Source: an uncultured Lachnospiraceae bacterium | Lineage (GTDB): Bacteria; Bacillota; Clostridia; Lachnospirales; Lachnospiraceae | Length of the DNA stretch: 64,000 nucleotides | NCBI GenBank assembly: GCA_947165025.1 | Contig: CAMUYQ010000001.1 | Coordinates: forward strand, 186,001 to 250,000 | Direction of reading: 5' to 3' | Shown: piece by piece, positions 1 to 64,000 of the stretch | How positions within the stretch are numbered: position 1 is the stretch's first letter | How the letters are laid out: each line of letters starts with the position of its first letter | Position numbers and translations under genes: made by a program | Notes under the pieces: generated by a model | Told to the model about the DNA's origin: nothing | Database searches by the model: none | What the model saw: only the letters and a program-made list of their open reading frames with translations

Positions 1-693
1 GATAAGTCCCGAATCATCGCATTTAAGATCATCCCACGAAAGCTTTCCTGATCCGGTGTTCATATCAAGTCCTGCCCTTGACAGTTCATCCTTAAATGAA
101 TAAAGGTCAGGGCATCTTCCGTTTACGATATCACCCGAAAGGCCGCCGACACCCGGAATCTTCAAAATATCCGCAGGATCGGCATCATCGTTTACAACGC
201 ATATAACAGGTATCTCTTCAAACTTTGCGTCTGACAGTTTTGACAGAAGGAGCGAACCAGTCGTATTGTCGCGTATTACTTTCAGATTATCGAGGATCTG
301 ATCCATACTGTCGGCGCATACGTATATCTTTTTCTTCGAAAATCGTTTGCCGGCTTCCCCGATAAGATCGATGTTTGACTGTTTTGCCATATTAAGGGCA
401 ACTCTTCTGCATCCTGCATAAAGAAGCTTTTTGACATCTTCAAGGCGGTTGACGTTTCCCGCTGCGATAATACCTGTATCGATCGCCGAAGTGATCTTAC
501 GGATCGTAAGGAGAGCCTCTTCGTGTTCAGCGTCCCCGTCGGACAGATCAAACAGGATTATGTTGTCGGCACCGTTTACTGAAAGGCTGACGCAGTAAGA
601 TACGGGATCATCGGATAATGCCGAATCATCCCTGAATCCTTTTATCAGTTTTCCTTTTTTGAGATATACGCATGGTATTATCAGTTTTTTCAT
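1..693 (-). CDS. HisF/HisA-like domain fused to start of HisI(E), partial
   Basis: The reading frame is open from an ATG at 693 to the window edge, so only the N-terminal 231 residues are visible. They resemble the HisF/HisA half-barrel: an opening IIPCVYLKKGKLIKGF, then a phosphate-site-like AAGNVNRLEDVKKLLYAG. The last visible residues, SWDDLKCDDSGLI, resemble the start of phosphoribosyl-AMP cyclohydrolase (HisI). The protein is therefore probably a histidine-pathway HisI or HisIE enzyme (steps 2 and 3) with an extra barrel domain in front. The Asp that HisF uses for catalysis (IPCLD) is Tyr here (IPCVY), and the second half of the barrel is poorly preserved, so the domain is probably not an active cyclase. 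The ATG overlaps the hisB stop (TGATG), so translation is likely coupled. The HisI identity rests on a short stretch. Confidence 0.72.
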   Translation of the reverse strand, partial: MKKLIIPCVYLKKGKLIKGFRDDSALSDDPVSYCVSLSVNGADNIILFDLSDGDAEHEEALLTIRKITSAIDTGIIAAGNVNRLEDVKKLLYAGCRRVALNMAKQSNIDLIGEAGKRFSKKKIYVCADSMDQILDNLKVIRDNTTGSLLLSKLSDAKFEEIPVICVVNDDADPADILKIPGVGGLSGDIVNGRCPDLYSFKDELSRAGLDMNTGSGKLSWDDLKCDDSGLI

Positions 694-1298
694 CAAAGTG
701 TCCCTTTCGTTGAAAGAACGTTTATCACTCTCGGATCGTTTGAAGTTGCCATATCAAGTGATCTTGCGAAGCTTTTGAACATTGCCTCGCAGATGTGGTG
801 CGAATTGATCCCTTCAAGAACCTTGATATGCAGGTTCATCCTTGCGGAATAACTTATTGCGTAGAAAAATTCGCGCACCAGCTCGGTATCAAGATAACCG
901 ATCCTCTCAGTCGGAAACGTTGCATCATATGAAAAATAGGGCCGGTCGCAAAGATCAATGGCAGTAAGAACAAGGGCATCGTCCATCGGAAGTATCATCG
1001 AACCATACCTTACTATGCCCTCTTTGCTTCCGAGAGCTTCCCTTATCGCTTCACCGAGAACTATACCGGTATCTTCAACCGAGTGATGTCCGTCAACAAG
1101 AAGGTCGCCTTCCACGGATACGTTAAGATCAAAGAATCCGTGTTTCGCAAAACCTTCAAGCATGTGATCGAAAAATCCGATCCCTGTGTCTATCTTTGAT
1201 TCTCCCGTGCCGTCAAGATCAAGACGTACGGAAATATCCGTCTCTTTTGTTGTACGCTTTATTTCGCTTATTCTCTGAACGGATTTCTTAACTGCCAT
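693..1298 (-). CDS. hisB: Imidazoleglycerol-phosphate dehydratase
   Basis: HisB dehydrates imidazole-glycerol phosphate to imidazole-acetol phosphate in histidine synthesis (cytosol, Mn-dependent). The 201-residue protein has the family hallmarks: DLDGTGESKIDTGIGFFDHML near the N-terminus, DGHHSVEDTGI in the middle and NSHHICEAMFKSFAR near the C-terminus, the last two being the paired His-rich metal sites. The length matches a stand-alone HisB with no phosphatase domain. I chose the ATG at 1298 (MAVKKSVQ) because AAAGGAG lies about 11 bases upstream; an in-frame ATG at 1328 lies inside hisD and would add ten unlikely residues. The gene follows hisD with no gap and overlaps the next gene of the operon. 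Confidence 0.96.
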   Translation of the reverse strand: MAVKKSVQRISEIKRTTKETDISVRLDLDGTGESKIDTGIGFFDHMLEGFAKHGFFDLNVSVEGDLLVDGHHSVEDTGIVLGEAIREALGSKEGIVRYGSMILPMDDALVLTAIDLCDRPYFSYDATFPTERIGYLDTELVREFFYAISYSARMNLHIKVLEGINSHHICEAMFKSFARSLDMATSNDPRVINVLSTKGTL

Positions 1299-1299
1299 A

Positions 1300-2601
1300 T
1301 CACAACACTCCTTTGTTAAATCTGACACCTATCGAGTTGGCGTGTGCGCTGAGTCCTTCGGCATTTGCAAAACTCATTATATCATCGCACGCTTCCTCAA
1401 GCGCCTTCTTTGAATAACTGATGATACTCGTTCTCTTGATGAATGCATCAACTCCGAGCGGCGAGAAGAACTTGGCCGTTCCGTTTGTCGGAAGCACATG
1501 ATTGGGACCCGCAAAATAATCACCGAGCGGCTCGGAAGAATACTGTCCGAGGAAGATAGCTCCTGCATTTCTGACTCTTGTCATATCCTCATATGGATTC
1601 ATTGTGATTATCTCAACGTGTTCGGATGCTATCCTGTTTGCTGCATCAAACATATCGTCTCTGTTTGCGGCAACAAGGATATATCCGTAGTTATCAAGCG
1701 ATTTTGTGATTATGGCGGATCTGTCCAAGCGCTTTACAAATTCATCAACAAATCCTGATACTTTATCCGCAAGCTCACTGCTGTCGGTAATTAGTATCGC
1801 ACTTGCAAGTTCATCGTGCTCGGCCTGGGACAGAAGATCTGCCGCGACATACTTTGGATCTGCTGTCTCGTCTGCAATGACAAGTATCTCGCTCGGGCCA
1901 GCCACGGAATCGATCGAAACATGTCCGAAAACAGCTTTCTTGGCAAGCGCAACATAAATGTTACCGGGACCGACGATCTTGTCCACCTTCGGGAACGTTT
2001 CGGTACCGAATGCCATAGCCGCGATAGCCTGTGACCCGCCAACCTTATATACTTCCTTAACGCCCGTAATCTTTGCTGCAACAAGCGTACAGTCGGCAAC
2101 CTTTCCGGAAGCATCGGCAGGCGTGAACATCACTATCCTTGAAACGCCCGCAACAATGGCAGGAATAATGCACATAAGAGTTGATGACGGATATGCGGCT
2201 TTTCCGCCCGGAACATACACACCGACAGTTTCGATCGGAGTGATCTTCTGTCCGAGTATAGTACCGTCTTCTTTTGTATCTATCCAGCTGTTGACAAGCT
2301 GCTTTTCATGATAAGTGCGGATATTGTCAGCCGCCTTTTTCATAACCTCAATAAGGTTCTGATCATACGAAGAATATGCAGCCTCGATCTCTTTTTCGGT
2401 AACGCGTGCATTTGAAGGGGTGATATCCCATTTGTCAAACTTCTTTGTGTATTCAAATACGGCTCCGTCACCGCGCGTTCTTACATCAGTAAGTATCGCA
2501 TCAACGGTGCTCTCGTATTCCTTGTACTGACCGGGATTTCTCTTTAACAGGTCGTTTAATATATCCTTTATCGTATCCTCTGTCAGGTTAATGATCCTCA
2601 T
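1300..2601 (-). CDS. hisD: Histidinol dehydrogenase
   Basis: HisD carries out the last two NAD-dependent oxidations from histidinol to histidine. The 433-residue length is normal. Visible family signatures include YVPGGKAAYPSSTLM, the long KIVGPGNIYVALAKK segment with AGPSEILVIAD, the LLSQAEHDELASAILIT segment with zinc-ligand-type Gln/His, and AGPNHVLPT with SPLGVDAFIKRTS near the C-terminus. The start codon sits in an ATGA overlap with the end of the hisZ-hisG gene, typical of translationally coupled operon genes. The stop lies two bases from the hisB ATG. Nothing in the sequence suggests loss of function. Confidence 0.97.
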   Translation of the reverse strand: MRIINLTEDTIKDILNDLLKRNPGQYKEYESTVDAILTDVRTRGDGAVFEYTKKFDKWDITPSNARVTEKEIEAAYSSYDQNLIEVMKKAADNIRTYHEKQLVNSWIDTKEDGTILGQKITPIETVGVYVPGGKAAYPSSTLMCIIPAIVAGVSRIVMFTPADASGKVADCTLVAAKITGVKEVYKVGGSQAIAAMAFGTETFPKVDKIVGPGNIYVALAKKAVFGHVSIDSVAGPSEILVIADETADPKYVAADLLSQAEHDELASAILITDSSELADKVSGFVDEFVKRLDRSAIITKSLDNYGYILVAANRDDMFDAANRIASEHVEIITMNPYEDMTRVRNAGAIFLGQYSSEPLGDYFAGPNHVLPTNGTAKFFSPLGVDAFIKRTSIISYSKKALEEACDDIMSFANAEGLSAHANSIGVRFNKGVL

Positions 2602-4232
2602 AATTCTTTTTTGATCCTTTCTATCAGTTCATTGATCTTTTTCTTGTGAAGTCTCATCGATACGGGATTTACGACCATACGTGCCGACAGATCTTCAACT
2701 TCCTCAAGTACAACAAGCCCGTTTTCACGAAGTGTTGAGCCTGTTTCGACGATATCGACGATACAGTCGGCAAGCCCTACGATCGGTGCGAGTTCGATGC
2801 TTCCGTTAAGCTTTATTATATCAACGCTCTGATGTTTGACATCATTGAAATATGTCTTTGCGATCCTCGGATACTTGGTCGCGATCTTTATCATGTCCCG
2901 TGTCTTAAGTAAAGACTGTGCACTTTGCGGTCCGCACACACACATCCTGCATTTCCCGAACCCCAGATCAAGTACCTCGAGAATCTTACGGTTCTCTTCA
3001 GCTATCGTATCTTTTCCGACAACACCTATATCTGCAACGCCGTGCTCAACATATGTCGGAACATCCGGACCCTTTGCCAGGAAGAACTTAAGCTTCAGAT
3101 CTTCGTTTACGAAGATGAGCTTTCTCGTATCCTTATCCTTCATCTCTTCACAGGTGATATTGCACTTTTCAAGAAGAGAGAGTGTCTTGTCGGCAAGTCG
3201 TCCTTTTGTGAGTGCGAATGTAAGATATTCATTCTCAACTTTATCCTTTTTCTCCTGGTCCGACAGCGCCATCATCAGTTCGTCAAGTGATACACCGAAG
3301 CCGATCGCGGGTGTATTCTTCCCGAATTCCTTCACGAGATTATCGTATCTTCCGCCCTTTATCACGGCATCTCCGAACCCGAAAGTATATGCCCTGAACA
3401 GTACCCCGGTATAATAGTTGTATTTGTTCAGAAGTCCGAGGTCTATGGAAATATGATCGGCTGCACCCTCTTTTTCAAGGATATCAATGATCATGCTAAT
3501 TCTGTCGATCGCCTCAAGACTTTTTGAATTTGTGATCTTTTCCTTCAGTGCCTTAAGTGAATCTTTTGTCGTATACACGTCCGATATGCTGACGATAAGA
3601 TCGCACATATCTCCCGAAATGTTCATTGAATCAAGAAGTTCACGCACCTTATGGAAATTGCCGGTAGAGATGAGCTCGCGAAGAGACATCTCATCGGGGT
3701 CACTGAGACCCAGTTCATCAAATACGCCTTTGAAGAAATTTCCGTTTCCTATCGATACAACAAAATCAGAAAAACCGACAGCCTTCATGCATTTGACTAC
3801 GAGACTGATCACGGAGGCATCTGCCTCGACTGACCCGTCACTGTAAAGCTCTGCACCGATCTGCGTGCTCTCTTTAAGCCTTCCGTTAAGATCCGATCCG
3901 TTTACAAAAGTATTACCGCAATAACAGAGCCCCACACTCTTCTCTTCGTTGAAATACATTTTTGAATATGCCCTGGCAAGAGCAGGCGTAAAGTCCGGAC
4001 GAAGAACGAGAGTGTTTCCTTCCTTGTCATAGAACTTATACAGTTCATTTGAAGGAGTCAGTCCTATATTGTTCGCAAATACATCAAAGTATTCAAATGA
4101 TGGGGTCTGGACAAGCGAATAGCCCGATCCTCTTATAACATCAAGAATCTTACCCGCAACATCATATTTCTTTTCAAGTTCCGAAGGTGTTATATCCCTC
4201 ACGCCCTCGGGGGTGTGCATTATCTTACTCAT
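2598..4232 (-). CDS. hisZG: Fused HisZ-HisG ATP phosphoribosyltransferase
   Basis: One uninterrupted 544-residue frame holds both parts of the short-form ATP phosphoribosyltransferase, the first and feedback-controlled step of histidine synthesis. Residues 1 to about 325 are HisZ, a histidyl-tRNA-synthetase-like regulatory protein (TPEGVRDITPSELEKKY, VLRPDFTPALARAYS, GLLNKYNYYTGVLFRAY, IKGGRYDNLVKEFG). Residues about 337 to 544 are the short HisG catalytic domain (LTFALTKGRLADKTLSLL, VADIGVVGKDTI, and the PRPP-binding VDIVETGSTLRENGL). In most organisms with short HisG these are two genes whose products form a hetero-octamer. About ten polar residues (QEKKDKVENE) link the halves. The gene opens the operon: a promoter lies just upstream (4289-4318) and GGAGAG precedes the ATG. 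A sequencing error joining two genes cannot be excluded, but the linker reads cleanly. Confidence 0.92.
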   Translation of the reverse strand: MSKIMHTPEGVRDITPSELEKKYDVAGKILDVIRGSGYSLVQTPSFEYFDVFANNIGLTPSNELYKFYDKEGNTLVLRPDFTPALARAYSKMYFNEEKSVGLCYCGNTFVNGSDLNGRLKESTQIGAELYSDGSVEADASVISLVVKCMKAVGFSDFVVSIGNGNFFKGVFDELGLSDPDEMSLRELISTGNFHKVRELLDSMNISGDMCDLIVSISDVYTTKDSLKALKEKITNSKSLEAIDRISMIIDILEKEGAADHISIDLGLLNKYNYYTGVLFRAYTFGFGDAVIKGGRYDNLVKEFGKNTPAIGFGVSLDELMMALSDQEKKDKVENEYLTFALTKGRLADKTLSLLEKCNITCEEMKDKDTRKLIFVNEDLKLKFFLAKGPDVPTYVEHGVADIGVVGKDTIAEENRKILEVLDLGFGKCRMCVCGPQSAQSLLKTRDMIKIATKYPRIAKTYFNDVKHQSVDIIKLNGSIELAPIVGLADCIVDIVETGSTLRENGLVVLEEVEDLSARMVVNPVSMRLHKKKINELIERIKKEL

Positions 4233-4288
4233 ATTCTCTCCACTTTAGCGCGTTAAACTGATAATTCGCTACCTTGTTATCACGTGAA

Positions 4289-4318
4289 ATTATATTAAAT
4301 CTGATCCCTTAATGTCAA
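4289..4318 (-). promoter_or_regulatory. Sigma-A-type promoter of the his operon
   Basis: On the minus strand a consensus TTGACA (4313-4318) and TATAAT (4289-4294) are separated by 18 bases. The -35 and spacer lie inside the last codons of recU. The predicted leader to the hisZ-hisG ATG is about 50 bases, too short for a T-box, although it contains a small TGATAA/TTATCA inverted repeat. Confidence 0.75.
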
Positions 4319-4834
4319 ATCCTTTTTGATACCGTCAAGATACGGTACAAATATGCCGTTATGAGGGACAAGATCAAATCCTTCTTCCAGTTCCTCCAGA
4401 CGAAAGCTCTTCCTGCCGCCCTCATTCATCCTGTCCCAGAATTTCTTGAGCTTTACGAATCTTAAATAGCACAGTCTGTCCAGGTGTGTGTAGTGTATGA
4501 CGATAAAGCTCACACCGCCCTGTTTTTCAAGATCTTCCATAAACTTTATCTGGTGTTCATGGATATTGGCAAGCGCGAATGTATCAACGGAACATTCCTT
4601 GGCATCAAAGCATACGGGTATACCCTGAACGGCACCGATATAATCGACCGTACTCTTCTGATCAAAATACGCCAGCGTGATCTGCGTATGATCCTCATTC
4701 ATCTTTATCGGTGTGATAGGCGTCGGGATCTTCTGCACAAGGCACAGTCCATGCTGTCTGTACAGTTCATTTGTCCTGTTGATGAGGTCTTCAAGTGTGG
4801 AACCGCGAAGTCCTCTTGAATTCCAAGTAGCCAT
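4295..4834 (-). CDS. recU: Holliday junction resolvase RecU
   Basis: RecU cuts four-way DNA junctions at the end of recombination and chromosome segregation in Firmicutes, working with RuvAB (also encoded in this window, 29356-30979). The 179-residue protein has the RecU nuclease core: NSRGLRGSTLEDLINRTN near the start, then KSTVDYIGAVQGIPVCFDAKE, whose D and E-x-K are the metal-binding residues, then HQIKFMEDLEKQGGVSFIVI. It is slightly short of B. subtilis RecU, lacking part of the variable N-terminus. Its ATG overlaps the stop of the preceding RluA-type gene (TAATG). It ends the pepD-to-recU operon, and its 3' end doubles as the his promoter. Confidence 0.93.
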   Translation of the reverse strand: MATWNSRGLRGSTLEDLINRTNELYRQHGLCLVQKIPTPITPIKMNEDHTQITLAYFDQKSTVDYIGAVQGIPVCFDAKECSVDTFALANIHEHQIKFMEDLEKQGGVSFIVIHYTHLDRLCYLRFVKLKKFWDRMNEGGRKSFRLEELEEGFDLVPHNGIFVPYLDGIKKDLTLRDQI

Positions 4835-5769
4835 TACATCACCTTTGAAAAATCATCGCCCGGCGGTATCTTAAACGTTTTACCTGCGATCTTTGCAATA
4901 TCAAAATCATCAGGTATCACAAGCCTGCAGCATACAAGCATCTGGGAGGTGATCCCGTATCTGTTTTTGTATTCTTTATTTATTACCGGATCACCGTACT
5001 TGGGGTCACCTATTATCGGATTACCCACAGATGCAAGATGAGCCCTTATCTGATGAGTCTTACCGGTTATCAGTTCGACCTCGACAAGTGATACTCTGCC
5101 GTCATACTTTATATTTCTGATATTTGTTATGATGATATCGCCGGAGCCGTCATCGGTAAGTCGTACCTTATTTGAAGCCTCATCCTTTACGATCCTTCCT
5201 TCAAGATGGGCATCCTTAACATTTCCTTTGGCAATACATCTGTAATATTTTTTAAACGTGTGATCCCTGAAGCCTTCCGACAGATACCTTGCAGCGGCAT
5301 ATGTCTTTGCAAACGTCACAAGCCCGGAAGTGTTACGGTCAAGCCTGTTGCATACAGATGGCGTAAATCCCGCATCGGAAGACAGTCCATCTCTTCTGAC
5401 ATATGACAGACATATCTCATTAAGAGAGATATCCGACGCGGATGATTTTTGCGACAGCATTCCGGAGGGCTTGTTAACGATAAGAACGTCATCGTCCTCA
5501 TAGACGATCGGAGGCATTAGCGCACTCAGGTCATCTACCTTTGGCCCGGGCGCAGAAAAAGATGCAAATGTATCATCGGAAAGATAGAACTTAACGTTGT
5601 CACCGGCCTTTAGAAGTTCTTTTCCGGTGGCCTTTGAATCGTTCAGCACGATGTTCTTCTTGCGAAGCATCTTATATACAAAGCCTGCACCGGCATTTGC
5701 CAGAATATTCTGCGCAAACTTGTCCAGCCGTCTTCCTTCTTCACCTGGCAATATCACAAACTCTTTCAT
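4834..5769 (-). CDS. RluA-family 23S rRNA/tRNA pseudouridine synthase
   Basis: The protein isomerises uridine to pseudouridine in a structured RNA, probably 23S rRNA. It has an S4 RNA-binding domain at residues about 14-60 (RRLDKFAQNILANAG, KNIVLNDSKATGKELLKAGD), then the RluA catalytic domain. The motif RLDRNTSG at 142-149 carries the catalytic Asp144; other family stretches are VLIVNKPSGM and KTHQIRAHLASVGNPIIGD. S4 plus RluA in 311 residues fits the RluC/RluD group, but the target uridine cannot be read from sequence. The start forms an ATGA overlap with the membrane-protein gene, and the stop overlaps the recU ATG. Confidence 0.92.
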   Translation of the reverse strand: MKEFVILPGEEGRRLDKFAQNILANAGAGFVYKMLRKKNIVLNDSKATGKELLKAGDNVKFYLSDDTFASFSAPGPKVDDLSALMPPIVYEDDDVLIVNKPSGMLSQKSSASDISLNEICLSYVRRDGLSSDAGFTPSVCNRLDRNTSGLVTFAKTYAAARYLSEGFRDHTFKKYYRCIAKGNVKDAHLEGRIVKDEASNKVRLTDDGSGDIIITNIRNIKYDGRVSLVEVELITGKTHQIRAHLASVGNPIIGDPKYGDPVINKEYKNRYGITSQMLVCCRLVIPDDFDIAKIAGKTFKIPPGDDFSKVM

Positions 5770-6338
5770 AATGACACCGCTTTGAGAGTTGTGATAACGG
5801 CACCCGAAAGATCTTTATCATCCCCCGAGAGTTCCTTTATCTGTCCGGCACGTTCAATGAAAGCATCTTCACTGTCAAATATCTTTACCGTGTATTTGTG
5901 GCCGGCGTTTTTGAGGACGTTGTCCAGGTGTTTCTTCAGATCGTCAGTATTCTTCTGAGCCTTGTCACAGTAACATATGACGCTCTGATGAGCGACAACG
6001 ATAACCGGAATGAAAAACGTATAATCCGATGTAGTGATTATATTTTCAAATAATGTCGAAACGCCTTTTGTTGCCTTCATGTATCTCTCATGATCGGCTT
6101 CGGGAAGCGACCTGTACCGAAGGAACATGATAAGTCCGACAAGCGATTTACATGCAGGAAGCAGCGCAAGCACTGCAATGATCGACCACAGGCTTTTCTT
6201 CGTATGAAGCGTATAAAGGCCCATGAAGAAAATGCCAAGCGCCATCGCAAACAGTACGATAGTCTTGATCAGTTCAAATATCGTCTGTTTCTTTATATAT
6301 CCGTATGTACCTTTCAGATCACGATTGACATATTTCAT
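5766..6338 (-). CDS. Small membrane protein of unknown function
   Basis: I do not recognise the family. The 190-residue protein has two hydrophobic stretches likely to span the membrane (about residues 21-41 and 50-72), separated by a short basic loop (HTKKS). A soluble domain of about 115 residues follows, mixed in character and with no obvious catalytic motif. The ATG at 6338 is supported by AGGAG eight bases upstream. The gene overlaps the preceding HAD phosphatase by 20 bases and the next gene by ATGA, so it is co-expressed with housekeeping genes. Its place between an HAD phosphatase and an RluA enzyme does not define a role. Confidence 0.8.
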   Translation of the reverse strand: MKYVNRDLKGTYGYIKKQTIFELIKTIVLFAMALGIFFMGLYTLHTKKSLWSIIAVLALLPACKSLVGLIMFLRYRSLPEADHERYMKATKGVSTLFENIITTSDYTFFIPVIVVAHQSVICYCDKAQKNTDDLKKHLDNVLKNAGHKYTVKIFDSEDAFIERAGQIKELSGDDKDLSGAVITTLKAVSL

Positions 6339-6993
6339 CCATGATCTCCTTATATGACATTATGCTGTGATCTGCCGTCTGTTTTTTCTCTTCCCACTGA
6401 TAGGTCGAGTACTCGTCATGTACTGCAACCGTCGTCATACCGGCTCTCCTGCCGGCAATGATACCTTTCACGATATCCTCAAACACCAGGCATCTTGAAG
6501 GCTCAACATTAAGCGCTTTTGCGGAATTCAAGTAGACATCGGGCGATGGCTTTCCGGCACATCCCTGCTCCCCGGTCAGTATCGAGTCGAAGTATTTTAT
6601 AAGAGCGTTGCTCTCAAGCGTTGCCCTGCACAGATATTCGGAATTGCTGGTTGCGATCCCCATTTTGATCCCTTGCTCACGCAGGTATTCAAGGAAATCC
6701 GAAATACCCTCCTTCGGCTTAACCTTGTTCGCATAATGGTCGTATGCCATCCTGTTCCAGTCTTCCATCAGCTGCTCGGGGCTGATCCACGGAACGTATT
6801 TATTATGCGTATGAACAGCAGTCTCATAAAAACTGAGTCCCTCGATCTCCTTCTGGTAATCAAATGTCAGCGGGATATTGCACTTTTCAAAGTATTCCTT
6901 ATCGATATCGTGCCATACTCCCATTGAATCGACGACTGTGCCGTCAAGATCGAAAAGTACGGCATCGGTTTTTTTAAGAATCTCTTTCCACAT
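6319..6993 (-). CDS. HAD-family hydrolase (beta-phosphoglucomutase/Gph-like)
   Basis: This is a haloacid-dehalogenase-type phosphatase with a helical cap. Motif I is VLFDLDGTVVDSMGVW (nucleophile DxD), motif II is GIATSNS, motif III includes the Lys of GCAGKPSPDVYL, and motif IV is CLVFEDIVKGIIAGRRAGM. The cap after motif I places it in subfamily I, with the phosphoglycolate phosphatase and beta-phosphoglucomutase-like enzymes; the sugar or nucleotide substrate cannot be deduced. I took the ATG at 6993 (MWKEILKK), 224 residues, which sits in a TAATG overlap with the preceding methyltransferase. A longer frame from 7080 would run antiphase through conserved sequence of that gene. Confidence 0.92.
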   Translation of the reverse strand: MWKEILKKTDAVLFDLDGTVVDSMGVWHDIDKEYFEKCNIPLTFDYQKEIEGLSFYETAVHTHNKYVPWISPEQLMEDWNRMAYDHYANKVKPKEGISDFLEYLREQGIKMGIATSNSEYLCRATLESNALIKYFDSILTGEQGCAGKPSPDVYLNSAKALNVEPSRCLVFEDIVKGIIAGRRAGMTTVAVHDEYSTYQWEEKKQTADHSIMSYKEIMDEICQS

Positions 6994-8387
6994 TACTTGT
7001 ATGTCCAGCCTTTTTCGTACAGGTTTTTCATTTTCTTCATATCGTATGAGGCAAATCCGAGCGGATATGAATCGACGCACACAAGGACGTGCCCCTTCTT
7101 CATTTCTGCACCATCCCTTATGATGGTCTCACCTTTCAGAAATCTTATAACATCAGGATCGGATGCACTCAAATCAAGCACATTATCAAATTCACTCATC
7201 TTCAGTGCCAGCGCAAGAGCTGTGGACGGCGTGAACTTTTCGGCTTTATTGATGCTGCCGCAGTTAAGCCCTGTCCTTACAAAACGTATCCCTTTGCGGT
7301 ATATCTCATCAAACGCATCGGGAAGCATATACACAAACCCGTCGGAACTTACTATATACCCGGCGTCTTCCGCCTTGCGGCGAAAATCATCCCTGAGGTG
7401 TTCAAAAAATCCCCTGACGGTTTCCGGAAGTTTCATATAGCCAATGTTCTTTTGAACGGGAATTGCAGCAGGTGCCTTAAATTCTGCATTCGCATCTTTT
7501 TCAAGCAGCGCAACAAAATGACCTTCTCCTTTAAAGTGATGCGGAAAAGCATGAACACATCCGGCTATTCTTGAATCACAAGTATATTTTTCATAAGGTC
7601 CGCACAGGCCGTTTTCCTTAGGGATATCGCATACTATCATATCACTGTGTTTCTCAAGGAAAGTTATGATGACCTGTTCATCCTCTATATCGGAATATGT
7701 GCATGTGCTGTACAGAAGCTTACCGCCCGGCGCTAACATTTCATATGCACTGTCAAGTATGCCTGACTGCACGCCACTGTATGCTTTGGGGCCTTTTTCC
7801 AGATATGAACTTATAAGGTTCGAATCTTTACGGAACATTCCCTCGCCGGAACAGGGCGCGTCAACAAGTACCCTGTCAAAATATCCTTTATACATGGGGG
7901 CAAGTTTTTCGGGATCTGCGCATGTAACACTAACGGCTGTCTGTCCCGTATGCTCTATGTTCTTCACGAGCGCCATCGTTCTTGAAAAACTGATATCGTT
8001 GGACACGAGCATTCGCGGGTGGTTGCACAGCATGGCGGTTGATTTTCCACCCGGTGCGGCACAAAGATCAAGAACGGTGTTTTCTTTATCAACGGGAAGA
8101 ATCGAAGCCGGAAGCATGGCCGAAGGTTCCTGCAGATAAAAGAGCCCTGCATAATAATACGGATGTTTAGACCAAGCATCCGTATCACTTATATAATAAC
8201 CGTTACAGATAAACGGTATTTTTTCGATACCAAACGGTGCGATCTTCTCGAATTCTTCGCATGTAACCTTGCATGTATTTACACGAAGTCCTGACTGAGC
8301 CGGATCGGAATATGAACCGAACAGTTCATCGGCTTCTCTGCCGAGAAGCTCTTTCATAGATTCCTTGAAATTAATCGGAAGATCCAT
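6993..8387 (-). CDS. rsmF: RsmF/NSUN-type RNA (cytosine-C5) methyltransferase
   Basis: An S-adenosylmethionine-dependent RNA m5C methyltransferase of the NOL1/NOP2/sun family, 464 residues. The SAM-binding motif I is DLCAAPGGKSTAML (107-120). The two catalytic cysteines are in DAPCSGEGMFRKD (Cys179) and YSTCTYSDIEDEQ (Cys229). The GEGMFRKD extension and the C-terminal domain after about residue 300 (with FVRTGLNCGSI and VLVCVDSYPLGFASYD) match the RsmF branch that methylates 16S rRNA rather than RsmB. The ATG lies one base past the pepD stop, and its own stop overlaps the HAD gene start, so the three are one transcription unit. Confidence 0.9.
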   Translation of the reverse strand: MDLPINFKESMKELLGREADELFGSYSDPAQSGLRVNTCKVTCEEFEKIAPFGIEKIPFICNGYYISDTDAWSKHPYYYAGLFYLQEPSAMLPASILPVDKENTVLDLCAAPGGKSTAMLCNHPRMLVSNDISFSRTMALVKNIEHTGQTAVSVTCADPEKLAPMYKGYFDRVLVDAPCSGEGMFRKDSNLISSYLEKGPKAYSGVQSGILDSAYEMLAPGGKLLYSTCTYSDIEDEQVIITFLEKHSDMIVCDIPKENGLCGPYEKYTCDSRIAGCVHAFPHHFKGEGHFVALLEKDANAEFKAPAAIPVQKNIGYMKLPETVRGFFEHLRDDFRRKAEDAGYIVSSDGFVYMLPDAFDEIYRKGIRFVRTGLNCGSINKAEKFTPSTALALALKMSEFDNVLDLSASDPDVIRFLKGETIIRDGAEMKKGHVLVCVDSYPLGFASYDMKKMKNLYEKGWTYK

Positions 8388-8388
8388 A

Positions 8389-9843
8389 TCAGATACTCTT
8401 TAAGATCTCAAGAAGATACTCATATACTCTTGCCGCGCTTGATATAGACAGTCTTTCCTTCGGTGTGTGGATATTGCTGATATCGGGACCGAATGAAACT
8501 ATATCAACTCCTTCGATCTTCTTGAAGAAAACACCGCACTCAAGTCCTGCATGAAAGCCGCGAAGCTTGGGGTTGCGGTTGTACATGCGCTGGAACGCAT
8601 CAAAAGCGATATCCCGAAGGTCGGAATCCGGTTCGTATTCCCATGCCGGATAATCATATTCTTCTGTATATGATCCGCCTATAGTCTCTATCAGATATTC
8701 GATCTTGTCGGCAAGAGCATCCTTCTCGGATTCGGCAAGCGACCTCATGTTGATGATAAGTTCGAATTCAGTTTCGGACAGCTTCATGATACCGCTGTTA
8801 AGAGAAGTCCTGACAAGGCCCTCATTCTTGCGGCTCATCTTGATGATACCGTCGGGTACGGTATTAAGAAGAAATCCTATCCTGCGTTTTGACTCCCTGT
8901 CGATGCACCGGGCACTTTCTTCTCCCTTGTTTTCGGCATAGATCATCATGTTCTCTTCTATGCCTTCAAACTCTTCGCAGATGATACGGGAGTATTTCTC
9001 TATAATGTTCTCAAGCGTATCAACATCTTTCGGATCGATAATGATCTCTGCTTTCGCTTCACGCGGGATAGCAGAATCCGTCAGTCCGCCGCCAATGTAC
9101 TTGACTGAGTAGGACATGTTCTTTGTTACTGTATGAAGTATACGTCCGAGAAGAAGATTTGCGTTTCCTCTTCCCTTGTCGATCTCCATTCCGGAATGTC
9201 CTCCGGCAAGTCCGCAGATCACGATATTGTAGCCGATCCCCGATACATCCTCGTACGAAACGGGAAGTGTACATTTAACTCTCTTTCCCCCTGCGCAGCA
9301 TGTCAGCAGTTCGCCCTCGACCTCATGATCGAGATTGATCAGCAGTTTTCCGCTAAGAATTGATGTATCAAAACCGATCGCACCCTTCATGCCATCCTCT
9401 TCATCAACGGTAAACAGGGCTTCTATCGCAGGAAGATCAAGACTGTCATCATCAAGTATGCTGAGCATGTAAGCTATGGCTATACCGTCATCGGCTCCGA
9501 GCGTTGTGCCCTTTGCAAATATATAATCATCAAGTACTGAAAGCTTCAGCCCGTCTTTTGTAAAATCATGCTTCGCGTCATAATCATAGCTCTTCTCGCA
9601 CACCATATCCATGTGTCCCTGAAGTATAACGACGGGGCGTTTATCGTCTTCCTTCTTCGAGGGCTTTTTCACAAGAACGTTGTTCATATCATCCCTGACA
9701 TACTCAAGTGAATGCGCTTTGGCAAATTCAATTATGTACTCGCTTATAGCATCACATTTTCCCGAAGGCCTCGGTATTGCCGAGATATCCTCGAAATATG
9801 AAAATACTTTCTGCGGCTTTATGTTTTCAAGTACTCGTTCCAT
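8389..9843 (-). CDS. pepD: Aminoacyl-histidine dipeptidase (M20 family)
   Basis: A cytosolic zinc dipeptidase that hydrolyses Xaa-His and other dipeptides. The 484-residue length is typical of PepD. Conserved signatures are FEDISAIPRPSGKCDAISEY near the N-terminus, LQGHMDMVCEK (metal-binding His and Asp), TLGADDGIAIAYML (bridging Asp), TVDEEDGMKGAIGFD (catalytic Glu pair), INLDHEVEGELL and AGLECGVFFKK near the end. GGAG lies about ten bases before the ATG. It is the first gene of a run through rsmF, HAD, membrane protein, rluA-type and recU. No clear promoter lies between it and the upstream terminator. Confidence 0.94.
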   Translation of the reverse strand: MERVLENIKPQKVFSYFEDISAIPRPSGKCDAISEYIIEFAKAHSLEYVRDDMNNVLVKKPSKKEDDKRPVVILQGHMDMVCEKSYDYDAKHDFTKDGLKLSVLDDYIFAKGTTLGADDGIAIAYMLSILDDDSLDLPAIEALFTVDEEDGMKGAIGFDTSILSGKLLINLDHEVEGELLTCCAGGKRVKCTLPVSYEDVSGIGYNIVICGLAGGHSGMEIDKGRGNANLLLGRILHTVTKNMSYSVKYIGGGLTDSAIPREAKAEIIIDPKDVDTLENIIEKYSRIICEEFEGIEENMMIYAENKGEESARCIDRESKRRIGFLLNTVPDGIIKMSRKNEGLVRTSLNSGIMKLSETEFELIINMRSLAESEKDALADKIEYLIETIGGSYTEEYDYPAWEYEPDSDLRDIAFDAFQRMYNRNPKLRGFHAGLECGVFFKKIEGVDIVSFGPDISNIHTPKERLSISSAARVYEYLLEILKSI

Positions 9844-9869
9844 TTAATGAATCTCCGTGATTAATTTAT

Positions 9870-9901
9870 TTAAAAAAGCGGAACCTTTCACGGTTCCGCC
9901 T
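9870..9901 (-). terminator. Rho-independent terminator after the coiled-coil gene
   Basis: On the minus strand an 8-bp perfect stem (GCGGAACC/GGTTCCGC, 9878-9899) with a short GTGAAA-type loop is followed by a run of six U. It separates the topoisomerase-coaD unit from pepD. Confidence 0.9.
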
Positions 9902-9911
9902 AAAACTTTTC

Positions 9912-10553
9912 TCAGATCACACTTACGTTTTTACCGCCACCGTCATTACTGCCTCTGTTATTGCCCTTGTCCGTCGGATATCCTTCAAGTGCGGCAATAT
10001 CGTTATCAAGTTCAACCTGCGGGTAAAGCTGGGATCTGTCCTGTGCGATTATGTTCTCGCATTCCTTAAGCTTTGCTATAAGATCCCCATACTTTGCATC
10101 TGCCGTACCGATCGCATGATTGATGATCTCCTGCAGTGTCGATAACTGTCCGAATGTGTATTCCATAGCCGACTGTCTGACGTTGTTCGCCTCGACAGTT
10201 GCCATATCGACTATCTGCTGTGCCTGCTCCGTCGCCTGTTTAACGACTTCGCCGGCCTGGGCATATGCCTGTTGCATTATCTCATTCTCATCGACCATCC
10301 TGACCGTTTCGGCCTGGGCCATGTTGAGCATCGCATCGGCCTTGTCCCTTGCATCCTGCAGGATACGCTCTTTGTTGCTGATGATCTTCTGGTACTTCTT
10401 GATCTCCTCGGGAGTACGAAGCCGAAGGTCTCTTAAGAGCTCATCCATACGGTCTTTGTCAACGATTATGTTTGTTGTTGAAAAAGTCTGGTACTTACAT
10501 TCCGAAATGAATAATTCGATCTCGTCAATTACCTGTTCAATCCTGCTGCTCAT
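9912..10553 (-). CDS. Coiled-coil protein of unknown function
   Basis: A 213-residue, strongly charged, almost wholly helical protein. After an N-terminal segment (about 1-55), residues about 60-135 form a long alanine- and glutamine-rich heptad-type coiled coil of the kind seen in DivIVA-like proteins and ATPase stalk subunits. The C-terminal 25 residues are disordered and rich in Gly and Asn (TDKGNNRGSNDGGGK). There is no signal peptide, membrane segment or catalytic motif. It is last in the parE-parC-rsmD-coaD unit and is followed by a strong terminator. I know of no assigned function; a structural or scaffolding role is only a guess. Confidence 0.8.
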   Translation of the reverse strand: MSSRIEQVIDEIELFISECKYQTFSTTNIIVDKDRMDELLRDLRLRTPEEIKKYQKIISNKERILQDARDKADAMLNMAQAETVRMVDENEIMQQAYAQAGEVVKQATEQAQQIVDMATVEANNVRQSAMEYTFGQLSTLQEIINHAIGTADAKYGDLIAKLKECENIIAQDRSQLYPQVELDNDIAALEGYPTDKGNNRGSNDGGGKNVSVI

Positions 10554-10580
10554 TTACACTCTCCTAATTGAAAATCCCCT

Positions 10581-11060
10581 TTATTTCCCAAATTTCTCGT
10601 ATGTCAGTTTTCGAACGAGCGGAGGAACAAACTTATCTATGTCTCCGCCGTAGCTTGCCACTTCCTTAACCGTGGAACTGGACAGATATGCATATTTAAG
10701 CGATGTTGTAAGGAAGATGGTATCAACTCCGCTGTTGAGTACACTGTTTGTCTGGGCCAGCTGAAGCTCGTATTCAAAATCAGTTACGGCCCTTAAGCCT
10801 CTGACAATGACTCCTGCCCCGTTTTCCATCGCAAAATCGACCAGAAGTCCTTCGTACGAAAGTACTTTGATATTAGGTATATCCTTCAGGACTTCCTTTA
10901 ATATATTAACACGTTCATCTACAGAAAACAACGGCCGTTTGGCGCTGTTATTGAGCACTGCGACTATCAGTTCATCGAATATTTCAGACGCTCTCTTGAT
11001 GATGTCGATATGACCGAAAGTGACCGGATCGAAGCTTCCCGGATATATGGCTCTCTTCAT
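10581..11060 (-). CDS. coaD: Phosphopantetheine adenylyltransferase
   Basis: CoaD transfers AMP from ATP to 4'-phosphopantetheine, the fourth step of coenzyme A synthesis. The 159-residue protein has the nucleotidyltransferase signature [18 protein letters not shown] with the (T/H)xGH motif, [19 protein letters not shown] for substrate binding, and the ATP-binding [18 protein letters not shown] near the end. The start overlaps the rsmD stop (ATGA). The rsmD-coaD neighbourhood is widespread in Firmicutes. Confidence 0.97.
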
Positions 11061-11617
11061 TCTCTCTCCCGTTTCTTTAAAAAGACATGCTTGTTATTCT
11101 TGTACTCCTTGATCCTGACCACATCAAATCCGATACCGTCGGCAAATGAAAAATCGGTATCCGCGGCTGCCTCGCAGATGATCAGGCTGTCCGTATCTAT
11201 TATATCCGATGTCGCAAGTATTGTAAGCACAGGTTTTTCAAGCGCGGCTTTATATGGCGGATCCATGAACACGATATCGAACTTTACGGATGTACTAAGA
11301 TTATGAATGCTTGACAGAACATCATAAGGCTTCACAACAGCCATGTCGGTAAAATGCGTCGTTTCAAGATTTTTTTTGATACACGAAACCGCTTCTTTAT
11401 CCTTTTCTATGAACGTGCATGATGATGCACCTCTTGAGAGTGCTTCTATTCCGATCCCGCCGCAGCCTGCAAACAGATCGAGAAAGTTTACATCATAAAG
11501 TTCGGGCGCAAGTATATTGAAAAGGGTTTCCTTTATCTTGTCGCTCGTAGGTCTCGTGTCCATCCCTTTCGGGGCTATAAGATTCAGTCTTCTTGCACTT
11601 CCGGCGATTACACGCAT
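11057..11617 (-). CDS. rsmD: 16S rRNA (guanine966-N2)-methyltransferase
   Basis: RsmD methylates G966 of 16S rRNA using S-adenosylmethionine. The 186-residue protein shows the family start [18 protein letters not shown], the [16 protein letters not shown] segment, SAM motif [21 protein letters not shown], and the catalytic DPPY in [13 protein letters not shown]. It begins three bases after the parC-like stop and overlaps coaD by ATGA. Confidence 0.96.
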
Positions 11618-11620
11618 CGA

Positions 11621-13888
11621 TCAGCCTCTCAGTTTGCTTCCCTTTGTATCTCTTCTTGCAGCCTTTAGCCGTGACAGAAGAACCGGTCTGTTGCCTACGT
11701 TAACCGTAGTATCGTCTTCAGCAAACAGATAATAGACATTTTCTACATGATCGTTACCTGTAAGCTTGATCGCACGTACACCGACAGCACCCTTCTTCTT
11801 AACGGGAACCTCATCAAGTTCAAATTTCAGGAATACATCAAACTCCGTCTGGAGCACGATATACTTCTGCTCTGTAATCGGGAATACCGTTATGACTTCA
11901 TCATCATCAAGAAGACTCGTAGCCGCAACGGTCCTCTTTATAACATCAAATTCTGTACCGTATACCTGCTTGAACATTCCCTTTTTCGTACCGAACATCA
12001 GCTTCTGAAGAACAAGATCGTTCATCGGAAGAACATACACGATCTCTTCTTCAGCCGAGTTGAAATTGCTGACGTTATCGATCGGTATACCCTTGTCCCT
12101 GAACTTTCCGAACGGAAGATCACTTACCTTTATCGAATGCATCACGCCCTTATTCGTGAACAGACAGATCCTGCCGGTATTAAGGCATGTAAAGCTTATC
12201 TTGAACTCGGCATCGACCGCATCCCTGTTCCTCTCATATGTCGACACATCAACAGTCTTGGCATATCCGAAACGGTCCATAAGGAACACGACTTCCATCT
12301 CTTCGGCCTTCTTCTCTTCGAATACGACCTCGTCAGCATTCTCTATAACAGTCCTTCTCTCGTTTCCGTACTGCTTCTTGATCAGATCGAGTTCTTTCAT
12401 GATCGTCTGATCCATCTTCGCAGGCTTGGTGAGTATCTCTTTAAACTCGGCAATATCCTTAAGAGTCTTGTCGTGTTCGGCAATAAGCGCATCCATCTCA
12501 AGTCCGATAAGCTTAACAAGTCTCATGTCAAGGATCGCGGAGGCCTGTCTGTCCGTAAACTTAAGCTGAGTGGCGATCTTCTCGGATATCCTTGACTTGA
12601 ACGTGATACCTTCGGTATTACCGGTCGTAAGGCATGCTTTTGCAATCTTTACTTCCTTGCTGCCGCGGAGGATCTCGATGATGACATCGATTATATCAAC
12701 GGCCTTAATAAGGCCTTCCTGGATCTCTTTTTTATCAAGTTCTCTCTGAAGGAGCGTTTTATATTTGCGTGTTGCGAGTTCCCTTAGGAAATTGACGTGA
12801 CACGATATGATCGACCGAAGTCCCATAACCTCGGGACGGCCTTCACATATGGCGAGCATGTTTACACCGAATGTATCTTCCAGCCTCGTTTTCTTCAGGA
12901 GCATGTTGCGTACATTTTCAACATCCGCATCCTTCTTAAGTTCAATGACTATCCTGATGCCTTCCTTACTCGACTGGTTTGATATATCAACGATATCTGT
13001 CGTTTTCTTGGCATCTATCAGTGCCACGATGTCGAGAAGGAACTTAGATATGTTGGCACCGATCATAGTGTAAGGGATCTCACTTATAACAAGCGAAGGC
13101 TTACCCCCTTTTGCAACCTCGAGTTCAACCTTACCTCTTATTCTGATCTTACCGCTTCCCGTCTCGTATATCTCAAGAAGATCATCTTTGTTCGTGATGA
13201 TACCGCCTGTCGGAAAATCAGGTCCCGGCATTATCTCGAGAAGTTCGCGTGTCGTGATCGCGCTGTTCTTCATAAAAGCCTTTTCGGCTTCGATGACTTC
13301 GCAGAGATTGTGCGGCGGCATGTTTGTTGCCATACCGACAGCGATACCTTCCGATCCGTTTACAAGAAGGTTTGGAAACTTGGACGGGAGAACGACCGGC
13401 TCTTTACCCGTCTCGTCATAGTTCGGCATGAAGTCGACCACATCCTTGTCAAGATCCGACAGCATCTCTTCCTGTGTGATCCTGCGAAGTCTTGCTTCGG
13501 TATAACGCATTGCCGCGGCGCCGTCACCTTCTATCGATCCGAAGTTACCGTGTCCGTCGACAAGAGCCATTCCCTTTTTGAAATCCTGGCTCATGTTTAC
13601 AAGACAGTCATATATAGAGCTGTCGCCGTGCGGATGATACTTACCCATCGTATCACCTACGATACGCGCGCTCTTCAGATGCGGCCTGTCGTATCTGTTG
13701 TTAAGCTCATACATATCATAGAGCGTTCTTCGCTGAACAGGCTTAAGTCCGTCCCTTACATCCGGAAGCGCACGTGCCACTATAACGCTCATTGCATAGT
13801 CAATGTATGATTTTTTCATCTCATCCGAAAACTCGGTCTTGATGATGACTTCTTCAGATACTTTTTCTTTTACCTTCTTTGCAGCCAT
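11621..13888 (-). CDS. parC: Type II topoisomerase subunit A (ParC-like)
   Basis: This is the DNA cleavage/rejoining subunit of a type IIA topoisomerase, 755 residues. The winged-helix breakage domain carries the catalytic Tyr129 in AAMRYTEARL. The quinolone-region sequence GKYHPHGDSSIYD keeps the Ser and Asp usually found in susceptible enzymes (Ser90 and Asp94 here). A long coiled coil and a C-terminal beta-pinwheel follow. I see no GyrA box (QRRGGKG-type), the element gyrase needs to wrap DNA, and the protein is shorter than most GyrA. Together with its position away from any dnaA-recF locus, this favours topoisomerase IV over gyrase; automatic annotation may still call it GyrA. It follows the ParE-like gene after 21 bases. 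Confidence 0.8.
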   Translation of the reverse strand: MAAKKVKEKVSEEVIIKTEFSDEMKKSYIDYAMSVIVARALPDVRDGLKPVQRRTLYDMYELNNRYDRPHLKSARIVGDTMGKYHPHGDSSIYDCLVNMSQDFKKGMALVDGHGNFGSIEGDGAAAMRYTEARLRRITQEEMLSDLDKDVVDFMPNYDETGKEPVVLPSKFPNLLVNGSEGIAVGMATNMPPHNLCEVIEAEKAFMKNSAITTRELLEIMPGPDFPTGGIITNKDDLLEIYETGSGKIRIRGKVELEVAKGGKPSLVISEIPYTMIGANISKFLLDIVALIDAKKTTDIVDISNQSSKEGIRIVIELKKDADVENVRNMLLKKTRLEDTFGVNMLAICEGRPEVMGLRSIISCHVNFLRELATRKYKTLLQRELDKKEIQEGLIKAVDIIDVIIEILRGSKEVKIAKACLTTGNTEGITFKSRISEKIATQLKFTDRQASAILDMRLVKLIGLEMDALIAEHDKTLKDIAEFKEILTKPAKMDQTIMKELDLIKKQYGNERRTVIENADEVVFEEKKAEEMEVVFLMDRFGYAKTVDVSTYERNRDAVDAEFKISFTCLNTGRICLFTNKGVMHSIKVSDLPFGKFRDKGIPIDNVSNFNSAEEEIVYVLPMNDLVLQKLMFGTKKGMFKQVYGTEFDVIKRTVAATSLLDDDEVITVFPITEQKYIVLQTEFDVFLKFELDEVPVKKKGAVGVRAIKLTGNDHVENVYYLFAEDDTTVNVGNRPVLLSRLKAARRDTKGSKLRG

Positions 13889-13909
13889 AAAGCGATCTGC
13901 CTTTCCTTA

Positions 13910-15829
13910 CTAATAATCCAGCTGTGCATCCTGCGCATGTCTGTATATGTAATCCTTACGGGGGCCTACATCGTTACCCATAAGCATCTCGGTCGTGTTG
14001 TTCGCAAGTCTCGCATCCTCTATCTCGACAAGCTTAAGTCTTCTTGCTGCGGGATCAAGAGTTGTCTCCCAAAGCTGGGAAGCATCCATCTCTCCGAGAC
14101 CTTTATAACGCTGGAGCTTGAAGTTCGTATGCTCTTTCCTGTACTCGGCCAGAGCCTTATCATCATACAGGTATTCCTCCTCACCTTTTGAAGGCATTGC
14201 TTTATAAAGAGGCGGCATAGCTATATAAACATGTCCCTCGTATATGAGTTCGGGCATGAACCTGTAGAAAAGCGTCAGCAGAAGCGTTGAGATATGTGCC
14301 CCGTCTACGTCGGCATCGGCCATGATGATGATCTTGTCATACCTGAGCTTTGTAATGTCAAAATCATTCCCGTAGCCTTCCGAGAAGCCGCAGCCGAACG
14401 CATTGATCATCGTCTTGATCTCGGCATTGGCAAGAACCTTGTCGATACTGGCCTTTTCAACATTTAGGATCTTACCTCTTATGGGAAGTATCGCCTGATA
14501 GTTCCTGTTTCTGGCGGTCTTGGCACTTCCTCCTGCGGAATCCCCCTCTACTATAAAGATCTCACATTTCTTGGGATCTTTGCTCTCACAGTTTGCAAGT
14601 TTGCCGTTTGAATCGAACGAATACTTCTGCTTTGTGAGCATGTTTGTCTTTGCTTTTTCTTCGCTCTTTCTGATCTTGGCAGCCTTCTCTGCGCATGACA
14701 GAACGGCCTTTAATGCTTCAAGATTACGGTCAAAGTAATGAACGACTTCATCTCCGGTAACTTTGGATACTGCCTTTGCAGCGTCCTGGTTATCAAGCTT
14801 CGTCTTTGTCTGTCCTTCAAATCTCGGATCCGGATGCTTTATAGAAACTATAGCCGTCATGCCGTTTCTGATATCGGCGCCGGTGAAGTTCTGGTCCCTG
14901 TCCTTAAGGATCCCGAGTTCTCTTGCGTAATTGTTCATCACGTTCGTGAACATCGATTTGAATCCGGTAAGATGCGTACCACCCTCGGAGTTGTATATAT
15001 TATTACAGAATCCGAGAACGTTCTCATGGAATTCATTTACATACTGGAAAGCGATCTCAACTTCTATACCGTCGCAGCTTCCCGAGAAATAAACGGGATC
15101 GCAAACAGTCTCCTTGTGCTGGTTAAGATCATTGATGAAGCCTATGATACCGTCACTCTCATGAAACTCTTCCGAATCATTCGGGGTAACCCGCTTATCG
15201 CAGTAATGGATCGTCAGCGCAGGGTTAAGATATGCGGTCTCATGTAGTCTTGATTTGATATCCTCTTCCTTGAAACGTGTCTTCTCGAATATCTCACCGT
15301 CAGGCATGAAATTGATCTTAGTTCCTGTCGAACGTGACTTACCGATAACGGGAAGCAGTCCCTTTTCAAGCTTGATCGTCGGAATACCGCGGCTGTATCT
15401 GTCATGATAGACATTTCCGTCACGCTTTACTTCTATATCAAGATACTCAGAAAGTGCATTTACAACGGAGGAACCTACACCATGCAGACCACCACTCGTT
15501 TTATACACTTCGTTATCAAACTTACCGCCGGCATGAAGCGTTGTGAATACAACACGTTCAGCACTCACACCTTTTTCATGCATGCCAACAGGAATGCCGC
15601 GCCCGTCATCCTCAATGGTAGCGGAACCGTCACTCTCAAGCGTTACCCATATATTGCTGCAAAAACCTGCAAGATGCTCATCAACTGAGTTGTCTACGAT
15701 CTCGTAGATAAGATGATTAAGGCCTTTGGTCGTTGTGCTTCCGATATACATACCGGGACGAGCTCTGACCGGATCAAGCCCTTCAAGAACTGTGATGTTT
15801 TTGGCATCATAAGTTGACTGTTGTGCCAT
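13910..15829 (-). CDS. parE: Type II topoisomerase subunit B (ParE-like)
   Basis: The ATPase subunit of the same topoisomerase, 639 residues. The GHKL ATP site is visible in order: YEIVDNSVDEHLAG, IEDDGRGIPVGMH and TSGGLHGVGSSVVNALS. The transducer domain follows, then the TOPRIM domain with IFIVEGDSAGGSAK (catalytic Glu) and IIIMADADVDGAHI (the metal-binding DxD). GyrB and ParE are hard to tell apart by motifs; the ParE call rests on its ParC-like partner. GGGG lies before the ATG. It is first in the unit parE-parC-rsmD-coaD-coiled coil, with a promoter at 15898-15925. Confidence 0.82.
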   Translation of the reverse strand: MAQQSTYDAKNITVLEGLDPVRARPGMYIGSTTTKGLNHLIYEIVDNSVDEHLAGFCSNIWVTLESDGSATIEDDGRGIPVGMHEKGVSAERVVFTTLHAGGKFDNEVYKTSGGLHGVGSSVVNALSEYLDIEVKRDGNVYHDRYSRGIPTIKLEKGLLPVIGKSRSTGTKINFMPDGEIFEKTRFKEEDIKSRLHETAYLNPALTIHYCDKRVTPNDSEEFHESDGIIGFINDLNQHKETVCDPVYFSGSCDGIEVEIAFQYVNEFHENVLGFCNNIYNSEGGTHLTGFKSMFTNVMNNYARELGILKDRDQNFTGADIRNGMTAIVSIKHPDPRFEGQTKTKLDNQDAAKAVSKVTGDEVVHYFDRNLEALKAVLSCAEKAAKIRKSEEKAKTNMLTKQKYSFDSNGKLANCESKDPKKCEIFIVEGDSAGGSAKTARNRNYQAILPIRGKILNVEKASIDKVLANAEIKTMINAFGCGFSEGYGNDFDITKLRYDKIIIMADADVDGAHISTLLLTLFYRFMPELIYEGHVYIAMPPLYKAMPSKGEEEYLYDDKALAEYRKEHTNFKLQRYKGLGEMDASQLWETTLDPAARRLKLVEIEDARLANNTTEMLMGNDVGPRKDYIYRHAQDAQLDY

Positions 15830-15897
15830 TATACTACCCCTTACTTAATACTACCCGGATCAATACCCCATATGATCCGCAAATCATACACTATAGA

Positions 15898-15925
15898 ATT
15901 ATACCATATTATATTTCGTTTTCAA
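15898..15925 (-). promoter_or_regulatory. Promoter of the parE-like operon
   Basis: On the minus strand TTGAAA (15920-15925) and TATAAT (15898-15903) are 16 bases apart, and TGG just before the -10 makes it an extended -10. The -35 sits directly at the 3' end of the recG terminator hairpin. The leader to the ATG is about 60 bases. Confidence 0.65.
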
Positions 15926-15963
15926 GAAAAAAGCACAACTTATTGTATGGTCGTGCTTTTTCT
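15925..15963 (-). terminator. Terminator after recG
   Basis: An inverted repeat (AGAAAAAGCAC with GTGCTTTTTTCT, loop of 16 bases) ends in a U-rich run on the minus strand, 15 bases beyond the recG stop. Confidence 0.8.
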
Positions 15964-15977
15964 CCACTATATATTCA

Positions 15978-17978
15978 TCATAGACTGGCTCCCACAAAGC
16001 CTATATCACCTGATCGTTCAATGGCATTTTTCAATGTCAGGTGCTCAGGTTTCATCAGTTTCGGATCATCTTTCAGAATAGCATCGGCATCATCGCTCGC
16101 CCTTTTTAATATCTGCGCATCCGAGTAAATGTCACCGAGCATGAAGTTAAGATCACCCGACTGCCGCATCCCGAACATATCACCGGGACCGCGCATTTTC
16201 AGATCTTCTTCTGCGATCTTAAATCCGTCGTTGGATGATTTTAATATCTCAAGTCTCTTTATCGTATCCGGATTGCTGCTTGATGTCATGAATACGCAGT
16301 ATGACTGGTCGCTTCCGCGACCTATACGTCCTCGCAGCTGATGAAGCGCCGCCAGTCCGAACCTTTCACTGTTCTCTATCATCATGAACGTTGCGTTCGG
16401 AACGTTCACACCGACCTCGACAACGGTCGTTGAAACAAGTATATCGATATAACCTGCGGCAAAATCATTCATGACCTTCTGCTTTTCCGATGCCTTCATT
16501 CGTCCGTGAAGTATACCTATCTTAATATCATCATCAAAATATGAAGACATCTCAGAAGCAGTATCTACAACGTTTCTGGCATCCATTCCCTCGCTCTCTT
16601 CAATGAGCGGACATATGACATAGACCTGATGCCCGGCTTTTATCTCTTTTTCCATATGATTATATGCCGCTTTTCTGTAGCTTTCTCCGACAACGGCATT
16701 CTTGATGGGTTTCTTATGGGCAGGCAGTTCATCGACAAGTGATATCGACAGATCTCCGTACAGAATGATCGCAAGAGTTCTCGGGATAGGCGTTGCACTC
16801 ATAACAAGAACATGAGCGGCACTGTCAGAGTTCTTTGAAGACAGAAGCGTCCTTTGGTTGACTCCGAATCTGTGCTGTTCATCGGTAACAACTAAAGCGA
16901 GGTTTTTATAAACTACCTTCTCATAAAATAACGCATGTGTTCCAATAATGATATCAGCTTCTTTTTCTTCTATCATGCGTCTTACATTCTTCTTTGCGGA
17001 TTCTGACATCGATCCTGTAAGGAGCACGACTTTAATATCAAGCGATGATTCCTTTAATAGATTTGATATCGATTCATAGTGCTGCTGGGCGAGTATCTCC
17101 GTCGGTGCCATTATAGCGCTCTGGTATCCGTTTACAGCGACCATGACACATGCAAGAGTTGCAAGTATCGTCTTTCCCGAACCGACATCTCCCTGCACAA
17201 GCCTTCTCATCGATCTTTTTTCGCAAAGGTCTATCTTTATCTCGCCCCAGACACGCAGCTGCGCTCCGGTCAGCCTGTACGGCAGTTTTTCAATTATACG
17301 TTCGCATTCAGCGACTTCCATAATATGAAAATCATTTGACGCATAATCGCTCTCATCCCTGAGCATACGAAGTTTGATTATAAACTGCAGGAATTCATCA
17401 TAAACAAGCGTGTTTCTTGCGCTGATCAGAGTCTTCTCATCCTTCGGGAAATGCATGTCGTATATCTCGTGCTTGTAATTTTCACCGACAAGATCAAATG
17501 ATTTTCTGACAGTATTTGTTATCGCGTTGTTGGAAAGACCTTTTGTCAGATGATAGATCGGATTGATACGGCCGAGAAGATCATCATATGATTTTTGCGT
17601 GAAGATCTGCGGCTGTTCAATATGATAATGATCGCCCTGTACCGTAAGCTTTCCCCTGAATATGTAAGAACTTCCGGGTTTTAGGGACTTGGCAAGGAAC
17701 GGCATGTTAAACCATGTTGCGGTCACGAGTTCGGATCCCGCATTCAGCTTAGCTGTTACTATCGATAACCTACGAACCCTTCTCATGAGCGGACGCGCGA
17801 GTACAACCGCTTCAAACGCGATCATAACATCACATGAAAGCCTGTCGGTCACAGGTTCATAAGTGATATAATCGCGCGGAAAGTAAAAAAGTGCATCCTC
17901 TACAGAAAAGATACCAAGTTTACTGTAGAGGGGTGCACTTTTTTCGCCTATACCTTTTAAAGCGGTAAGATCCGTCAT
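15978..17978 (-). CDS. recG: ATP-dependent DNA helicase RecG
   Basis: RecG is a superfamily 2 helicase that reverses stalled replication forks and branch-migrates Holliday junctions. The 666-residue protein has the N-terminal wedge/OB domain (about residues 55-160), Walker A GDVGSGKTILATLA, the DEQH-type Walker B in VVTDEQHRFGVNQR, motif III VMSATPIPRTLA, and the C-terminal helicase half with HGRMKASEKQKVMNDF, STTVVEVGVNVPNATFM and LHQLRGRIGRG. It is the last gene of the asp23-fakA-recG unit, one base after fakA, and is followed by a terminator. Confidence 0.97.
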   Translation of the reverse strand: MTDLTALKGIGEKSAPLYSKLGIFSVEDALFYFPRDYITYEPVTDRLSCDVMIAFEAVVLARPLMRRVRRLSIVTAKLNAGSELVTATWFNMPFLAKSLKPGSSYIFRGKLTVQGDHYHIEQPQIFTQKSYDDLLGRINPIYHLTKGLSNNAITNTVRKSFDLVGENYKHEIYDMHFPKDEKTLISARNTLVYDEFLQFIIKLRMLRDESDYASNDFHIMEVAECERIIEKLPYRLTGAQLRVWGEIKIDLCEKRSMRRLVQGDVGSGKTILATLACVMVAVNGYQSAIMAPTEILAQQHYESISNLLKESSLDIKVVLLTGSMSESAKKNVRRMIEEKEADIIIGTHALFYEKVVYKNLALVVTDEQHRFGVNQRTLLSSKNSDSAAHVLVMSATPIPRTLAIILYGDLSISLVDELPAHKKPIKNAVVGESYRKAAYNHMEKEIKAGHQVYVICPLIEESEGMDARNVVDTASEMSSYFDDDIKIGILHGRMKASEKQKVMNDFAAGYIDILVSTTVVEVGVNVPNATFMMIENSERFGLAALHQLRGRIGRGSDQSYCVFMTSSSNPDTIKRLEILKSSNDGFKIAEEDLKMRGPGDMFGMRQSGDLNFMLGDIYSDAQILKRASDDADAILKDDPKLMKPEHLTLKNAIERSGDIGFVGASL

Positions 17979-17979
17979 T

Positions 17980-19692
17980 TTATTCGACTGAAACTATGTA
18001 GTAATATATCGGCTGTCCGCCCGGATGAAGCTCAACAGAAAGATCCGGATACTTCTTCTCGACATTGGCGGCAAGATCGTTTGCCATTTCCTCATCGACT
18101 TCATCGCCATAGTAAATGCTGATGATCTCTGACTCGTCATCAACCATTCTCTCGAGCATGTCAAGTGTTGTGACCTCGACAACGCTTCCTACGGCAAGTA
18201 TCTCATGATCGCCGATACCCATTATATTGCCTTTTTTGATGTCCATTCCGTTGATCGACGTATCCCTTACGGCATATGTTACCTGGCCTGTCTTGACGCG
18301 TGTTATGGCATCGTTCATCGCATTTTCATTATCGGAAGGTGTGGCATCATTCATGTATGTGATGAGAGCCGTGATACCCTGCGGTATCGTCTTGGTCGGG
18401 ATAACTATGATCTCTTTATCCTCAACAAGATACTGCGCCTGGTTGGCGGCAAGTATAATATTCTTGTTATTCGGAAGGATGAACACGCACTTCGCATTGA
18501 CATTCGCAATGGCATTGAGCATATCATCGGTCGAAGGATTCATGGTCTGTCCGCCTGTTATCAGGTAGTCAACACCGAGAGATCTGAATATCTCATCGAG
18601 TCCCCTGCCGCAGGAAACTGCAACAAATCCCATTTCCTTCGGTGGCTCTGTAAACTTAACTGCCTCTTTCTTAGGCTCTTCCTTAACAGGTTCAGTTTTG
18701 GGAGCAGCTTCCTTTACGCTCTCTTCGACCTTTGCTTCTTCTTTCGCTTCGGGAACATCCTCTTCGATAACCGGAGCTATCTCGTCCTTATCCCACGGTT
18801 TGATGATAACATCATCGATCGTACCGAAAGAAAGGCACTTTGAAATGATCCTGCCGGGCTCTTCTGTAAATACGCAAACATCAAGCGTTTCGCCAATATC
18901 CGTTATCTTTGCACCTGTTCCGTATGCATCAAGGTATTCACCGAGATTATCTGCATCCGCATCGGAATATGAACTCTTCTTAAATACGGACATCTTTGTC
19001 TCATATGTGATTATCTTCTCTTTTACAACGGCACCGCTTGTGGGCTTTGAGTTAACAAATACAGTGTCGGCATCTTCTCCCGAATAAGCTTCGTATCCTC
19101 CCTTTAATATCTCAAGAAGTCCCTGCCCGCCTGAATCGACAACGCCTGCTTCCTTAAGTACCGGCAGCATATCGGGTGTCTTCTGAAGTACATCTTCTGC
19201 ATAAAAGATGATCTCTTTAAAATATGTATCAAAATCATCAACTTCGTTATTAACTGAAAGTGCTCTTTCGGCAACACCTTTGGCAACCGTAAGGATCGTT
19301 CCTTCCTTCGGCTTCATGACAGCTTTGTATGCTGTCTCTACAGCCTTCTGAAGAGCCTGAGTGAACACCTCCATGTCAAGTTCTTCCTGTTCCTTTATGA
19401 TCTTAGTAAATCCTCTGAACAGCTGGGATAATATAACTCCGGAGTTACCTCTTGCCCCGCGGAGCGAACCTGACGATATGGCCTTGGATACCGCAGCCAT
19501 GTTCATGTCTGATATGGCTTCAACTTCCTTGACAGCAGACATGATCGTAAGTGACATATTTGTACCCGTATCTCCGTCAGGGACAGGGAATACGTTTAAT
19601 TCGTTAATTATTTCCTTCTCGGCTTCAAGCCTTTTCGCACCGGCCAGGAACATCTTTGATAAAGTGCCGGCATCGATCTTATTTGACTGCAA
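17980..19692 (-). CDS. fakA: Fatty acid kinase catalytic subunit (DAK2/DegV-linked)
   Basis: FakA phosphorylates fatty acids held by a DegV-type FakB partner, feeding exogenous fatty acids into phospholipid. The 570-residue protein has the N-terminal DAK2 ATP-binding domain (NVFPVPDGDTGTNM at 33-46, SGSLRGARGNSGVILSQLFRG) and a C-terminal YloV domain with PNNKNIILAANQA and IPTKTIPQGITALI. Between the middle and C-terminal domains, residues about 305-352 form a low-complexity linker rich in Glu, Lys and Pro that I would not expect in the standard protein. Its place downstream of the asp23-family gene and upstream of recG matches the yloU-yloV-recG order of Bacillus. No fakB is in the window. 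Confidence 0.88.
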   Translation of the reverse strand: MQSNKIDAGTLSKMFLAGAKRLEAEKEIINELNVFPVPDGDTGTNMSLTIMSAVKEVEAISDMNMAAVSKAISSGSLRGARGNSGVILSQLFRGFTKIIKEQEELDMEVFTQALQKAVETAYKAVMKPKEGTILTVAKGVAERALSVNNEVDDFDTYFKEIIFYAEDVLQKTPDMLPVLKEAGVVDSGGQGLLEILKGGYEAYSGEDADTVFVNSKPTSGAVVKEKIITYETKMSVFKKSSYSDADADNLGEYLDAYGTGAKITDIGETLDVCVFTEEPGRIISKCLSFGTIDDVIIKPWDKDEIAPVIEEDVPEAKEEAKVEESVKEAAPKTEPVKEEPKKEAVKFTEPPKEMGFVAVSCGRGLDEIFRSLGVDYLITGGQTMNPSTDDMLNAIANVNAKCVFILPNNKNIILAANQAQYLVEDKEIIVIPTKTIPQGITALITYMNDATPSDNENAMNDAITRVKTGQVTYAVRDTSINGMDIKKGNIMGIGDHEILAVGSVVEVTTLDMLERMVDDESEIISIYYGDEVDEEMANDLAANVEKKYPDLSVELHPGGQPIYYYIVSVE

Positions 19693-19718
19693 CTCTCAAT
19701 CCTCCTATATACGAGGGT

Positions 19719-20075
19719 TCAATCGATGAACCGGACGCCCTCAACGAATACGTTTATCTTCTCTATATCAAATCCGGTAAACTCTTCAATCTTGTATTTG
19801 ACATTGTTTACGAGATTTGTCGCAACGGCCCTGATGTTCACGCCGTAGCTGACTATAACGTGAAAATCAAGTATCAGCTTATTATTCTTCATCTGCACAT
19901 TGATGCCTCTTCTGAGATTTTCCTTCTTGAGCATCTTGGCAATACCGTCAGACATGCTTACCGCAGCCATTCCTACTATACCGAAACATTCAACGGCAAC
20001 GCTGCCTGCATATTGAGCAACGACATCAACATCGATTATAAGATTCCCGGAACCTGTTGCCAAAGCTTCCTTCAT
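19719..20075 (-). CDS. Asp23/Gls24 family protein (YloU-like)
   Basis: A 118-residue Asp23/Gls24 (alkaline-shock) family protein. The signature is the central VDVVAQYAGSVAVECFGIVGMA followed by the C-terminal VIVSYGVNIRAVATNLVNNVKYKIEEFTG. The biochemical role is not settled; in Firmicutes members lie next to fakA/yloV, as here. AAAGGAGG is well placed before the ATG. It begins a three-gene unit with fakA and recG. Confidence 0.92.
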   Translation of the reverse strand: MKEALATGSGNLIIDVDVVAQYAGSVAVECFGIVGMAAVSMSDGIAKMLKKENLRRGINVQMKNNKLILDFHVIVSYGVNIRAVATNLVNNVKYKIEEFTGFDIEKINVFVEGVRFID

Positions 20076-20137
20076 ATAGAAACCTCCTTTAATCCCAAAT
20101 ATTATCTCCCTTATACTGCTTTTTGCAAAGCAGATAT

Positions 20138-20166
20138 ATTATACACGCAAAACAAACCGTTGAAAA
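20138..20166 (-). promoter_or_regulatory. Promoter of the asp23-fakA-recG unit
   Basis: A minus-strand TATAAT (20138-20143) is preceded 17 bases upstream by a weak TTTTCA -35. Downstream, the leader contains a small hairpin (CTGCTTT/AAAGCAG, about 20116-20133). It lies back to back with the rpmB promoter. Confidence 0.5.
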
Positions 20167-20199
20167 CAACAAAAATTAACAATACAATGAAACAAATGC

Positions 20200-20228
20200 T
20201 TGCAATGGATATGAACTTTTGATAAAAT
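20200..20228 (+). promoter_or_regulatory. Promoter of rpmB
   Basis: TTGCAA (20200-20205) and TAAAAT (20223-20228) are separated by 17 bases on the plus strand, about 50 bases upstream of the rpmB AGGAGG. Confidence 0.6.
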
Positions 20229-20286
20229 ACCCGTGTTGCGTAAAAATCAGGTAGTTAGTGTATATATATATTCAGGAGGTTTTATT

Positions 20287-20472
20287 ATGGCTAAATGTGA
20301 TATTTGCGGAAAAGGCGTACATTTCGGTAACAATGTGAGCCATTCACACAGACGTTCAAACCGCATCTTCCATGCAAACGTTAAGCGTGTTAAGTGCATG
20401 GTAAAGGGAACACCTACTACTCTTCATGTATGTTCCAGATGCTTAAAGTCCGATAAGGTTGAAAGAGCTTAA
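20287..20472 (+). CDS. rpmB: 50S ribosomal protein L28 (zinc-ribbon form)
   Basis: L28, a structural protein of the large ribosomal subunit, 61 residues. Two Cys pairs, CDIC (Cys4, Cys7) and CSRC (Cys49, Cys52), make it the zinc-binding C+ form; many bacteria carry a second, Cys-free copy used when zinc is low, which is not seen in this window. The ATG at 20287 is preceded by AGGAGG at 20275-20280; an upstream in-frame start at 20233 lies before the ribosome binding site and is not used. It is monocistronic, between its own promoter and a bidirectional terminator. Confidence 0.97.
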   Translation: MAKCDICGKGVHFGNNVSHSHRRSNRIFHANVKRVKCMVKGTPTTLHVCSRCLKSDKVERA

Positions 20473-20494
20473 TTCATCCCAAACGTGTTGTTAC

Positions 20495-20526
20495 TAAAAA
20501 AGAACCTCTCACGAGGTTCTTTTTTG
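20495..20526. terminator. Bidirectional terminator between rpmB and gerW
   Basis: Perfect stem AAGAACCTC/GAGGTTCTT (20500-20521) flanked by A-run on the left and T-run on the right, so it can end both rpmB (+) and the converging gerW transcript (-). Confidence 0.93.
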
Positions 20527-20535
20527 TTGCTTATA

Positions 20536-20928
20536 TCACTCTTCATCCGAATTATCAGTTGCCTTGAGCACCTCTTCATCGGAAAGCGTACTCTCTTTCT
20601 TTGCAGTGATCTTATTCATGATCTCCGGTACCATATCTATTATCTTTGTTATGGTATCCTGGTTTTTGATCGAAACAACCCTTGTTGAGTTATTCTGAAC
20701 GACAAGAACCGCGGTCGGTGTCATCTTACCAGTAAGTCCGCCTGCACCGTTATCTTTCTTGTCGCCGCGGAATGTTCCTGCTCCGACTCCGAATGATACA
20801 TCAACAAAAGGAATAAGTATCGTATCCTTAACAACGACCGGTTCTCCTACAACGGTCTTGCTCGAAAGAAAGCCTTCCATTCCTTCAAGAAGTGAATTGA
20901 CTACTGAATTAAAACTGCTCTCTGCCAT
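20536..20928 (-). CDS. GerW/YtfJ family sporulation protein
   Basis: A 130-residue GerW (YtfJ) family protein. The core VVGEPVVVKDTILIPFVDVSFGVGAG and the stretch GGLTGKMTPTAVLVVQNNSTRVVSI are typical. In Bacillus the family is linked to spore formation and germination; many non-sporulating Clostridia also carry it. A disordered acidic tail (STLSDEEVLKATDNSDEE) ends the protein. It follows the DUF2953 gene, the same partner order as ytfI-ytfJ in Bacillus, and ends at the bidirectional terminator. Confidence 0.9.
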   Translation of the reverse strand: MAESSFNSVVNSLLEGMEGFLSSKTVVGEPVVVKDTILIPFVDVSFGVGAGTFRGDKKDNGAGGLTGKMTPTAVLVVQNNSTRVVSIKNQDTITKIIDMVPEIMNKITAKKESTLSDEEVLKATDNSDEE

Positions 20929-20955
20929 GATGATCCTCCATATGATGAAATAAGT

Positions 20956-21861
20956 TTAACCTTCCGAATGTCTTTTGTAAAGCCGGCGCATTCTTTTGAT
21001 ATCCTTGTTAAAATACAGTTTAAGGAAGCAGACAGCCGGTGTTATAAGCGAAAAATGTCCTTTTATCTTAAGATCGCCATAAATATCCGTATCCTCAAAT
21101 CCGGGATCTATAGTAAGTTTTTTCGGAAGCGCCGGATAAATGAGTGCCAGATACATCAGTATCTTTCCTGTCGTTGCAGGATCCTCGGATCCGAAATGTA
21201 CAAATCCCTTTACGCTTCGCGGTGCTATCTTTTTAAGAAGTTTTATGATCTGGGCCTTTATGACTGCAACCGCCTCACGGTTTCTGTCATCATGAAACAT
21301 CCTGTCCCAGAATCTGATGTTCTTTCTGATCTTTGTGTATTTTTCTGAAGCCTTATCATATTTTGAAGAAATCTTTGAGATAAGCTCTTCTAATTTATCT
21401 GTGATATCAACCGGACTTTCTTCGGATCCCTCCGTAGTTGTCCGCTTATCATCATCGTCAGTTGATGCGGCATTATCTTCTGCAAATGACGTATCCCCGT
21501 TCCAGTCAACCGAAAACTCTTCTTCGGATGCTTCTTCAACTGATACCGGTTCCTCAACTGCAGGTTTATCAGTTTTTTCTGCTCTCTTAGCTTCCTTCTT
21601 CTTTCCCGGAAGAAACTTTATCCCGAATATCCTGACAACATATCCGGCTTCACCTTCGTAATATGCCTTTATATGTACGATATGAAGAAGGAATGATACT
21701 ACAGCCTTTGCCTTCGGATCGCCTTCCTGAGGCTTATCGCCCGTTATCCTGTACCTTATCGGAACAAACAGGACGATCGCTATAACAAGAAGGATAAGAG
21801 CCACAACCGATAACAGCACAATACCTATGATCTTTAGAATTGTCAGTAAAACGGCGGGCAT
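20956..21861 (-). CDS. DUF2953 (YtfI-like) membrane-anchored protein
   Basis: A 301-residue protein with one N-terminal membrane helix (about residues 5-33, LLTILKIIGIVLLSVVALIL) and the YtfI-type sequence that follows (VPIRYRITGDKPQEGDPK, VVSFLLHIVHIKAYYEGE). The middle (about 95-150) is an acidic, low-complexity segment. The C-terminal part (GFVHFGSEDPATTGKILMYL) is the conserved DUF2953 region. Its function is unknown; it pairs with the downstream GerW-family gene. The start overlaps the upstream unknown gene (TAATG). Confidence 0.85.
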   Translation of the reverse strand: MPAVLLTILKIIGIVLLSVVALILLVIAIVLFVPIRYRITGDKPQEGDPKAKAVVSFLLHIVHIKAYYEGEAGYVVRIFGIKFLPGKKKEAKRAEKTDKPAVEEPVSVEEASEEEFSVDWNGDTSFAEDNAASTDDDDKRTTTEGSEESPVDITDKLEELISKISSKYDKASEKYTKIRKNIRFWDRMFHDDRNREAVAVIKAQIIKLLKKIAPRSVKGFVHFGSEDPATTGKILMYLALIYPALPKKLTIDPGFEDTDIYGDLKIKGHFSLITPAVCFLKLYFNKDIKRMRRLYKRHSEG

Positions 21862-22193
21862 TATGTATGATCCTTAATAAAATCTTCGTAATATGAACGA
21901 ACTTCAAAAATGCTCCCGCGCTCACTGAGGCATTCATTTATCATCTTTTCAACAAGACCTGTTGCCTCTTTAAAGCTTGTCGCAATACCGATGATAACAC
22001 GGTTGCTCTTTCTGATGTTCTTCTGCTTGAACACGGCTGCTGGATATATGTCGAAGAGATCCTTTTTATTATCGGAAAGCGTGATGAAATGAAGATTTGT
22101 CATTCCGATTCCGCAAGCCATCTTCCATTTTATGGATGACAGTCTGAAATCAACATTCTTCGAAACATAAGGCTTGTCAACAAACCTGACCAC
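21861..22193 (-). CDS. Small protein of unknown function
   Basis: I do not recognise the family. The 110-residue protein is soluble and basic, without a signal peptide, membrane segment or cysteine-cluster motif beyond one Cys near the start. The start is a GTG at 22193, supported by AAAGGAG six bases upstream. It shares a TAATG overlap with the DUF2953 gene, so it is the first gene of the unit that ends with gerW. Codon pattern and spacing argue that it is a real gene. Confidence 0.75.
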   Translation of the reverse strand: MVRFVDKPYVSKNVDFRLSSIKWKMACGIGMTNLHFITLSDNKKDLFDIYPAAVFKQKNIRKSNRVIIGIATSFKEATGLVEKMINECLSERGSIFEVRSYYEDFIKDHT

Positions 22194-22229
22194 TGCTTAC
22201 TCCTTTTATCCGTGTGCAAAAACAAGATG

Positions 22230-22258
22230 ATTATAACAAAAAATCGCTGAAAATGAAA
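22230..22258 (-). promoter_or_regulatory. Promoter upstream of the 110-residue unknown gene
   Basis: A minus-strand extended -10, TGTTATAAT (TATAAT at 22230-22235), lies about 37 bases before the GTG. The -35 at the expected distance is poor (TTCATT). Confidence 0.45.
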
Positions 22259-22267
22259 ATCTAATTA

Positions 22268-22296
22268 TTGACAAGGAACTTACTGATTTTTATACT
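22268..22296 (+). promoter_or_regulatory. Promoter of the HD-GYP-like gene
   Basis: Consensus TTGACA (22268-22273), a 17-base spacer and TATACT (22291-22296) on the plus strand, 21 bases before the ATG, giving a very short leader. Confidence 0.75.
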
Positions 22297-22317
22297 AAAA
22301 CAAAAGGGGTGTATAAC

Positions 22318-23379
22318 ATGGAACTTAAAGCTGTGATCGGGTTGACTCCGGGGGCGGTTGTGGCCGAGGATGTTCTGGACCATAAGGGGAATGTAATTAT
22401 CAAGAAGAACACGTCTCTTGATAAGTTTCTTATACAGAAGCTTAATGTCGCAAAGATCTCCTGTGTCAATATCAAAGAACCTGAAGATTTTCTGACCACT
22501 TATTTTGAGAAGATAAAGGTCAGCAAGACATTTAAACAGTTCTACGAGATATACTCGAAGAACTTCTTTGAATTGAAAAAAATGATGGAGGAGTTCCTTT
22601 CCACCAAAAATCCTATCGATTCAAACAAGCTCTATGAGATCGTCGATGATATCACTAACCCGTTTAAACATTCAAAGATCACTATCCTTGACATGCTCAC
22701 GGTACTTGAGACAGCTGAAGCTGATTTTCTGTACACCCATTCGATAAATGTAGCACTGATCTGTAACTATACAGCAAAATGGTTCAGGCTTGATGAAGAG
22801 GATGCAAAATCTCTCGTACTGTGCGGTTTCTTTTATGACATCGGAAAGTTCATGATCCCCCAGGAAATCCTGCTTAAACAGGGGAGGCTTACCGATGAAG
22901 AGTTCAAGACCATCAAGAACCATACAGTGATCGGTTACAAGATGCTTCAGCCGTTTGAGATAGATGAACGAATAAAGCTCTGCGCTCTCATGCATCACGA
23001 ACGTATAGACGGAACAGGTTATCCTCAGGGGCTTGTTGACGAGCAGATCGATCAGTTTGCAAAGATCACTGCAATCCTTGACAGCTACGAAGCGATGACG
23101 AGTTACAGGTCTTACCGTGCTCCGCTCTGTCCCTTCACTGTCATTGAGATATTTGAGAAGGATGGCTACGGCAAATACGATACCGGATATTACATGACGT
23201 TCCTTGAGAGAATGGTTGAGGAATATATCGGTAAAGAGGTAGAGCTTTCCGATGGTACGATAGCAGTCGTGGTTCTGATCAACAAACAGAAGCTCTCACG
23301 GCCGATGGTCAAGACAGAGGACGGCAAATACATAGACCTTACAGCACAGAAGAATCTGTCAATAAAAGCTTTGGTATAA
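22318..23379 (+). CDS. HD-GYP-domain protein with altered HD motif
   Basis: The 353-residue protein has an N-terminal segment like that of many HD-GYP regulators (PGAVVAEDVLDHKGNVIIKK) and a C-terminal HD-GYP domain (about 125-310), the fold of cyclic-di-GMP phosphodiesterases. Most of the domain is intact: His141, HHERIDGTGYPQG (226-238) and ILDSYEAMTSYRSYR. The HD pair itself, normally LLHDIGK, reads FFYDIGK (Tyr173-Asp174), so one metal-binding His is missing. It may be a receptor or a weakened enzyme. The ATG at 22318 follows AAGGGGTG. It is monocistronic, with its own promoter and terminator. Confidence 0.85.
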   Translation: MELKAVIGLTPGAVVAEDVLDHKGNVIIKKNTSLDKFLIQKLNVAKISCVNIKEPEDFLTTYFEKIKVSKTFKQFYEIYSKNFFELKKMMEEFLSTKNPIDSNKLYEIVDDITNPFKHSKITILDMLTVLETAEADFLYTHSINVALICNYTAKWFRLDEEDAKSLVLCGFFYDIGKFMIPQEILLKQGRLTDEEFKTIKNHTVIGYKMLQPFEIDERIKLCALMHHERIDGTGYPQGLVDEQIDQFAKITAILDSYEAMTSYRSYRAPLCPFTVIEIFEKDGYGKYDTGYYMTFLERMVEEYIGKEVELSDGTIAVVVLINKQKLSRPMVKTEDGKYIDLTAQKNLSIKALV

Positions 23380-23396
23380 ATACCAAAGCTTTTTTA
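23365..23396 (+). terminator. Terminator of the HD-GYP-like gene
   Basis: Perfect 12-bp stem AAAGCTTTGGTA/TACCAAAGCTTT (23365-23392), loop TAAA, followed by Ts. It begins within the last codons of the gene and runs into the 3' end of the converging Nudix gene. Confidence 0.9.
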
Positions 23397-23831
23397 TTCC
23401 CACTTACCTTCTCTCTTTAATTGTCTGTACATATTGTACCCGCGCTCAAGTATCAGTCTTTCATTGTCAAACTTAAGCAGATGATATGCTTCATGGTACT
23501 TGTAATATCCGCTGTCCCTGAAGTATTCCTCATGCTGTGGCTTCGAGTCATAACTGTGCGATTTCATAAGATACCAGTGAACTTCCTTGCTGACGGTATC
23601 TTCGGGAACAACGAACGAGTAGATCGTCCTGTCGATATAATCAATGATCGTTCCGTCAACGCCGGCCTCTTCCTTTACCTCGCGAAGCGCAGTGGCCTCA
23701 TGAGTCTCACCTTCTTCAACGGTTCCTTTCGGAAGTACCCAGCCTTCATATCTGTTATTGTAGTTTTTGTAAAGCAGCAGTATCTTGCCTCTGTATATCA
23801 CAAGTCCGCCGCAGCTTGTCGCTTCAATCAT
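23394..23831 (-). CDS. Nudix hydrolase
   Basis: A 145-residue Nudix-fold hydrolase that would cleave a nucleoside diphosphate linked to another moiety. The Nudix box is complete: GTVEEGETHEATALREVKEEAGV, with the REVKEE metal-binding core. The substrate cannot be read from sequence; the WVLPKGTVEEGE start recalls the Ap4A hydrolase/MutT branch. It follows the PBP gene after about 50 bases and converges with the HD-GYP-like gene. Confidence 0.92.
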   Translation of the reverse strand: MIEATSCGGLVIYRGKILLLYKNYNNRYEGWVLPKGTVEEGETHEATALREVKEEAGVDGTIIDYIDRTIYSFVVPEDTVSKEVHWYLMKSHSYDSKPQHEEYFRDSGYYKYHEAYHLLKFDNERLILERGYNMYRQLKREGKWE

Positions 23832-23882
23832 ATTGCGATCATTCTTTCTTCTTAAATGTCAGTTTTGATTAATAGAATAACA

Positions 23883-25367
23883 TCACTCAAAATACGCGTC
23901 AAATACTCTTTTTGCTATAGGTGCCGCAACGGCCCCTCCGCTTCCGCCGCCTTCGACGATCACAGTGACTGCTATCTCGGGATCATCATTGCCCGCAAAG
24001 CCGGTAAACCAGGCGTGTGACAACGATTTATTGGATGAATACTCTGCCGATCCTGTCTTACCTGAGATCTTATATCCGTTCGTATCAAGAACACGCTGGG
24101 CAGTTCCGTTTACAACAACTTCCCGCATCATCTTGCGAAGGCTCTCGGAATATCCGGAATCGATCAGTCTTCCGTACTCACGGACACTGTTTGTTGATAT
24201 CGTACCTCCGTCCGTATTCTGAATCTCGGATACCACATAAGGTCTCATGAGTATTCCGTCGTTCGCAATGGCAGACGTTATCATGAGCATATGTATCGGG
24301 CTGATGAGAGTCCTGCCCTGTCCAATACCGGTCTGGAGCAGATCATCGGTGGACGAATCCTTTCCGATGTCCGAAAATGCCATTGAATACTTGAACGGCA
24401 ATGGAAGCTGTCTGTTGAACATAAGCTCCGACAAAGTATCCGAAAACTTCTTCTTATCAAGCATTGACGAGATGTTTGCAAACGACGAATTACATGATTT
24501 TGCGAAGCTGTCGTCAAAGTTTACCCATCCGTGGCTCGTCTCGTTATAACAGTTTATTATCGAGCCTTTGTATTCAAAGCTGCCTTTACACTCAAATCCA
24601 TAGTCGTGAACATTTCCGTTATGTTCCTTAAGATACTCAAGCGCCGTGACTATCTTAAATGTGGAGCCGGGCGGGTATGATCCGAGAAATGCACGGTTTA
24701 AGAGAGGTGAATTCTCTGTATCCGCATTAAGAACATCCCAACGTCCCATCACTTCATTAGGATCAAAGTCTGGTTTTGATACTACGCAAAGAATCTCACC
24801 TGTCTTAACATCCATTGCAACTACCGCTCCGCGTCTGTCATCCATCGCATCGTATGCAGCTTCCTGCATCGCGGTATTAAGGGTAGTATAAACGTTGTCC
24901 CCATGATTTTTCCTGCCGGCAAGGTCGTTTCTGATACGGTTTGCAATGTTGCCGTCGCATGAAAGGAGTGTGTAGTTTTCCATAGATTCGACACCGAGCA
25001 CTCCGTGCGTGGAATATCCGACAATGTGAGCAAACGTGTTCCTGTAAGGATAACTCCTGTAGTATCCGCCGTCATTATCGGACATAGTGGTCGCAAGAAC
25101 GTTTCCTTCACGGGAAAGGATATCTCCCCGGATGATACGGGATTCGAGAAGGGCCTGTCGTTTATTGTAGGTGTTGTTTATGATGTTTTTACTCTTTACC
25201 TGCGTGAAATAACCGAGATATACGAGCATCACAAGAAACAGTCCGATGAAGAGGTATGCTATAGCGCCAATCTCGCGGTTTGAATCGATGTGACGCCTGC
25301 CCGGACGTATCTTCTGCTTATCATAAGTATTAAGTTTTGTCCTGATCTTATCAAAAAGTTTCATCAT
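23883..25367 (-). CDS. Penicillin-binding transpeptidase (class B PBP)
   Basis: A class B penicillin-binding protein of 494 residues that crosslinks peptidoglycan outside the membrane. One membrane helix lies at about residues 35-55, then the dimerisation domain, then the transpeptidase domain with its three active-site motifs: STFK (235-238), SCN (291-293) and KTGS (437-440). It is shorter than PBP2/PBP3 of E. coli but similar to the PbpA/FtsI-like proteins encoded next to a SEDS gene in actinobacteria and Clostridia. It follows the SEDS gene by three bases, so the two probably form one synthase pair. Two adjacent ATGs (25367 and 25364) are possible; no strong ribosome binding site distinguishes them. 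Confidence 0.93.
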   Translation of the reverse strand: MMKLFDKIRTKLNTYDKQKIRPGRRHIDSNREIGAIAYLFIGLFLVMLVYLGYFTQVKSKNIINNTYNKRQALLESRIIRGDILSREGNVLATTMSDNDGGYYRSYPYRNTFAHIVGYSTHGVLGVESMENYTLLSCDGNIANRIRNDLAGRKNHGDNVYTTLNTAMQEAAYDAMDDRRGAVVAMDVKTGEILCVVSKPDFDPNEVMGRWDVLNADTENSPLLNRAFLGSYPPGSTFKIVTALEYLKEHNGNVHDYGFECKGSFEYKGSIINCYNETSHGWVNFDDSFAKSCNSSFANISSMLDKKKFSDTLSELMFNRQLPLPFKYSMAFSDIGKDSSTDDLLQTGIGQGRTLISPIHMLMITSAIANDGILMRPYVVSEIQNTDGGTISTNSVREYGRLIDSGYSESLRKMMREVVVNGTAQRVLDTNGYKISGKTGSAEYSSNKSLSHAWFTGFAGNDDPEIAVTVIVEGGGSGGAVAAPIAKRVFDAYFE

Positions 25368-25370
25368 ATA

Positions 25371-26741
25371 TCACTGAAGCTCGACAATATCAAGCTTTTC
25401 GGTCTTAAAGTCAGCTGCGGTAAGCGGCTTCTGTTTACGATTATCGTGTCCCTTACTGATATACAGGCCCTGGATAACTGCAAAAACGCAGCATGTAACG
25501 GCAACGCTTGTTCCGCCGTAGCTTACGAGCGGAAGCGTCACACCTGTCAGAGGTATGAACTTAATAACCCCGCCGACAGTAAGGAATACCTGGAAAATGT
25601 ATGATACCGACAATCCGAGTGCAACAAGTTTAAAGAACGGATCTTCAAACTTCATGGCTATGTTTATGAACATTACAAAACATGAGAGGCATAAGAGCAC
25701 AAGACACATGCCGAATATCACGCCGAACTCCTCGCATATCGCGGAAAAGATGAAATCCGCGGCCACAACAGGTATCGTCTGCGGCGCGCCCTGTCCTATC
25801 CCCATTCCGAGCCACCCGCCTGTACCTATCGCAAACAGGCTCTGTGCGATCTGATATCCTGCGTCGGTAATGTTTCCCATCGGATCAAGAAATGCAGTGA
25901 CCCTGACCCTTACGTGTGAGAACAGCTTGTATCCGCCGACGGCTCCTGCCGCCCCGCCCACCAGACCTATAAGGAAATACCAGATATTTCTCGTTGCAGC
26001 AAACAGCATACAGAAATAAACAATAAAGAATATGATAGCGCTTCCGAGGTCCTTTGATGCAACAAGCAGAAGTACATGGATCATCGCTATGACTGCACTT
26101 ATGATTATCGCCTTTAAATGGTGATCGTGCGCAAGTATCGACGCGATCGCAAATACAAATATGATCTTCACATATTCGGAAGGCTGGAACGTATAGCTTG
26201 AGATTGTAATATTTATCTTCGATCCGTTTATGACGGTTGAAAACATCAGTACCGCAGCAAGGCTAGCTATGCCTATACCGACGTACAGCCACTTAAACTT
26301 CTCAAAAAACCTTATCCTGCTGATTATATAAGGTACGACCATCGTCACGGCAACAGCACCCATTACGATATAGAACTGCCGCATCGCCTTATTATATGAG
26401 ATACGCGTCAGGATCAGCAGGCCTATCGTGACGAGCATGCACATATTGTTGATGATAAGGCTGTTAGCCCTCGGATATATAAGCTTATATGATATGAGAA
26501 TGACAAGAATGCCTATCTGCTGTATCAGATAAGCCTTGAAATACTTCATGTCACCGTTCTGAGCGTAAAGTGATATAAAACCGCAGAAATGAACCATGAC
26601 CATGAAGAAATTCTGGCGAAGATAGATACCCTTCCTGTCATATTCGTTTCCGAACCTGAAGACCGCAAAACACTGGATCGTATATATCGACATGCATATC
26701 AGGATCAGATATCTGCTTATCTCGATCACTATCCTGTCCAC
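25371..26741 (-). CDS. SEDS-family peptidoglycan polymerase (FtsW/RodA/SpoVE)
   Basis: A polytopic membrane glycosyltransferase that polymerises lipid II. The 456-residue sequence is mostly hydrophobic helices, with SEDS landmarks TFQPSEYVKIIFVFAIAS, SKDLGSAIIFFIVYF, TGGWLGMGIGQG, FSAICEEFGVIFGM and PLTGVTLPLVSYGGTS. Which SEDS type (elongation, division or sporulation) cannot be told. The start is a GTG at 26741, with AGAGGAG ten bases upstream, overlapping the region just after the U32 stop. The next gene is its likely PBP partner. Confidence 0.93.
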   Translation of the reverse strand: MDRIVIEISRYLILICMSIYTIQCFAVFRFGNEYDRKGIYLRQNFFMVMVHFCGFISLYAQNGDMKYFKAYLIQQIGILVILISYKLIYPRANSLIINNMCMLVTIGLLILTRISYNKAMRQFYIVMGAVAVTMVVPYIISRIRFFEKFKWLYVGIGIASLAAVLMFSTVINGSKINITISSYTFQPSEYVKIIFVFAIASILAHDHHLKAIIISAVIAMIHVLLLVASKDLGSAIIFFIVYFCMLFAATRNIWYFLIGLVGGAAGAVGGYKLFSHVRVRVTAFLDPMGNITDAGYQIAQSLFAIGTGGWLGMGIGQGAPQTIPVVAADFIFSAICEEFGVIFGMCLVLLCLSCFVMFINIAMKFEDPFFKLVALGLSVSYIFQVFLTVGGVIKFIPLTGVTLPLVSYGGTSVAVTCCVFAVIQGLYISKGHDNRKQKPLTAADFKTEKLDIVELQ

Positions 26742-26743
26742 GT

Positions 26744-28903
26744 TCAGTCAACTCCTCTTTTCAAATGTCCTTTAGTGTATTTATCGATAAGTTTTATCGA
26801 TGTAAAGCCTTTTTCATCAGCGGCGGAAAAGTATCTGCCCAATATTTCTTCGGCCTCGGATGCACTCTCATCCGTAAACGACAGTCTTAACGATGAAGGC
26901 GCAAGCTTTTTGATCAAATTTTCTTCATCTGATATCGACAGCACCGCACTGTTAAATATAACATTCGTACATTCTGCGCAATTACAGTATACGAACAGCT
27001 TCTCTCCTTTTCTGTCCCGAAGATACATGCTGTGGCCGGTGTTCTTTTTATCGCATCCCATCTTCGTGTTGAATATACAGTTTGCGCTCACCATAACGGG
27101 AAGTCTTCCGTATATTATAAGTTCCTCGCCCGTTATACCGCGCCTTAACAGCTCTCCTGAATTTAACTCAACAGGAACCGTCAGCTTATCAACACCAGTC
27201 CCTTTCAGAAAATCATATGCGTACCTGTTTGAAGAATACAGATAAATATCGCCAGTTATCAAACCTTTAAATCCCGCATTTTTCAATATCCTGACTGATT
27301 CAAGGTTTGATACATGATACCCTTTTACATTATATTTTGACTCTATATCATTAAGCGTACCGATAACGCCATCACGACTGTTTGCGCCTGACTCTTCTCT
27401 TACAACATATGGAAGTGCAATATATAGATCCTTATCATTCAGTTCAGCAACAAGACGGTCCCGGTTTTGCAAAAACAATGACATCGGCACGATGATACCG
27501 TCTGCCTTGCTCTTTGACACAGTTTTTAGCTGTTCAGACGTCATAACCGAAACATTAACCAAAGGCTTGACGCTTTCGTAAGGTTTTTCTCCTGAATATC
27601 CGGTTTCAGCCGGTTTTTCGGGAAGTATCCTTAAATGCGATGATATTATTTCATCCGCAAAAGCATCCAGTCCCTCCCGCCGTATCGTATTAAGGGCGCT
27701 CTTTTGAAGAAACAGTCCGTCATCAAGCTTCAATTCGATATTCTCAATATCAAATGAAGTTCCGCCGCTTTTTTTGAGCTGGCATGTAACGGAATCTTTC
27801 GTCAGCGAATGATTTTCGGCCTTATCCGGTATTACCGAAGTGTCGGCAGTGATACTGTGATCATCGTTATAAACACATATATTCGCAGCCTTTCCGGCTT
27901 CTATCGTACAGCTGATATTTACTGCAGCAGTCGGTATCCTTGTTATCTCCTTTATGTCAAACACATCGGAAACACTCTCATAAGAAGGCGACTCGGGCGT
28001 GATCATCCCTCTGTCGTTATGTCTGAAATAATAGCCGCTGCAGTTGCCGCTTCTAGTGTAATACGATATGAGCTTTTTCATATCAGCGCTGTCAACACTG
28101 TCCGACCCGCTCTCAATATATCTGTCGATATACTTCCTGTATATTGAAGTGACACCGTAAACATATTCAGCACTCTTCATTCTGCCTTCTATCTTAAATG
28201 ATGAAATTCCGGCATCGATCAGCTTTCCGATCATGTCAACTGTACACAGATCCTTAAGGCTGAGCGGATATGAATCATCATACATAAGGCGGCAGGGCTG
28301 AGCGCAACGCCCGCGGTTTCCGCTCCTGCCTCCGATGAACGATGACAGAAGACACTTCCCGGAATATGAATAACACAGGCTTCCGTGAATAAAGCACTCA
28401 ATCTCCAGTCCCGACTCTTTCCGAAGCTTTTTGATCTCATCAAGGGACAGCTCCCTTGCCGGAACAACTCTCGTTACCCCAAGATCCTTAAGAAGAGCGC
28501 AGCCGTCAGAGGATGTTACCGCAGCCTGCGTACTCACATGGATCGGAAGATCAGGGAAATACCTGTGAATATATGACATCACACCGACGTCCTGTACTAT
28601 AACACCGTGAAGCCCCAGTCTGTAAGGCTCTTTCAGAAAATCATACAGCCCGGCTATCTCGTCATCCTTGAAGAGCGTATTAACTGTAAGATATATCTTT
28701 TTTCCTGTGATATGTGCTATCTCAAGTGCACATTTCAACTCCTCGGATGATAAGTTCCTCGCATTTGCCCTTGCCCCGAACCTGTCAAGAGCAAGGTATA
28801 CCGCATCCGCCCCTGCATTTATGGCGGCCTTGAAACAGTCAATGTCTCCGGCAGGTGAGAGAAGCTCAACAATATGATTTTTGTCCCGGTAAGTATTTGC
28901 CAT
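26744..28903 (-). CDS. Peptidase U32 family protein (RlhA/YhbU-like)
   Basis: A 719-residue U32-family protein. Residues about 10-300 form the barrel with ELLSPAGDIDCFKAAINAGADAVYL, HVSTQAAVTSSDG and the Cys-rich GKCLLSSFIGGRSGNRGRCAQPCR; several U32 proteins are now known as RNA-hydroxylation or maturation factors rather than proteases (family knowledge). A second Cys cluster, KMGCDKK and YCNCAECTNVIFNSA, lies near the C-terminus. I chose the ATG at 28903 (MANTYRDKNHIVELLSPAG). An upstream in-frame TTG at 28939 lies within a terminator hairpin. The chosen ATG has no ribosome binding site and follows the terminator's U-run directly. Confidence 0.88.
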   Translation of the reverse strand: MANTYRDKNHIVELLSPAGDIDCFKAAINAGADAVYLALDRFGARANARNLSSEELKCALEIAHITGKKIYLTVNTLFKDDEIAGLYDFLKEPYRLGLHGVIVQDVGVMSYIHRYFPDLPIHVSTQAAVTSSDGCALLKDLGVTRVVPARELSLDEIKKLRKESGLEIECFIHGSLCYSYSGKCLLSSFIGGRSGNRGRCAQPCRLMYDDSYPLSLKDLCTVDMIGKLIDAGISSFKIEGRMKSAEYVYGVTSIYRKYIDRYIESGSDSVDSADMKKLISYYTRSGNCSGYYFRHNDRGMITPESPSYESVSDVFDIKEITRIPTAAVNISCTIEAGKAANICVYNDDHSITADTSVIPDKAENHSLTKDSVTCQLKKSGGTSFDIENIELKLDDGLFLQKSALNTIRREGLDAFADEIISSHLRILPEKPAETGYSGEKPYESVKPLVNVSVMTSEQLKTVSKSKADGIIVPMSLFLQNRDRLVAELNDKDLYIALPYVVREESGANSRDGVIGTLNDIESKYNVKGYHVSNLESVRILKNAGFKGLITGDIYLYSSNRYAYDFLKGTGVDKLTVPVELNSGELLRRGITGEELIIYGRLPVMVSANCIFNTKMGCDKKNTGHSMYLRDRKGEKLFVYCNCAECTNVIFNSAVLSISDEENLIKKLAPSSLRLSFTDESASEAEEILGRYFSAADEKGFTSIKLIDKYTKGHLKRGVD

Positions 28904-28907
28904 ATCA

Positions 28908-28940
28908 AAAAAAATTTGGGATGTCAGAGGACATCCCAAC
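28908..28940 (-). terminator. Terminator after zapA
   Basis: Minus-strand stem TTGGGATGT/ACATCCCAA (about 28915-28938) with a six-base loop, followed by a run of eight U that ends four bases before the U32 ATG. Confidence 0.85.
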
Positions 28941-28942
28941 TC

Positions 28943-29290
28943 TTATTTACCCTGAAAACTCTTTATCTGCTTCTCCCTGCTCTCAAGCTTTATCTGGGAG
29001 GCGATGAGCTCATGCTTCAGATCATACAGTTCTCTGTCCTTGGCTTCGATCTCATCCTGCAGTGAATCAATCTGCTTCTTTGTCTTGAAATAATCATCGG
29101 CAATATTTAAAAGCAACAGGATATTCTGCATGTCCGCAGGCTGTCTTCTGAACGAATCAACGTTGTTGTATTCCGAGATCTTGTTGTTGATGTATGAAGC
29201 AACCTTCTGAATATACTCTTCACTCTCCGAGCCGCTTAAGGTTATAACCTTACCGCCTATAACGACTTCGATATCATTATTACCGATCAT
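28943..29290 (-). CDS. zapA: Cell division protein ZapA
   Basis: ZapA bundles FtsZ protofilaments at the division ring. The 115-residue protein has the globular N-terminus (DIEVVIGGKVITLSGSESEEYIQKVASYINNKI) and the C-terminal coiled coil from about residue 60 (NIADDYFKTKKQIDSLQDEI onward). It has its own promoter (29321-29349) and a good GGAGG before the ATG, and it is followed at once by a terminator, so it is largely a single-gene unit between ruvB and U32. Confidence 0.9.
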   Translation of the reverse strand: MIGNNDIEVVIGGKVITLSGSESEEYIQKVASYINNKISEYNNVDSFRRQPADMQNILLLLNIADDYFKTKKQIDSLQDEIEAKDRELYDLKHELIASQIKLESREKQIKSFQGK

Positions 29291-29320
29291 GACTTCCTCC
29301 GCATAAGTAAATCTTTATAG

Positions 29321-29349
29321 ATTATATACAAAATGGTTGAATAAGGCAA
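29321..29349 (-). promoter_or_regulatory. Promoter of zapA
   Basis: TTGCCT (29344-29349) and TATAAT (29321-29326), spacer 17 bases, on the minus strand just after the ruvB stop. Confidence 0.65.
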
Positions 29350-29355
29350 CCCATA

Positions 29356-30351
29356 TCACTCGGGTTCGCAAAGGCCGAAGTGATGATAACACATAGAAGA
29401 AACAACCCTTCCCTGCGGAGTGCGGTTTATAAAGCCATTCTGGATAAGATACGGTTCGATAACATCTGATATTGTTCCGGCATCTTCACCGATAGCCGCT
29501 GCAATTGTGTCAAGACCGACCGGTCCTCCCGAAAACTTATGGATCATCGTAAGGAGCATATTGCGGTCGGACTGGTCAAGCCCCATAGGATCCACGCCCA
29601 TCAGATCAAGAGCTTCTATCGCAACCGCTTCACTGATAGCCCCGTCATGAATGACCTGGGCAAAATCACGTACACGCTTCAACAGCCTGTTTGCCAGTCT
29701 CGGAGTTCCGCGGCTTCGCCTTGCAAGCTCATATGCCCCGCTCTCATCGATATCAACATTTAAAATGCGAGCGGAATGTCTGATGATAGTTGCAAGTTCG
29801 TCTGCATTGTAAAATTCGAGTCTGCTTATGACTCCGAACCTGTCCCTTAAAGGCGCTGTAAGAAGTCCCGCGCGTGTAGTGGCACCGACAAGCGTAAATC
29901 TCGGAAGATCCAGTCTAATCGATCTTGCAGTGGGACCTTTCCCGACCATGATGTCTATCGCATAATCTTCCATTGCCGGATACAGCACTTCCTCGACCTG
30001 ACGGTTCAGGCGGTGTATCTCATCAATGAAGAGAACGTCGCCTTCGTTAAGGCCGTTAAGGATCGCGGCCATCTCCCCGGGCTTCTCGATCGCAGGTCCG
30101 CTTGTAGTCTTGATATGAACCCCCATCTCATTTGCTATGATGCAGGCAAGTGTAGTCTTGCCCAGTCCGGGAGGTCCGTAAAAGAGCACGTGGTCAAGCG
30201 TATCCGACCTCTTCTTTGCAGCCTCAATGTAGATACGAAGATTATCCTTGACCTTCTCCTGACCTATATAATCATCAAGCACCTGGGGTCTTAAACTGCC
30301 CTCTATCTTGATATCCTCTTCGGTAAGATTCGTCTCGATCGTTCTGTTCAT
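29356..30351 (-). CDS. ruvB: Holliday junction branch migration ATPase RuvB
   Basis: RuvB is the hexameric AAA+ motor that drives branch migration with RuvA. The protein has Walker [13 protein letters not shown], Walker [16 protein letters not shown], sensor 1 [19 protein letters not shown], and the winged-helix domain with [15 protein letters not shown] placed the start at the ATG of MNRTIETN (30351, 331 residues), because AGGTG lies seven bases upstream; an ATG six bases earlier would have no usable spacing. It follows ruvA after about 10 bases. Confidence 0.97.
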
Positions 30352-30361
30352 ATGCATTCAC

Positions 30362-30979
30362 CTAAAACTTGGACATATATGAAAGTGCCTTCTTAAGAAG
30401 GCTCTCCACATCTTCACCAGCAGATGTCTCTATACTGCGTACCGCCTTGTAGCTCTCGCTCTGCGAATAGCCGAGTGCGACAAGCGCCTCGCATGCCTCA
30501 TCCCTGATCTTTCCGAGTGATTCATTCTTACCCGGATCCGCGGCAGCAGCCGAAAGCTTCTGTTCAAAAGCCCTCTGCAGATCGATCTTGTCCTTAAGAT
30601 CGAGTATTACGCGCTGTGCTGTCTTGGGACCTATACCGGGAGCCTTGCCTATAGCCTTCGCATCTCCTGAAAGTATAGCAAACTTAAGATCCTCGGCCGT
30701 CATGACTGACAGAAGCGCCAGTCCTCCCTTCGGCCCTATACCGTTAACGCTTATCAGCATCCTGTACAGATCAAGGTCATCCTTTGTCAGAAAACCATAG
30801 AGCTGCATTGCATCTTCCCTTACGAGCAGATAAGTGTATACCTTGATGCTGATACCGATCCCGTCGATAAGATCGAGCGAGCTTGCCGGCATGAAGATGT
30901 TGTAGCCGATGCCGTTGTTCTCAAGGATGATCCTGTCCTCGTATATCCCGGCAACTTCCCCTTTTAAGTATCCGATCAT
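30362..30979 (-). CDS. ruvA: Holliday junction DNA-binding protein RuvA
   Basis: RuvA binds the four-way junction and loads RuvB. The 205-residue protein shows the N-terminal OB fold (MIGYLKGEVAGIYEDRIILE), two helix-hairpin-helix motifs (VNGIGPKGGLALLSVM and APGIGPKTAQRVILDLKDKI), and the C-terminal RuvB-contacting domain (DEACEALVALGYSQSESYKAV). It sits between a Gx-transporter gene and ruvB. RecU, the resolvase partner in Firmicutes, is elsewhere in this window. Confidence 0.97.
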   Translation of the reverse strand: MIGYLKGEVAGIYEDRIILENNGIGYNIFMPASSLDLIDGIGISIKVYTYLLVREDAMQLYGFLTKDDLDLYRMLISVNGIGPKGGLALLSVMTAEDLKFAILSGDAKAIGKAPGIGPKTAQRVILDLKDKIDLQRAFEQKLSAAAADPGKNESLGKIRDEACEALVALGYSQSESYKAVRSIETSAGEDVESLLKKALSYMSKF

Positions 30980-30992
30980 AATATCCCCTCTC

Positions 30993-31493
30993 TTAAATTT
31001 CAGTGATCCTGCGGATCCTCTTTATGATGATATCCGAAACCATTCCGGTAACGAGTCCTGCTGTCACGCCAGCTATAGCGAGTACCGGCAGATAATCAAA
31101 CACATATACGTTCCCGATAAGCACATATGCCGCTGCTATCTGCCCGGCATTATGAAGGACCGCACCTCCGGCACTTACTCCGTAAACGGAAAAATCAAAC
31201 CTTTTCAGTACAAGCATGCCGATATAGGAAAGGAGAGCGCCGCACAGGCTGTAAATAAATGCCACGGGGCCTGAAAAAAGCAGCGATGACAGTATTATTC
31301 TCAAAGCCAGGACTATGGCGGCATACACGGGTCCGCACAGATACAGGCATATGAGCGTTACTGTATTGGCAAGTCCCAGCCTGATACCCGGAACCGATAT
31401 CGGAATAACGAGAAATGATTCCAGATATCCGATGATAAGCCCAACGGCCGTCATGATCGCGCATATGCCGATAAGCTTACTTCGTGACCGCAT
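30993..31493 (-). CDS. Gx transporter family membrane protein
   Basis: A 166-residue membrane protein with about five hydrophobic helices, of the family once annotated as heptaprenyl diphosphate synthase component I and now called Gx transporter (ECF S-component-like). The recognisable part is SVPGIRLGLANTVTLICLY near residue 35, followed by glycine-rich helices. The substrate is unknown. It overlaps the NusG-II gene by 17 bases, the same partner it has in many Clostridia, so the two are probably co-expressed. Confidence 0.82.
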   Translation of the reverse strand: MRSRSKLIGICAIMTAVGLIIGYLESFLVIPISVPGIRLGLANTVTLICLYLCGPVYAAIVLALRIILSSLLFSGPVAFIYSLCGALLSYIGMLVLKRFDFSVYGVSAGGAVLHNAGQIAAAYVLIGNVYVFDYLPVLAIAGVTAGLVTGMVSDIIIKRIRRITEI

Positions 31494-31839
31494 CGTATTC
31501 GCCTTCCTTATCCGATCTGATCACTATGAGTACCCCTGAGGGAGCACAGCATAAGCTCTCATTATTGTTCCTGATATGTCCGCATTTAACGCAAAGCCGG
31601 TTGGGACATGTCGCTCTCTTCATGTATATCCCGTCATCATCAACGGCGATCTCATTGATGATCCCGTTTTCGCTCTCTATAGTAAATTCCTGATGCTCAG
31701 CAAGATCATATACTCCGTAAAGTGTACTTCCCGTATATACATAAGCACTTGCTCCCCTCCTGCCCGAATGCCTCGCAGCGATGAAAACAGCAGGTATTAT
31801 GATGAGGATCGCTATCAGGACAAGGTCTCTCTTTTTCAT
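31477..31839 (-). CDS. NusG domain II-containing small exported protein
   Basis: A 120-residue protein with one N-terminal hydrophobic helix (about residues 5-22) and an outside NusG-II-like beta domain (STLYGVYDLAEHQEFTIES, NEIAVDDDGIYMKRATCPNRLCVKCGHI). Four Cys in CPNRLCVKC and CC are typical of this family and may bind metal or form disulfides. No function is established. There is no ribosome binding site before the ATG, and the predicted transcription start falls at or next to it (see the promoter at 31846-31874). Confidence 0.85.
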   Translation of the reverse strand: MKKRDLVLIAILIIIPAVFIAARHSGRRGASAYVYTGSTLYGVYDLAEHQEFTIESENGIINEIAVDDDGIYMKRATCPNRLCVKCGHIRNNNESLCCAPSGVLIVIRSDKEGEYDAVTK

Positions 31840-31845
31840 GATAAA

Positions 31846-31874
31846 ATATTACTACACGAACATATGTTTGTAAA
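31846..31874 (-). promoter_or_regulatory. Promoter giving a possibly leaderless NusG-II transcript
   Basis: Minus-strand TTTACA (31869-31874) and TAATAT (31846-31851) with a 17-base spacer. A start about seven bases on would fall at the ATG (31839). Confidence 0.5.
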
Positions 31875-31911
31875 TGATTTTTTCAATATAAATGATTTTT
31901 TACAATAATAA

Positions 31912-31920
31912 TGATATAAT
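31912..31920 (+). promoter_or_regulatory. Extended -10 promoter of the GGDEF gene
   Basis: TGATATAAT on the plus strand (TG at 31912-31913, TATAAT at 31915-31920). The -35 is not recognisable. GGAGGT follows before the ATG at 31943. Confidence 0.5.
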
Positions 31921-31942
31921 AAATAAAGTTGTGGAGGTAGCA

Positions 31943-33037
31943 ATGTTACAGAAACTCCTATATGGTCATCAGGGCGATGATCAGACAAATTACGACGCCA
32001 TAAGATATTCGATAATGCTGACGGGAACAGCTATCATCCACTTTATCTTTATGGTCGCTTTTTATATAATGGGTATTTACTTTATGGCGATATACAATAC
32101 CGCCATAGTTGTGATGTATGCTTATACATCAAAGATAATCTCAAACATCAAGACCCTTGGAAGGCTCTATTGGGTCGTTCTTGCAGAAGTCGTTATACAT
32201 TCATGCCTGGCAACGATATTTGTTGGCTGGAACTATGGTTTCATGTACTATCTTTCCAGTATGATACCGGTTTCATTCTATCTCGCATTTTCTATAAGCG
32301 CATTCAAGAGAAAGCTGCTATATCCTTTTGTCAGCGCAGGTACGATATTTGTTGCATATATCACGATACTGACTCTTGCTCACTTCGTTCAGCCCGTTTA
32401 TCCCAACACACCGGCCGGATTTCGTATATTCTTTACATACATGAACATCATAATCGGTCTCGGTCTTACATTCATGTTCTCGGCCCTCTTTGCGGTAGAG
32501 GTCAATTCAATGCAGCTTAAGATGGAAAGTGAGCATGAAAGACTTGAGGATGAAGCAAGCTATGATCCTCTCACACATTTTCTCAACAGAAGGAGCATGG
32601 ACGAAAGACTTAATCATACACACAGAAATGCCATTATCAATGACGTACCTTACAGTCTGATCATGGCGGATATAGATCATTTCAAAGTTTTCAACGATTC
32701 ATACGGACACGACTGCGGTGACTTCGTACTTCAATCGATAGCAAAGATAATCACCGCCCAGATAAGAGCAAAGGACAGCGCCTGCAGATGGGGTGGCGAG
32801 GAGTTCCTGATCCTCGTTAACGACGCTCAGGAAACCGCTGTTGAAGTCGCAGAACGTATCAGATACGCTATCGAATCATACGAATTCATTTATGAAGGCA
32901 AGCCCCTTCATGTCACGATAACGCTGGGTGTATCATCATACTACTCTTCGGCTAAGGTCAAGACTCTGATCGAGATCGCCGACAAGAGGCTCTACAAAGG
33001 AAAAGAAAACGGGCGAAACCAGGTTGTGAGTGCTTAA
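31943..33037 (+). CDS. Membrane diguanylate cyclase (GGDEF)
   Basis: A 364-residue protein that should make cyclic-di-GMP at the membrane. About six hydrophobic helices fill residues 20-188, a short linker follows, and the GGDEF domain covers about 205-364. The active site reads GGEEF (284-288). Five residues before it is RAKD (275-278), matching the RxxD inhibitory site for product feedback. The family start of the domain, YDPLTHFLNRRSMDERL, is present. I chose the ATG at 31943 because GGAGGT precedes it; an in-frame ATG at 31892 lies upstream of the promoter. The gene is on the plus strand, unlike its neighbours. Confidence 0.93.
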   Translation: MLQKLLYGHQGDDQTNYDAIRYSIMLTGTAIIHFIFMVAFYIMGIYFMAIYNTAIVVMYAYTSKIISNIKTLGRLYWVVLAEVVIHSCLATIFVGWNYGFMYYLSSMIPVSFYLAFSISAFKRKLLYPFVSAGTIFVAYITILTLAHFVQPVYPNTPAGFRIFFTYMNIIIGLGLTFMFSALFAVEVNSMQLKMESEHERLEDEASYDPLTHFLNRRSMDERLNHTHRNAIINDVPYSLIMADIDHFKVFNDSYGHDCGDFVLQSIAKIITAQIRAKDSACRWGGEEFLILVNDAQETAVEVAERIRYAIESYEFIYEGKPLHVTITLGVSSYYSSAKVKTLIEIADKRLYKGKENGRNQVVSA

Positions 33038-33044
33038 TACTAGT

Positions 33045-33204
33045 ATTCCATTAAAGGTTAGCTGCAATATAATTTCCTCGAAAACGCGCTCCCGCTCCTG
33101 TTCAGGCATAACTGACGCTAGACTCGAAAAAACCTCGTCAAGCGCAGATGCCTTCACAAGGTTTTCTCGGAAACTATATTACAACTAACCTTTTTCTAAG
33201 GAAT
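33045..33204. repeat. Imperfect inverted-repeat element (about 160 bp)
   Basis: Two arms of about 40 bases (33045-33085 and 33161-33204) are imperfect inverted copies of each other. One arm reads AAAGGTTAGCTGCAATATAA and the other, reversed and complemented, AAAGGTTAGTTGTAATATAG. Several differences are C/T changes that still pair as G-U in RNA on one strand. Inside the 75-base middle is a further small stem (GCGCT/AGCGC). TTAATA occurs on both sides (33034-33039 and 33205-33210), possibly a target duplication but also possibly chance in AT-rich DNA. It could be a MITE-like element or a long structured RNA hairpin. Confidence 0.75.
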
Positions 33205-33208
33205 TTAA

Positions 33209-33244
33209 TAAGGGGACGGTTCATATAAGAACAGTCCCCTTTTA
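33209..33244. terminator. Terminator between GGDEF gene and EF-G paralogue
   Basis: Stem AAGGGGAC-GGTTC/GAAC-A-GTCCCCTT (33210-33242) with a short AT loop; T-rich on the plus side, so mainly for the GGDEF gene, but able to serve the converging gene. Confidence 0.8.
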
Positions 33245-33264
33245 GTTAATTATATAAGATTTAC

Positions 33265-35358
33265 TTACTCAGCCGTCTCGTCAACAAGCTTGCTTGCTCT
33301 TGCGGCAACTTCCTTCTCCTGCACATCCGAAGGACACTGCTCATAGCGTACGAATTCATATTCGTATACACCTCGTCCGCCTGTCATTGAACGGAGGACC
33401 GTGCAGTAGCCGTAAAGGCCCGTCATCGGGATCTCGGCTTCAACCACCTGTTTGCCGCCACCGATAGGGTTCATGCCGAGCACTCTTCCGCGACGCTTGT
33501 TAAGATCACCCATAACGTCACCGGTGTACTGGTCGGGAACGGTAACCTTAAGGGACGCGATGGGCTCAAGAAGCACGGGACCCGCATCCATAAAGCCTTT
33601 CTTGAAGGCCATGATAGTAGCCATCTTGAACGCCTGCTCGGACGAGTCAACAGGATGGAACGATCCATCGTAAAGAACAGCCTTAACACCGACAACCGGA
33701 TATGCAGCCATAGGTCCCTTCTGAACCGATTCTGCAAGACCCTTTTCAACTGCCGGGAAGTAGTTCTTCGGAACAGCGCCGCCGACAACTATCTGTTCGA
33801 ACTCAAATGCCTTTTCCGTATTGCCGAGAGGCTCAAACTTCATCTTAACGTGACCGTACTGTCCGTGTCCGCCGGACTGCTTCTTGTACTTACCTTCAAC
33901 GTCTGAATTCTTTCTGATCGTTTCACGGTAAGCAACCTTGGGCTCTTCAAGATCTATCTCAACCTTGTAAACATTTGCGAGCTTTGATGCTACTATCTCG
34001 ATGGCCTGATCACCGATCGCATAGATAAGGCTCTGTCTGTTTTCTGCATCGTTAACTGCCTTGATCGTCTGGTCTTCTTCCATTATCTTTGCAAGAGCAG
34101 AAGAAACCTTGTCGATATCGCCTTTATTCTTAGCCTTATATCTCATGTATGTGTAAGGCTTACTGATCTCTGTCTTGGGATACTGTACGGGATTAGCCTT
34201 TGTCGAGAGTGTATCACCCGTCTTAACACTTGTAAGCTTTGCAAGAGCACCGATATCACCGGCCTGAAGCTCGGGAACTTCGATAGGCTTGTTACCACGG
34301 AGAACATAAAGCTTGCCGATCCTCTCTTCAGTATCCTTATCGGAATTGAACATCGTGTCATCGCTCTTAAGTACACCCGAGCATACCTTGATAAGTGAAT
34401 ACTTACCGATGAACGGATCCACGATAGTCTTCCATACATAAGCCGTCTTCGGCTTTGAGAAATCATAATTTGCCTCGAAGATCTCGCCGGTCTTCTGATT
34501 GATACCGTTGAGTGCTCTCTGGTCAGGGCTCTTGAAATACTTGATGATATCATCCATCAGCGTATATACGCCGCGACACTGGATACCGGAACCCATCGTA
34601 ACGGGAACGATCGTGCCGTCGTTGATGTTTGCATAAAGTGCGGAACGGATCTCAGCATCAGAGAATGTCTCACCCGCAAAATACCTCTCCATGAAGTCTT
34701 CACTTGTCTCAGCAACGGCTTCCATAAGAGATACCTTGTACTTCTCAAGATATTCCTTACTGTAATCGGGAACATCACATTCATCAGCCTTACCTGCATC
34801 CGTCCATCTGAAGCCTTTTTCGCTGACTACGTTAACATATCCGACAAGCTTCTCATCCTCTCTGATAGGAAGATGGAAAGGAGCGATCTTCTTGCCGTAC
34901 ATATTCTCAAGATCCTCAACGATCTTACGATAACTTGCGTTATCAACGTCCATATCCGTAACAAAGAAGATCCTGGGAAGTTTATACTTCTCGCATATCT
35001 CCCATGCTTTCTCTGTTCCCACTTCAACGCCTGCCTTACCCGATACTACGATGATAGCACCTGCGGCAGCGCCTACAGCCTCTTCCACTTCACCGACAAA
35101 ATCGAAATATCCCGGTGTATCAAGTATATTTATCTTACAGTCATCCCACTCGATGGGAACTACACTTGTTCCGATTGAAAAATGACGCTTCTGTTCTTCT
35201 TTATCGTAATCGCTTATGGTATTACCGTCGTCGGTCTTTCCCATTCTGGTAGTGATTCCCGAAAGATATGCCATTGCCTCTGTCAAAGTTGTCTTACCGC
35301 AGCCGCCGTGACCGAGAATTACGACGTTACGGATCTTGTTACTGGGGTATACCTTCAT
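33265..35358 (-). CDS. EF-G-like translational GTPase (FusA2 type)
   Basis: A 697-residue elongation-factor-G paralogue with all five EF-G domains. It differs from the housekeeping EF-G in its GTPase motifs: the P-loop is GHGGCGKT (16-23), the switch II motif is DTPGYFDF (80-87) with Tyr in place of the catalytic His, and the base-recognition NKxD is TDMD (134-137). Such changes mark the FusA2/EF-G-like branch; for the mycobacterial member, published work reports little GTPase activity (family knowledge). Domain IV and V signatures (GQYGHVKMKFEPLGNTEKAFEF, GYCTVLRSMTGGRGVYEYEF) are intact. A housekeeping EF-G is presumably elsewhere. A promoter lies at 35411-35439 and GGAGG before the ATG. 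Confidence 0.9.
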   Translation of the reverse strand: MKVYPSNKIRNVVILGHGGCGKTTLTEAMAYLSGITTRMGKTDDGNTISDYDKEEQKRHFSIGTSVVPIEWDDCKINILDTPGYFDFVGEVEEAVGAAAGAIIVVSGKAGVEVGTEKAWEICEKYKLPRIFFVTDMDVDNASYRKIVEDLENMYGKKIAPFHLPIREDEKLVGYVNVVSEKGFRWTDAGKADECDVPDYSKEYLEKYKVSLMEAVAETSEDFMERYFAGETFSDAEIRSALYANINDGTIVPVTMGSGIQCRGVYTLMDDIIKYFKSPDQRALNGINQKTGEIFEANYDFSKPKTAYVWKTIVDPFIGKYSLIKVCSGVLKSDDTMFNSDKDTEERIGKLYVLRGNKPIEVPELQAGDIGALAKLTSVKTGDTLSTKANPVQYPKTEISKPYTYMRYKAKNKGDIDKVSSALAKIMEEDQTIKAVNDAENRQSLIYAIGDQAIEIVASKLANVYKVEIDLEEPKVAYRETIRKNSDVEGKYKKQSGGHGQYGHVKMKFEPLGNTEKAFEFEQIVVGGAVPKNYFPAVEKGLAESVQKGPMAAYPVVGVKAVLYDGSFHPVDSSEQAFKMATIMAFKKGFMDAGPVLLEPIASLKVTVPDQYTGDVMGDLNKRRGRVLGMNPIGGGKQVVEAEIPMTGLYGYCTVLRSMTGGRGVYEYEFVRYEQCPSDVQEKEVAARASKLVDETAE

Positions 35359-35410
35359 ATTGTAACTTCCTCCAAATTATAATATTCAGGTGCAGGCGCA
35401 CCTTGTTAAT

Positions 35411-35439
35411 ATTATAAAAAAATACGGGTTTGTTTGCAA
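35411..35439 (-). promoter_or_regulatory. Promoter of the EF-G paralogue inside the gpmI terminator
   Basis: TTGCAA (35434-35439), 17-base spacer, TATAAT (35411-35416) on the minus strand. The spacer coincides with the second arm and U-run of the gpmI terminator. Confidence 0.6.
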
Positions 35440-35478
35440 GCAGATTATGCATTATACACAAACAAAACCCGTATTTCT
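35417..35478 (-). terminator. Terminator after gpmI
   Basis: A long stem (AAATACGGGTTTGTTT against its complement with one extra base, loop about 24 bases) and a following U-run on the minus strand, 23 bases past the gpmI stop. Confidence 0.82.
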
Positions 35479-35500
35479 TCTATTCTGTTATTAACAGTGC

Positions 35501-37042
35501 TTATTTCTTGATGAGCAGTGATTTTCCGGTCATTTCCTTAGGCTGGGGGATACCCATGCACTCAAGGAGCGTCGGAACTATGTCGGCAAGGCAGCCACCC
35601 TCGCGGAGTGTATAGCCTTCGTCATAGTTAACAAGGATGAACGGTACCGGATTGGTCGTATGCGCCGTGAAAGGCTCACCTGTCTCGGGATCGATAAGCT
35701 GCTCTGCATTACCGTGATCGGCACATACAAACAGCAGACCGTCTACTTCCTTGATAGCCTCATATGCGCGTCCCACACACTCGTCAACCGCTTCAACTGC
35801 TGCGATAGCTGCGGGAAGTACACCAGTATGTCCTACCATGTCAGGATTTGCAAAGTTTATGATGATGACATCATATCTGTCGGACTTGATCGCCTTTACA
35901 AGATTATCGCATACCTCGTAAGCGCTCATCTCGGGCTTAAGGTCATAGGTTGCGACCTTGGGCGATTTTACAAGGATCCTTGTCTCACCCGGATTGGGCT
36001 CCTCAACACCGCCGTTAAAGAAGAATGTAACGTGTGCATACTTCTCTGTCTCGGCGATCCTTGCCTGTGTCATGTTAAGAGAAGCGAGATATTCTCCGAA
36101 CGTGTTCGTAACAGCGATCTTCTCGAAAGCGACAAGCTTGTTCTCGATGAGCGGATCATAATCCGTAAAGCATACATATACGATATCAAGCTTCTTCTCA
36201 CGCTTAAATGAACGGAACTCGTCATCACAGAACGCATGAGTTATCTCACGCGCACGGTCGGGTCTGAAGTTAAAGAATATGATCGAATCATCGTCATTTA
36301 TCGTCCCTACAGGAACACCGCCGTTAACGATAACGGTAGGCTTTACGAACTCGTCTGTCTCATCGCGCTCATATGAAGCAGTTACAGCCTCTTCCGCATT
36401 TGCAGCTTTAAGGCCTTCACCCTTTGTAAGTGCCAGATAAGCCAGCTTTACGCGGTCATAGTTGTTATCCCTGTCCATCGCATAGTAACGGCCTGTCACC
36501 GATGCGATCTCACCGATACCGATCTGGCGCATCTTACTCTGGAGCTGGCGCACATAGTCGATACCGGATGTAGGAGGTGTATCTCTTCCGTCAAGGAAGC
36601 AGTGGATATATACCTTGTTAAGTCCGTTTCTCTTTGCAAGTTCAAGCAGTCCGTACAGATGCGTTATATGACTGTGAACACCGCCGTCTGACAGCAGTCC
36701 GTACAGATGGAGCGCCGAATCCTTTTCCTTACAGTTGTTTATCGCAGCCATAAGGTTCTTGTTATTGAAGAATTCTCCGTCCTCGATCTCCTTCGTGATC
36801 CTTGTAAGCTCCTGGTAAACTATCCTGCCGGCACCCATGTTAAGATGTCCGACTTCCGAGTTACCCATCTGCCCATCGGGAAGTCCGACAGCCATACCGC
36901 TCGCAAGCCCCTGTACAAAAGGGTATTCCTTCTTGAGTTTATCGATGACGGGCGTCTTTGCAAGGTATACGGCATTACCTTCCTTTTCCTCGTTAAGACC
37001 GAATCCGTCAAGGATCATCAGTACTGTAGGTTTCTTACTCAT
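35501..37042 (-). CDS. gpmI: Cofactor-independent phosphoglycerate mutase
   Basis: GpmI interconverts 3- and 2-phosphoglycerate in glycolysis and gluconeogenesis with two Mn ions. The 513-residue length is standard. The phosphatase domain begins with LMILDGFGLNEEKEGNAVYL, the catalytic Ser is in DGQMGNSEVGHLNMGAGR, the substrate-binding segment is HCFLDGRDTPPTSG, and metal ligands are in NFANPDMVGHTG and VCADHGNAEQLIDPETG. It follows the PilZ gene by 19 bases and ends at a strong terminator. Confidence 0.97.
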   Translation of the reverse strand: MSKKPTVLMILDGFGLNEEKEGNAVYLAKTPVIDKLKKEYPFVQGLASGMAVGLPDGQMGNSEVGHLNMGAGRIVYQELTRITKEIEDGEFFNNKNLMAAINNCKEKDSALHLYGLLSDGGVHSHITHLYGLLELAKRNGLNKVYIHCFLDGRDTPPTSGIDYVRQLQSKMRQIGIGEIASVTGRYYAMDRDNNYDRVKLAYLALTKGEGLKAANAEEAVTASYERDETDEFVKPTVIVNGGVPVGTINDDDSIIFFNFRPDRAREITHAFCDDEFRSFKREKKLDIVYVCFTDYDPLIENKLVAFEKIAVTNTFGEYLASLNMTQARIAETEKYAHVTFFFNGGVEEPNPGETRILVKSPKVATYDLKPEMSAYEVCDNLVKAIKSDRYDVIIINFANPDMVGHTGVLPAAIAAVEAVDECVGRAYEAIKEVDGLLFVCADHGNAEQLIDPETGEPFTAHTTNPVPFILVNYDEGYTLREGGCLADIVPTLLECMGIPQPKEMTGKSLLIKK

Positions 37043-37061
37043 CTCTTATCTCCTCGTCTGA

Positions 37062-37403
37062 TCAGTTATTGTTTGCTTCCTCAAACAGTTCATGAATGTT
37101 GAATTTTGAGGTATCGTTACCGGGCATTCCAATAAAGTTTGCACCGTAAATATACTCAGTGTCCTTGCTGTTGTCGAATCTTACGATGTTGACAAGTGCA
37201 TCAACAGTATCACCGGTCCATATCTTCAGCTCTACCTTATAAACGGAGTTCATTTCAAGGATCTCCTTGCAGGAAAATCCTATTCCCGAACCCGAAACAT
37301 CGATAATGTTTATCGGAACAAGACGGTTCTTGCTGCCGTCAACCCTTTCCATTGCTATCGTTGCTTCAAGTACGAATCTTTTGCTTTTTCTTTTCTCCTG
37401 CAT
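37062..37403 (-). CDS. PilZ-domain protein
   Basis: A 113-residue stand-alone PilZ domain, a cyclic-di-GMP receptor. Both binding motifs are present: RxxxR as RKSKR (5-9) and (D/N)xSxxG as DVSGSG (35-40). I chose the ATG at 37403 (MQEKRKSKRF) because TAAAGGAGAGG precedes it; an upstream ATG at 37487 would add 28 unlike residues. There is no output domain, so it presumably acts on a partner protein. It lies directly upstream of gpmI. Confidence 0.88.
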   Translation of the reverse strand: MQEKRKSKRFVLEATIAMERVDGSKNRLVPINIIDVSGSGIGFSCKEILEMNSVYKVELKIWTGDTVDALVNIVRFDNSKDTEYIYGANFIGMPGNDTSKFNIHELFEEANNN

Positions 37404-37490
37404 AATGAACCTCTCCTTTATTGGAAAATCATGATCAACAGTTATTTGTAACCCGCAAAAATGATAATACAATTTGCGTTTAAACACAAG

Positions 37491-38516
37491 TTAATGAATG
37501 AACATCGCATCTCCGAACGAGAAGAATCTGTATCTTTCATCGATCGCGATCTTATATGCATTCAGAATATTCTCCCTGCCCGCAAGCGCTGATACCAGCA
37601 TGAGAAGCGTTGATTCCGGCAGATGGAAGTTCGTGATAAGGCAGTCAAGTACTTTAAACTTATACCCCGGATAAATGAATATTTCCGTATCACCGCTTCC
37701 GGAAGTGACCGTGCCATCAGGAAGTGCCGCACTTTCGATCGTCCTGCAGCTTGTTGTTCCGACACATATGACCCTGCCTCCGGCCTTTTTCGTGCCATTT
37801 ATCATCGCAGCAGCTTCATCGCTAATATGATACCACTCGCTGTGCATCTTATGATCTGCGATATCATCGGCCTTAACCGGGCGGAATGTCCCAAGTCCCA
37901 CATGAAGTGTAACAAAGCAGGTCTTCACACCCATCGCCCTTATCTTATCCAGCAGCTCATTCGTAAAGTGAAGTCCCGCGGTCGGTGCCGCAGCGCTTCC
38001 CTCATTTTTGGCGTATACCGTCTGGTATCTGTTCTTATCCTGAAGCTTATGTGTGATATACGGAGGAAGCGGCATCTGTCCGAGCTTATCGAGTATTTCC
38101 TCAAATATCCCGTTAAAATCAAACCGCACCAGTCTGTTTCCGTCAGGAAGACATTCGATGATCTCGCAGTTTAAAAGGCCTTCTCCGAATGTGACCCTGG
38201 CTCCTTCCCGAAGCTTCTTTCCGGGACGCACCAGAGTTTCCCACACATTGTCTTCTTTTCTCTTTAGGAGAAACACCTCAACAGCAGCGCCCGTATCAGG
38301 CTTTACCCCGAGAAGCCGTGCCGGAATGACCTTGGTATCATTAAGCACCAGGCAGTCACCCGGCCTCAGATACTCCGTAATATCCGAAAATACCCTATGT
38401 TCAATATCACCGCTTTCTTTGTCCAGAACCAGCAGTCTTGATGAAGCCCTGTCTGAAAGCGGATCCTGTGCGATCAGCTCTTTGGGAAGATCATAGTAAA
38501 AATCAGACGTTTTCAT
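37491..38516 (-). CDS. queA: S-adenosylmethionine:tRNA ribosyltransferase-isomerase
   Basis: QueA makes epoxyqueuosine in tRNA from the 7-aminomethyl-7-deazaguanine precursor, using SAM as ribosyl donor. The 341-residue protein has family stretches [61 protein letters not shown] and [19 protein letters not shown]. It starts one base after the pheT stop. Confidence 0.97.
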
Positions 38517-38517
38517 C

Positions 38518-40884
38518 TTATGCCCTTAAGCTGACATCTTTCTTAGAAAGCTTATCTATGATCACATCGATCCTGTTCTGGACTTCTTCTGAAGTAAGTG
38601 TCCTGTCAGCAAGCTCGAACGAGAACCTGATCGTTACACTCTTAGTGTTCTCGGCATCATATATATCGATAACGCTGACCTTTGAAAGCTCCGGATTATC
38701 TTTCCTGTTCCAGCAGTCTTCAAGTGCCTCAAAGCGTGTTCCATCCGGTATCACGAGAGAAAGGTCATAATCAACAGCAGGGAATCTTGAAGGCTCGTTA
38801 AACTCAAGATCAGATACAGCAACCGAATCAAGATCATCCATGTCGATCTCGATACATACAACAAAGCAGTTCTTTGCTATCTTCTTAAGGGTCGTCGGAT
38901 GTATCGTATTAAGCGTTCCGAGAACCTTTCCGTCAACGGTTATCTGAGTTGTATTCTTCGGATGCTGCCATGCATGGAGCGGCTCGATCTTCTTATATGT
39001 CACGCTCTTATGCTTAAGCTCTGAAATAAGAGTGTTTACGATATCAACAGCCTGCATGTAGAGTGATTTTTCGGAATCCTCCTTACTGTAAAGAACAGCT
39101 CCGAGTACCCTTCTCTCATTTGCGCATCCGTCAGCATTTATACCGTGTACACATCTTCCGATCTCAAACATGCCGAACGAATCGTCAAAGCTCCTGTTCC
39201 TGTAAACAAACGGAAGCAGGCTCTGCATCAGAGACGTACGAAGTATTCCTGTCATCTTCTCTTCGGATGCCTGAACAAGTTTAACGTTATCTTCCGGAAC
39301 AAGTCCGAGATCCTTAAGATCATCGGGATCACACCATATACGTGAGTGAACCTCATGAAGCTTATAGCGCTTAACCAGCATGTCACGCGTATGATTTTCG
39401 TTCATCTTACGCTCGGTACACCTTGCAGGAAAAAGCGGCTCGAACGTCGTCTTGATCTCGAAGTTGTCATAGCCGTATATTCTCGTTATCTCTTCAACGA
39501 TGTCTGCCTGCATGCTGACATCCTTTGTGGCCCTGAACGACGGAACCTTTGCGGTAAAATCATCTCCGTTTCGTTCTACTCCAAAGCCGAGGCTTAGAAG
39601 CGTCTTCTCAATTCTGTCGGATGAAATATCGATACCGGTATATCTGTCGATAAAACTCTTACTAAACGGGACCGATATCTCGGGATACTTCTTTACATAG
39701 CTGTCAGTGATCTTTGATACGCACTTTATACCGTTATCAGCGTCATATAAGAGCTTAAGGAATCTCTTGACGGCGGTTAGTGTCATCTCGGGATCAAGAG
39801 TCTTTTCGTATCTTGCCGAAGCATCCGTACGAAGAGCCATGCGGCTCGCACTCTTTCTGACCGAAACCGCATCGAAATTTGCCGACTCAAGAACGAGCGT
39901 CTCGGTGTCATCAACGATCTCACTGTCAAGACCGCCCATGATACCGGCGATCGCAACGGGTGTCTTGTCGTTGTAGATCATAAGTGTATCAGTTGTAATG
40001 TCATGCTCGTTACCGTCAAGGGTCGTAAACTTAATCGGCTCCTTCGGAGTATCGATCACGATCTTATCGATCATCTTTCCGTTGAACGCATGCATCGGCT
40101 GTCCGAGCTCGAGCATTATATAGTTCGTGATATCCGCAAGCAGGTTGATAGCACGCGATCCGCAGTAATACAACCTTACCTGCATCTCGTTTGTGGAAAC
40201 ATGACGTGTGATATTTTCAACCCTTACGGAAGTATATCTGAAGCACAGATCCTTGTTTGCGATATTTACATCAACAGTCGCATCACCCGTATAAGGATTC
40301 TCCATGATGGGAAGTTCCTTCAGTTCCTTGCCTGTAAGTGCGGCAAATTCACGGGCTATTCCGTAATGTCCCCAGAGGTCCGGACGGTTTGTGAGCGACT
40401 TGTTATCAACTTCGAAAATAACATCATCGATCGGATAGATCTCTTTTATATCGGTACCGTTTGCGATAGTTGTATCAAGCTCCATGATGCCGGCATGATC
40501 GTCGCTTATCCCAATCTCCTTGCCTGAGCAGCACATACCGTATGACATGATACCGCGAAGCTTAGCGGGCTTTAAGTCCATTCCGCATACCTTGCCGCCA
40601 ACCTTTGCAAATGCAGTCTTGATACCGACCCTTGCATTCGGGGCTCCACATACGACATCGAACACCTCTGATCCTGCATCAACCTTCAGCACATGAAGAT
40701 GATCGGAATCGGGATGATCCTCGCAGGAGACGATCTCTCCGACAACCACGTCCTTAACATCGCGTCCCTTATATTCGATGCCTTCAACCTCAGCCGTTGA
40801 AAGCGTAAACCTGTGGATGAGCTGTTCCAGGTCCTGTCCCTCAAGATCCACAAAGTCTTTGATCCAGTTCATTGAAACAAACAT
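38518..40884 (-). CDS. pheT: Phenylalanyl-tRNA synthetase beta subunit
   Basis: The beta subunit of the (alpha-beta)2 PheRS, 788 residues: tRNA-binding OB domain ([26 protein letters not shown]), B3/B4 editing domain (about 210-400), B5 ([21 protein letters not shown]), and the C-terminal anticodon-binding FDX domain ([23 protein letters not shown]). Methionine 1 is supported by CGGAGG about ten bases upstream, although MNWIKDF four codons later is the more usual family start. It follows pheS after 23 bases. Confidence 0.97.
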
Positions 40885-40907
40885 ATATCTATATCCTCCG
40901 TTCTAAG

Positions 40908-41972
40908 CTACTTGGAAACAAACTGACTCAGCGCGTTCAGATCGCCTTCATTGAATGTACGGATATCCTTAACGCCATACTTCATCATCGCCAGTCTTGT
41001 CAGTCCGAGACCGAATGCAAATCCTGTGTATTCATACGGATTCTCTTCGGTGTTGATACCACCGTATTTAAGAACGTTCGGATGTATCATGCCGCACGGA
41101 CAGAGCTCCAGCCATCCGGAGTTCTTGCACGAAGGGCATCCGTCACCGCCGCAGATAAGGCACTGGATGTCAAGCTCGAATCCGGGCTCGACAAATGGGA
41201 AGAATCCCGGACGCAGGCGGACTGTTACGTCTCTTTCAAATACTTCCGAAAGCATTGTCTTCATGAAATATATAAGGTTTGAAATGGAAATATTCTTATC
41301 GATCATGATTCCTTCCATCTGGAAGAACGTATTCTCATGGCACGCATCGATAGCTTCGTTCCTGAAGCATCTTCCAGGGAACACGGCTCTGATCGGTCTG
41401 CCCTTTTCCTTAAGGAGCGGTCCGTATTTGTGCATGATCGCATTCTGCGCTGCGGACGTATGGCTCTTTAAGAGCTGGTTGGGAGTCGTCAGATAGTACG
41501 TATCCTGCATATCCCTTGCCGGATGAAAAGGCGGAATGTTGAGCGCTTCAAAGCAGTGATAGTCATCAACTATCTCACTGTAATCTTCAACATCAAATCC
41601 CATCGACTCAAATATATCCTCAAGTTCACGCTGAACGAGCGTGATCGGATGGTAAGACCCTCTCTTTATCTTCTGCGGAAGCGACTCGTCATAACTCTCT
41701 GTCGAGCCTATAAGACGCTCTTCCTCCATCTTCCTGATCTCTTCCATCTTCGCATCAAAGCGTGCGGATATCTCCTGCTTAAAAGTATTGATCAGCTGAC
41801 CCGCTTCCTTCTTCTGCTCGTTAGGGATCTTGGCAAGTTCCTGCATAAGCTCGGACACTTTGCCCTTTTTGCTGAGGAATGCCAGTCGCAGATCCTCAAG
41901 TGATTTCTGATCCGAAACTGCAGAAAGCTCCGATGCAAACCTTTCTTTCAGTTCATTAATGCGATCCTTCAT
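40908..41972 (-). CDS. pheS: Phenylalanyl-tRNA synthetase alpha subunit
   Basis: The catalytic alpha subunit, class II synthetase. N-terminal coiled coil (about 1-90), then motif 2 FPGRCFRNEAIDACHENTFFQ and motif 3 GFAFGLGLTRLAMMKYGV; SHTSAAQ is the usual family stretch. I chose the ATG at 41972 (MKDRINEL, 354 residues), with GGAAAGG seven bases upstream; a TTG six bases earlier is in frame. The gene has its own promoter (42046-42073), and no T-box was found. Confidence 0.97.
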   Translation of the reverse strand: MKDRINELKERFASELSAVSDQKSLEDLRLAFLSKKGKVSELMQELAKIPNEQKKEAGQLINTFKQEISARFDAKMEEIRKMEEERLIGSTESYDESLPQKIKRGSYHPITLVQRELEDIFESMGFDVEDYSEIVDDYHCFEALNIPPFHPARDMQDTYYLTTPNQLLKSHTSAAQNAIMHKYGPLLKEKGRPIRAVFPGRCFRNEAIDACHENTFFQMEGIMIDKNISISNLIYFMKTMLSEVFERDVTVRLRPGFFPFVEPGFELDIQCLICGGDGCPSCKNSGWLELCPCGMIHPNVLKYGGINTEENPYEYTGFAFGLGLTRLAMMKYGVKDIRTFNEGDLNALSQFVSK

Positions 41973-41987
41973 TTTCAAACCTTTCCG

Positions 41988-42013
41988 GGAAGTGAAGTTC
42001 TCTCAACACTTCC
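41988..42013 (-). other. Hairpin in the pheS leader
   Basis: A perfect 7-bp stem GGAAGTG/CACTTCC (41988-42013) with a 12-base loop lies directly upstream of the pheS ribosome binding site and partly covers the GGAAAGG region. It has no U-run. It may affect translation, but this is inference. Confidence 0.5.
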
Positions 42014-42045
42014 TTAATATTATGTAAAATTGCTCTAACCTATAA

Positions 42046-42073
42046 ATACTAGCATAAATACTGAAAAAATCAA
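42046..42073 (-). promoter_or_regulatory. Promoter of pheST
   Basis: TTGATT (42068-42073), 16-base spacer, TAGTAT (42046-42051) with TGC before it (extended -10), on the minus strand immediately beyond the 6S RNA terminator. Confidence 0.5.
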
Positions 42074-42074
42074 A

Positions 42075-42286
42075 CAAAAAAGATTCTATAGCAACTATAG
42101 AATCTCAATCCCCGAAATGCCGATTCCTGTATTTTGACTCCTAGCGTATGTGCCAGGTGGGTAACCGCAACCGCATCTTCTGCCTTCCACTGACAAGGAG
42201 GCCTGACATCCGACCGGCAATATAGGAATCCCGTTTAAAGTGATGTAGGTTCAAAATTACAGGAACTTATTCGTACATTCCAGGTT
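42075..42286 (-). ncRNA. ssrS: 6S RNA
   Basis: The tyrS-pheS gap, about 350 bases, holds one strong non-coding gene. The transcript would be about 210 bases, bounded by a sigma-A promoter (42293-42321) and an intrinsic terminator (42076-42105). Its ends can pair (GGAATGTACG... region with ...TACAGGAATC side) to give a long rod, and the sequence contains the Clostridia/Firmicutes 6S-like stretches TTTGAACCTACATC, AACGGGATTCC and TACCCACCTGGC...TAGGAGTCAAAA. 6S RNA mimics an open promoter and binds sigma-A RNA polymerase in stationary phase. I assign it by remembered resemblance and architecture; a covariance search was not possible. Confidence 0.72.
42076..42105 (-). terminator. Terminator of the 6S RNA gene
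   Basis: Perfect 11-bp stem AGATTCTATAG/CTATAGAATCT (42081-42105) followed by a U-rich run on the minus strand. Confidence 0.92.
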
Positions 42287-42292
42287 GTTTAT

Positions 42293-42321
42293 ATTATACA
42301 TGAAAATCGTCCAAACTACAA
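42293..42321 (-). promoter_or_regulatory. Promoter of the 6S RNA gene
   Basis: TTGTAG (42316-42321), 17-base spacer and TATAAT (42293-42298) on the minus strand, just below the tyrS stop (42329). Its predicted start is about 42286. Confidence 0.75.
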
Positions 42322-42328
42322 GATATTG

Positions 42329-43558
42329 TTATTTGAAAACTATCTTCTTGTAGTTCTTCTTACCTTTACGGATAACCCTTCCGTCTGCGATATCCGCTGC
42401 AGTAAGGCTGTAAGACAGATCCGTGATCTTTTCGCCGTCAACACTTGCGCCGCCGCCTTCTACGGTACGCCTTGCATCAGATCTTGACGTTGCAAATCCG
42501 CATGCCACCAGTATCTGCATAATATCTATCGCACCGTCCCTAAGATCAGCTTCCGTGATCACAACCTCGGGCATATCCGAAAAATCACCCGCCGAGAAAA
42601 TAGCCTTCGCTGAATTCTGTGCCTTCTCCGCTTCCTCATCACCGTGAACAAGCTTAGTAAGCTCGTATGCGAGGATCTCCTTGGCCCTGTTCAGCTCAGC
42701 GCCTTCCCACTTGTCCATCTCATCGATCTGCTCAAGCGGCAGGAACGTCAGCATCCTGATACACTTGAGAACATCGGCATCATCAACGTTTCTCCAGTAC
42801 TGGTAAAAATCATACGGCGACGTTTTATCGGGATCGAGCCATACCGCTCCGCCGACCGTCTTACCCATCTTCTGTCCTTCGGAATTAAGAAGAAGCGTTA
42901 TCGTCATCGCATCAGCCTTCTTCTCACCGTACTTCTTCCTGATAAGCTCACGGCCGCCAAGCATATTGCTCCACTGGTCATCTCCACCGAACTGCAGATT
43001 ACAGCCATATCTCCTGTACAGTTCAAGGAAATCGTAGCTCTGCATTATCATGTAATTGAACTCAAGGAACGACAGGCCGCCGTCGCGCTCAAGCCTCTGC
43101 TTGTAACACTCCGCGCGGAGCATATTGTTGACATGGAAATATGCGCCGACCTCTCTTAACAGATCAACATAGTTCAGATTCAGCAGCCAGTCAGCATTGT
43201 TGACCATGATGGCCTTACCTTCGGAAAAATCAATGAACCGGCTCATCTGCTTCTTGAAGCACTCTATGTTGTGCTCAATATCTTCCTTGGTGAGCATCTT
43301 TCTCATCTCGGTCTTACCGGAAGGATCACCGATCATACCGGTACCGCCTCCAAGAAGTGCGATTGGCTTATTACCTGCCATCTGCAGTCTCTTCATAAGG
43401 CAGAGTGCCATGAAATGGCCTACATGCAGACTGTCGGCAGTCGGATCAAATCCGATATAAAATGTTGCCTGTCCGTTGTTGACAAGCTCCTTTATTCTTT
43501 CTTCATCGGTAACCTGGGCGATCAGGCCTCTGGCTACAAGTTCTTCATAAATCTTCAT
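42329..43558 (-). CDS. tyrS: Tyrosyl-tRNA synthetase
   Basis: TyrS charges tRNA-Tyr, class I synthetase, 409 residues. The HIGH-type motif is DSLHVGHFMAL, the KMSKS-type motif is GQKMGKTVGGAVW, the tyrosine-pocket part is LEFNYMIMQSYDFLELY with CNLQFGGDDQWSNM, and the C-terminal S4 domain is ATSRSDARRTVEGGGASVDGEKI. GGAGG precedes the ATG. Only 43 bases separate it from the upstream giant gene, too little for a T-box. Confidence 0.97.
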   Translation of the reverse strand: MKIYEELVARGLIAQVTDEERIKELVNNGQATFYIGFDPTADSLHVGHFMALCLMKRLQMAGNKPIALLGGGTGMIGDPSGKTEMRKMLTKEDIEHNIECFKKQMSRFIDFSEGKAIMVNNADWLLNLNYVDLLREVGAYFHVNNMLRAECYKQRLERDGGLSFLEFNYMIMQSYDFLELYRRYGCNLQFGGDDQWSNMLGGRELIRKKYGEKKADAMTITLLLNSEGQKMGKTVGGAVWLDPDKTSPYDFYQYWRNVDDADVLKCIRMLTFLPLEQIDEMDKWEGAELNRAKEILAYELTKLVHGDEEAEKAQNSAKAIFSAGDFSDMPEVVITEADLRDGAIDIMQILVACGFATSRSDARRTVEGGGASVDGEKITDLSYSLTAADIADGRVIRKGKKNYKKIVFK

Positions 43559-43581
43559 CTCAAACCTCCATACGGTTATCT

Positions 43582-43609
43582 ATAATACCCGATTTTTCAA
43601 ATTAATCAA
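43582..43609 (-). promoter_or_regulatory. Promoter of tyrS
   Basis: TTGATT (43604-43609) and TATTAT (43582-43587), 16-base spacer, on the minus strand. The -35 overlaps the last codons of the giant protease gene; no terminator was seen between the two. Confidence 0.5.
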
Positions 43610-46600
43610 GGTTTATTAACGTAACCGTACATACGGAGCTCTTATTGCTGCCGTCCGTTGTCTTTGCAGTGATCTTGACCGTTGTCTGCACAGCCTTGGT
43701 CGGAAGATTACCGGTAGGCTTAAGTATCGCATTACCTTCAGCATCCTTCTCAACAGTCAGATACTGCGGAGCCGACGACGTATACTCAACATCCTTGTAC
43801 GTTGCATTTGCCGGTCCGTAGATAGGGATAAGCTTACCCTGCTGCCTGCGTCCGGGATCTGATCCCGTTGACAATGTCATAGTTGTTTTGTTGAGAGTCA
43901 GCGTTGTAACTGCTTCGAAGGTCTCAACAGGGAATGTGAATGACTTGCCGATCAGGTCCTTGGACTTGACGATAACCGATGTATTTCCAACAGCTTTTCC
44001 GGTAAGCGTACCGTTAGGATTAACAACAGCTATTCCTGTTCCTCCATCTGCTATGCTCCAAAGCAGTCCTTTATCTGCCGGCTGGTAAGGCAGACCTTCA
44101 TTGAACACAGGTGTAAGGCCAAGTGTCTTGCCACGCATTACCTGTGCTTTTCCATCAGCGTTAAGCTGCTTGAACGTAAGTGTCTCGACTGCCTGCTTAA
44201 GCGTTACCGTACATACCGTACTCTTATTCGTTCCATCTGTTGATGTCGCTGTTATCTTGACCGCTGTCTGTACTGCCTTGGCAGGAAGCTGTCCTGTAGG
44301 AAGCAGTGAGATCGTTCCATCATGATTATCTCTTACATCCAGATACTGCGGTGCTGATGAGGTGTACTTAAGTTCCTGATACCTTGCAGTTGCAGGCACT
44401 ATCTCAGGTGTCAGTATCCCTTCCTGTCTGAACGCATCTGTCGATCCTGTCGCAAGGTTAAGCGCTGTTTTATTAAACTTAACACCTGTTACTGCTTCAA
44501 ATACTTCTACATCTACATTGAAATCCTTACCTACAAGATCCTTCGATTTGACGTTTACCGTAGCGTAGTGACCGACTGTGGTCTCGCTCTTACCTGTTAT
44601 TACTCCGTTTGCATTTACCGCTATCTCAGGATCTGCCGTTGTCCAGATAAGTCCTTTATCTGCCGGCTGGTAAGGCAGGCCTTCATTGAACACAGGTGTA
44701 AGGCCAAGTGTCTTGCCACGCATTACCTGTGCTTTTCCATCAGCGTTAAGCTGCTTGAACGTAAGTGTCTCGACTGCCTGCTTAAGTGTTACCGTACATA
44801 CCGTACTCTTATTGCTTCCGTCAGTTGTAGTAGCAGTAATCTTGACAGCTACCGATGTAGCCTTTGCAGGAAGATTTCCTGTCGGTTTAAGTACTGCATT
44901 ACCAGCAGAATCTTTTTCTACCTCCAGATACTGCGGTGCTGATGAGGTAAAATTAAGGACCGGAAGTGAAGAATTATCAGGAAGCACAGTCGGAATCAGT
45001 ATTCCTTCCTGTCTGAACGCATCCGTTGATCCTGTTGAAAGGTTAAGCGCTGTTTTATTAAACTTAACGCTTGTTACGGGCTGGAATACGTTTACGGTAC
45101 ATTCATTGGACTCTATACTTCCATCCTTTGATGTTGCCTTTATAGTGGCTGTTCCTCGCGACTTCGCAGTTACAGTTCCGTTTGATGCATTAACTGTTGC
45201 AACCAAAGGATCTGAACTTGACCATACAAGTGTCCTGTCTGCAGGCTGTACCATACCGCCGTTTAATACGCTGCGCATAGCAAATGACTGTCCCGTAGTC
45301 AGATCGACCGGGCCTGCATTTATACGGATACTCTCCATTCGCTGGTTGATATTGACAGTACATACTGCACTCTTCTTGCTGCCATCTGTTGCGGTTGCAG
45401 TAAGCCTAACGGATGTTTTCACCTGCCCGGCAGGGAAGTTTCCGGTGGGTTTTACCGTAGCTGTCCCATCACCGTTATCGGTAACAGTCAGATACAGATC
45501 ATTAGAGCATGTAAATACAACACTCTTATCTGTAGCGGTGGGACGATTAACGATAGTCGCAACCGTCGTCTCTTCGCAAAGCTCCGCGCTCGTTCCGGCC
45601 ATAAGATTCACGGTTCCGGCAGTGAATGCGACAGAAGATACATACTCGGTAACGGTCACCTTACACTTATTCGACTCGATCGAACCGTTTTCTTTCGATA
45701 CAGCCCAAATATTCGCCTCTCCACCGGCCTTTGCCGTTACAACACCTGAAGCATTAACAACAGCAACTGTATCATTATCTGTCTTCCATTCTAGCGCCTT
45801 GTTGTTGGGCTGGTTGGGAAGTTCCGCGCCTTCGGCTTTCCTGTTAAACGTCGGAGTAAGAGCCATCGTCTTACCGCAGCCAAGTGCCAACTCTGATTTA
45901 TTGAGTTCGATCGTCTCGACCTTCTGATAGATCGTTACAGGGCAGGTTGCCGTAACCTTGCTGCCATCAACAGCTTTTGCGATAACATTAACAACAAAGC
46001 TTGTCTTTCCTGCAGGGAGCTTTCCGGTAGACTTAACCTTTGCAGTTCCGTCACCGTTATCTGTAACAGTAAGATAATTTGAATCAGCTGAATAGATTTC
46101 AAGATCTCTTATCGAAGCCGTAGCCGGAAGTGCGGTTGCCTGCAGAACAAACTCATCGCAAAGCGAAGACGTGGATCCGCATCCAAGCGTCTTTTTCGTC
46201 TCTGAAAGAGTAATCGATTTAACAGGCTGAACTACCGTTATCTGGCATTCATTTGATTTGATGGCGCCTTCATTTGAAACTGCCCATACCTTTGCAGTAC
46301 CACCTGCCTTACCGGTCACAACACCGGCTGTACTTACAGCAGCAACCGACGCATCAGACGTATGCCAGGTGACAGCCTTATTCTGGGGCTGGTATGATTT
46401 TCCTTCATTAAAGACAGGAACAAGCGTCTTCGTTGTATTAAACGGAATGTTCTCTGAACCGCTGATCTTAACAGATTCTACCCTCTGATTGATCGTTACG
46501 GTGCAGACAGCATACTTATGGCTTCCGTCAACTGCGTTTGCAGTAACATTTACAGTAACCGTGCTCTTCCCGTCAGGAAGTATTCCTGTGGGCTTCAGAA

Positions 46601-49600
46601 CGCATGTACCGTTACCTCGGTCTACAACATTCAGATATGTTACATTCCCCGATTCAAATTCGATACCCCTGTCACTTGCAGTTTCCGGAAGTGCCGTAGC
46701 TCGAAGTTCCATCTCTTCACAAAGCGAAGTTGTGGAGCCGCTTAACAGCGTAGCCTTCGTGGAAGTAAGCGAAACAGTTGATACCGGCTCATTAACGGTT
46801 ACTTCGCATTCATTCGAAGAAATGTTACCGTCATTAGATACAGCTTTGACTATGGTAGTTCCGCCGGCCTTACCGGTAAGCACACCCGTAGTTTCATTAA
46901 TCGTAGCTGCCGCAGGATTAGAACTTGTCCATTTCAGGCTCGTATCAGATGGCTGAACAGGATCAGCGTCATTGAAAACAACATCCAGTTTGAGTGTTCC
47001 GCCCTTTACCATCTTGGCCTTGGACGAAATTGTGACTTTCTTAACAGGTGTAGTAACCTTGACGGTACAGGTTGCAGTCTTATTTGATCCGTCAAGTGTT
47101 TTGGCAGTAATTGTGGCTGTTCCATTCTTTAACGGTTCAACTGTTACATCACCGTATCCCGTTTCCGTCATCTTAACAATTTGGGGATTACTGTTGGTCC
47201 AGCTCAGACGCGTGTCAGTTGCATAATCCGGTGTGATTGTCGGAGTCAGGTATGTAATGAACTCATCATCAGGATGAATGTAGACAGTAGACGGATTAAA
47301 CTCAAGTTTCTGTATAGGTGCTTTCCACATCGCATACAGATTGACAGTTCCGCCATCTTTGGAAGTCAGATTCTTAACTGATGCTTTATTCGCATAAGTC
47401 GTTCCATTTCCGTCAGTCTCGGTGTTCCACCCGGCAAAAACATATCCTGTCTTCGTAAATGTATTGGCACTCAGAGTGTAATTCGACCCATATGCAGCCT
47501 GAGTCGGTGCCATCGTACCTGTTCCGCCGTTAGGCCAGTATTTGATCTTATATGAATTGGGCTTGTACTTGGCCGTGAGTGTATAATCAATATACAAGGG
47601 GGCTCCATACATATCATACAGCGGAAGGTTATTGGTACATCCCTGTAAATGCGACTCATACCAACCAATAGCTGAGTAACCTTCCGGCGCGATCGGATTG
47701 TCGAAATAAACATTGAAGCCCTGGGTATATCTCGTAGGATTTGTAGAAGGATTCTTGCCGATTCCTGCATTATAATTAATCTTATATGATGCAGTAAAAT
47801 AAATCTCGGCCTTTCCGGAGCTGGAGGCTCCATAAGCTTCGGCATATACCTGATACTCTATAGAGGTTGTCCCGCTCGGAATATTGCTAATATCATCAGT
47901 AACCTCAAAATATGTCTGTCCGGGTTCAGGATAATAATATCCCAACGTTTCTTGAGAGTAACTGTATTCATACATCGTATCGGAAATTTTTGTCTTAATG
48001 ACCGAGGTTCTTTGTAACATGAAGTCAGTAGCCCCCGTTACCGCATTGAACTTTACCTTGACAGTGTTGCCGGATTTTGTTGCAGTAACAACAGGATTAT
48101 CAATACTGACAGAAAACGTCCTTGTACCCTCTACCGACCCATTGCAAACAGATGCAAGGATTTTGGCATTACCTGTAGATAAAACAGTCATCAGACCATT
48201 CTCATCAATAGTGGCGACAGAAGTATCAAGGCTTGTCCACGAAACATCTCCTTCAAATGTTGCACCTGCAGGAGTCGGAACAACACTTAACTGGTATGTT
48301 TTCCCTGCAAAAAAGGGTTCCGGTTCAGAACACTTAATGCTGAGCCCCTGTAATGTTCTTGCAACATGAACATCAAAAGAGGTACTTACGTTTCTATCCC
48401 TCGTTGTAACAGTTATCGTTGCAGTGCCCATTCCGACACCGGTGATAACACCTTTTTTATCGACAGTTACAATACCTTCATCTGAAGAAGTCCAGACGAG
48501 TCTCTTATCCGTAGCATCTGTCGGATAAACCGTGTATTTAACAGAATAATCTTCCTCTTTATTTATATCGATATATCCATCAATATATCCCGGATCATCG
48601 ATATCGATCTCTTCAACGGGTACTATAGTCGCATCCGTGATATTCTTGGTAAATGCCTTGATCCTGGCATTACCGGAATAGTATCTGCCTTCGTATAAAT
48701 CATCCCATCTGCTGCGATATGCGAAGCTCTGTCCCGGCTTTATGGCAGTATTAAACTGCGCCGTACCGTTATTGCTTTCACTCTCAACAGCGATCTGGCA
48801 ACCATCTTTAGGATCCACAACCACAGAAAAGATCGTGCCTTTTGTCATCTCAACGCGATCGGAAAGTTCGACAACATGATATCCGTCAAACGGAAAAGTC
48901 GCTGTCTCCTCCGAAACAAGTGTTCCGCTCTCCGGATTATCCGGATTTGTAAGGTCAGTGTAAATTCTTATATTAACCGTTGCATTCGAACCGCATGTTT
49001 CAACACCAACTGCACGAAGTTCTTCCGTTCCATCTTCTTCAGAGGCAACTTCAAAGACATTTGCCATCTTGTTGTTTTCATAAGAAAACGGCTCACCTAT
49101 CGAACCATCATACTGATAGTTGTTATCATAATCGGATGTATCCGTAAACGAGAAGAAAACACAGTCATCCACAAGGCTCTTATCGCAGTATGACATCCAG
49201 AAATAGCCGGAATACTCCTGCCTATTACTGTATTTTCCGGTCGTCCAGCTGTTTCTTACAAGCCATGCTCCGTTTGTTTCGGGTGTTACCGGAAACTTGG
49301 TTTTATCAAAATTATCATCCCAACCGACTATCATTACCGCATGATTCGCTGAAGTTGGATAAGGACAATAATATGCATTATTAGATGTGTTATAGAGGGA
49401 ATCGCTTGTTATTGCAGCCAGACTGTTCGCAGCATAGAAACTGATACCACCTGCACCGTATTTTTTTATATATTCTTTAACTATATCCGGATTGTTTTGA
49501 AGACTTACATGTTCAACAGATTCGAGATATGCGACATCATCATATGCCTTGGAATCATCAAGTTTAGTCAGATTGTCGACACTGCCGGCGAGACTGTATG

Positions 49601-50426
49601 GAACAGTAGCCTCATTTGCCGCACCCATCCAGTTCATCAGAGTATGCGTTGCCAGATAATAGTTTCCGCCTCGCTCCAGGAATCCCTTTCCCCATACATT
49701 TTCACTCTGATCGCCTTCTGTAAGGCCAAGAGGATCGATGACCGAATTCATCGTATAATATGCAAGATGAAGTTCCGACAGTCCATCCTGTCCCAGATTG
49801 GCATTGACATTAGCAGTTCTGCTCTGGGCAGCAAGTGAGAACTCGGCAAGTCCTATAGAAGAAAATGCCCAGCACGTACCATATGGGTTCTGGTTTCTGA
49901 GTGGAATTGAATTCAGAAGAGATTCATTAACATATCTTGATTCAAGGGAACTTCCACGAAGATTGTGATACTGCTCTTTTAAAACACTGGGGTCTCTGTA
50001 ATTCTCAGGAGCAACGTAACCTGTCGCATACTCTACTCCCTCTTCAAGAGCGCCCGCACCGGGATTCTCGTCCTCCTCAGTCTGTTCACCCTCAAGGGCT
50101 TTATCACCTTCAAGGCTCTCTTCAGGCACAACTTCACCTTCAGGCAGCTCTTCACTTTCAGGCTGCTCGCCCTCTTCTTCACCCGCTTCGCTAAAATCAT
50201 TTGCGCCTAATTCATCCGCCGGTGTACCTTCAGAAGTGTCCACCGTTATTTCCTGTCCGGATTCGGAATCTGCGCCAGGATCTTCTTCACCCTCAGCATC
50301 TTCAACATACTCCGACGACAGCGTCGGTGTATTGCCCTCAAATACCTCAGGCTCTGCAAATACGGTTACCGTATCCGCAAATACGAGCGAAAGTGCAAGT
50401 ACAAGACTAAGTATCCTTTTCTTCAT
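43602..50426 (-). CDS. Giant secreted papain-like (C1A) protease with Ig-like repeat array
   Basis: A 2274-residue secreted protein. Residues 1-24 are a signal peptide, 28-130 an acidic Glu/Pro-rich stretch. Residues about 170-430 are a C1A papain-type protease: Gln179, Cys185 (PYGTCWAFSS), His362 (ANHAVMIVGWD), Asn392 (LVRNSW). A lectin-like domain follows (about 440-600, as in many gut Firmicute C1 peptidases), then two Big2-like domains, a Fn3-like domain and two Listeria-Bacteroides (InlB B) repeats (ending NLYAMWK). From DNA position about 47325 to the end it is an alternating A-B Ig-like array: six A-B pairs and a last A module. No LPXTG or other anchor was seen, so attachment is unknown. 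It has its own promoter (50494-50522) and AGGGAGA before the ATG. Confidence 0.9.
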   Translation of the reverse strand: MKKRILSLVLALSLVFADTVTVFAEPEVFEGNTPTLSSEYVEDAEGEEDPGADSESGQEITVDTSEGTPADELGANDFSEAGEEEGEQPESEELPEGEVVPEESLEGDKALEGEQTEEDENPGAGALEEGVEYATGYVAPENYRDPSVLKEQYHNLRGSSLESRYVNESLLNSIPLRNQNPYGTCWAFSSIGLAEFSLAAQSRTANVNANLGQDGLSELHLAYYTMNSVIDPLGLTEGDQSENVWGKGFLERGGNYYLATHTLMNWMGAANEATVPYSLAGSVDNLTKLDDSKAYDDVAYLESVEHVSLQNNPDIVKEYIKKYGAGGISFYAANSLAAITSDSLYNTSNNAYYCPYPTSANHAVMIVGWDDNFDKTKFPVTPETNGAWLVRNSWTTGKYSNRQEYSGYFWMSYCDKSLVDDCVFFSFTDTSDYDNNYQYDGSIGEPFSYENNKMANVFEVASEEDGTEELRAVGVETCGSNATVNIRIYTDLTNPDNPESGTLVSEETATFPFDGYHVVELSDRVEMTKGTIFSVVVDPKDGCQIAVESESNNGTAQFNTAIKPGQSFAYRSRWDDLYEGRYYSGNARIKAFTKNITDATIVPVEEIDIDDPGYIDGYIDINKEEDYSVKYTVYPTDATDKRLVWTSSDEGIVTVDKKGVITGVGMGTATITVTTRDRNVSTSFDVHVARTLQGLSIKCSEPEPFFAGKTYQLSVVPTPAGATFEGDVSWTSLDTSVATIDENGLMTVLSTGNAKILASVCNGSVEGTRTFSVSIDNPVVTATKSGNTVKVKFNAVTGATDFMLQRTSVIKTKISDTMYEYSYSQETLGYYYPEPGQTYFEVTDDISNIPSGTTSIEYQVYAEAYGASSSGKAEIYFTASYKINYNAGIGKNPSTNPTRYTQGFNVYFDNPIAPEGYSAIGWYESHLQGCTNNLPLYDMYGAPLYIDYTLTAKYKPNSYKIKYWPNGGTGTMAPTQAAYGSNYTLSANTFTKTGYVFAGWNTETDGNGTTYANKASVKNLTSKDGGTVNLYAMWKAPIQKLEFNPSTVYIHPDDEFITYLTPTITPDYATDTRLSWTNSNPQIVKMTETGYGDVTVEPLKNGTATITAKTLDGSNKTATCTVKVTTPVKKVTISSKAKMVKGGTLKLDVVFNDADPVQPSDTSLKWTSSNPAAATINETTGVLTGKAGGTTIVKAVSNDGNISSNECEVTVNEPVSTVSLTSTKATLLSGSTTSLCEEMELRATALPETASDRGIEFESGNVTYLNVVDRGNGTCVLKPTGILPDGKSTVTVNVTANAVDGSHKYAVCTVTINQRVESVKISGSENIPFNTTKTLVPVFNEGKSYQPQNKAVTWHTSDASVAAVSTAGVVTGKAGGTAKVWAVSNEGAIKSNECQITVVQPVKSITLSETKKTLGCGSTSSLCDEFVLQATALPATASIRDLEIYSADSNYLTVTDNGDGTAKVKSTGKLPAGKTSFVVNVIAKAVDGSKVTATCPVTIYQKVETIELNKSELALGCGKTMALTPTFNRKAEGAELPNQPNNKALEWKTDNDTVAVVNASGVVTAKAGGEANIWAVSKENGSIESNKCKVTVTEYVSSVAFTAGTVNLMAGTSAELCEETTVATIVNRPTATDKSVVFTCSNDLYLTVTDNGDGTATVKPTGNFPAGQVKTSVRLTATATDGSKKSAVCTVNINQRMESIRINAGPVDLTTGQSFAMRSVLNGGMVQPADRTLVWSSSDPLVATVNASNGTVTAKSRGTATIKATSKDGSIESNECTVNVFQPVTSVKFNKTALNLSTGSTDAFRQEGILIPTVLPDNSSLPVLNFTSSAPQYLEVEKDSAGNAVLKPTGNLPAKATSVAVKITATTTDGSNKSTVCTVTLKQAVETLTFKQLNADGKAQVMRGKTLGLTPVFNEGLPYQPADKGLIWTTADPEIAVNANGVITGKSETTVGHYATVNVKSKDLVGKDFNVDVEVFEAVTGVKFNKTALNLATGSTDAFRQEGILTPEIVPATARYQELKYTSSAPQYLDVRDNHDGTISLLPTGQLPAKAVQTAVKITATSTDGTNKSTVCTVTLKQAVETLTFKQLNADGKAQVMRGKTLGLTPVFNEGLPYQPADKGLLWSIADGGTGIAVVNPNGTLTGKAVGNTSVIVKSKDLIGKSFTFPVETFEAVTTLTLNKTTMTLSTGSDPGRRQQGKLIPIYGPANATYKDVEYTSSAPQYLTVEKDAEGNAILKPTGNLPTKAVQTTVKITAKTTDGSNKSSVCTVTLINLD
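44065..44813 (-). repeat. Near-identical internal DNA duplication, period 585 bp
   Basis: Two blocks of about 165 bp (44065-44228 and 44650-44813) are nearly identical, offset by exactly 585 bp (195 codons), with only a couple of differences. They encode the end of one A module and the B-module stretch around ADGKAQVMRGKTLGLTPV. Elsewhere the modules match only at protein level, so this is a recent duplication or gene conversion within the array. Confidence 0.85.
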
Positions 50427-50493
50427 GTGATCAGATCTCCCTTGTTTATATATAAAAAACGCATATTATCACATCTTATCCCAATTATGATGA

Positions 50494-50522
50494 TTATACC
50501 CCACAGCAGTCACGAAAACAAG
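50494..50522 (-). promoter_or_regulatory. Promoter of the giant protease gene
   Basis: TTGTTT (50517-50522), 17-base spacer, TATAAT (50494-50499) on the minus strand. The leader is about 65 bases. Confidence 0.6.
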
Positions 50523-50553
50523 GCGAAACCCTTGAAAATATCAACAAAAACAG

Positions 50554-50589
50554 CAAAAAAATCCCGTGACAATTGCCACGGGATTTTCC
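50554..50589 (-). terminator. Terminator after pckA
   Basis: Minus-strand stem AAAATCCCGTG/CACGGGATTTT (about 50557-50587), 8-base loop, followed by a run of U. Confidence 0.93.
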
Positions 50590-50620
50590 CTATAAAACCT
50601 ATATATTATGATTTTACAAA

Positions 50621-52336
50621 TTACAGAGCATCAACGAGCTTCTGAACAGCTGCGAGAGCCTCATCGGGAAGCTTGTCATAGCCTTCCTTCTTCTCAGCAA
50701 AGCCCTTAACTGCGTCAACACGGTTCTGCATAGCAGCCTTAAGTGCAGCCTTGTACTCAGGATCGTTAAGATCGGGTGTGAAGTCACCTGTCTTGCCGTT
50801 CCAGTCATTCATGATCTCGATGTCCTCGAAAGGTCCCCACTTCTCAAACTTAGCCTTTCCTTCAACGATAGTCTCAAGGATTCCGAGAGTGTCTTCCTTC
50901 TGGCACTTGTGTCCCATGAAGTCACCTGTGTTAACGATGTAGCAGTCAACGTTCTTCTCTGCAACGAGCTTCTTGAACTTGTCATAGTCGTTAACGAGAG
51001 GATATGTTCTGAACGGGTTAGCGTAAGGAACGATACGAAGAGCATTCATATCTGTACCAGCTTTTACACGCTCAGCTGTAGATGTCTTTGTAGCAAGTGT
51101 AGCACCCATAACAGATGCAAGTGCAGCACCTTTAAGTTTAACAACGGGCGGAATTGCAGGATCCTTCATGATCCAGAAGATCGCATTAACGGGAGCATCG
51201 ATCTTATCAACACGGTTCGGGCTCCAAAGCTTTGACTTGATGGCACGTCCGTTACCGTTTCTGATATCCTCCGTAACGATCTGGATCTTACCGTTCTCAT
51301 CCATCGTAGCCGAGCAGTTCTGAACAGTAAGAAGATAATCGTTATCAGGACATCCTGTAGGATAATCGTTTGTCTTGTCGAAGTATGTAGGCTCAAGTGC
51401 GATCGAAGCACATGTATCAGAGTTGATGATGAACGCATCATCGTGAAGAACCTTGATACCGCCGAACTTGTCATACTTGCCGTCATGCTTAGCATGTGTA
51501 AGTGTTGACTTACCTGATCCTGACAGACCATAAACTGAAGCAACGAACTTCTTGCCGCCCTCAAGTGAGTATTCCTTCTGTCCGCCGTGGCATGATGCAT
51601 AACCGTTTCTGTTAGCAAGAGCCCAAGCCATTGTAAGAGTACCCTTCTTGTGCTCACCGAAGTACTTCATACCAAGGATTGCAGCACAGTTCTGGTTTGT
51701 ATCGAAGTAGCAAAGTGTAAGATCATCAGACAGGCAGCTGTAATCTACGTCCGGAGCGGGTTCGGGTGCCCACTGGGGATCCGAGAAGATGTAGATATCA
51801 GGCTCCTTGCCATCGCCGATAGGCTTTGACTGAGCATACATCTTGTTATAGGAGTCGCTCATGTACTGGAAGTTGAGCATCCAGTTGTAAAGGAGGTTCT
51901 CCTCACCTTCGGGAATAAGAAGATGAGCCTTTGCCATGAACTCAGGATCAAGTCCCACATAGCACTCTGCATGATACATTGTCTTCCAGCGTGTCTTGTA
52001 GACAGCATCCATAACAACCTTATCAAGCTTAACCTCATCAACACCGGGCTCGCCCTTGATACGTCTTGCCTGAGCATAACGTCCTGTAACAGCACCGTCG
52101 TTGAACAGAAGAACCTTTGCATCCTTCTCAAGTCCAAAAAGCTCGCCATCCTTAACAGGCATATCAGTTACGATAGTACCCGGAGAATTCTTTGCAAGCT
52201 CATAAGCTTCTTTTAATGTGTTGATCTTGACAACGTTGTTCTGATAGAAAGCGCCTTCAATGATGGAACGCGTTCTTGAAAAACCAACTTTGTCTTTTCC
52301 GATCTCACTGATCGGATAATACGCTTTTGTTGACAT
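50621..52336 (-). CDS. pckA: Phosphoenolpyruvate carboxykinase (ATP)
   Basis: PckA interconverts oxaloacetate and phosphoenolpyruvate with ATP/ADP; in fermenting anaerobes it often runs toward oxaloacetate for succinate or anaplerosis, while in others it is gluconeogenic. The protein has 571 residues. The nucleotide-binding P-loop is YGLSGSGKSTLT (about 269-280), followed by GGIKVLHDDAFIINSDTC (kinase-2) and SMGATLATKT-like substrate segments. I chose the ATG at 52336 (MSTKAYYPISEIG) with AAGGAGGAG upstream; an earlier ATG would start in the leader. It lies between the two giant genes and has a strong promoter overlapped by an inverted repeat. Confidence 0.94.
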   Translation of the reverse strand: MSTKAYYPISEIGKDKVGFSRTRSIIEGAFYQNNVVKINTLKEAYELAKNSPGTIVTDMPVKDGELFGLEKDAKVLLFNDGAVTGRYAQARRIKGEPGVDEVKLDKVVMDAVYKTRWKTMYHAECYVGLDPEFMAKAHLLIPEGEENLLYNWMLNFQYMSDSYNKMYAQSKPIGDGKEPDIYIFSDPQWAPEPAPDVDYSCLSDDLTLCYFDTNQNCAAILGMKYFGEHKKGTLTMAWALANRNGYASCHGGQKEYSLEGGKKFVASVYGLSGSGKSTLTHAKHDGKYDKFGGIKVLHDDAFIINSDTCASIALEPTYFDKTNDYPTGCPDNDYLLTVQNCSATMDENGKIQIVTEDIRNGNGRAIKSKLWSPNRVDKIDAPVNAIFWIMKDPAIPPVVKLKGAALASVMGATLATKTSTAERVKAGTDMNALRIVPYANPFRTYPLVNDYDKFKKLVAEKNVDCYIVNTGDFMGHKCQKEDTLGILETIVEGKAKFEKWGPFEDIEIMNDWNGKTGDFTPDLNDPEYKAALKAAMQNRVDAVKGFAEKKEGYDKLPDEALAAVQKLVDAL

Positions 52337-52382
52337 ACAGTCTCCTCCTTTATATGAAAAACTACAATTAAAATCCAAACTG

Positions 52383-52412
52383 CATTATCGCAAAAGTGCC
52401 CGATAATGTCAA
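52383..52412 (-). promoter_or_regulatory. pckA promoter with overlapping 8-bp inverted repeat
   Basis: On the minus strand TTGACA (52407-52412), 17-base spacer and GATAAT (52384-52389), with TGC before the -10. A perfect inverted repeat, CATTATCG (52383-52390) and CGATAATG (52401-52408), arms 10 bases apart, covers the -10 and part of the -35. It resembles an operator for a dimeric regulator; which one is unknown. Confidence 0.7.
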
Positions 52413-52463
52413 TGTTTTCTTTTGGTTTAGGCGTTTGTACTTCTTTTGATTGAGCACTCATGC

Positions 52464-52496
52464 AGAAGCACCCCTTCCATCCGGAAGAGGTGCTTC
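52464..52496 (-). terminator. Hairpin after the giant repeat gene, weak terminator
   Basis: Imperfect stem GAAGCACC-CTTCC/GGAAG-GGTGCTTC (52464-52496) 20 bases past the stop. It lacks a clear U-run on the minus strand, so it may be a processing or weak termination hairpin. Confidence 0.5.
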
Positions 52497-52515
52497 GAAA
52501 ATCATTAATAAAGAC

Positions 52516-55500
52516 TTATTCTACTACTTTTACTCTGAATGTACGTTCGGCCGGAACTCCATTGCACTGAAGGATATCGTTCCAAGGCTGGGAGTAAACA
52601 TGAATCTCCGTAGTACCGAGACCTTTTGCGTCGATAACACCCGTCCTGCCGACAGAGACAGCCACTCCACTATCATTATTCTTACGGTTTACCGTAGCAC
52701 AGTCTGTATTGCTGCTTTCCCACTTAAGGGTATTGAACGAGGCATCAGGAGCCACCCAGCCACTGTTGACGACAGGATTTATAACAAGTCTCTCTCCGAC
52801 CTTCATTGTTACATCAGCTATCTCATTAATTCTAACGATCGCCTGAACAAGGTTGATCGTACATACAGCGGTCTTATTTGTTCCGTCAGTTGTTCTTGCA
52901 TAGAGCTGTACACTGACTCTGGACTGATTCCTAGGAAGATGTTCTTTACCCTTTACCTTAACTTCCGTATCTGAGAGTCTCTCAAGTTCAACATACTTAT
53001 CATCGGAAAGTGTGAAATCTACATATGAGATATTCGGAGATCCCTCAAGAGTTGCAGTTATAACTGTATAACCATCCGGCAGGAAGTACTGGTTTGTCTT
53101 ATCAAGGCTTATTCCCGTAGCAGGTTTAATTACCCTAACAGTACATGTATTGCACAATTGATCTACTGCGCCTTCAACATCCATATTGGTGGCCTTGATC
53201 TCAGTAACACCTTCCTTATATGCAACTACAACTCCATTTACTACTTCCGCCACAGTAGGATCAGAACTGGACCATCCCGTAATCTTCTTATTTGCTGGCT
53301 GTCTGCCTCCTTCATTGAAGACAGGCTGTATCGACTGTTTTTTCCTGTTGGTCATATTAAGCCTGATCTCGCCCGGAAGTTTGATAGACTCAACCTTCTG
53401 ATAGATCGTTACAGGTACTGACGCACTCTTGTTGCTGCCGTCTGTAGTCTTTACGGTTATCCTTGCAGTGTACTTGGACTGACCTGCAGGAAGCTCACCC
53501 GTTGTCTCTATCGTACATGTTCCATCATTGTTATTAGTTACAGTAAGATACTTCGGTGCGGATGATACAAACTCAACACTCCTGTGCGAAGCATCTGACG
53601 GAGCCACATCAACAGTAAGGTTAGCTCTCATCTTTGAAAGCGGATCGGACGGATCTGACCCGGTTGCAAGCACAACAGGACCTGTTAAGGCCTGACCCGG
53701 AGTATTACCTACAAACATTACAGAAGTTACGGGTTTAATTACATTAACATCAACTTCCGTCTGGTACATGGATCCATCATTTGCCCTGATTGTAATTGTC
53801 GCTTTACCAACAGCATTAGGAGCTGCGGTGATAACACCACTGTTTGTAACGCTTATACGTCCGGAGCCATCAGCTATCCATGTGAGGCTCTTGTTATCAG
53901 GCTGCAGTCCTCCATTATTAAACTTCGGAACTGCTGTCACTCTTCTGCCTGCGATAACGCTTATAACCTGTCTTCCCGAATCAGGATCAACAGTTGTAGC
54001 CGGTGACGATATTTCGATCTTATTTACGTACTGAATAACAGTTACATTACATACTGCTCTCAGGTTGCTGCCGTCAATTGTCTTGGCTGTTACCTGTACA
54101 GTTGTTCTTGTTGCTCCCTTAGGAAGGTTTCCTGTCGGAAGGAATCTGGCAGTACCGTCATGATGATTCTCGACTGTCAGATACTGCTCATTAGATGATA
54201 CAAATTCAACATCCTTATATGTCGGAGCACCATCAAATACAACAGCAACATTTGCGCCCTGTTCGGTTGTTCCTACCGACATTGTATTTATCTTCTGACC
54301 ATTGGGCAGGTTACTATTAAGTCCTTCAAAGTGAATACCTGTTGCGGGTTGTACTACCCTTACAAGACACTCATTCGAAGAAACTCCGTCAACAGTATTA
54401 ACTGTTACCTTGGTAGTAGCACCGACCTTAAGTCCTTCAACTACACCATTCTTTGTAACCGTAGCGCAAGGATTTGATGAATCCGCGCTGTCAACAGCCG
54501 ACCAGCCATTATCCTGCGCGCCCTTGTTGAGAGGCTGTCTTTTATCCTCACGATTTGTATTGTATAAAGGATAAAGTGCTTTCTTCTTGCCTACAGGGAT
54601 TATTATCTCGTGAGGCAGCTCTACATTTTCAGTAATCTGGTATACGTTAAAGGTCATGACGGCTGTCTTATTGCTTCCATCAAGCGCCTTAGCTGTAACC
54701 TTAACTAATACGTTGCTTCTTCCCGCAGGAAGATTTCCTGTAGTCTTAACCTTTGCACCGTCTCCGTTCTCATCAGGGATGACCTCAAGATACTCAGGTG
54801 CGGATGAAGTATATTCAAACTTTCTCCTGTCGGCCGGCCACACACTCGTATCGTTTATTGTTGTTCCGGTGTCACCACCGTCTGCCTCAGCAAGAATCTC
54901 TGCCTCATCACAGAATGAAGGGGTGGAACCTGTCCGGATCATATTTCCATCAGCTGAACCTGTAGTACGCGTTATTGTCATATTACCGACAGGTTTAACT
55001 ACAGTTACATTAAATTCTGCAGTAAGATTACTTCCATCCAGGGCCGTTGCTGTAACAGATGTAGTATCGGCAGTAGTCGTATTGGCAGTAATTATACCAT
55101 TACTGCTTATTGTTATAAGATCCGTGTCATAATTTGAATAAGCAAGTTTCTTATTGTCAGGCTGCACTCCGCCGTCATTAAATACAGGCGAGATTACATG
55201 TCTCTTGCCGATTCCAAGTGTAACATCCGCAATCTGAATGCTTTCAACTTTCTTAACTATTGTTACGTTACATACTTTTCTCAGATTGCTTCCATCTGTT
55301 GTTCTTGCAGTAACCTGTACCGTTACTCTGGAAGCCTTAGCAGGCAGTTCTCCGGTCGGTACAAGCCTTACCTTATCACCAATGATTTCTTCATTGGAAT
55401 CTTTTATTCTTTCGATTTTCAGATAATTTTCATTTGAAGACGTGAAGTCAACATAGGTGATCGTAGGATAATTTTCAAACAGCGCCGTTAATTCAGGTCC

Positions 55501-58500
55501 GGGATTCTGATTGTTAGCAATCGTCATCTGAGTATTATCAAGACGCAATGATCCAGTAGCAGGCTCTATTACCTGAACTTCACAGAAATTGGACTGTTTG
55601 TCACCGTCTTCAGATACGCAGGATATATTAGCAGTACCTGTGGTATTACCTGCAGTTACAACACCGTTTACAACAGTGGCTACATCTGTGTCACTTGAAT
55701 TCCATTCTTTAATCTTCTTATTTGCAGGCTGAGTTCTTCCGGCATTAAATGTCAGCTGAAGAGTCTGCTTCTTGCCCTTGCGAAGAATAATACTGCCAGG
55801 AAGTTTTACGGATTCAACACGCTGAACTACGTTGACCGTCAAAGTAGCAGTCTTGTTGCTGCCTTCGGTAGTCCTTGCCGTAACTTTGACTACGGCCTTG
55901 GACTGTCCGGCAGGAAGCTTTCCGGTTGTAGATATCGTTCCCGTTCCATCTCCGTTATCTTCTACAGCAAGAATTTCAGGATTTGATGACGTAAACTGAA
56001 CAGGCATATCTGCCATACTGGGCGTAATTGTAACCGCAAACGCCTGATTTTCAATGATTGCTGATTCTGTCGTCTCATCATATCCGGTTCCGAGTGTTAT
56101 TGTACTCTCGGTCGGCGACGCAAATTCAACCTTCGTAATCGGTTCACGAACCGTAAGAGTACACTCATTGGATACAACTCTACCATCTTTCGATTTTGCA
56201 GTGATATGTGCAGTACCTTCCGCTATTGCTGTTATGACACCGGTTCTGCTGACAATTGCAACGCCTTCAGCGTCGCTCTCCCATATAAGTGTCTTATCTA
56301 CAGGTTGTGTAAGACCCTCGTTGATAATGGGAGTAACTGTATATCGTTTGTTTTTAAGTATGTTTAGCGAATTCGATATCTTGATCGTTTCAATACGCTC
56401 ATTAATCGTAACCGTACATACGCAGGTCTTCTTTGAATTATCTTCAGACGTAACTGTAGCTGTAACTCTTACAACCTGTGTTGACTTGCCGCCAAGATTA
56501 CCTGTTCCGGCAAGATGAACTACGGTATCATCCTCTGAATCCTTGTTAACAACAAGGAAATTGGGGTTTGAAGATACATAAGTTATATCTTTAATATCTG
56601 CGTTTTCAGGTTTCGTTATGAGTGTCAGGAGACTTTCTTCATTGAGGTTCACGTCCTCTGCTGTTTCCATCGTAAGTGTAGCATGGTTGAACGAAACCGA
56701 TGTTGCAGGCTGGATAATATTAACCGTACACTCGTTGGATACAAGCTCGTTTACCTTAGACTTGGCAACAACAGTTGTTGTACCATGCCCAACAGCCTTT
56801 ACTACACCGGTAGCGCTTACTGTTGCAACAGAAGGATCAAAGCTTTCGTATATCAGACCCTTATCAACGGGCTGATGAGCTTTTTCGTGTGTTTCTGTGT
56901 TTACTTCAAAATCATTAAATACCGGCTTAAGAGCTACACTCTTTCCAACAGCAAGATTTAATTCATTATCGATACTAAGTGTTTCCGGTACCTGGTTGAT
57001 CGTTACGGCACAAACTGCGCTCTTCTTTGAGCCATCAGTTGCTGTTGCAGTAACCTTGATACCAACCGATGATTTGTTCTTAGGGAACGTATCACTTGTC
57101 TTTGCAGTGATGGTAAGTGAACCATCCTCATTATTCTCAAAATCTACATAATTCTGGTCTACAGAAGAGATCGACCATGTAATACCACGATCCGTTGCTG
57201 TCAGCGGAAGTGCTGTTGCAGTAAGCGTAGCTGACTGACAAAGATCATCCGTAGAACCTGTACCGAGAACAAGCGACTTATCCAATGATATTGAAGATAC
57301 AGGCTGTGTAACCGTAAAGTCTACAACGTTGGACTCAACGCCACCGTCGTTTGCAACAGCCATAATAGTTGTTTTACCGCCTGACTTAGGTGTAACAATA
57401 CCTCTAGCATCAACAGTTGCTACTGTCGGATCCGAGCTTACCCATGTAAGTGTCTTGTCAGCAGGCTGATGCTCAAGTCCCTCATTAAACACTGCGGTAA
57501 GTGTCTTTGCCTTACCCATCGGTGTTGTCAGATCAGAAACAAGAGACGTTCCGACCTTCTCACCGATCTCAAGTGTCTCTACATGCTGTTTAACTGTAAG
57601 CGTAGCTGCTGCACTCTTCTTAGAACCATCTTCTGCAGTTGCTGTGACTTTAATAGCCACCTGTGAAGCATTCGCGGGAAGTTCTCCGGTAGGTGTGAAG
57701 TAAACACTGTCCTCATCCGGATTTCTTGTCATTGTAACCCACTGTGTAGCTTCGCCAGGAATACTGTATGTAATTTTGCGGTTTGTAGCAGTTTCGGGAT
57801 TTGCTACTGCCTTAACAACAAGCTGATCTCTGAATTCATTCGTTGAGCCTGTACCTGTAGTATAAGCCTTCTCGGTAAATGCAACAGAAGCAACCGGCTG
57901 CGTAACATTAATGGTACATTCATTTGAAATAATACCACCATCAACTGATCTTGCTATGATCTTAGCGGTTCCACCTGCCTTACCTGTTACAACACCCTTT
58001 GCGTTAACTACAGCAACAGTAGGATCAACGCTTTCCCAAGTAACATTCTTGTTGGCGGGCTGATAAGGTCTTACTGAAGGATTACTTAACTCATGCGTTG
58101 ACGGGTCCTCAATTTTGTTAAATGCAAGGCCCTTTGAGAGGTCAACACTCTTCCCAACAGCGATATCCTCTGCCGAGTAAGGAATATGTACTGACTCAAC
58201 ATGCTGTTTTATAGTAACCTTAACAACCGCTGATTTATTCTTTGTTGGATCTTCTTGGTCAGTTGATCTGAACGTAACAGGGATGAATGAAGTAGTTGCA
58301 AGTGCAGGCGGGAATTCTCCTACTGCCTTAAACGTGAAAGTTCCATCCTCATTGTTCGTTACAACGAGACAATCAGCAAAATCATCTTCTGTAAGGTCAT
58401 TACCGGATTTATCCTTAGCCGGGAATTCAACAGAAAGGTTTCTATTTGACGCTGTAAGAGGTAACGCCGTTACTTTAATAGTTACTGAATCATTGAATTC

Positions 58501-61500
58501 ATCAGTAGTTCCACATCCGAGATCAAATGCAGCCTTCTCAACCGAAATTGAAGCTACGGGTTGAGTAACATTTATAGTAATAGCATTTGATTCCAGACCG
58601 TTATCTGCTGCCTTTGCTATTACAGTTGTCTTACCGCCTGCCTTAGGTGTTACAACACCGTTTGCATTAACAGTTGCAACCGTAGGATCTGAAACAGACC
58701 ATGTGATAGCTTTATTGTTAGGCTGATTAGAACATGCACTGTTTAATACAGCAGTAAGTGCCTTCGATGATCCCATTGGAACAGTGAATTCATCGATAAT
58801 ATTTCCCTGGCCGTCAACTGCTAAGTATGTATCTTTCTTTTCGCCTATCTCAAGTGATTCAACTGCCTGAACAAGTGTAACTGTACAGTTAACAAATTTC
58901 TTACTATCGTCATTTGCTTTAACAGTTACAGGAACAACAGTCTTTGTAGCTCCGGTAGGAAGGCTTCCTGTCGGAACAAGTGTAACTGTTCCATCATGAT
59001 TTTCTTCTACTGTAAGGTAATTCGTATCACCTGATGTATATGTAACAGTTCTGTCAGTTGCTGTTTCCTTAAGAACAGTTGCATCAAGAGTAGCGGTCTC
59101 GCGGAACGAAGCAGAACCGGTTCTTAATGTTACAGCATTGGGCTTAAGTGTGATCGAAGAAACAAGCTCCTTTACTGTAACAACGCATTCATTGGATTCA
59201 ATTCCACCGTCTTTAGCTCTGGCTATGATAGTAGCTGTTCCGCCTGCCTTACCGGTAACAACACCGGATGCGCTGACTGTTGCAACAGAGGGATTGGAGC
59301 TTTCCCATGTGAGAGCTTTGTTTGCAGCAGTCTGAGAAAGTCCCCTGTTAAACTCAGGTGTAAGAGCTATTGTCTTTCCGACTGCAACCTCTGCAGATTC
59401 CAAAATATGAACAGACTCAACATGCTGCTTGATCGTAACCTTAACCTGTGCAGACTTGTTTGATTCATCTGTTGACTTGAAGGTAACAGGAATATATGAC
59501 AACTTAAGACTTGATGGCGGGAATGAACCACCGGCCTTAAATGTAAATGTGCCATCGCCGTTATCATAAACAGTAAGAACATCATCGCCGACGCCTGAAG
59601 GTAATTCAACAGCAAGATCTCTCGTTGTAGCTGTAAGCGGCAGTGCCGTTACTTTGATAGTAACAGAATCATTAAATTCATCCGTAGAACCGCATCCAAG
59701 ATCGAATGCAGCCTTTTCAACTGTAATTGATGAAACCGGCTGTGTAACTTCTATGGTGCATCTATTGGATTCAAGACCGCCATCTCTTGAAGTTGCGTAT
59801 ACAGTTGTAAATCCACCAGCCTTGGGTGTAACTACACCTGCAGCATTGATCGTTGCAACTGTGGGATTTGTTATGGTCCATGTAAGTGTCTTATCAGCGG
59901 GCTGATAATACAGTCCGTCATTAAAAACGGGTGTAATTGTTGTGTTCTTACCAACTGCGGCAGTAACCTGATCAGGGATTTCAAGCGTTTCAACACGCTG
60001 CTTAAGCGTTACGTTACAAACCGCGGTCTTTCCACTTCCGTCCTTGGCTGCGCAGACGACCTTAACCACAACACTGGTCTTTCCGTCCGGAAGAACACCC
60101 GTAGGTGTAAGTGTTGCGCTTCCATCCGGATGAGTGGTTACTGTAAGGTACTTGGGGCCATCCACTCCATCGGCGTAATAAACAACTTTATTGATCGTTG
60201 CATTAGCGGGAGATACAGTTGAGAACAGTCTTGCATCTTCACGGAATGCTTCAGTACCTGTTCCCAGGTTAATTGCAGTTTTATCAAGTTTTATAGCTGA
60301 AACAGGGGTAGCTGCTCCGATAACAACCTTAAGGTTGGCAGCTGACTTGATGCCTGTTACTTCGTAGTACTTGACTGTATGTTCTTTGCCATTAACTGTA
60401 TAAACATCAGTCTTTGCCGCAAGAACAGTATTGTTGTTGCTGACGCTCTTAATCTGAGTCAGACTCGAGTAATCGATATTATCCGGATCTTCCTGTCCAT
60501 CAGCAAGTTCTACAACAAATCTGAATGTACCGTTATACAGAACCTCTGTGTGAGTTGAGTTAACGGCGGCCCCTACCACACCGGGGGTACTTGATGTACT
60601 GGGTGTATACTGCTTGATAGTTACTCCGCTTGGAGTATTCGCATATACAGGAATACGTGCTGTTCTCAATTGTACTTCAAAGTGCGCACTTGATCCCGAA
60701 TCCCACAACTGCTCGATCATGGTCTTATCAAGCGTCCATGTAAAACCGGTATTGGAAGGATTATAAGATGTATCAACGACTTCACCGGCTTTGTTCTTAA
60801 TTACAAGCTTGACACCCTTTATTTCTGAATTAGACGGAACGGGGTTATCATTGATCTGCTTACCTGCAGGAGCTGTATACTTTGCAGTTACTGCAGTATT
60901 AGTTGCAGTACTTGAAGACCATCCCTTTCCGTTTGTATTCGTTGCTCCACCGGAAAGAGTGATCGTCTCTGTTGTTGAACGCGTACCATCTTCTTCCAGA
61001 ATCTCTGCTGTGATATTTACAGGAGGTCTGGGAGTGGTCTTAACAATAATGGACGCACCGGTAGCTATACGGAAATTATTGTCACCTGACTGATCTGTCT
61101 GATAAAGCTTATAAAGCATTGCATCTTCAGTCGGGTTCTGATCTGTACCGGAAATAGTCTGGGTAATTGTCTGATTATTGCCATCCTTTGCTGTCATGGT
61201 AACAGATTCAACATCATAACCGTTAACTCTGTTAACTTTCAGATAAACATCTTTCTTATAATTTGTGGTAATATTTCCGCCACCATTAAACTTTGTAGAA
61301 GTAACATTGTCATTGCTCCATTCAAGTGAAGCTGTGGCAGGAACGTTCTGATTGGAGGCATTTCTGACGTAAACAGGGATTGTATATGTTCCGCTAAGTG
61401 CTGTTTCGACTAAAACTGTTTTAGCTGAATCAGCAGTAATTACCCAGTTGTTCCCGCTCTTAGTTACGCCACCACCGGTAAGCGTTCCTACAGTACCCCT

Positions 61501-62853
61501 TGCCATAATGGGAACAATCGTAACCTGAGCATCCTTTTTCACTGATAATGTTATGGAATGATCAGAATTAACAGTGTATTTTTTAATCTTCTTTCGTTCT
61601 TCTTTTTTCTGTCTTGATGCCCAGCTTGACGGAATTATCTGTTCAATCGAGCAAAGCCGCGATACATCCTGATCATCATTTGTAGGTACAAACATAACAT
61701 CTACAAATTCAGGTAATATGGGGGTAATAACAACGTTACCCTCGATTTCCGTATCGCCCGCTTCATTAACCTGAAGAATATAATGATCAACGCTACCATA
61801 TTTGTTCAATACCGGTTTAATGTATGCATCATTTCCACCAATAGTAGCTTTTGCACCGGCAACATCAAATTCACCGCCGCCTGCTATTTCCTCGTCATAA
61901 GAAAAATAGAATCTTATCTGTTTTGTGCCTTTTTTTACAACATATCTGCTTGTACTTGTATCAGGATCATAAAACTCTATTGTTCCACTATAACCTTCTT
62001 GCCAACTACCAATATCTTCGTTGTAGTTTTCGGGGTAAACTGAATATCCAAGTAATTCCGATTCTGAATAGCTGCCAAAATTGACAGAGTAGTCTTTCCC
62101 TACTACTACATTGATCGTTACATTACCGTTAAGATAATCACCAATCCCCTGTTCCCTAGTTCCTCTGTGAACAACATATGATGTTCCACCCCACTCACGT
62201 GCATATATAGCAAGATCTTCCGTTTCACCATTTATATCAATTGTTGCAGAAACATTCTCAACATGATATCCATCATCAGGAACAATCTTTACCACAAGAG
62301 AAGTGCCTGCAGGCGAATCTTCTGTATTATATAATTTGGAAACATAATAATTGTCGCCATCTTTTGTAATACCATTATTGTTATACGGATCATCCTCATC
62401 CGGAAGAACAGTATAATGGTCAGTTCCCATATTATTCGAACAATTTACAGTATACTGACTTGGAATGCTATTACCATTTGCCAGGTTCGAATACTCAGCA
62501 TTCATAGAACCAAGTTCAACGACTTGCTTCTCTGCCAGCGGATCTTCTGCTTCGTCTTTATTATCTTCCGAAGTTTCTCCTTCTTCTCCCTCTTCAGCCT
62601 CACCTTCGAGTTCACCTTCATCGCCGTTGGCTTCAGACTCATCGTCTTCAACACTTAACGAAGGAGTGTGAGCATTTTCCCCGATGCTCTCATCGGCAGC
62701 CTGCTCTTCCACTATCGCATCTTCTTCGTTTTCTGATGCGAGTGTGGGCTCAGTGGGAGCTGCGAAAGCATACTCAGGGAAGCTTGTAGCTATGACTGCA
62801 GCTGCAAGAATGCCCGTTAAAAGCCGCTTAACGCTCGAATGTAGATTGTTCAT
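52516..62853 (-). CDS. Giant secreted protein with 13 A-B Ig-like repeat pairs
   Basis: A 3445-residue secreted protein with no recognised catalytic domain. Residues 1-31 are a signal peptide (ILAAAVIATSFPEYAFA), then a Glu/Asp-rich segment. About 750 residues of less repetitive beta-rich sequence follow, including a Big2-like SLEWSNDNV stretch. From DNA position about 60312 to the stop the protein is 13 alternating pairs of two Big2/Ig-like modules: A (ends ...TVTLKQ or INLVQ-type, with YLTV, NxDGT and PTGxLP landmarks) and B (QPANK or QPADK-type, VVTGKAGG and ESNECTV landmarks). Each pair is about 600 bases. Most modules carry a Cys near the module end. No LPXTG was seen. The ATG at 62853 follows AAGGAGG; a longer upstream frame lacks support. 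Confidence 0.88.
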   Translation of the reverse strand: MNNLHSSVKRLLTGILAAAVIATSFPEYAFAAPTEPTLASENEEDAIVEEQAADESIGENAHTPSLSVEDDESEANGDEGELEGEAEEGEEGETSEDNKDEAEDPLAEKQVVELGSMNAEYSNLANGNSIPSQYTVNCSNNMGTDHYTVLPDEDDPYNNNGITKDGDNYYVSKLYNTEDSPAGTSLVVKIVPDDGYHVENVSATIDINGETEDLAIYAREWGGTSYVVHRGTREQGIGDYLNGNVTINVVVGKDYSVNFGSYSESELLGYSVYPENYNEDIGSWQEGYSGTIEFYDPDTSTSRYVVKKGTKQIRFYFSYDEEIAGGGEFDVAGAKATIGGNDAYIKPVLNKYGSVDHYILQVNEAGDTEIEGNVVITPILPEFVDVMFVPTNDDQDVSRLCSIEQIIPSSWASRQKKEERKKIKKYTVNSDHSITLSVKKDAQVTIVPIMARGTVGTLTGGGVTKSGNNWVITADSAKTVLVETALSGTYTIPVYVRNASNQNVPATASLEWSNDNVTSTKFNGGGNITTNYKKDVYLKVNRVNGYDVESVTMTAKDGNNQTITQTISGTDQNPTEDAMLYKLYQTDQSGDNNFRIATGASIIVKTTPRPPVNITAEILEEDGTRSTTETITLSGGATNTNGKGWSSSTATNTAVTAKYTAPAGKQINDNPVPSNSEIKGVKLVIKNKAGEVVDTSYNPSNTGFTWTLDKTMIEQLWDSGSSAHFEVQLRTARIPVYANTPSGVTIKQYTPSTSSTPGVVGAAVNSTHTEVLYNGTFRFVVELADGQEDPDNIDYSSLTQIKSVSNNNTVLAAKTDVYTVNGKEHTVKYYEVTGIKSAANLKVVIGAATPVSAIKLDKTAINLGTGTEAFREDARLFSTVSPANATINKVVYYADGVDGPKYLTVTTHPDGSATLTPTGVLPDGKTSVVVKVVCAAKDGSGKTAVCNVTLKQRVETLEIPDQVTAAVGKNTTITPVFNDGLYYQPADKTLTWTITNPTVATINAAGVVTPKAGGFTTVYATSRDGGLESNRCTIEVTQPVSSITVEKAAFDLGCGSTDEFNDSVTIKVTALPLTATTRDLAVELPSGVGDDVLTVYDNGDGTFTFKAGGSFPPSSLKLSYIPVTFKSTDESNKSAQVKVTIKQHVESVHILESAEVAVGKTIALTPEFNRGLSQTAANKALTWESSNPSVATVSASGVVTGKAGGTATIIARAKDGGIESNECVVTVKELVSSITLKPNAVTLRTGSASFRETATLDATVLKETATDRTVTYTSGDTNYLTVEENHDGTVTLVPTGSLPTGATKTVVPVTVKANDDSKKFVNCTVTLVQAVESLEIGEKKDTYLAVDGQGNIIDEFTVPMGSSKALTAVLNSACSNQPNNKAITWSVSDPTVATVNANGVVTPKAGGKTTVIAKAADNGLESNAITINVTQPVASISVEKAAFDLGCGTTDEFNDSVTIKVTALPLTASNRNLSVEFPAKDKSGNDLTEDDFADCLVVTNNEDGTFTFKAVGEFPPALATTSFIPVTFRSTDQEDPTKNKSAVVKVTIKQHVESVHIPYSAEDIAVGKSVDLSKGLAFNKIEDPSTHELSNPSVRPYQPANKNVTWESVDPTVAVVNAKGVVTGKAGGTAKIIARSVDGGIISNECTINVTQPVASVAFTEKAYTTGTGSTNEFRDQLVVKAVANPETATNRKITYSIPGEATQWVTMTRNPDEDSVYFTPTGELPANASQVAIKVTATAEDGSKKSAAATLTVKQHVETLEIGEKVGTSLVSDLTTPMGKAKTLTAVFNEGLEHQPADKTLTWVSSDPTVATVDARGIVTPKSGGKTTIMAVANDGGVESNVVDFTVTQPVSSISLDKSLVLGTGSTDDLCQSATLTATALPLTATDRGITWSISSVDQNYVDFENNEDGSLTITAKTSDTFPKNKSSVGIKVTATATDGSKKSAVCAVTINQVPETLSIDNELNLAVGKSVALKPVFNDFEVNTETHEKAHQPVDKGLIYESFDPSVATVSATGVVKAVGHGTTTVVAKSKVNELVSNECTVNIIQPATSVSFNHATLTMETAEDVNLNEESLLTLITKPENADIKDITYVSSNPNFLVVNKDSEDDTVVHLAGTGNLGGKSTQVVRVTATVTSEDNSKKTCVCTVTINERIETIKISNSLNILKNKRYTVTPIINEGLTQPVDKTLIWESDAEGVAIVSRTGVITAIAEGTAHITAKSKDGRVVSNECTLTVREPITKVEFASPTESTITLGTGYDETTESAIIENQAFAVTITPSMADMPVQFTSSNPEILAVEDNGDGTGTISTTGKLPAGQSKAVVKVTARTTEGSNKTATLTVNVVQRVESVKLPGSIILRKGKKQTLQLTFNAGRTQPANKKIKEWNSSDTDVATVVNGVVTAGNTTGTANISCVSEDGDKQSNFCEVQVIEPATGSLRLDNTQMTIANNQNPGPELTALFENYPTITYVDFTSSNENYLKIERIKDSNEEIIGDKVRLVPTGELPAKASRVTVQVTARTTDGSNLRKVCNVTIVKKVESIQIADVTLGIGKRHVISPVFNDGGVQPDNKKLAYSNYDTDLITISSNGIITANTTTADTTSVTATALDGSNLTAEFNVTVVKPVGNMTITRTTGSADGNMIRTGSTPSFCDEAEILAEADGGDTGTTINDTSVWPADRRKFEYTSSAPEYLEVIPDENGDGAKVKTTGNLPAGRSNVLVKVTAKALDGSNKTAVMTFNVYQITENVELPHEIIIPVGKKKALYPLYNTNREDKRQPLNKGAQDNGWSAVDSADSSNPCATVTKNGVVEGLKVGATTKVTVNTVDGVSSNECLVRVVQPATGIHFEGLNSNLPNGQKINTMSVGTTEQGANVAVVFDGAPTYKDVEFVSSNEQYLTVENHHDGTARFLPTGNLPKGATRTTVQVTAKTIDGSNLRAVCNVTVIQYVNKIEISSPATTVDPDSGRQVISVIAGRRVTAVPKFNNGGLQPDNKSLTWIADGSGRISVTNSGVITAAPNAVGKATITIRANDGSMYQTEVDVNVIKPVTSVMFVGNTPGQALTGPVVLATGSDPSDPLSKMRANLTVDVAPSDASHRSVEFVSSAPKYLTVTNNNDGTCTIETTGELPAGQSKYTARITVKTTDGSNKSASVPVTIYQKVESIKLPGEIRLNMTNRKKQSIQPVFNEGGRQPANKKITGWSSSDPTVAEVVNGVVVAYKEGVTEIKATNMDVEGAVDQLCNTCTVRVIKPATGISLDKTNQYFLPDGYTVITATLEGSPNISYVDFTLSDDKYVELERLSDTEVKVKGKEHLPRNQSRVSVQLYARTTDGTNKTAVCTINLVQAIVRINEIADVTMKVGERLVINPVVNSGWVAPDASFNTLKWESSNTDCATVNRKNNDSGVAVSVGRTGVIDAKGLGTTEIHVYSQPWNDILQCNGVPAERTFRVKVVE

Positions 62854-62900
62854 TTGAAATACCTCCTTAGACACTTTTGTATAATGTCGCAATTGTACAC

Positions 62901-62930
62901 ATTGTACCCCTTCCCTATACTTTTTGTCAA
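62901..62930 (-). promoter_or_regulatory. Promoter of the giant repeat gene
   Basis: Consensus TTGACA (62925-62930), 18-base spacer, TACAAT (62901-62906) on the minus strand. A second TACAAT occurs at 62892-62897, giving a GTACAATGTGTACAAT direct repeat around the -10. Confidence 0.65.
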
Positions 62931-62977
62931 TTTTTTATTCAAATGTGATTTTTCACAACATCTTGTGTCACATGCAA

Positions 62978-63020
62978 TAAAAAAGGAGAGGCAAACACTA
63001 AATAGCGTTTACCTCTCTGT
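62978..63020 (-). terminator. Terminator after the O-antigen-ligase-like gene
   Basis: Long imperfect stem AGAGAGGTAAACGC/GTGTTTGCCTCTCC (about 62983-63019) followed by six U on the minus strand. Confidence 0.88.
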
Positions 63021-63033
63021 TTCCGGAAGATCA

Positions 63034-64000
63034 TTATTTCAGATCAAGTGAAGCGAGGCAGCCGAGGAGGCCGTAGAACATAGGTGTTACGGAGACAGAG
63101 CTGTCGTTGACAAGAGCAGCTATAAGGAATGAAATGAGACCGGCGCACAAGGATAACGCCAGATATTTATTCTCGAGAGTTGACACATCTTTGGTCATAA
63201 TGCCAGTTGTAGCACTATGGTTATTCTTAATTATCATGACGATCATAGCCAGAAATGCTATAAGCCCTGTTACACCGAAGGATAAAGCAAGCTGGAGGTA
63301 CAAGTTGTGTGGTTTGTCGTAGATACAGTTGACTTCAAGGCCGTGGGAATACCTGGCTGCATAGTCGGTCTGGGGGAATACGAACATAAATGTATCGGCT
63401 CCGGCACCGACAAAAACATGATCCCCGATAAGCGGGAGTGTCGTATCCCACAGATATCCTCTTCCGCTGGCGAATGAATAGTTTTTGAAGATGTTAGCGT
63501 GTCTTATAACATCAAGCTGCTCATCGCGTCCGATCTCATTAACGTATCTGACGCCTGCATCAGTGAACTTAAAGCGCCATACAGCATCTTCGGTCTCAAA
63601 TATTCCGAACACTGCACCATCATAAGCAAGAGGGGTAAACGATATCACCTCATTAAAGCGATCATCGTCAAACCAGAACTTTCTCTGATTCTCAGGGAGC
63701 ATGAACACATCAAGATCCATTCCTTCGTCATCCTTAATGTAGAACTCACCGACGGAAGCATCGTAGGTTGCCGCGAGGATATTGTCATTGATCTTTATCT
63801 CTACGGTACTGCCATAAGTCTTGATATATTCGATATCAGGTCTGTCGCAGCTGTCAGCCTTGAACGGTGAATACTTTGCTCCAAACGCACCGACTGAGAC
63901 AAGGACAGCTCCTGCAAGCATCAGTACTACGAATACTGTCTGTACCATTTTCTTTCTGTAAATTACAAAGCGTTCAATAATAACGGCCGCTATTCCAAAT
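63034..64000 (-). CDS. O-antigen ligase-like membrane protein, C-terminal part
   Basis: The frame is open to the window edge; about 322 residues of its C-terminal part are visible, so the start is not seen. Two hydrophobic stretches flank a large extracytoplasmic region (about 200 residues, with little similarity I can place), followed by the ligase-type motif region GYLWDTTLPLIGDHVFVGAGADTF, then NLYLQLALSFGVTGLIAFLAMI and two further helices near the end. The GxGADTF and HNxYLQ pattern is typical of O-antigen ligase/Wzy-like glycan polymerases (family knowledge). In a Gram-positive it would act on a cell-surface polysaccharide or teichoic-acid-type polymer. A strong terminator follows. Confidence 0.75.
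   Translation of the reverse strand, partial: FGIAAVIIERFVIYRKKMVQTVFVVLMLAGAVLVSVGAFGAKYSPFKADSCDRPDIEYIKTYGSTVEIKINDNILAATYDASVGEFYIKDDEGMDLDVFMLPENQRKFWFDDDRFNEVISFTPLAYDGAVFGIFETEDAVWRFKFTDAGVRYVNEIGRDEQLDVIRHANIFKNYSFASGRGYLWDTTLPLIGDHVFVGAGADTFMFVFPQTDYAARYSHGLEVNCIYDKPHNLYLQLALSFGVTGLIAFLAMIVMIIKNNHSATTGIMTKDVSTLENKYLALSLCAGLISFLIAALVNDSSVSVTPMFYGLLGCLASLDLK

What the first reader, a model, noticed from the sequence alone, without database searches (positions are those of the whole stretch)
43602..62853. Two giant secreted proteins built from the same two-module A-B repeat
A 2274-residue protease and a 3445-residue protein share signal peptide, acidic segment and an alternating array of two distinct Ig-like modules, 13 pairs in the larger and 6 pairs plus an A in the smaller. 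The strict alternation implies the pair, not the single domain, is the unit of duplication. A matched pair of a giant filament-like protein and a protease on a similar stalk looks like a surface system, possibly self-processing or adhesive; the link is inference.
Basis: partly seen in the sequence, partly recalled or inferred. Interest (0 to 1): 0.75.

Follow-up and report, generated by a model that had tools for sequence, protein, structure and literature searches.

The report
Two secreted rods sharing alternating modules
Two neighbouring genes of a Lachnospiraceae bacterium, a secreted cysteine protease and a giant fibre-like protein, carry long rods of two alternating Ig-like modules that seem to have arisen by multiplying one corner of an older stalk which related species place on many different proteins.

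Summary
The 3445-aa protein carries 13 A and 13 B modules in strict alternation, the 2274-aa protease 6 A-B pairs plus an A. A and B are divergent relatives of the Big_2 kind; an A-B-A-B stretch is confidently predicted as an Ig-like rod.

Three corrections.
(1) Two of five protease relatives examined in congeners carry a fixed-order nine-module stalk, also found on proteins with other heads; its order is conserved in eight further stalks. Window A modules best match its module 3 (17 of 20), B modules its module 2 (17 of 19). So the founding unit is B-A, and the protease's 'extra A' sits where module 1 should be.
(2) In the giant the later unit looks like two pairs; statistics are modest.
(3) A conserved 'matched pair' is not supported: the giant's head was found only in this genome, among 37 genus and 397 family genomes.

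The protease head resembles C. difficile Cwp84. Self-processing, adhesion and surface location remain inference.

The parts
43602..50426 (-). Secreted Cwp84-type cysteine protease with B-A stalk, 2274 aa
49977..50426 (-). Signal-peptide-like N-terminus and acidic segment (residues 1-150)
49191..49907 (-). Papain-family (Peptidase_C1) catalytic domain, residues ~174-412; Gln179, Cys185, His362, Asn392 in the motifs QNPYGTCWAFS, ANHAVMIVGWDD, LVRNSW
   Evidence: Pfam PF00112 6e-9, best stretch 253-412; alignment to 4d59/4ci7 from residue 174/175; positions
48648..49118 (-). Lectin_like domain PF18560, residues 437-593
   Evidence: 3e-20; alignment to 4d59/4ci7 runs to residue 594
48087..48641 (-). 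Two ordinary Big_2 domains before the array (region of residues ~596-780)
47325..48086 (-). Intervening region including one Listeria-Bacteroides repeat (Flg_new, residues 959-1019)
   Evidence: aligned in G018 and G033 relatives
47049..47324 (-). First array module, intermediate between A and B; at the position of stalk module 1
   Evidence: best single-module scores M8 42.6, M3 38.9, M1 38.7
43605..47048 (-). Protease array: (B-A) x 6; the fifth and sixth A-B pairs are a recent duplication (82% DNA identity over 455 alignment columns)
52516..62853 (-). Giant secreted rod protein, 3445 aa
62509..62853 (-). Signal-peptide-like N-terminus and acidic segment (residues 1-115)
   Evidence: residues 1-112 similar to the N-terminus of a G033 stalk protein, E 2e-7 in a comparison with five proteins only
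60307..62508 (-). Orphan N-terminal head, residues 116-849; no Pfam match, no relative found in the genomes searched
   Evidence: structure model failed, pLDDT 36
52519..60306 (-). Giant array: 13 alternating A-B pairs (residues 850-3445)
58561..59739 (-). Giant pairs 2-3, apparent four-module unit related to pairs 4-5
   Evidence: A2-A4 71%, B2-B4 62%, B3-B5 58% identity, A3-A5 38%; tree
57304..58560 (-). Giant pairs 4-5, apparent copy of the four-module unit of pairs 2-3
54994..56142 (-). Giant pairs 8-9, apparent four-module unit related to pairs 10-11 and 12-13
53734..54993 (-). Giant pairs 10-11, apparent four-module unit
52519..53733 (-). Giant pairs 12-13, apparent four-module unit; last B strongly diverged
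50621..52378 (-). ATP-type PEP carboxykinase gene between the two stalk genes (not part of the system)
   Evidence: PF01293 7e-18; terminator-like site at 50590-50555, promoter-like site at 52412-52384

Best explanation
Both proteins look like exported head-on-stalk proteins. The stalk is a rod of Big_2-like Ig modules. In some related species the protease carries a fixed-order stalk of nine different modules, and the same ordered stalk also serves other heads. In this species modules 2 (B) and 3 (A) were multiplied and modules 4-9 are not recognisable, giving module 1 plus (B-A) x 6 on the protease and 13 alternating pairs on a giant protein with an orphan head; the giant apparently grew partly by two-pair steps. 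Most likely mechanism: the protease head is a papain-type, Cwp84-like enzyme acting outside the cell, held at a distance by a rod of 13 modules, while the giant is a long fibre (26 modules, of the order of 100 nm at a recalled 4 nm per module) that presents its head. The shared stalk places both in the same layer, by binding the same envelope partner or packing side by side. Shown by computation: the architecture, the homology of the arrays to modules 2 and 3, the conserved order of the stalk in congeners, the Ig-like rod prediction, and the presence of the papain-type residues. Inferred: the direction of change, surface attachment, function of the heads, and any meeting of the two proteins.
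For: Strict alternation. AlphaFold2 model of an A-B-A-B stretch from 16 window rows: mean pLDDT 94.7, pTM 0.70. Near-whole-core protease relatives in G018 and G033 (49% and 46% identity) share a stalk collinear, at 31-35% identity, with proteins in G022, G013 and G025 that match the protease core only in its Big_2 region. Beyond these five, which built the profile and so match it by construction, eight near-full-length matches (686-789 of 831 positions) at 255-300 bits lie in five genomes. Order control: for all eight of these the native module order beats all 30 random orders of the same modules. Heads on full or partial matches include a subtilase, BspA-type LRR, a transglutaminase-like domain, DUF6273, YDG repeats and a Gln_amidase fold. 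Window arrays match stalk positions ~77-268 again and again, and the start of the protease array matches 8-268. 17 of 20 A modules best match module 3, and 17 of 19 B modules module 2. Window proteins gain little from the native order (giant 10 of 30, protease 2 of 30 random orders as good), as expected if they hold only the module 2-3 corner. A is confined: only these two proteins in the own genome at E<=1e-3; at E<=1e-12 five other genus genomes (G014, G018, G033, G022, G013) and no other genome among 397 of the family, at most 12 candidates scored per genome. Even-lag pattern in the giant: all 10 giant-only forks drawn with bootstrap >=80; lag-2 minus lag-1 identity, permutation p 0.024.
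Against: No wall-anchor signal: no C-terminal LPXTG-type site (the three LPxTA-like strings in the giant and two in the protease lie inside A modules, and one NPxTN-like string at protease residue 892), and no SLH or CWB2 match in the own genome. The last stalk module (M9) is the best match of no array module; only the first plain Big_2 domain of the protease prefers it, narrowly (43.2 against 42.0 for M2). If M9 is the localisation signal, the arrays lack it. Some module assignments are close calls (last B of the giant 17.7 for M4 against 17.1 for M2; protease B6 38.8 for M2 against 38.3 for M4). Joint parity is borderline (p 0.051), B alone is not significant (p 0.11), and the block tests reach only 0.055-0.34, some of them at the smallest value attainable. 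Most tree forks are weakly supported and do not tell which gene donated the array. The stalk set was found through A hits, so the A-to-module-3 match is partly built in. Module 1 is clear in only three of the five profile proteins. Three of five protease relatives examined (G033 second copy, G027, G021) showed no A/B stalk matches beyond their core Big_2 domains. Foldseek TM-scores over the whole rod are low (0.19-0.40 by query length), and the top two hits are nuclear pore proteins, so the fold matches show the Ig class only. No expression or localisation data.
Confidence: 0.5

Rival explanations
1. Protease-substrate pair: the Cwp84-like protease matures the giant (or itself), as Cwp84 matures SlpA in C. 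difficile, the shared stalk keeping enzyme and substrate together.
For: Closest solved relatives by sequence are Cwp84, E ~1e-20 over catalytic plus lectin-like domains. In the passages that I read of PMC4089489, Cwp84 has a cleavable propeptide and a C116A form did not cleave SlpA in a co-expression assay. Genes are neighbours with the same module types.
Against: The giant's head was found in no other genome searched (1 of 37 genus, 1 of 397 family, itself each time), although near-whole-core protease relatives exist in 4 other genomes of the genus. pckA lies between, with its own promoter-like and terminator-like sites (consensus matches only). No cleavage site could be tested.
Confidence: 0.15
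2. Neutral repeat growth: ordinary Big_2 stalks expanded by unequal crossing-over and were copied between two neighbouring genes, with no shared function beyond being spacers.
For: Array seen in this genome only among those searched, recent duplication of one pair in the protease (82% DNA identity), low third-position GC in the giant (33.6% array, 32.4% head, against 48-58% in pckA and two neighbouring synthetase genes).
Against: Modules stay open and keep the fold class while diverging to 17-78% identity: no stops in 26 + 13 modules, confident fold of the stretch modelled. Strict order was not broken by any single-module loss.
Confidence: 0.25
3. Released extracellular proteins: the protease is a scavenging enzyme with a solubility or substrate-binding tail, and the giant a shed matrix fibre; neither is surface-bound.
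For: No anchor motif, SLH or CWB2.
Against: In congeners the ordered stalk is shared by heads of unrelated kinds, as expected of a common localisation device.
Confidence: 0.1

Closest known systems
Cwp84 of Clostridioides difficile (PDB 4ci7, 4d59)
   Same: Papain-family catalytic domain followed by a lectin-like domain; active-site residues present (PMC4089489 passages).
   Different: Cwp84 has wall-binding (CWBD) repeats (figure legend); this protein has no CWB2 match and instead carries Big_2 modules and a B-A array.
SasG / Aap of staphylococci (alternating E and G5)
   Same: Two module types in alternation forming a long rod (PMC4330918 passages).
   Different: No G5 domain found by Pfam here and no LPXTG-type C-terminus; both modules here are Big_2-like Ig folds.
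Embp of S. epidermidis (alternating FIVAR and GA repeats)
   Same: Giant secreted protein with 38 alternating two-motif repeats (PMC4330918 passages).
   Different: Different repeat families; no FIVAR or GA match in the Pfam scan here.
BAP, BLP1 and BLP2 of Acinetobacter (arrays of several Ig-like module types)
   Same: Giant protein of 70-104 aa repeats, four classes with an Ig-like motif, and several proteins of one cell sharing Ig-like repeats and an N-terminal motif (PMC4647330 passages).
   Different: Big_3_4-type motifs in another phylum; the passages that I read did not describe a strict two-module alternation shared with a protease.
Big_2 (PF02368) stalk proteins such as Lig proteins and intimin
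   Same: B modules are Big_2 by Pfam; profile B matches intimin and LigA/LigB chains, and two chains matched by profile A are also matched by profile B.
   Different: A modules form a divergent subclass (profile 101 against 86 positions); 0 of 5 A-class modules scanned alone reached the Big_2 cut-off.

Membership tests
Big_2 (PF02368) | B modules score over the curated cut-off | tested here: met
   Of 16 matches in the two proteins, 13 lie in B modules (12 over the cut-off), 2 in the plain Big_2 domains and 1 in the intermediate first module (under it); 6 of 19 B modules had no listed match. One B module scanned alone 32.1 bits against 22.8
Big_2 (PF02368) | A modules score over the curated cut-off on their own | tested here: not met
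   0 of 5 scanned (gA01, pA01, pA03, pA04, pA06); best 21.5 and 19.3 bits. Related by profile comparison to B, probability 96.3%
Cwp84-like C1A peptidase | Catalytic Cys, His, Asn and oxyanion Gln | tested here: met
   Cys185, His362, Asn392, Gln179; the solved construct is the C116A mutant, so the cysteine aligns to alanine
Cwp84-like C1A peptidase | Lectin-like domain after the catalytic domain | tested here: met
   PF18560 437-593, 3e-20
Cwp84-like C1A peptidase | CWB2 wall-binding repeats | tested here: not met
   None in the protein or the own genome
Cwp84-like C1A peptidase | Removal of a propeptide and cleavage of a surface-layer protein | not testable with these tools
   Needs purified protein
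SasG/Aap alternating-module fibres | G5 domains | tested here: not met
   No G5 match in the Pfam scan at E<=0.1
SasG/Aap alternating-module fibres | C-terminal sortase signal | tested here: not met
   LPxT-type strings lie inside A modules, none at a C-terminus; the genome has 4 sortase matches over cut-off
S-layer protein | SLH or CWB2 anchor | tested here: not met
   the Foldseek list includes EA1, Sap and SbsB, at TM-scores of 0.19-0.28 by query length
Genus stalk defined here (modules 1-9) | Modules 1-3 in order | tested here: met
   Protease 1059-1325 matches stalk positions 8-268, 149.3 bits; the first module's identity as module 1 is by position, its best single-module score is M8
Genus stalk defined here (modules 1-9) | Modules 4-9 in order | tested here: not met
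   No window match continues past position 382 of 831; no array module best matches M1, M5, M7 or M9; native order no better than random orders for the giant, 10 of 30, or clearly for the protease, 2 of 30

The most novel reading that the evidence does not exclude
A stalk code: in this genus an ordered Ig-module stalk acts as an exchangeable localisation tag for many heads, and this species has rewritten the tag as a uniform B-A polymer carried by two proteins, so that enzyme and fibre recognise or pack with each other through matching stalks, without sortase, SLH or CWB2.
Probability: 0.15. Interest if true: 0.65.

Novelty: new variant of a known kind. Interest (0 to 1): 0.42.

Why it matters
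It gives a traceable case of how a long periodic rod can come from an aperiodic one: a nine-module stalk, still present in congeners on several heads, appears to have been turned into a two-module polymer on two neighbouring genes. It makes testable whether Ig-module order is a localisation signal in this genus, where Big_2 stalks are common while this genome, at least, has no SLH or CWB2 match. It also shows Cwp84-type lectin-like domains (PF18560) in 25 of 37 genomes of a Lachnospiraceae genus.

Tried and rejected
Rejected: 'A and B are unrelated folds'. 'The A-B pair is always the duplication unit': the giant shows an even-lag pattern. 'Conserved operon or matched pair'. 'Sortase-anchored' or 'SLH/CWB2-anchored' by known signals.

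Led nowhere: structure of the giant's head from one sequence, pLDDT 36. Repeats within that head: only matches with E of about 0.01 or worse. Viral contigs: 5 stretches matched a pattern, none a relative. Trees did not resolve which gene donated the array. Parity tests on sub-blocks of the giant had too few units to be decisive. NCBIfam gave only a weak intimin match far under its cut-off and one List_Bact_rpt repeat.

Literature: Lachnospiraceae + Big_2 + cysteine protease gave 0 papers; giant + bacterial Ig-like + Lachnospiraceae + surface protein gave 0. Searches (4 listed; 8 listed; 12 of 20 listed) showed nothing on this system in titles and abstract starts; (12 of 15 listed) gave the BAP paper. 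I read passages of three papers, none whole. The held library is open-access papers only, so absence there is weak.

Genomes are one per species and many are incomplete. Rows left out: the sixth near-whole-core protease relative (G021, cut by its contig end) was not examined for its stalk; of the 12 stretches, 8 were scanned with Pfam, the other four (L085, L087, L089, L090) were not.

Full report
What is there. Two long minus-strand genes lie on either side of a PEP carboxykinase gene. One (43602-50426) encodes a 2274-aa protein and the other (52516-62853) a 3445-aa protein. Both begin with a signal-peptide-like stretch and a strongly acidic segment. Profiles built for the two repeat classes place 13 A and 13 B modules in strict alternation in the giant, and six A-B pairs plus an A in the protease. 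Scores are 52 bits or more for the assigned class and at most 31.5 for the other.

What the modules are. B modules are Big_2 domains by Pfam: of 16 Big_2 matches in the two proteins, 13 lie in B modules, two in plain Big_2 domains before the protease array, one in the intermediate first module, and none in any other A module (places turned into residues by hand). A modules are not recognised at the Big_2 cut-off when scanned alone (0 of 5 A-class modules scanned), but profile comparison with B gives 96.3% probability. The A profile has 101 positions and the B profile 86; 16 of 20 A modules hold G-x-L/F-P, and 18 of 19 B modules hold N followed within 25 residues by QP or AP. An A-B-A-B stretch, modelled from 16 window rows, is predicted with mean pLDDT 94.7. 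The Foldseek list is led by two nuclear pore proteins, followed by the S-layer protein EA1, an RTX adhesin tandem, a phage tail protein, protocadherins and others; TM-scores by query length are 0.19-0.40. This places the modules in the Ig-like class and says nothing of function.

The protease. Residues 174-594 align with C. difficile Cwp84 crystal structures over catalytic and lectin-like domains, and the papain-type Gln, Cys, His and Asn are present. In PMC4089489, of which I read passages, Cwp84 has a cleavable propeptide, a cathepsin L-like domain and a calcium-binding lectin-like domain, and plays a key role in maturing SlpA. The PF18560 lectin-like domain occurs in 25 of 37 genomes of the genus, up to eight times, and twice in this genome. 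One contig of a genus member (L062) is the reverse complement of the public record of Lachnospiraceae bacterium RUI284 (L032), so the genus lies in that family.

Where the array comes from. Six relatives match nearly the whole protease core (820 or more of 885 residues), in four other genomes of the genus. Five were examined. Two of them (G018, and one G033 copy) carry a stalk with one strong A module amid other Big_2-like modules; three (second G033 copy, G027, G021) show no A/B matches beyond the core Big_2 domains. The sixth is cut by its contig end. The G018 and G033 stalks are collinear, at 31-35% identity, with C-terminal stalks in G022, G013 and G025, whose proteins match the protease core only in its Big_2 region, and more weakly with two G033 proteins. 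The G022 frame begins at its contig start, so its head may be incomplete. I cut this stalk into nine modules on the G018 sequence; module 1 is clear in G018, G033 and G022 only, and Pfam recognises five or six Big_2 stretches singly in the G022, G013 and G025 proteins.

Is the order real? In the genus search, the five matches above 1100 bits are the five rows that built the profile. Beyond them, eight matches cover 686-789 of 831 positions at 255-300 bits, in G015, G016, G018, G028 and G033 (four there); 18 of 37 genomes, this one included, have some match at E<=1e-30. As a control I rebuilt the profile with its modules in 30 random orders: for all eight the native order scored above every random one (native 253-298 bits, best random 202-234). 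The same held for the subtilase protein of G003 (137.5 against 122.8); for two partial matches one random order in 30 did as well (G014, G013:C73). Heads carried by full or partial matches include a subtilase, BspA-type leucine-rich repeats, a transglutaminase-like domain, DUF6273, YDG repeats, Flg_new repeats and a Gln_amidase fold.

The window against the stalk. 17 of 20 window A modules score best with module 3 (the others with modules 6, 6 and 8), and 17 of 19 B modules with module 2 (the others with module 4), some by small margins. Against the whole stalk, the arrays match positions of about 77-268 repeatedly, and the start of the protease array matches 8-268 in one run. Native order brings no advantage for the giant (10 of 30 random orders do as well) and little for the protease (2 of 30). 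The simplest reading is that modules 2 and 3 were multiplied while modules 4-9 were lost. The protease then reads module 1 + (B-A) x 6. The first module's best single score is module 8 (42.6 bits), with modules 3 and 1 close behind (38.9, 38.7), so its naming rests on position. The stalk set was collected through A matches, so the A-to-module-3 result is partly circular; the B result and the order are not.

How the giant grew. Identity averaged over A and B is 35.1% at lag 1, 40.4% at lag 2, 33.4% at lag 3 and 37.3% at lag 4. In the trees, all ten giant-only forks with bootstrap of 80 or more join modules an even number of steps apart, but only three are starred at 95/80. Permutation gives p 0.024 for lag 2 minus lag 1 and 0.051 for joint parity; for A alone 0.035 and for B alone 0.114, and 0.055-0.34 for sub-blocks with few units. 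A four-module unit is therefore likely for pairs 2-5 and 8-13, not proven. The protease's fifth and sixth A-B pairs are a recent single-pair duplication (82% DNA identity over 455 alignment columns).

Are the two genes a system? The giant's 809-residue query region (residues 41-849) found only itself in 37 genus genomes and in 397 family genomes (in the family search at most two candidates per genome were scored). It has no Pfam match, and its structure could not be modelled. The two best promoter-like sites of the stretch (11 of 12) precede the giant and pckA, and the two best terminator-like stems follow pckA and precede the giant; no such stem is listed between giant and pckA, and promoter-like sites overall are no more frequent than in shuffles (21 against a mean of 25.3). 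Nothing thus suggests one transcript, without proof against it. Neither protein has a recognised wall anchor, and the genome has no SLH or CWB2 match. Surface location is plausible from the signal peptides and the shared stalk but is inference.

Judgement. This is a new variant of a known kind: modular Ig-rod proteins, one with a Cwp84-like head. Alternation of two modules has precedents in SasG/Aap and Embp (PMC4330918 passages), and giant arrays of several Ig module classes, shared by several proteins of one cell, in Acinetobacter BAP and BLPs (PMC4647330 passages). What is unusual is the visible origin of a periodic rod from an ordered stalk shared among many heads, and its presence on two neighbours.

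Noticed in passing
63034-63999 (continues beyond the window; L078:335-2131): Upstream of the giant lies a membrane protein with the Wzy_C (O-antigen ligase) domain, 598 aa in full; a role in surface glycans or protein glycosylation is possible.
   Followed up: partly
L032 / L062 (RUI284), 12133 bp; L061 (G027:C16): Two Cwp84-like proteases in tandem in L032; both there and in L061 the protease follows recA-like and recX-like genes. The recA/recX names are from reading the sequence, not from a search.
   Followed up: partly
L041 (G033:C22), L079-L087: Several genus members end their Big_2-like stalks in a similar last module on unrelated heads, by eye; the last module could be the localisation signal.
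   Followed up: partly
L080 (G016:C196): A Gln_amidase (papain fold toxin 1) domain lies in front of a Big_2 stalk.
   Followed up: no
52516-62853: Third-position GC of the giant is low (array 33.6%, head 32.4%) against 48-58% in pckA and the neighbouring genes read as pheT and tyrS; the protease array is 41.2%, its core 38.7%.
   Followed up: no
G000:C5:120245-121615 (L064): The second Cwp84-like protease of this genome, 1487 aa open frame, with no Big_2 match at E<=0.001.
   Followed up: partly
G000:C6 (L065:5680-12657): A 2326-aa open frame with eight Flg_new_2 stretches and two Big_2 domains, another repeat-rich protein.
   Followed up: no
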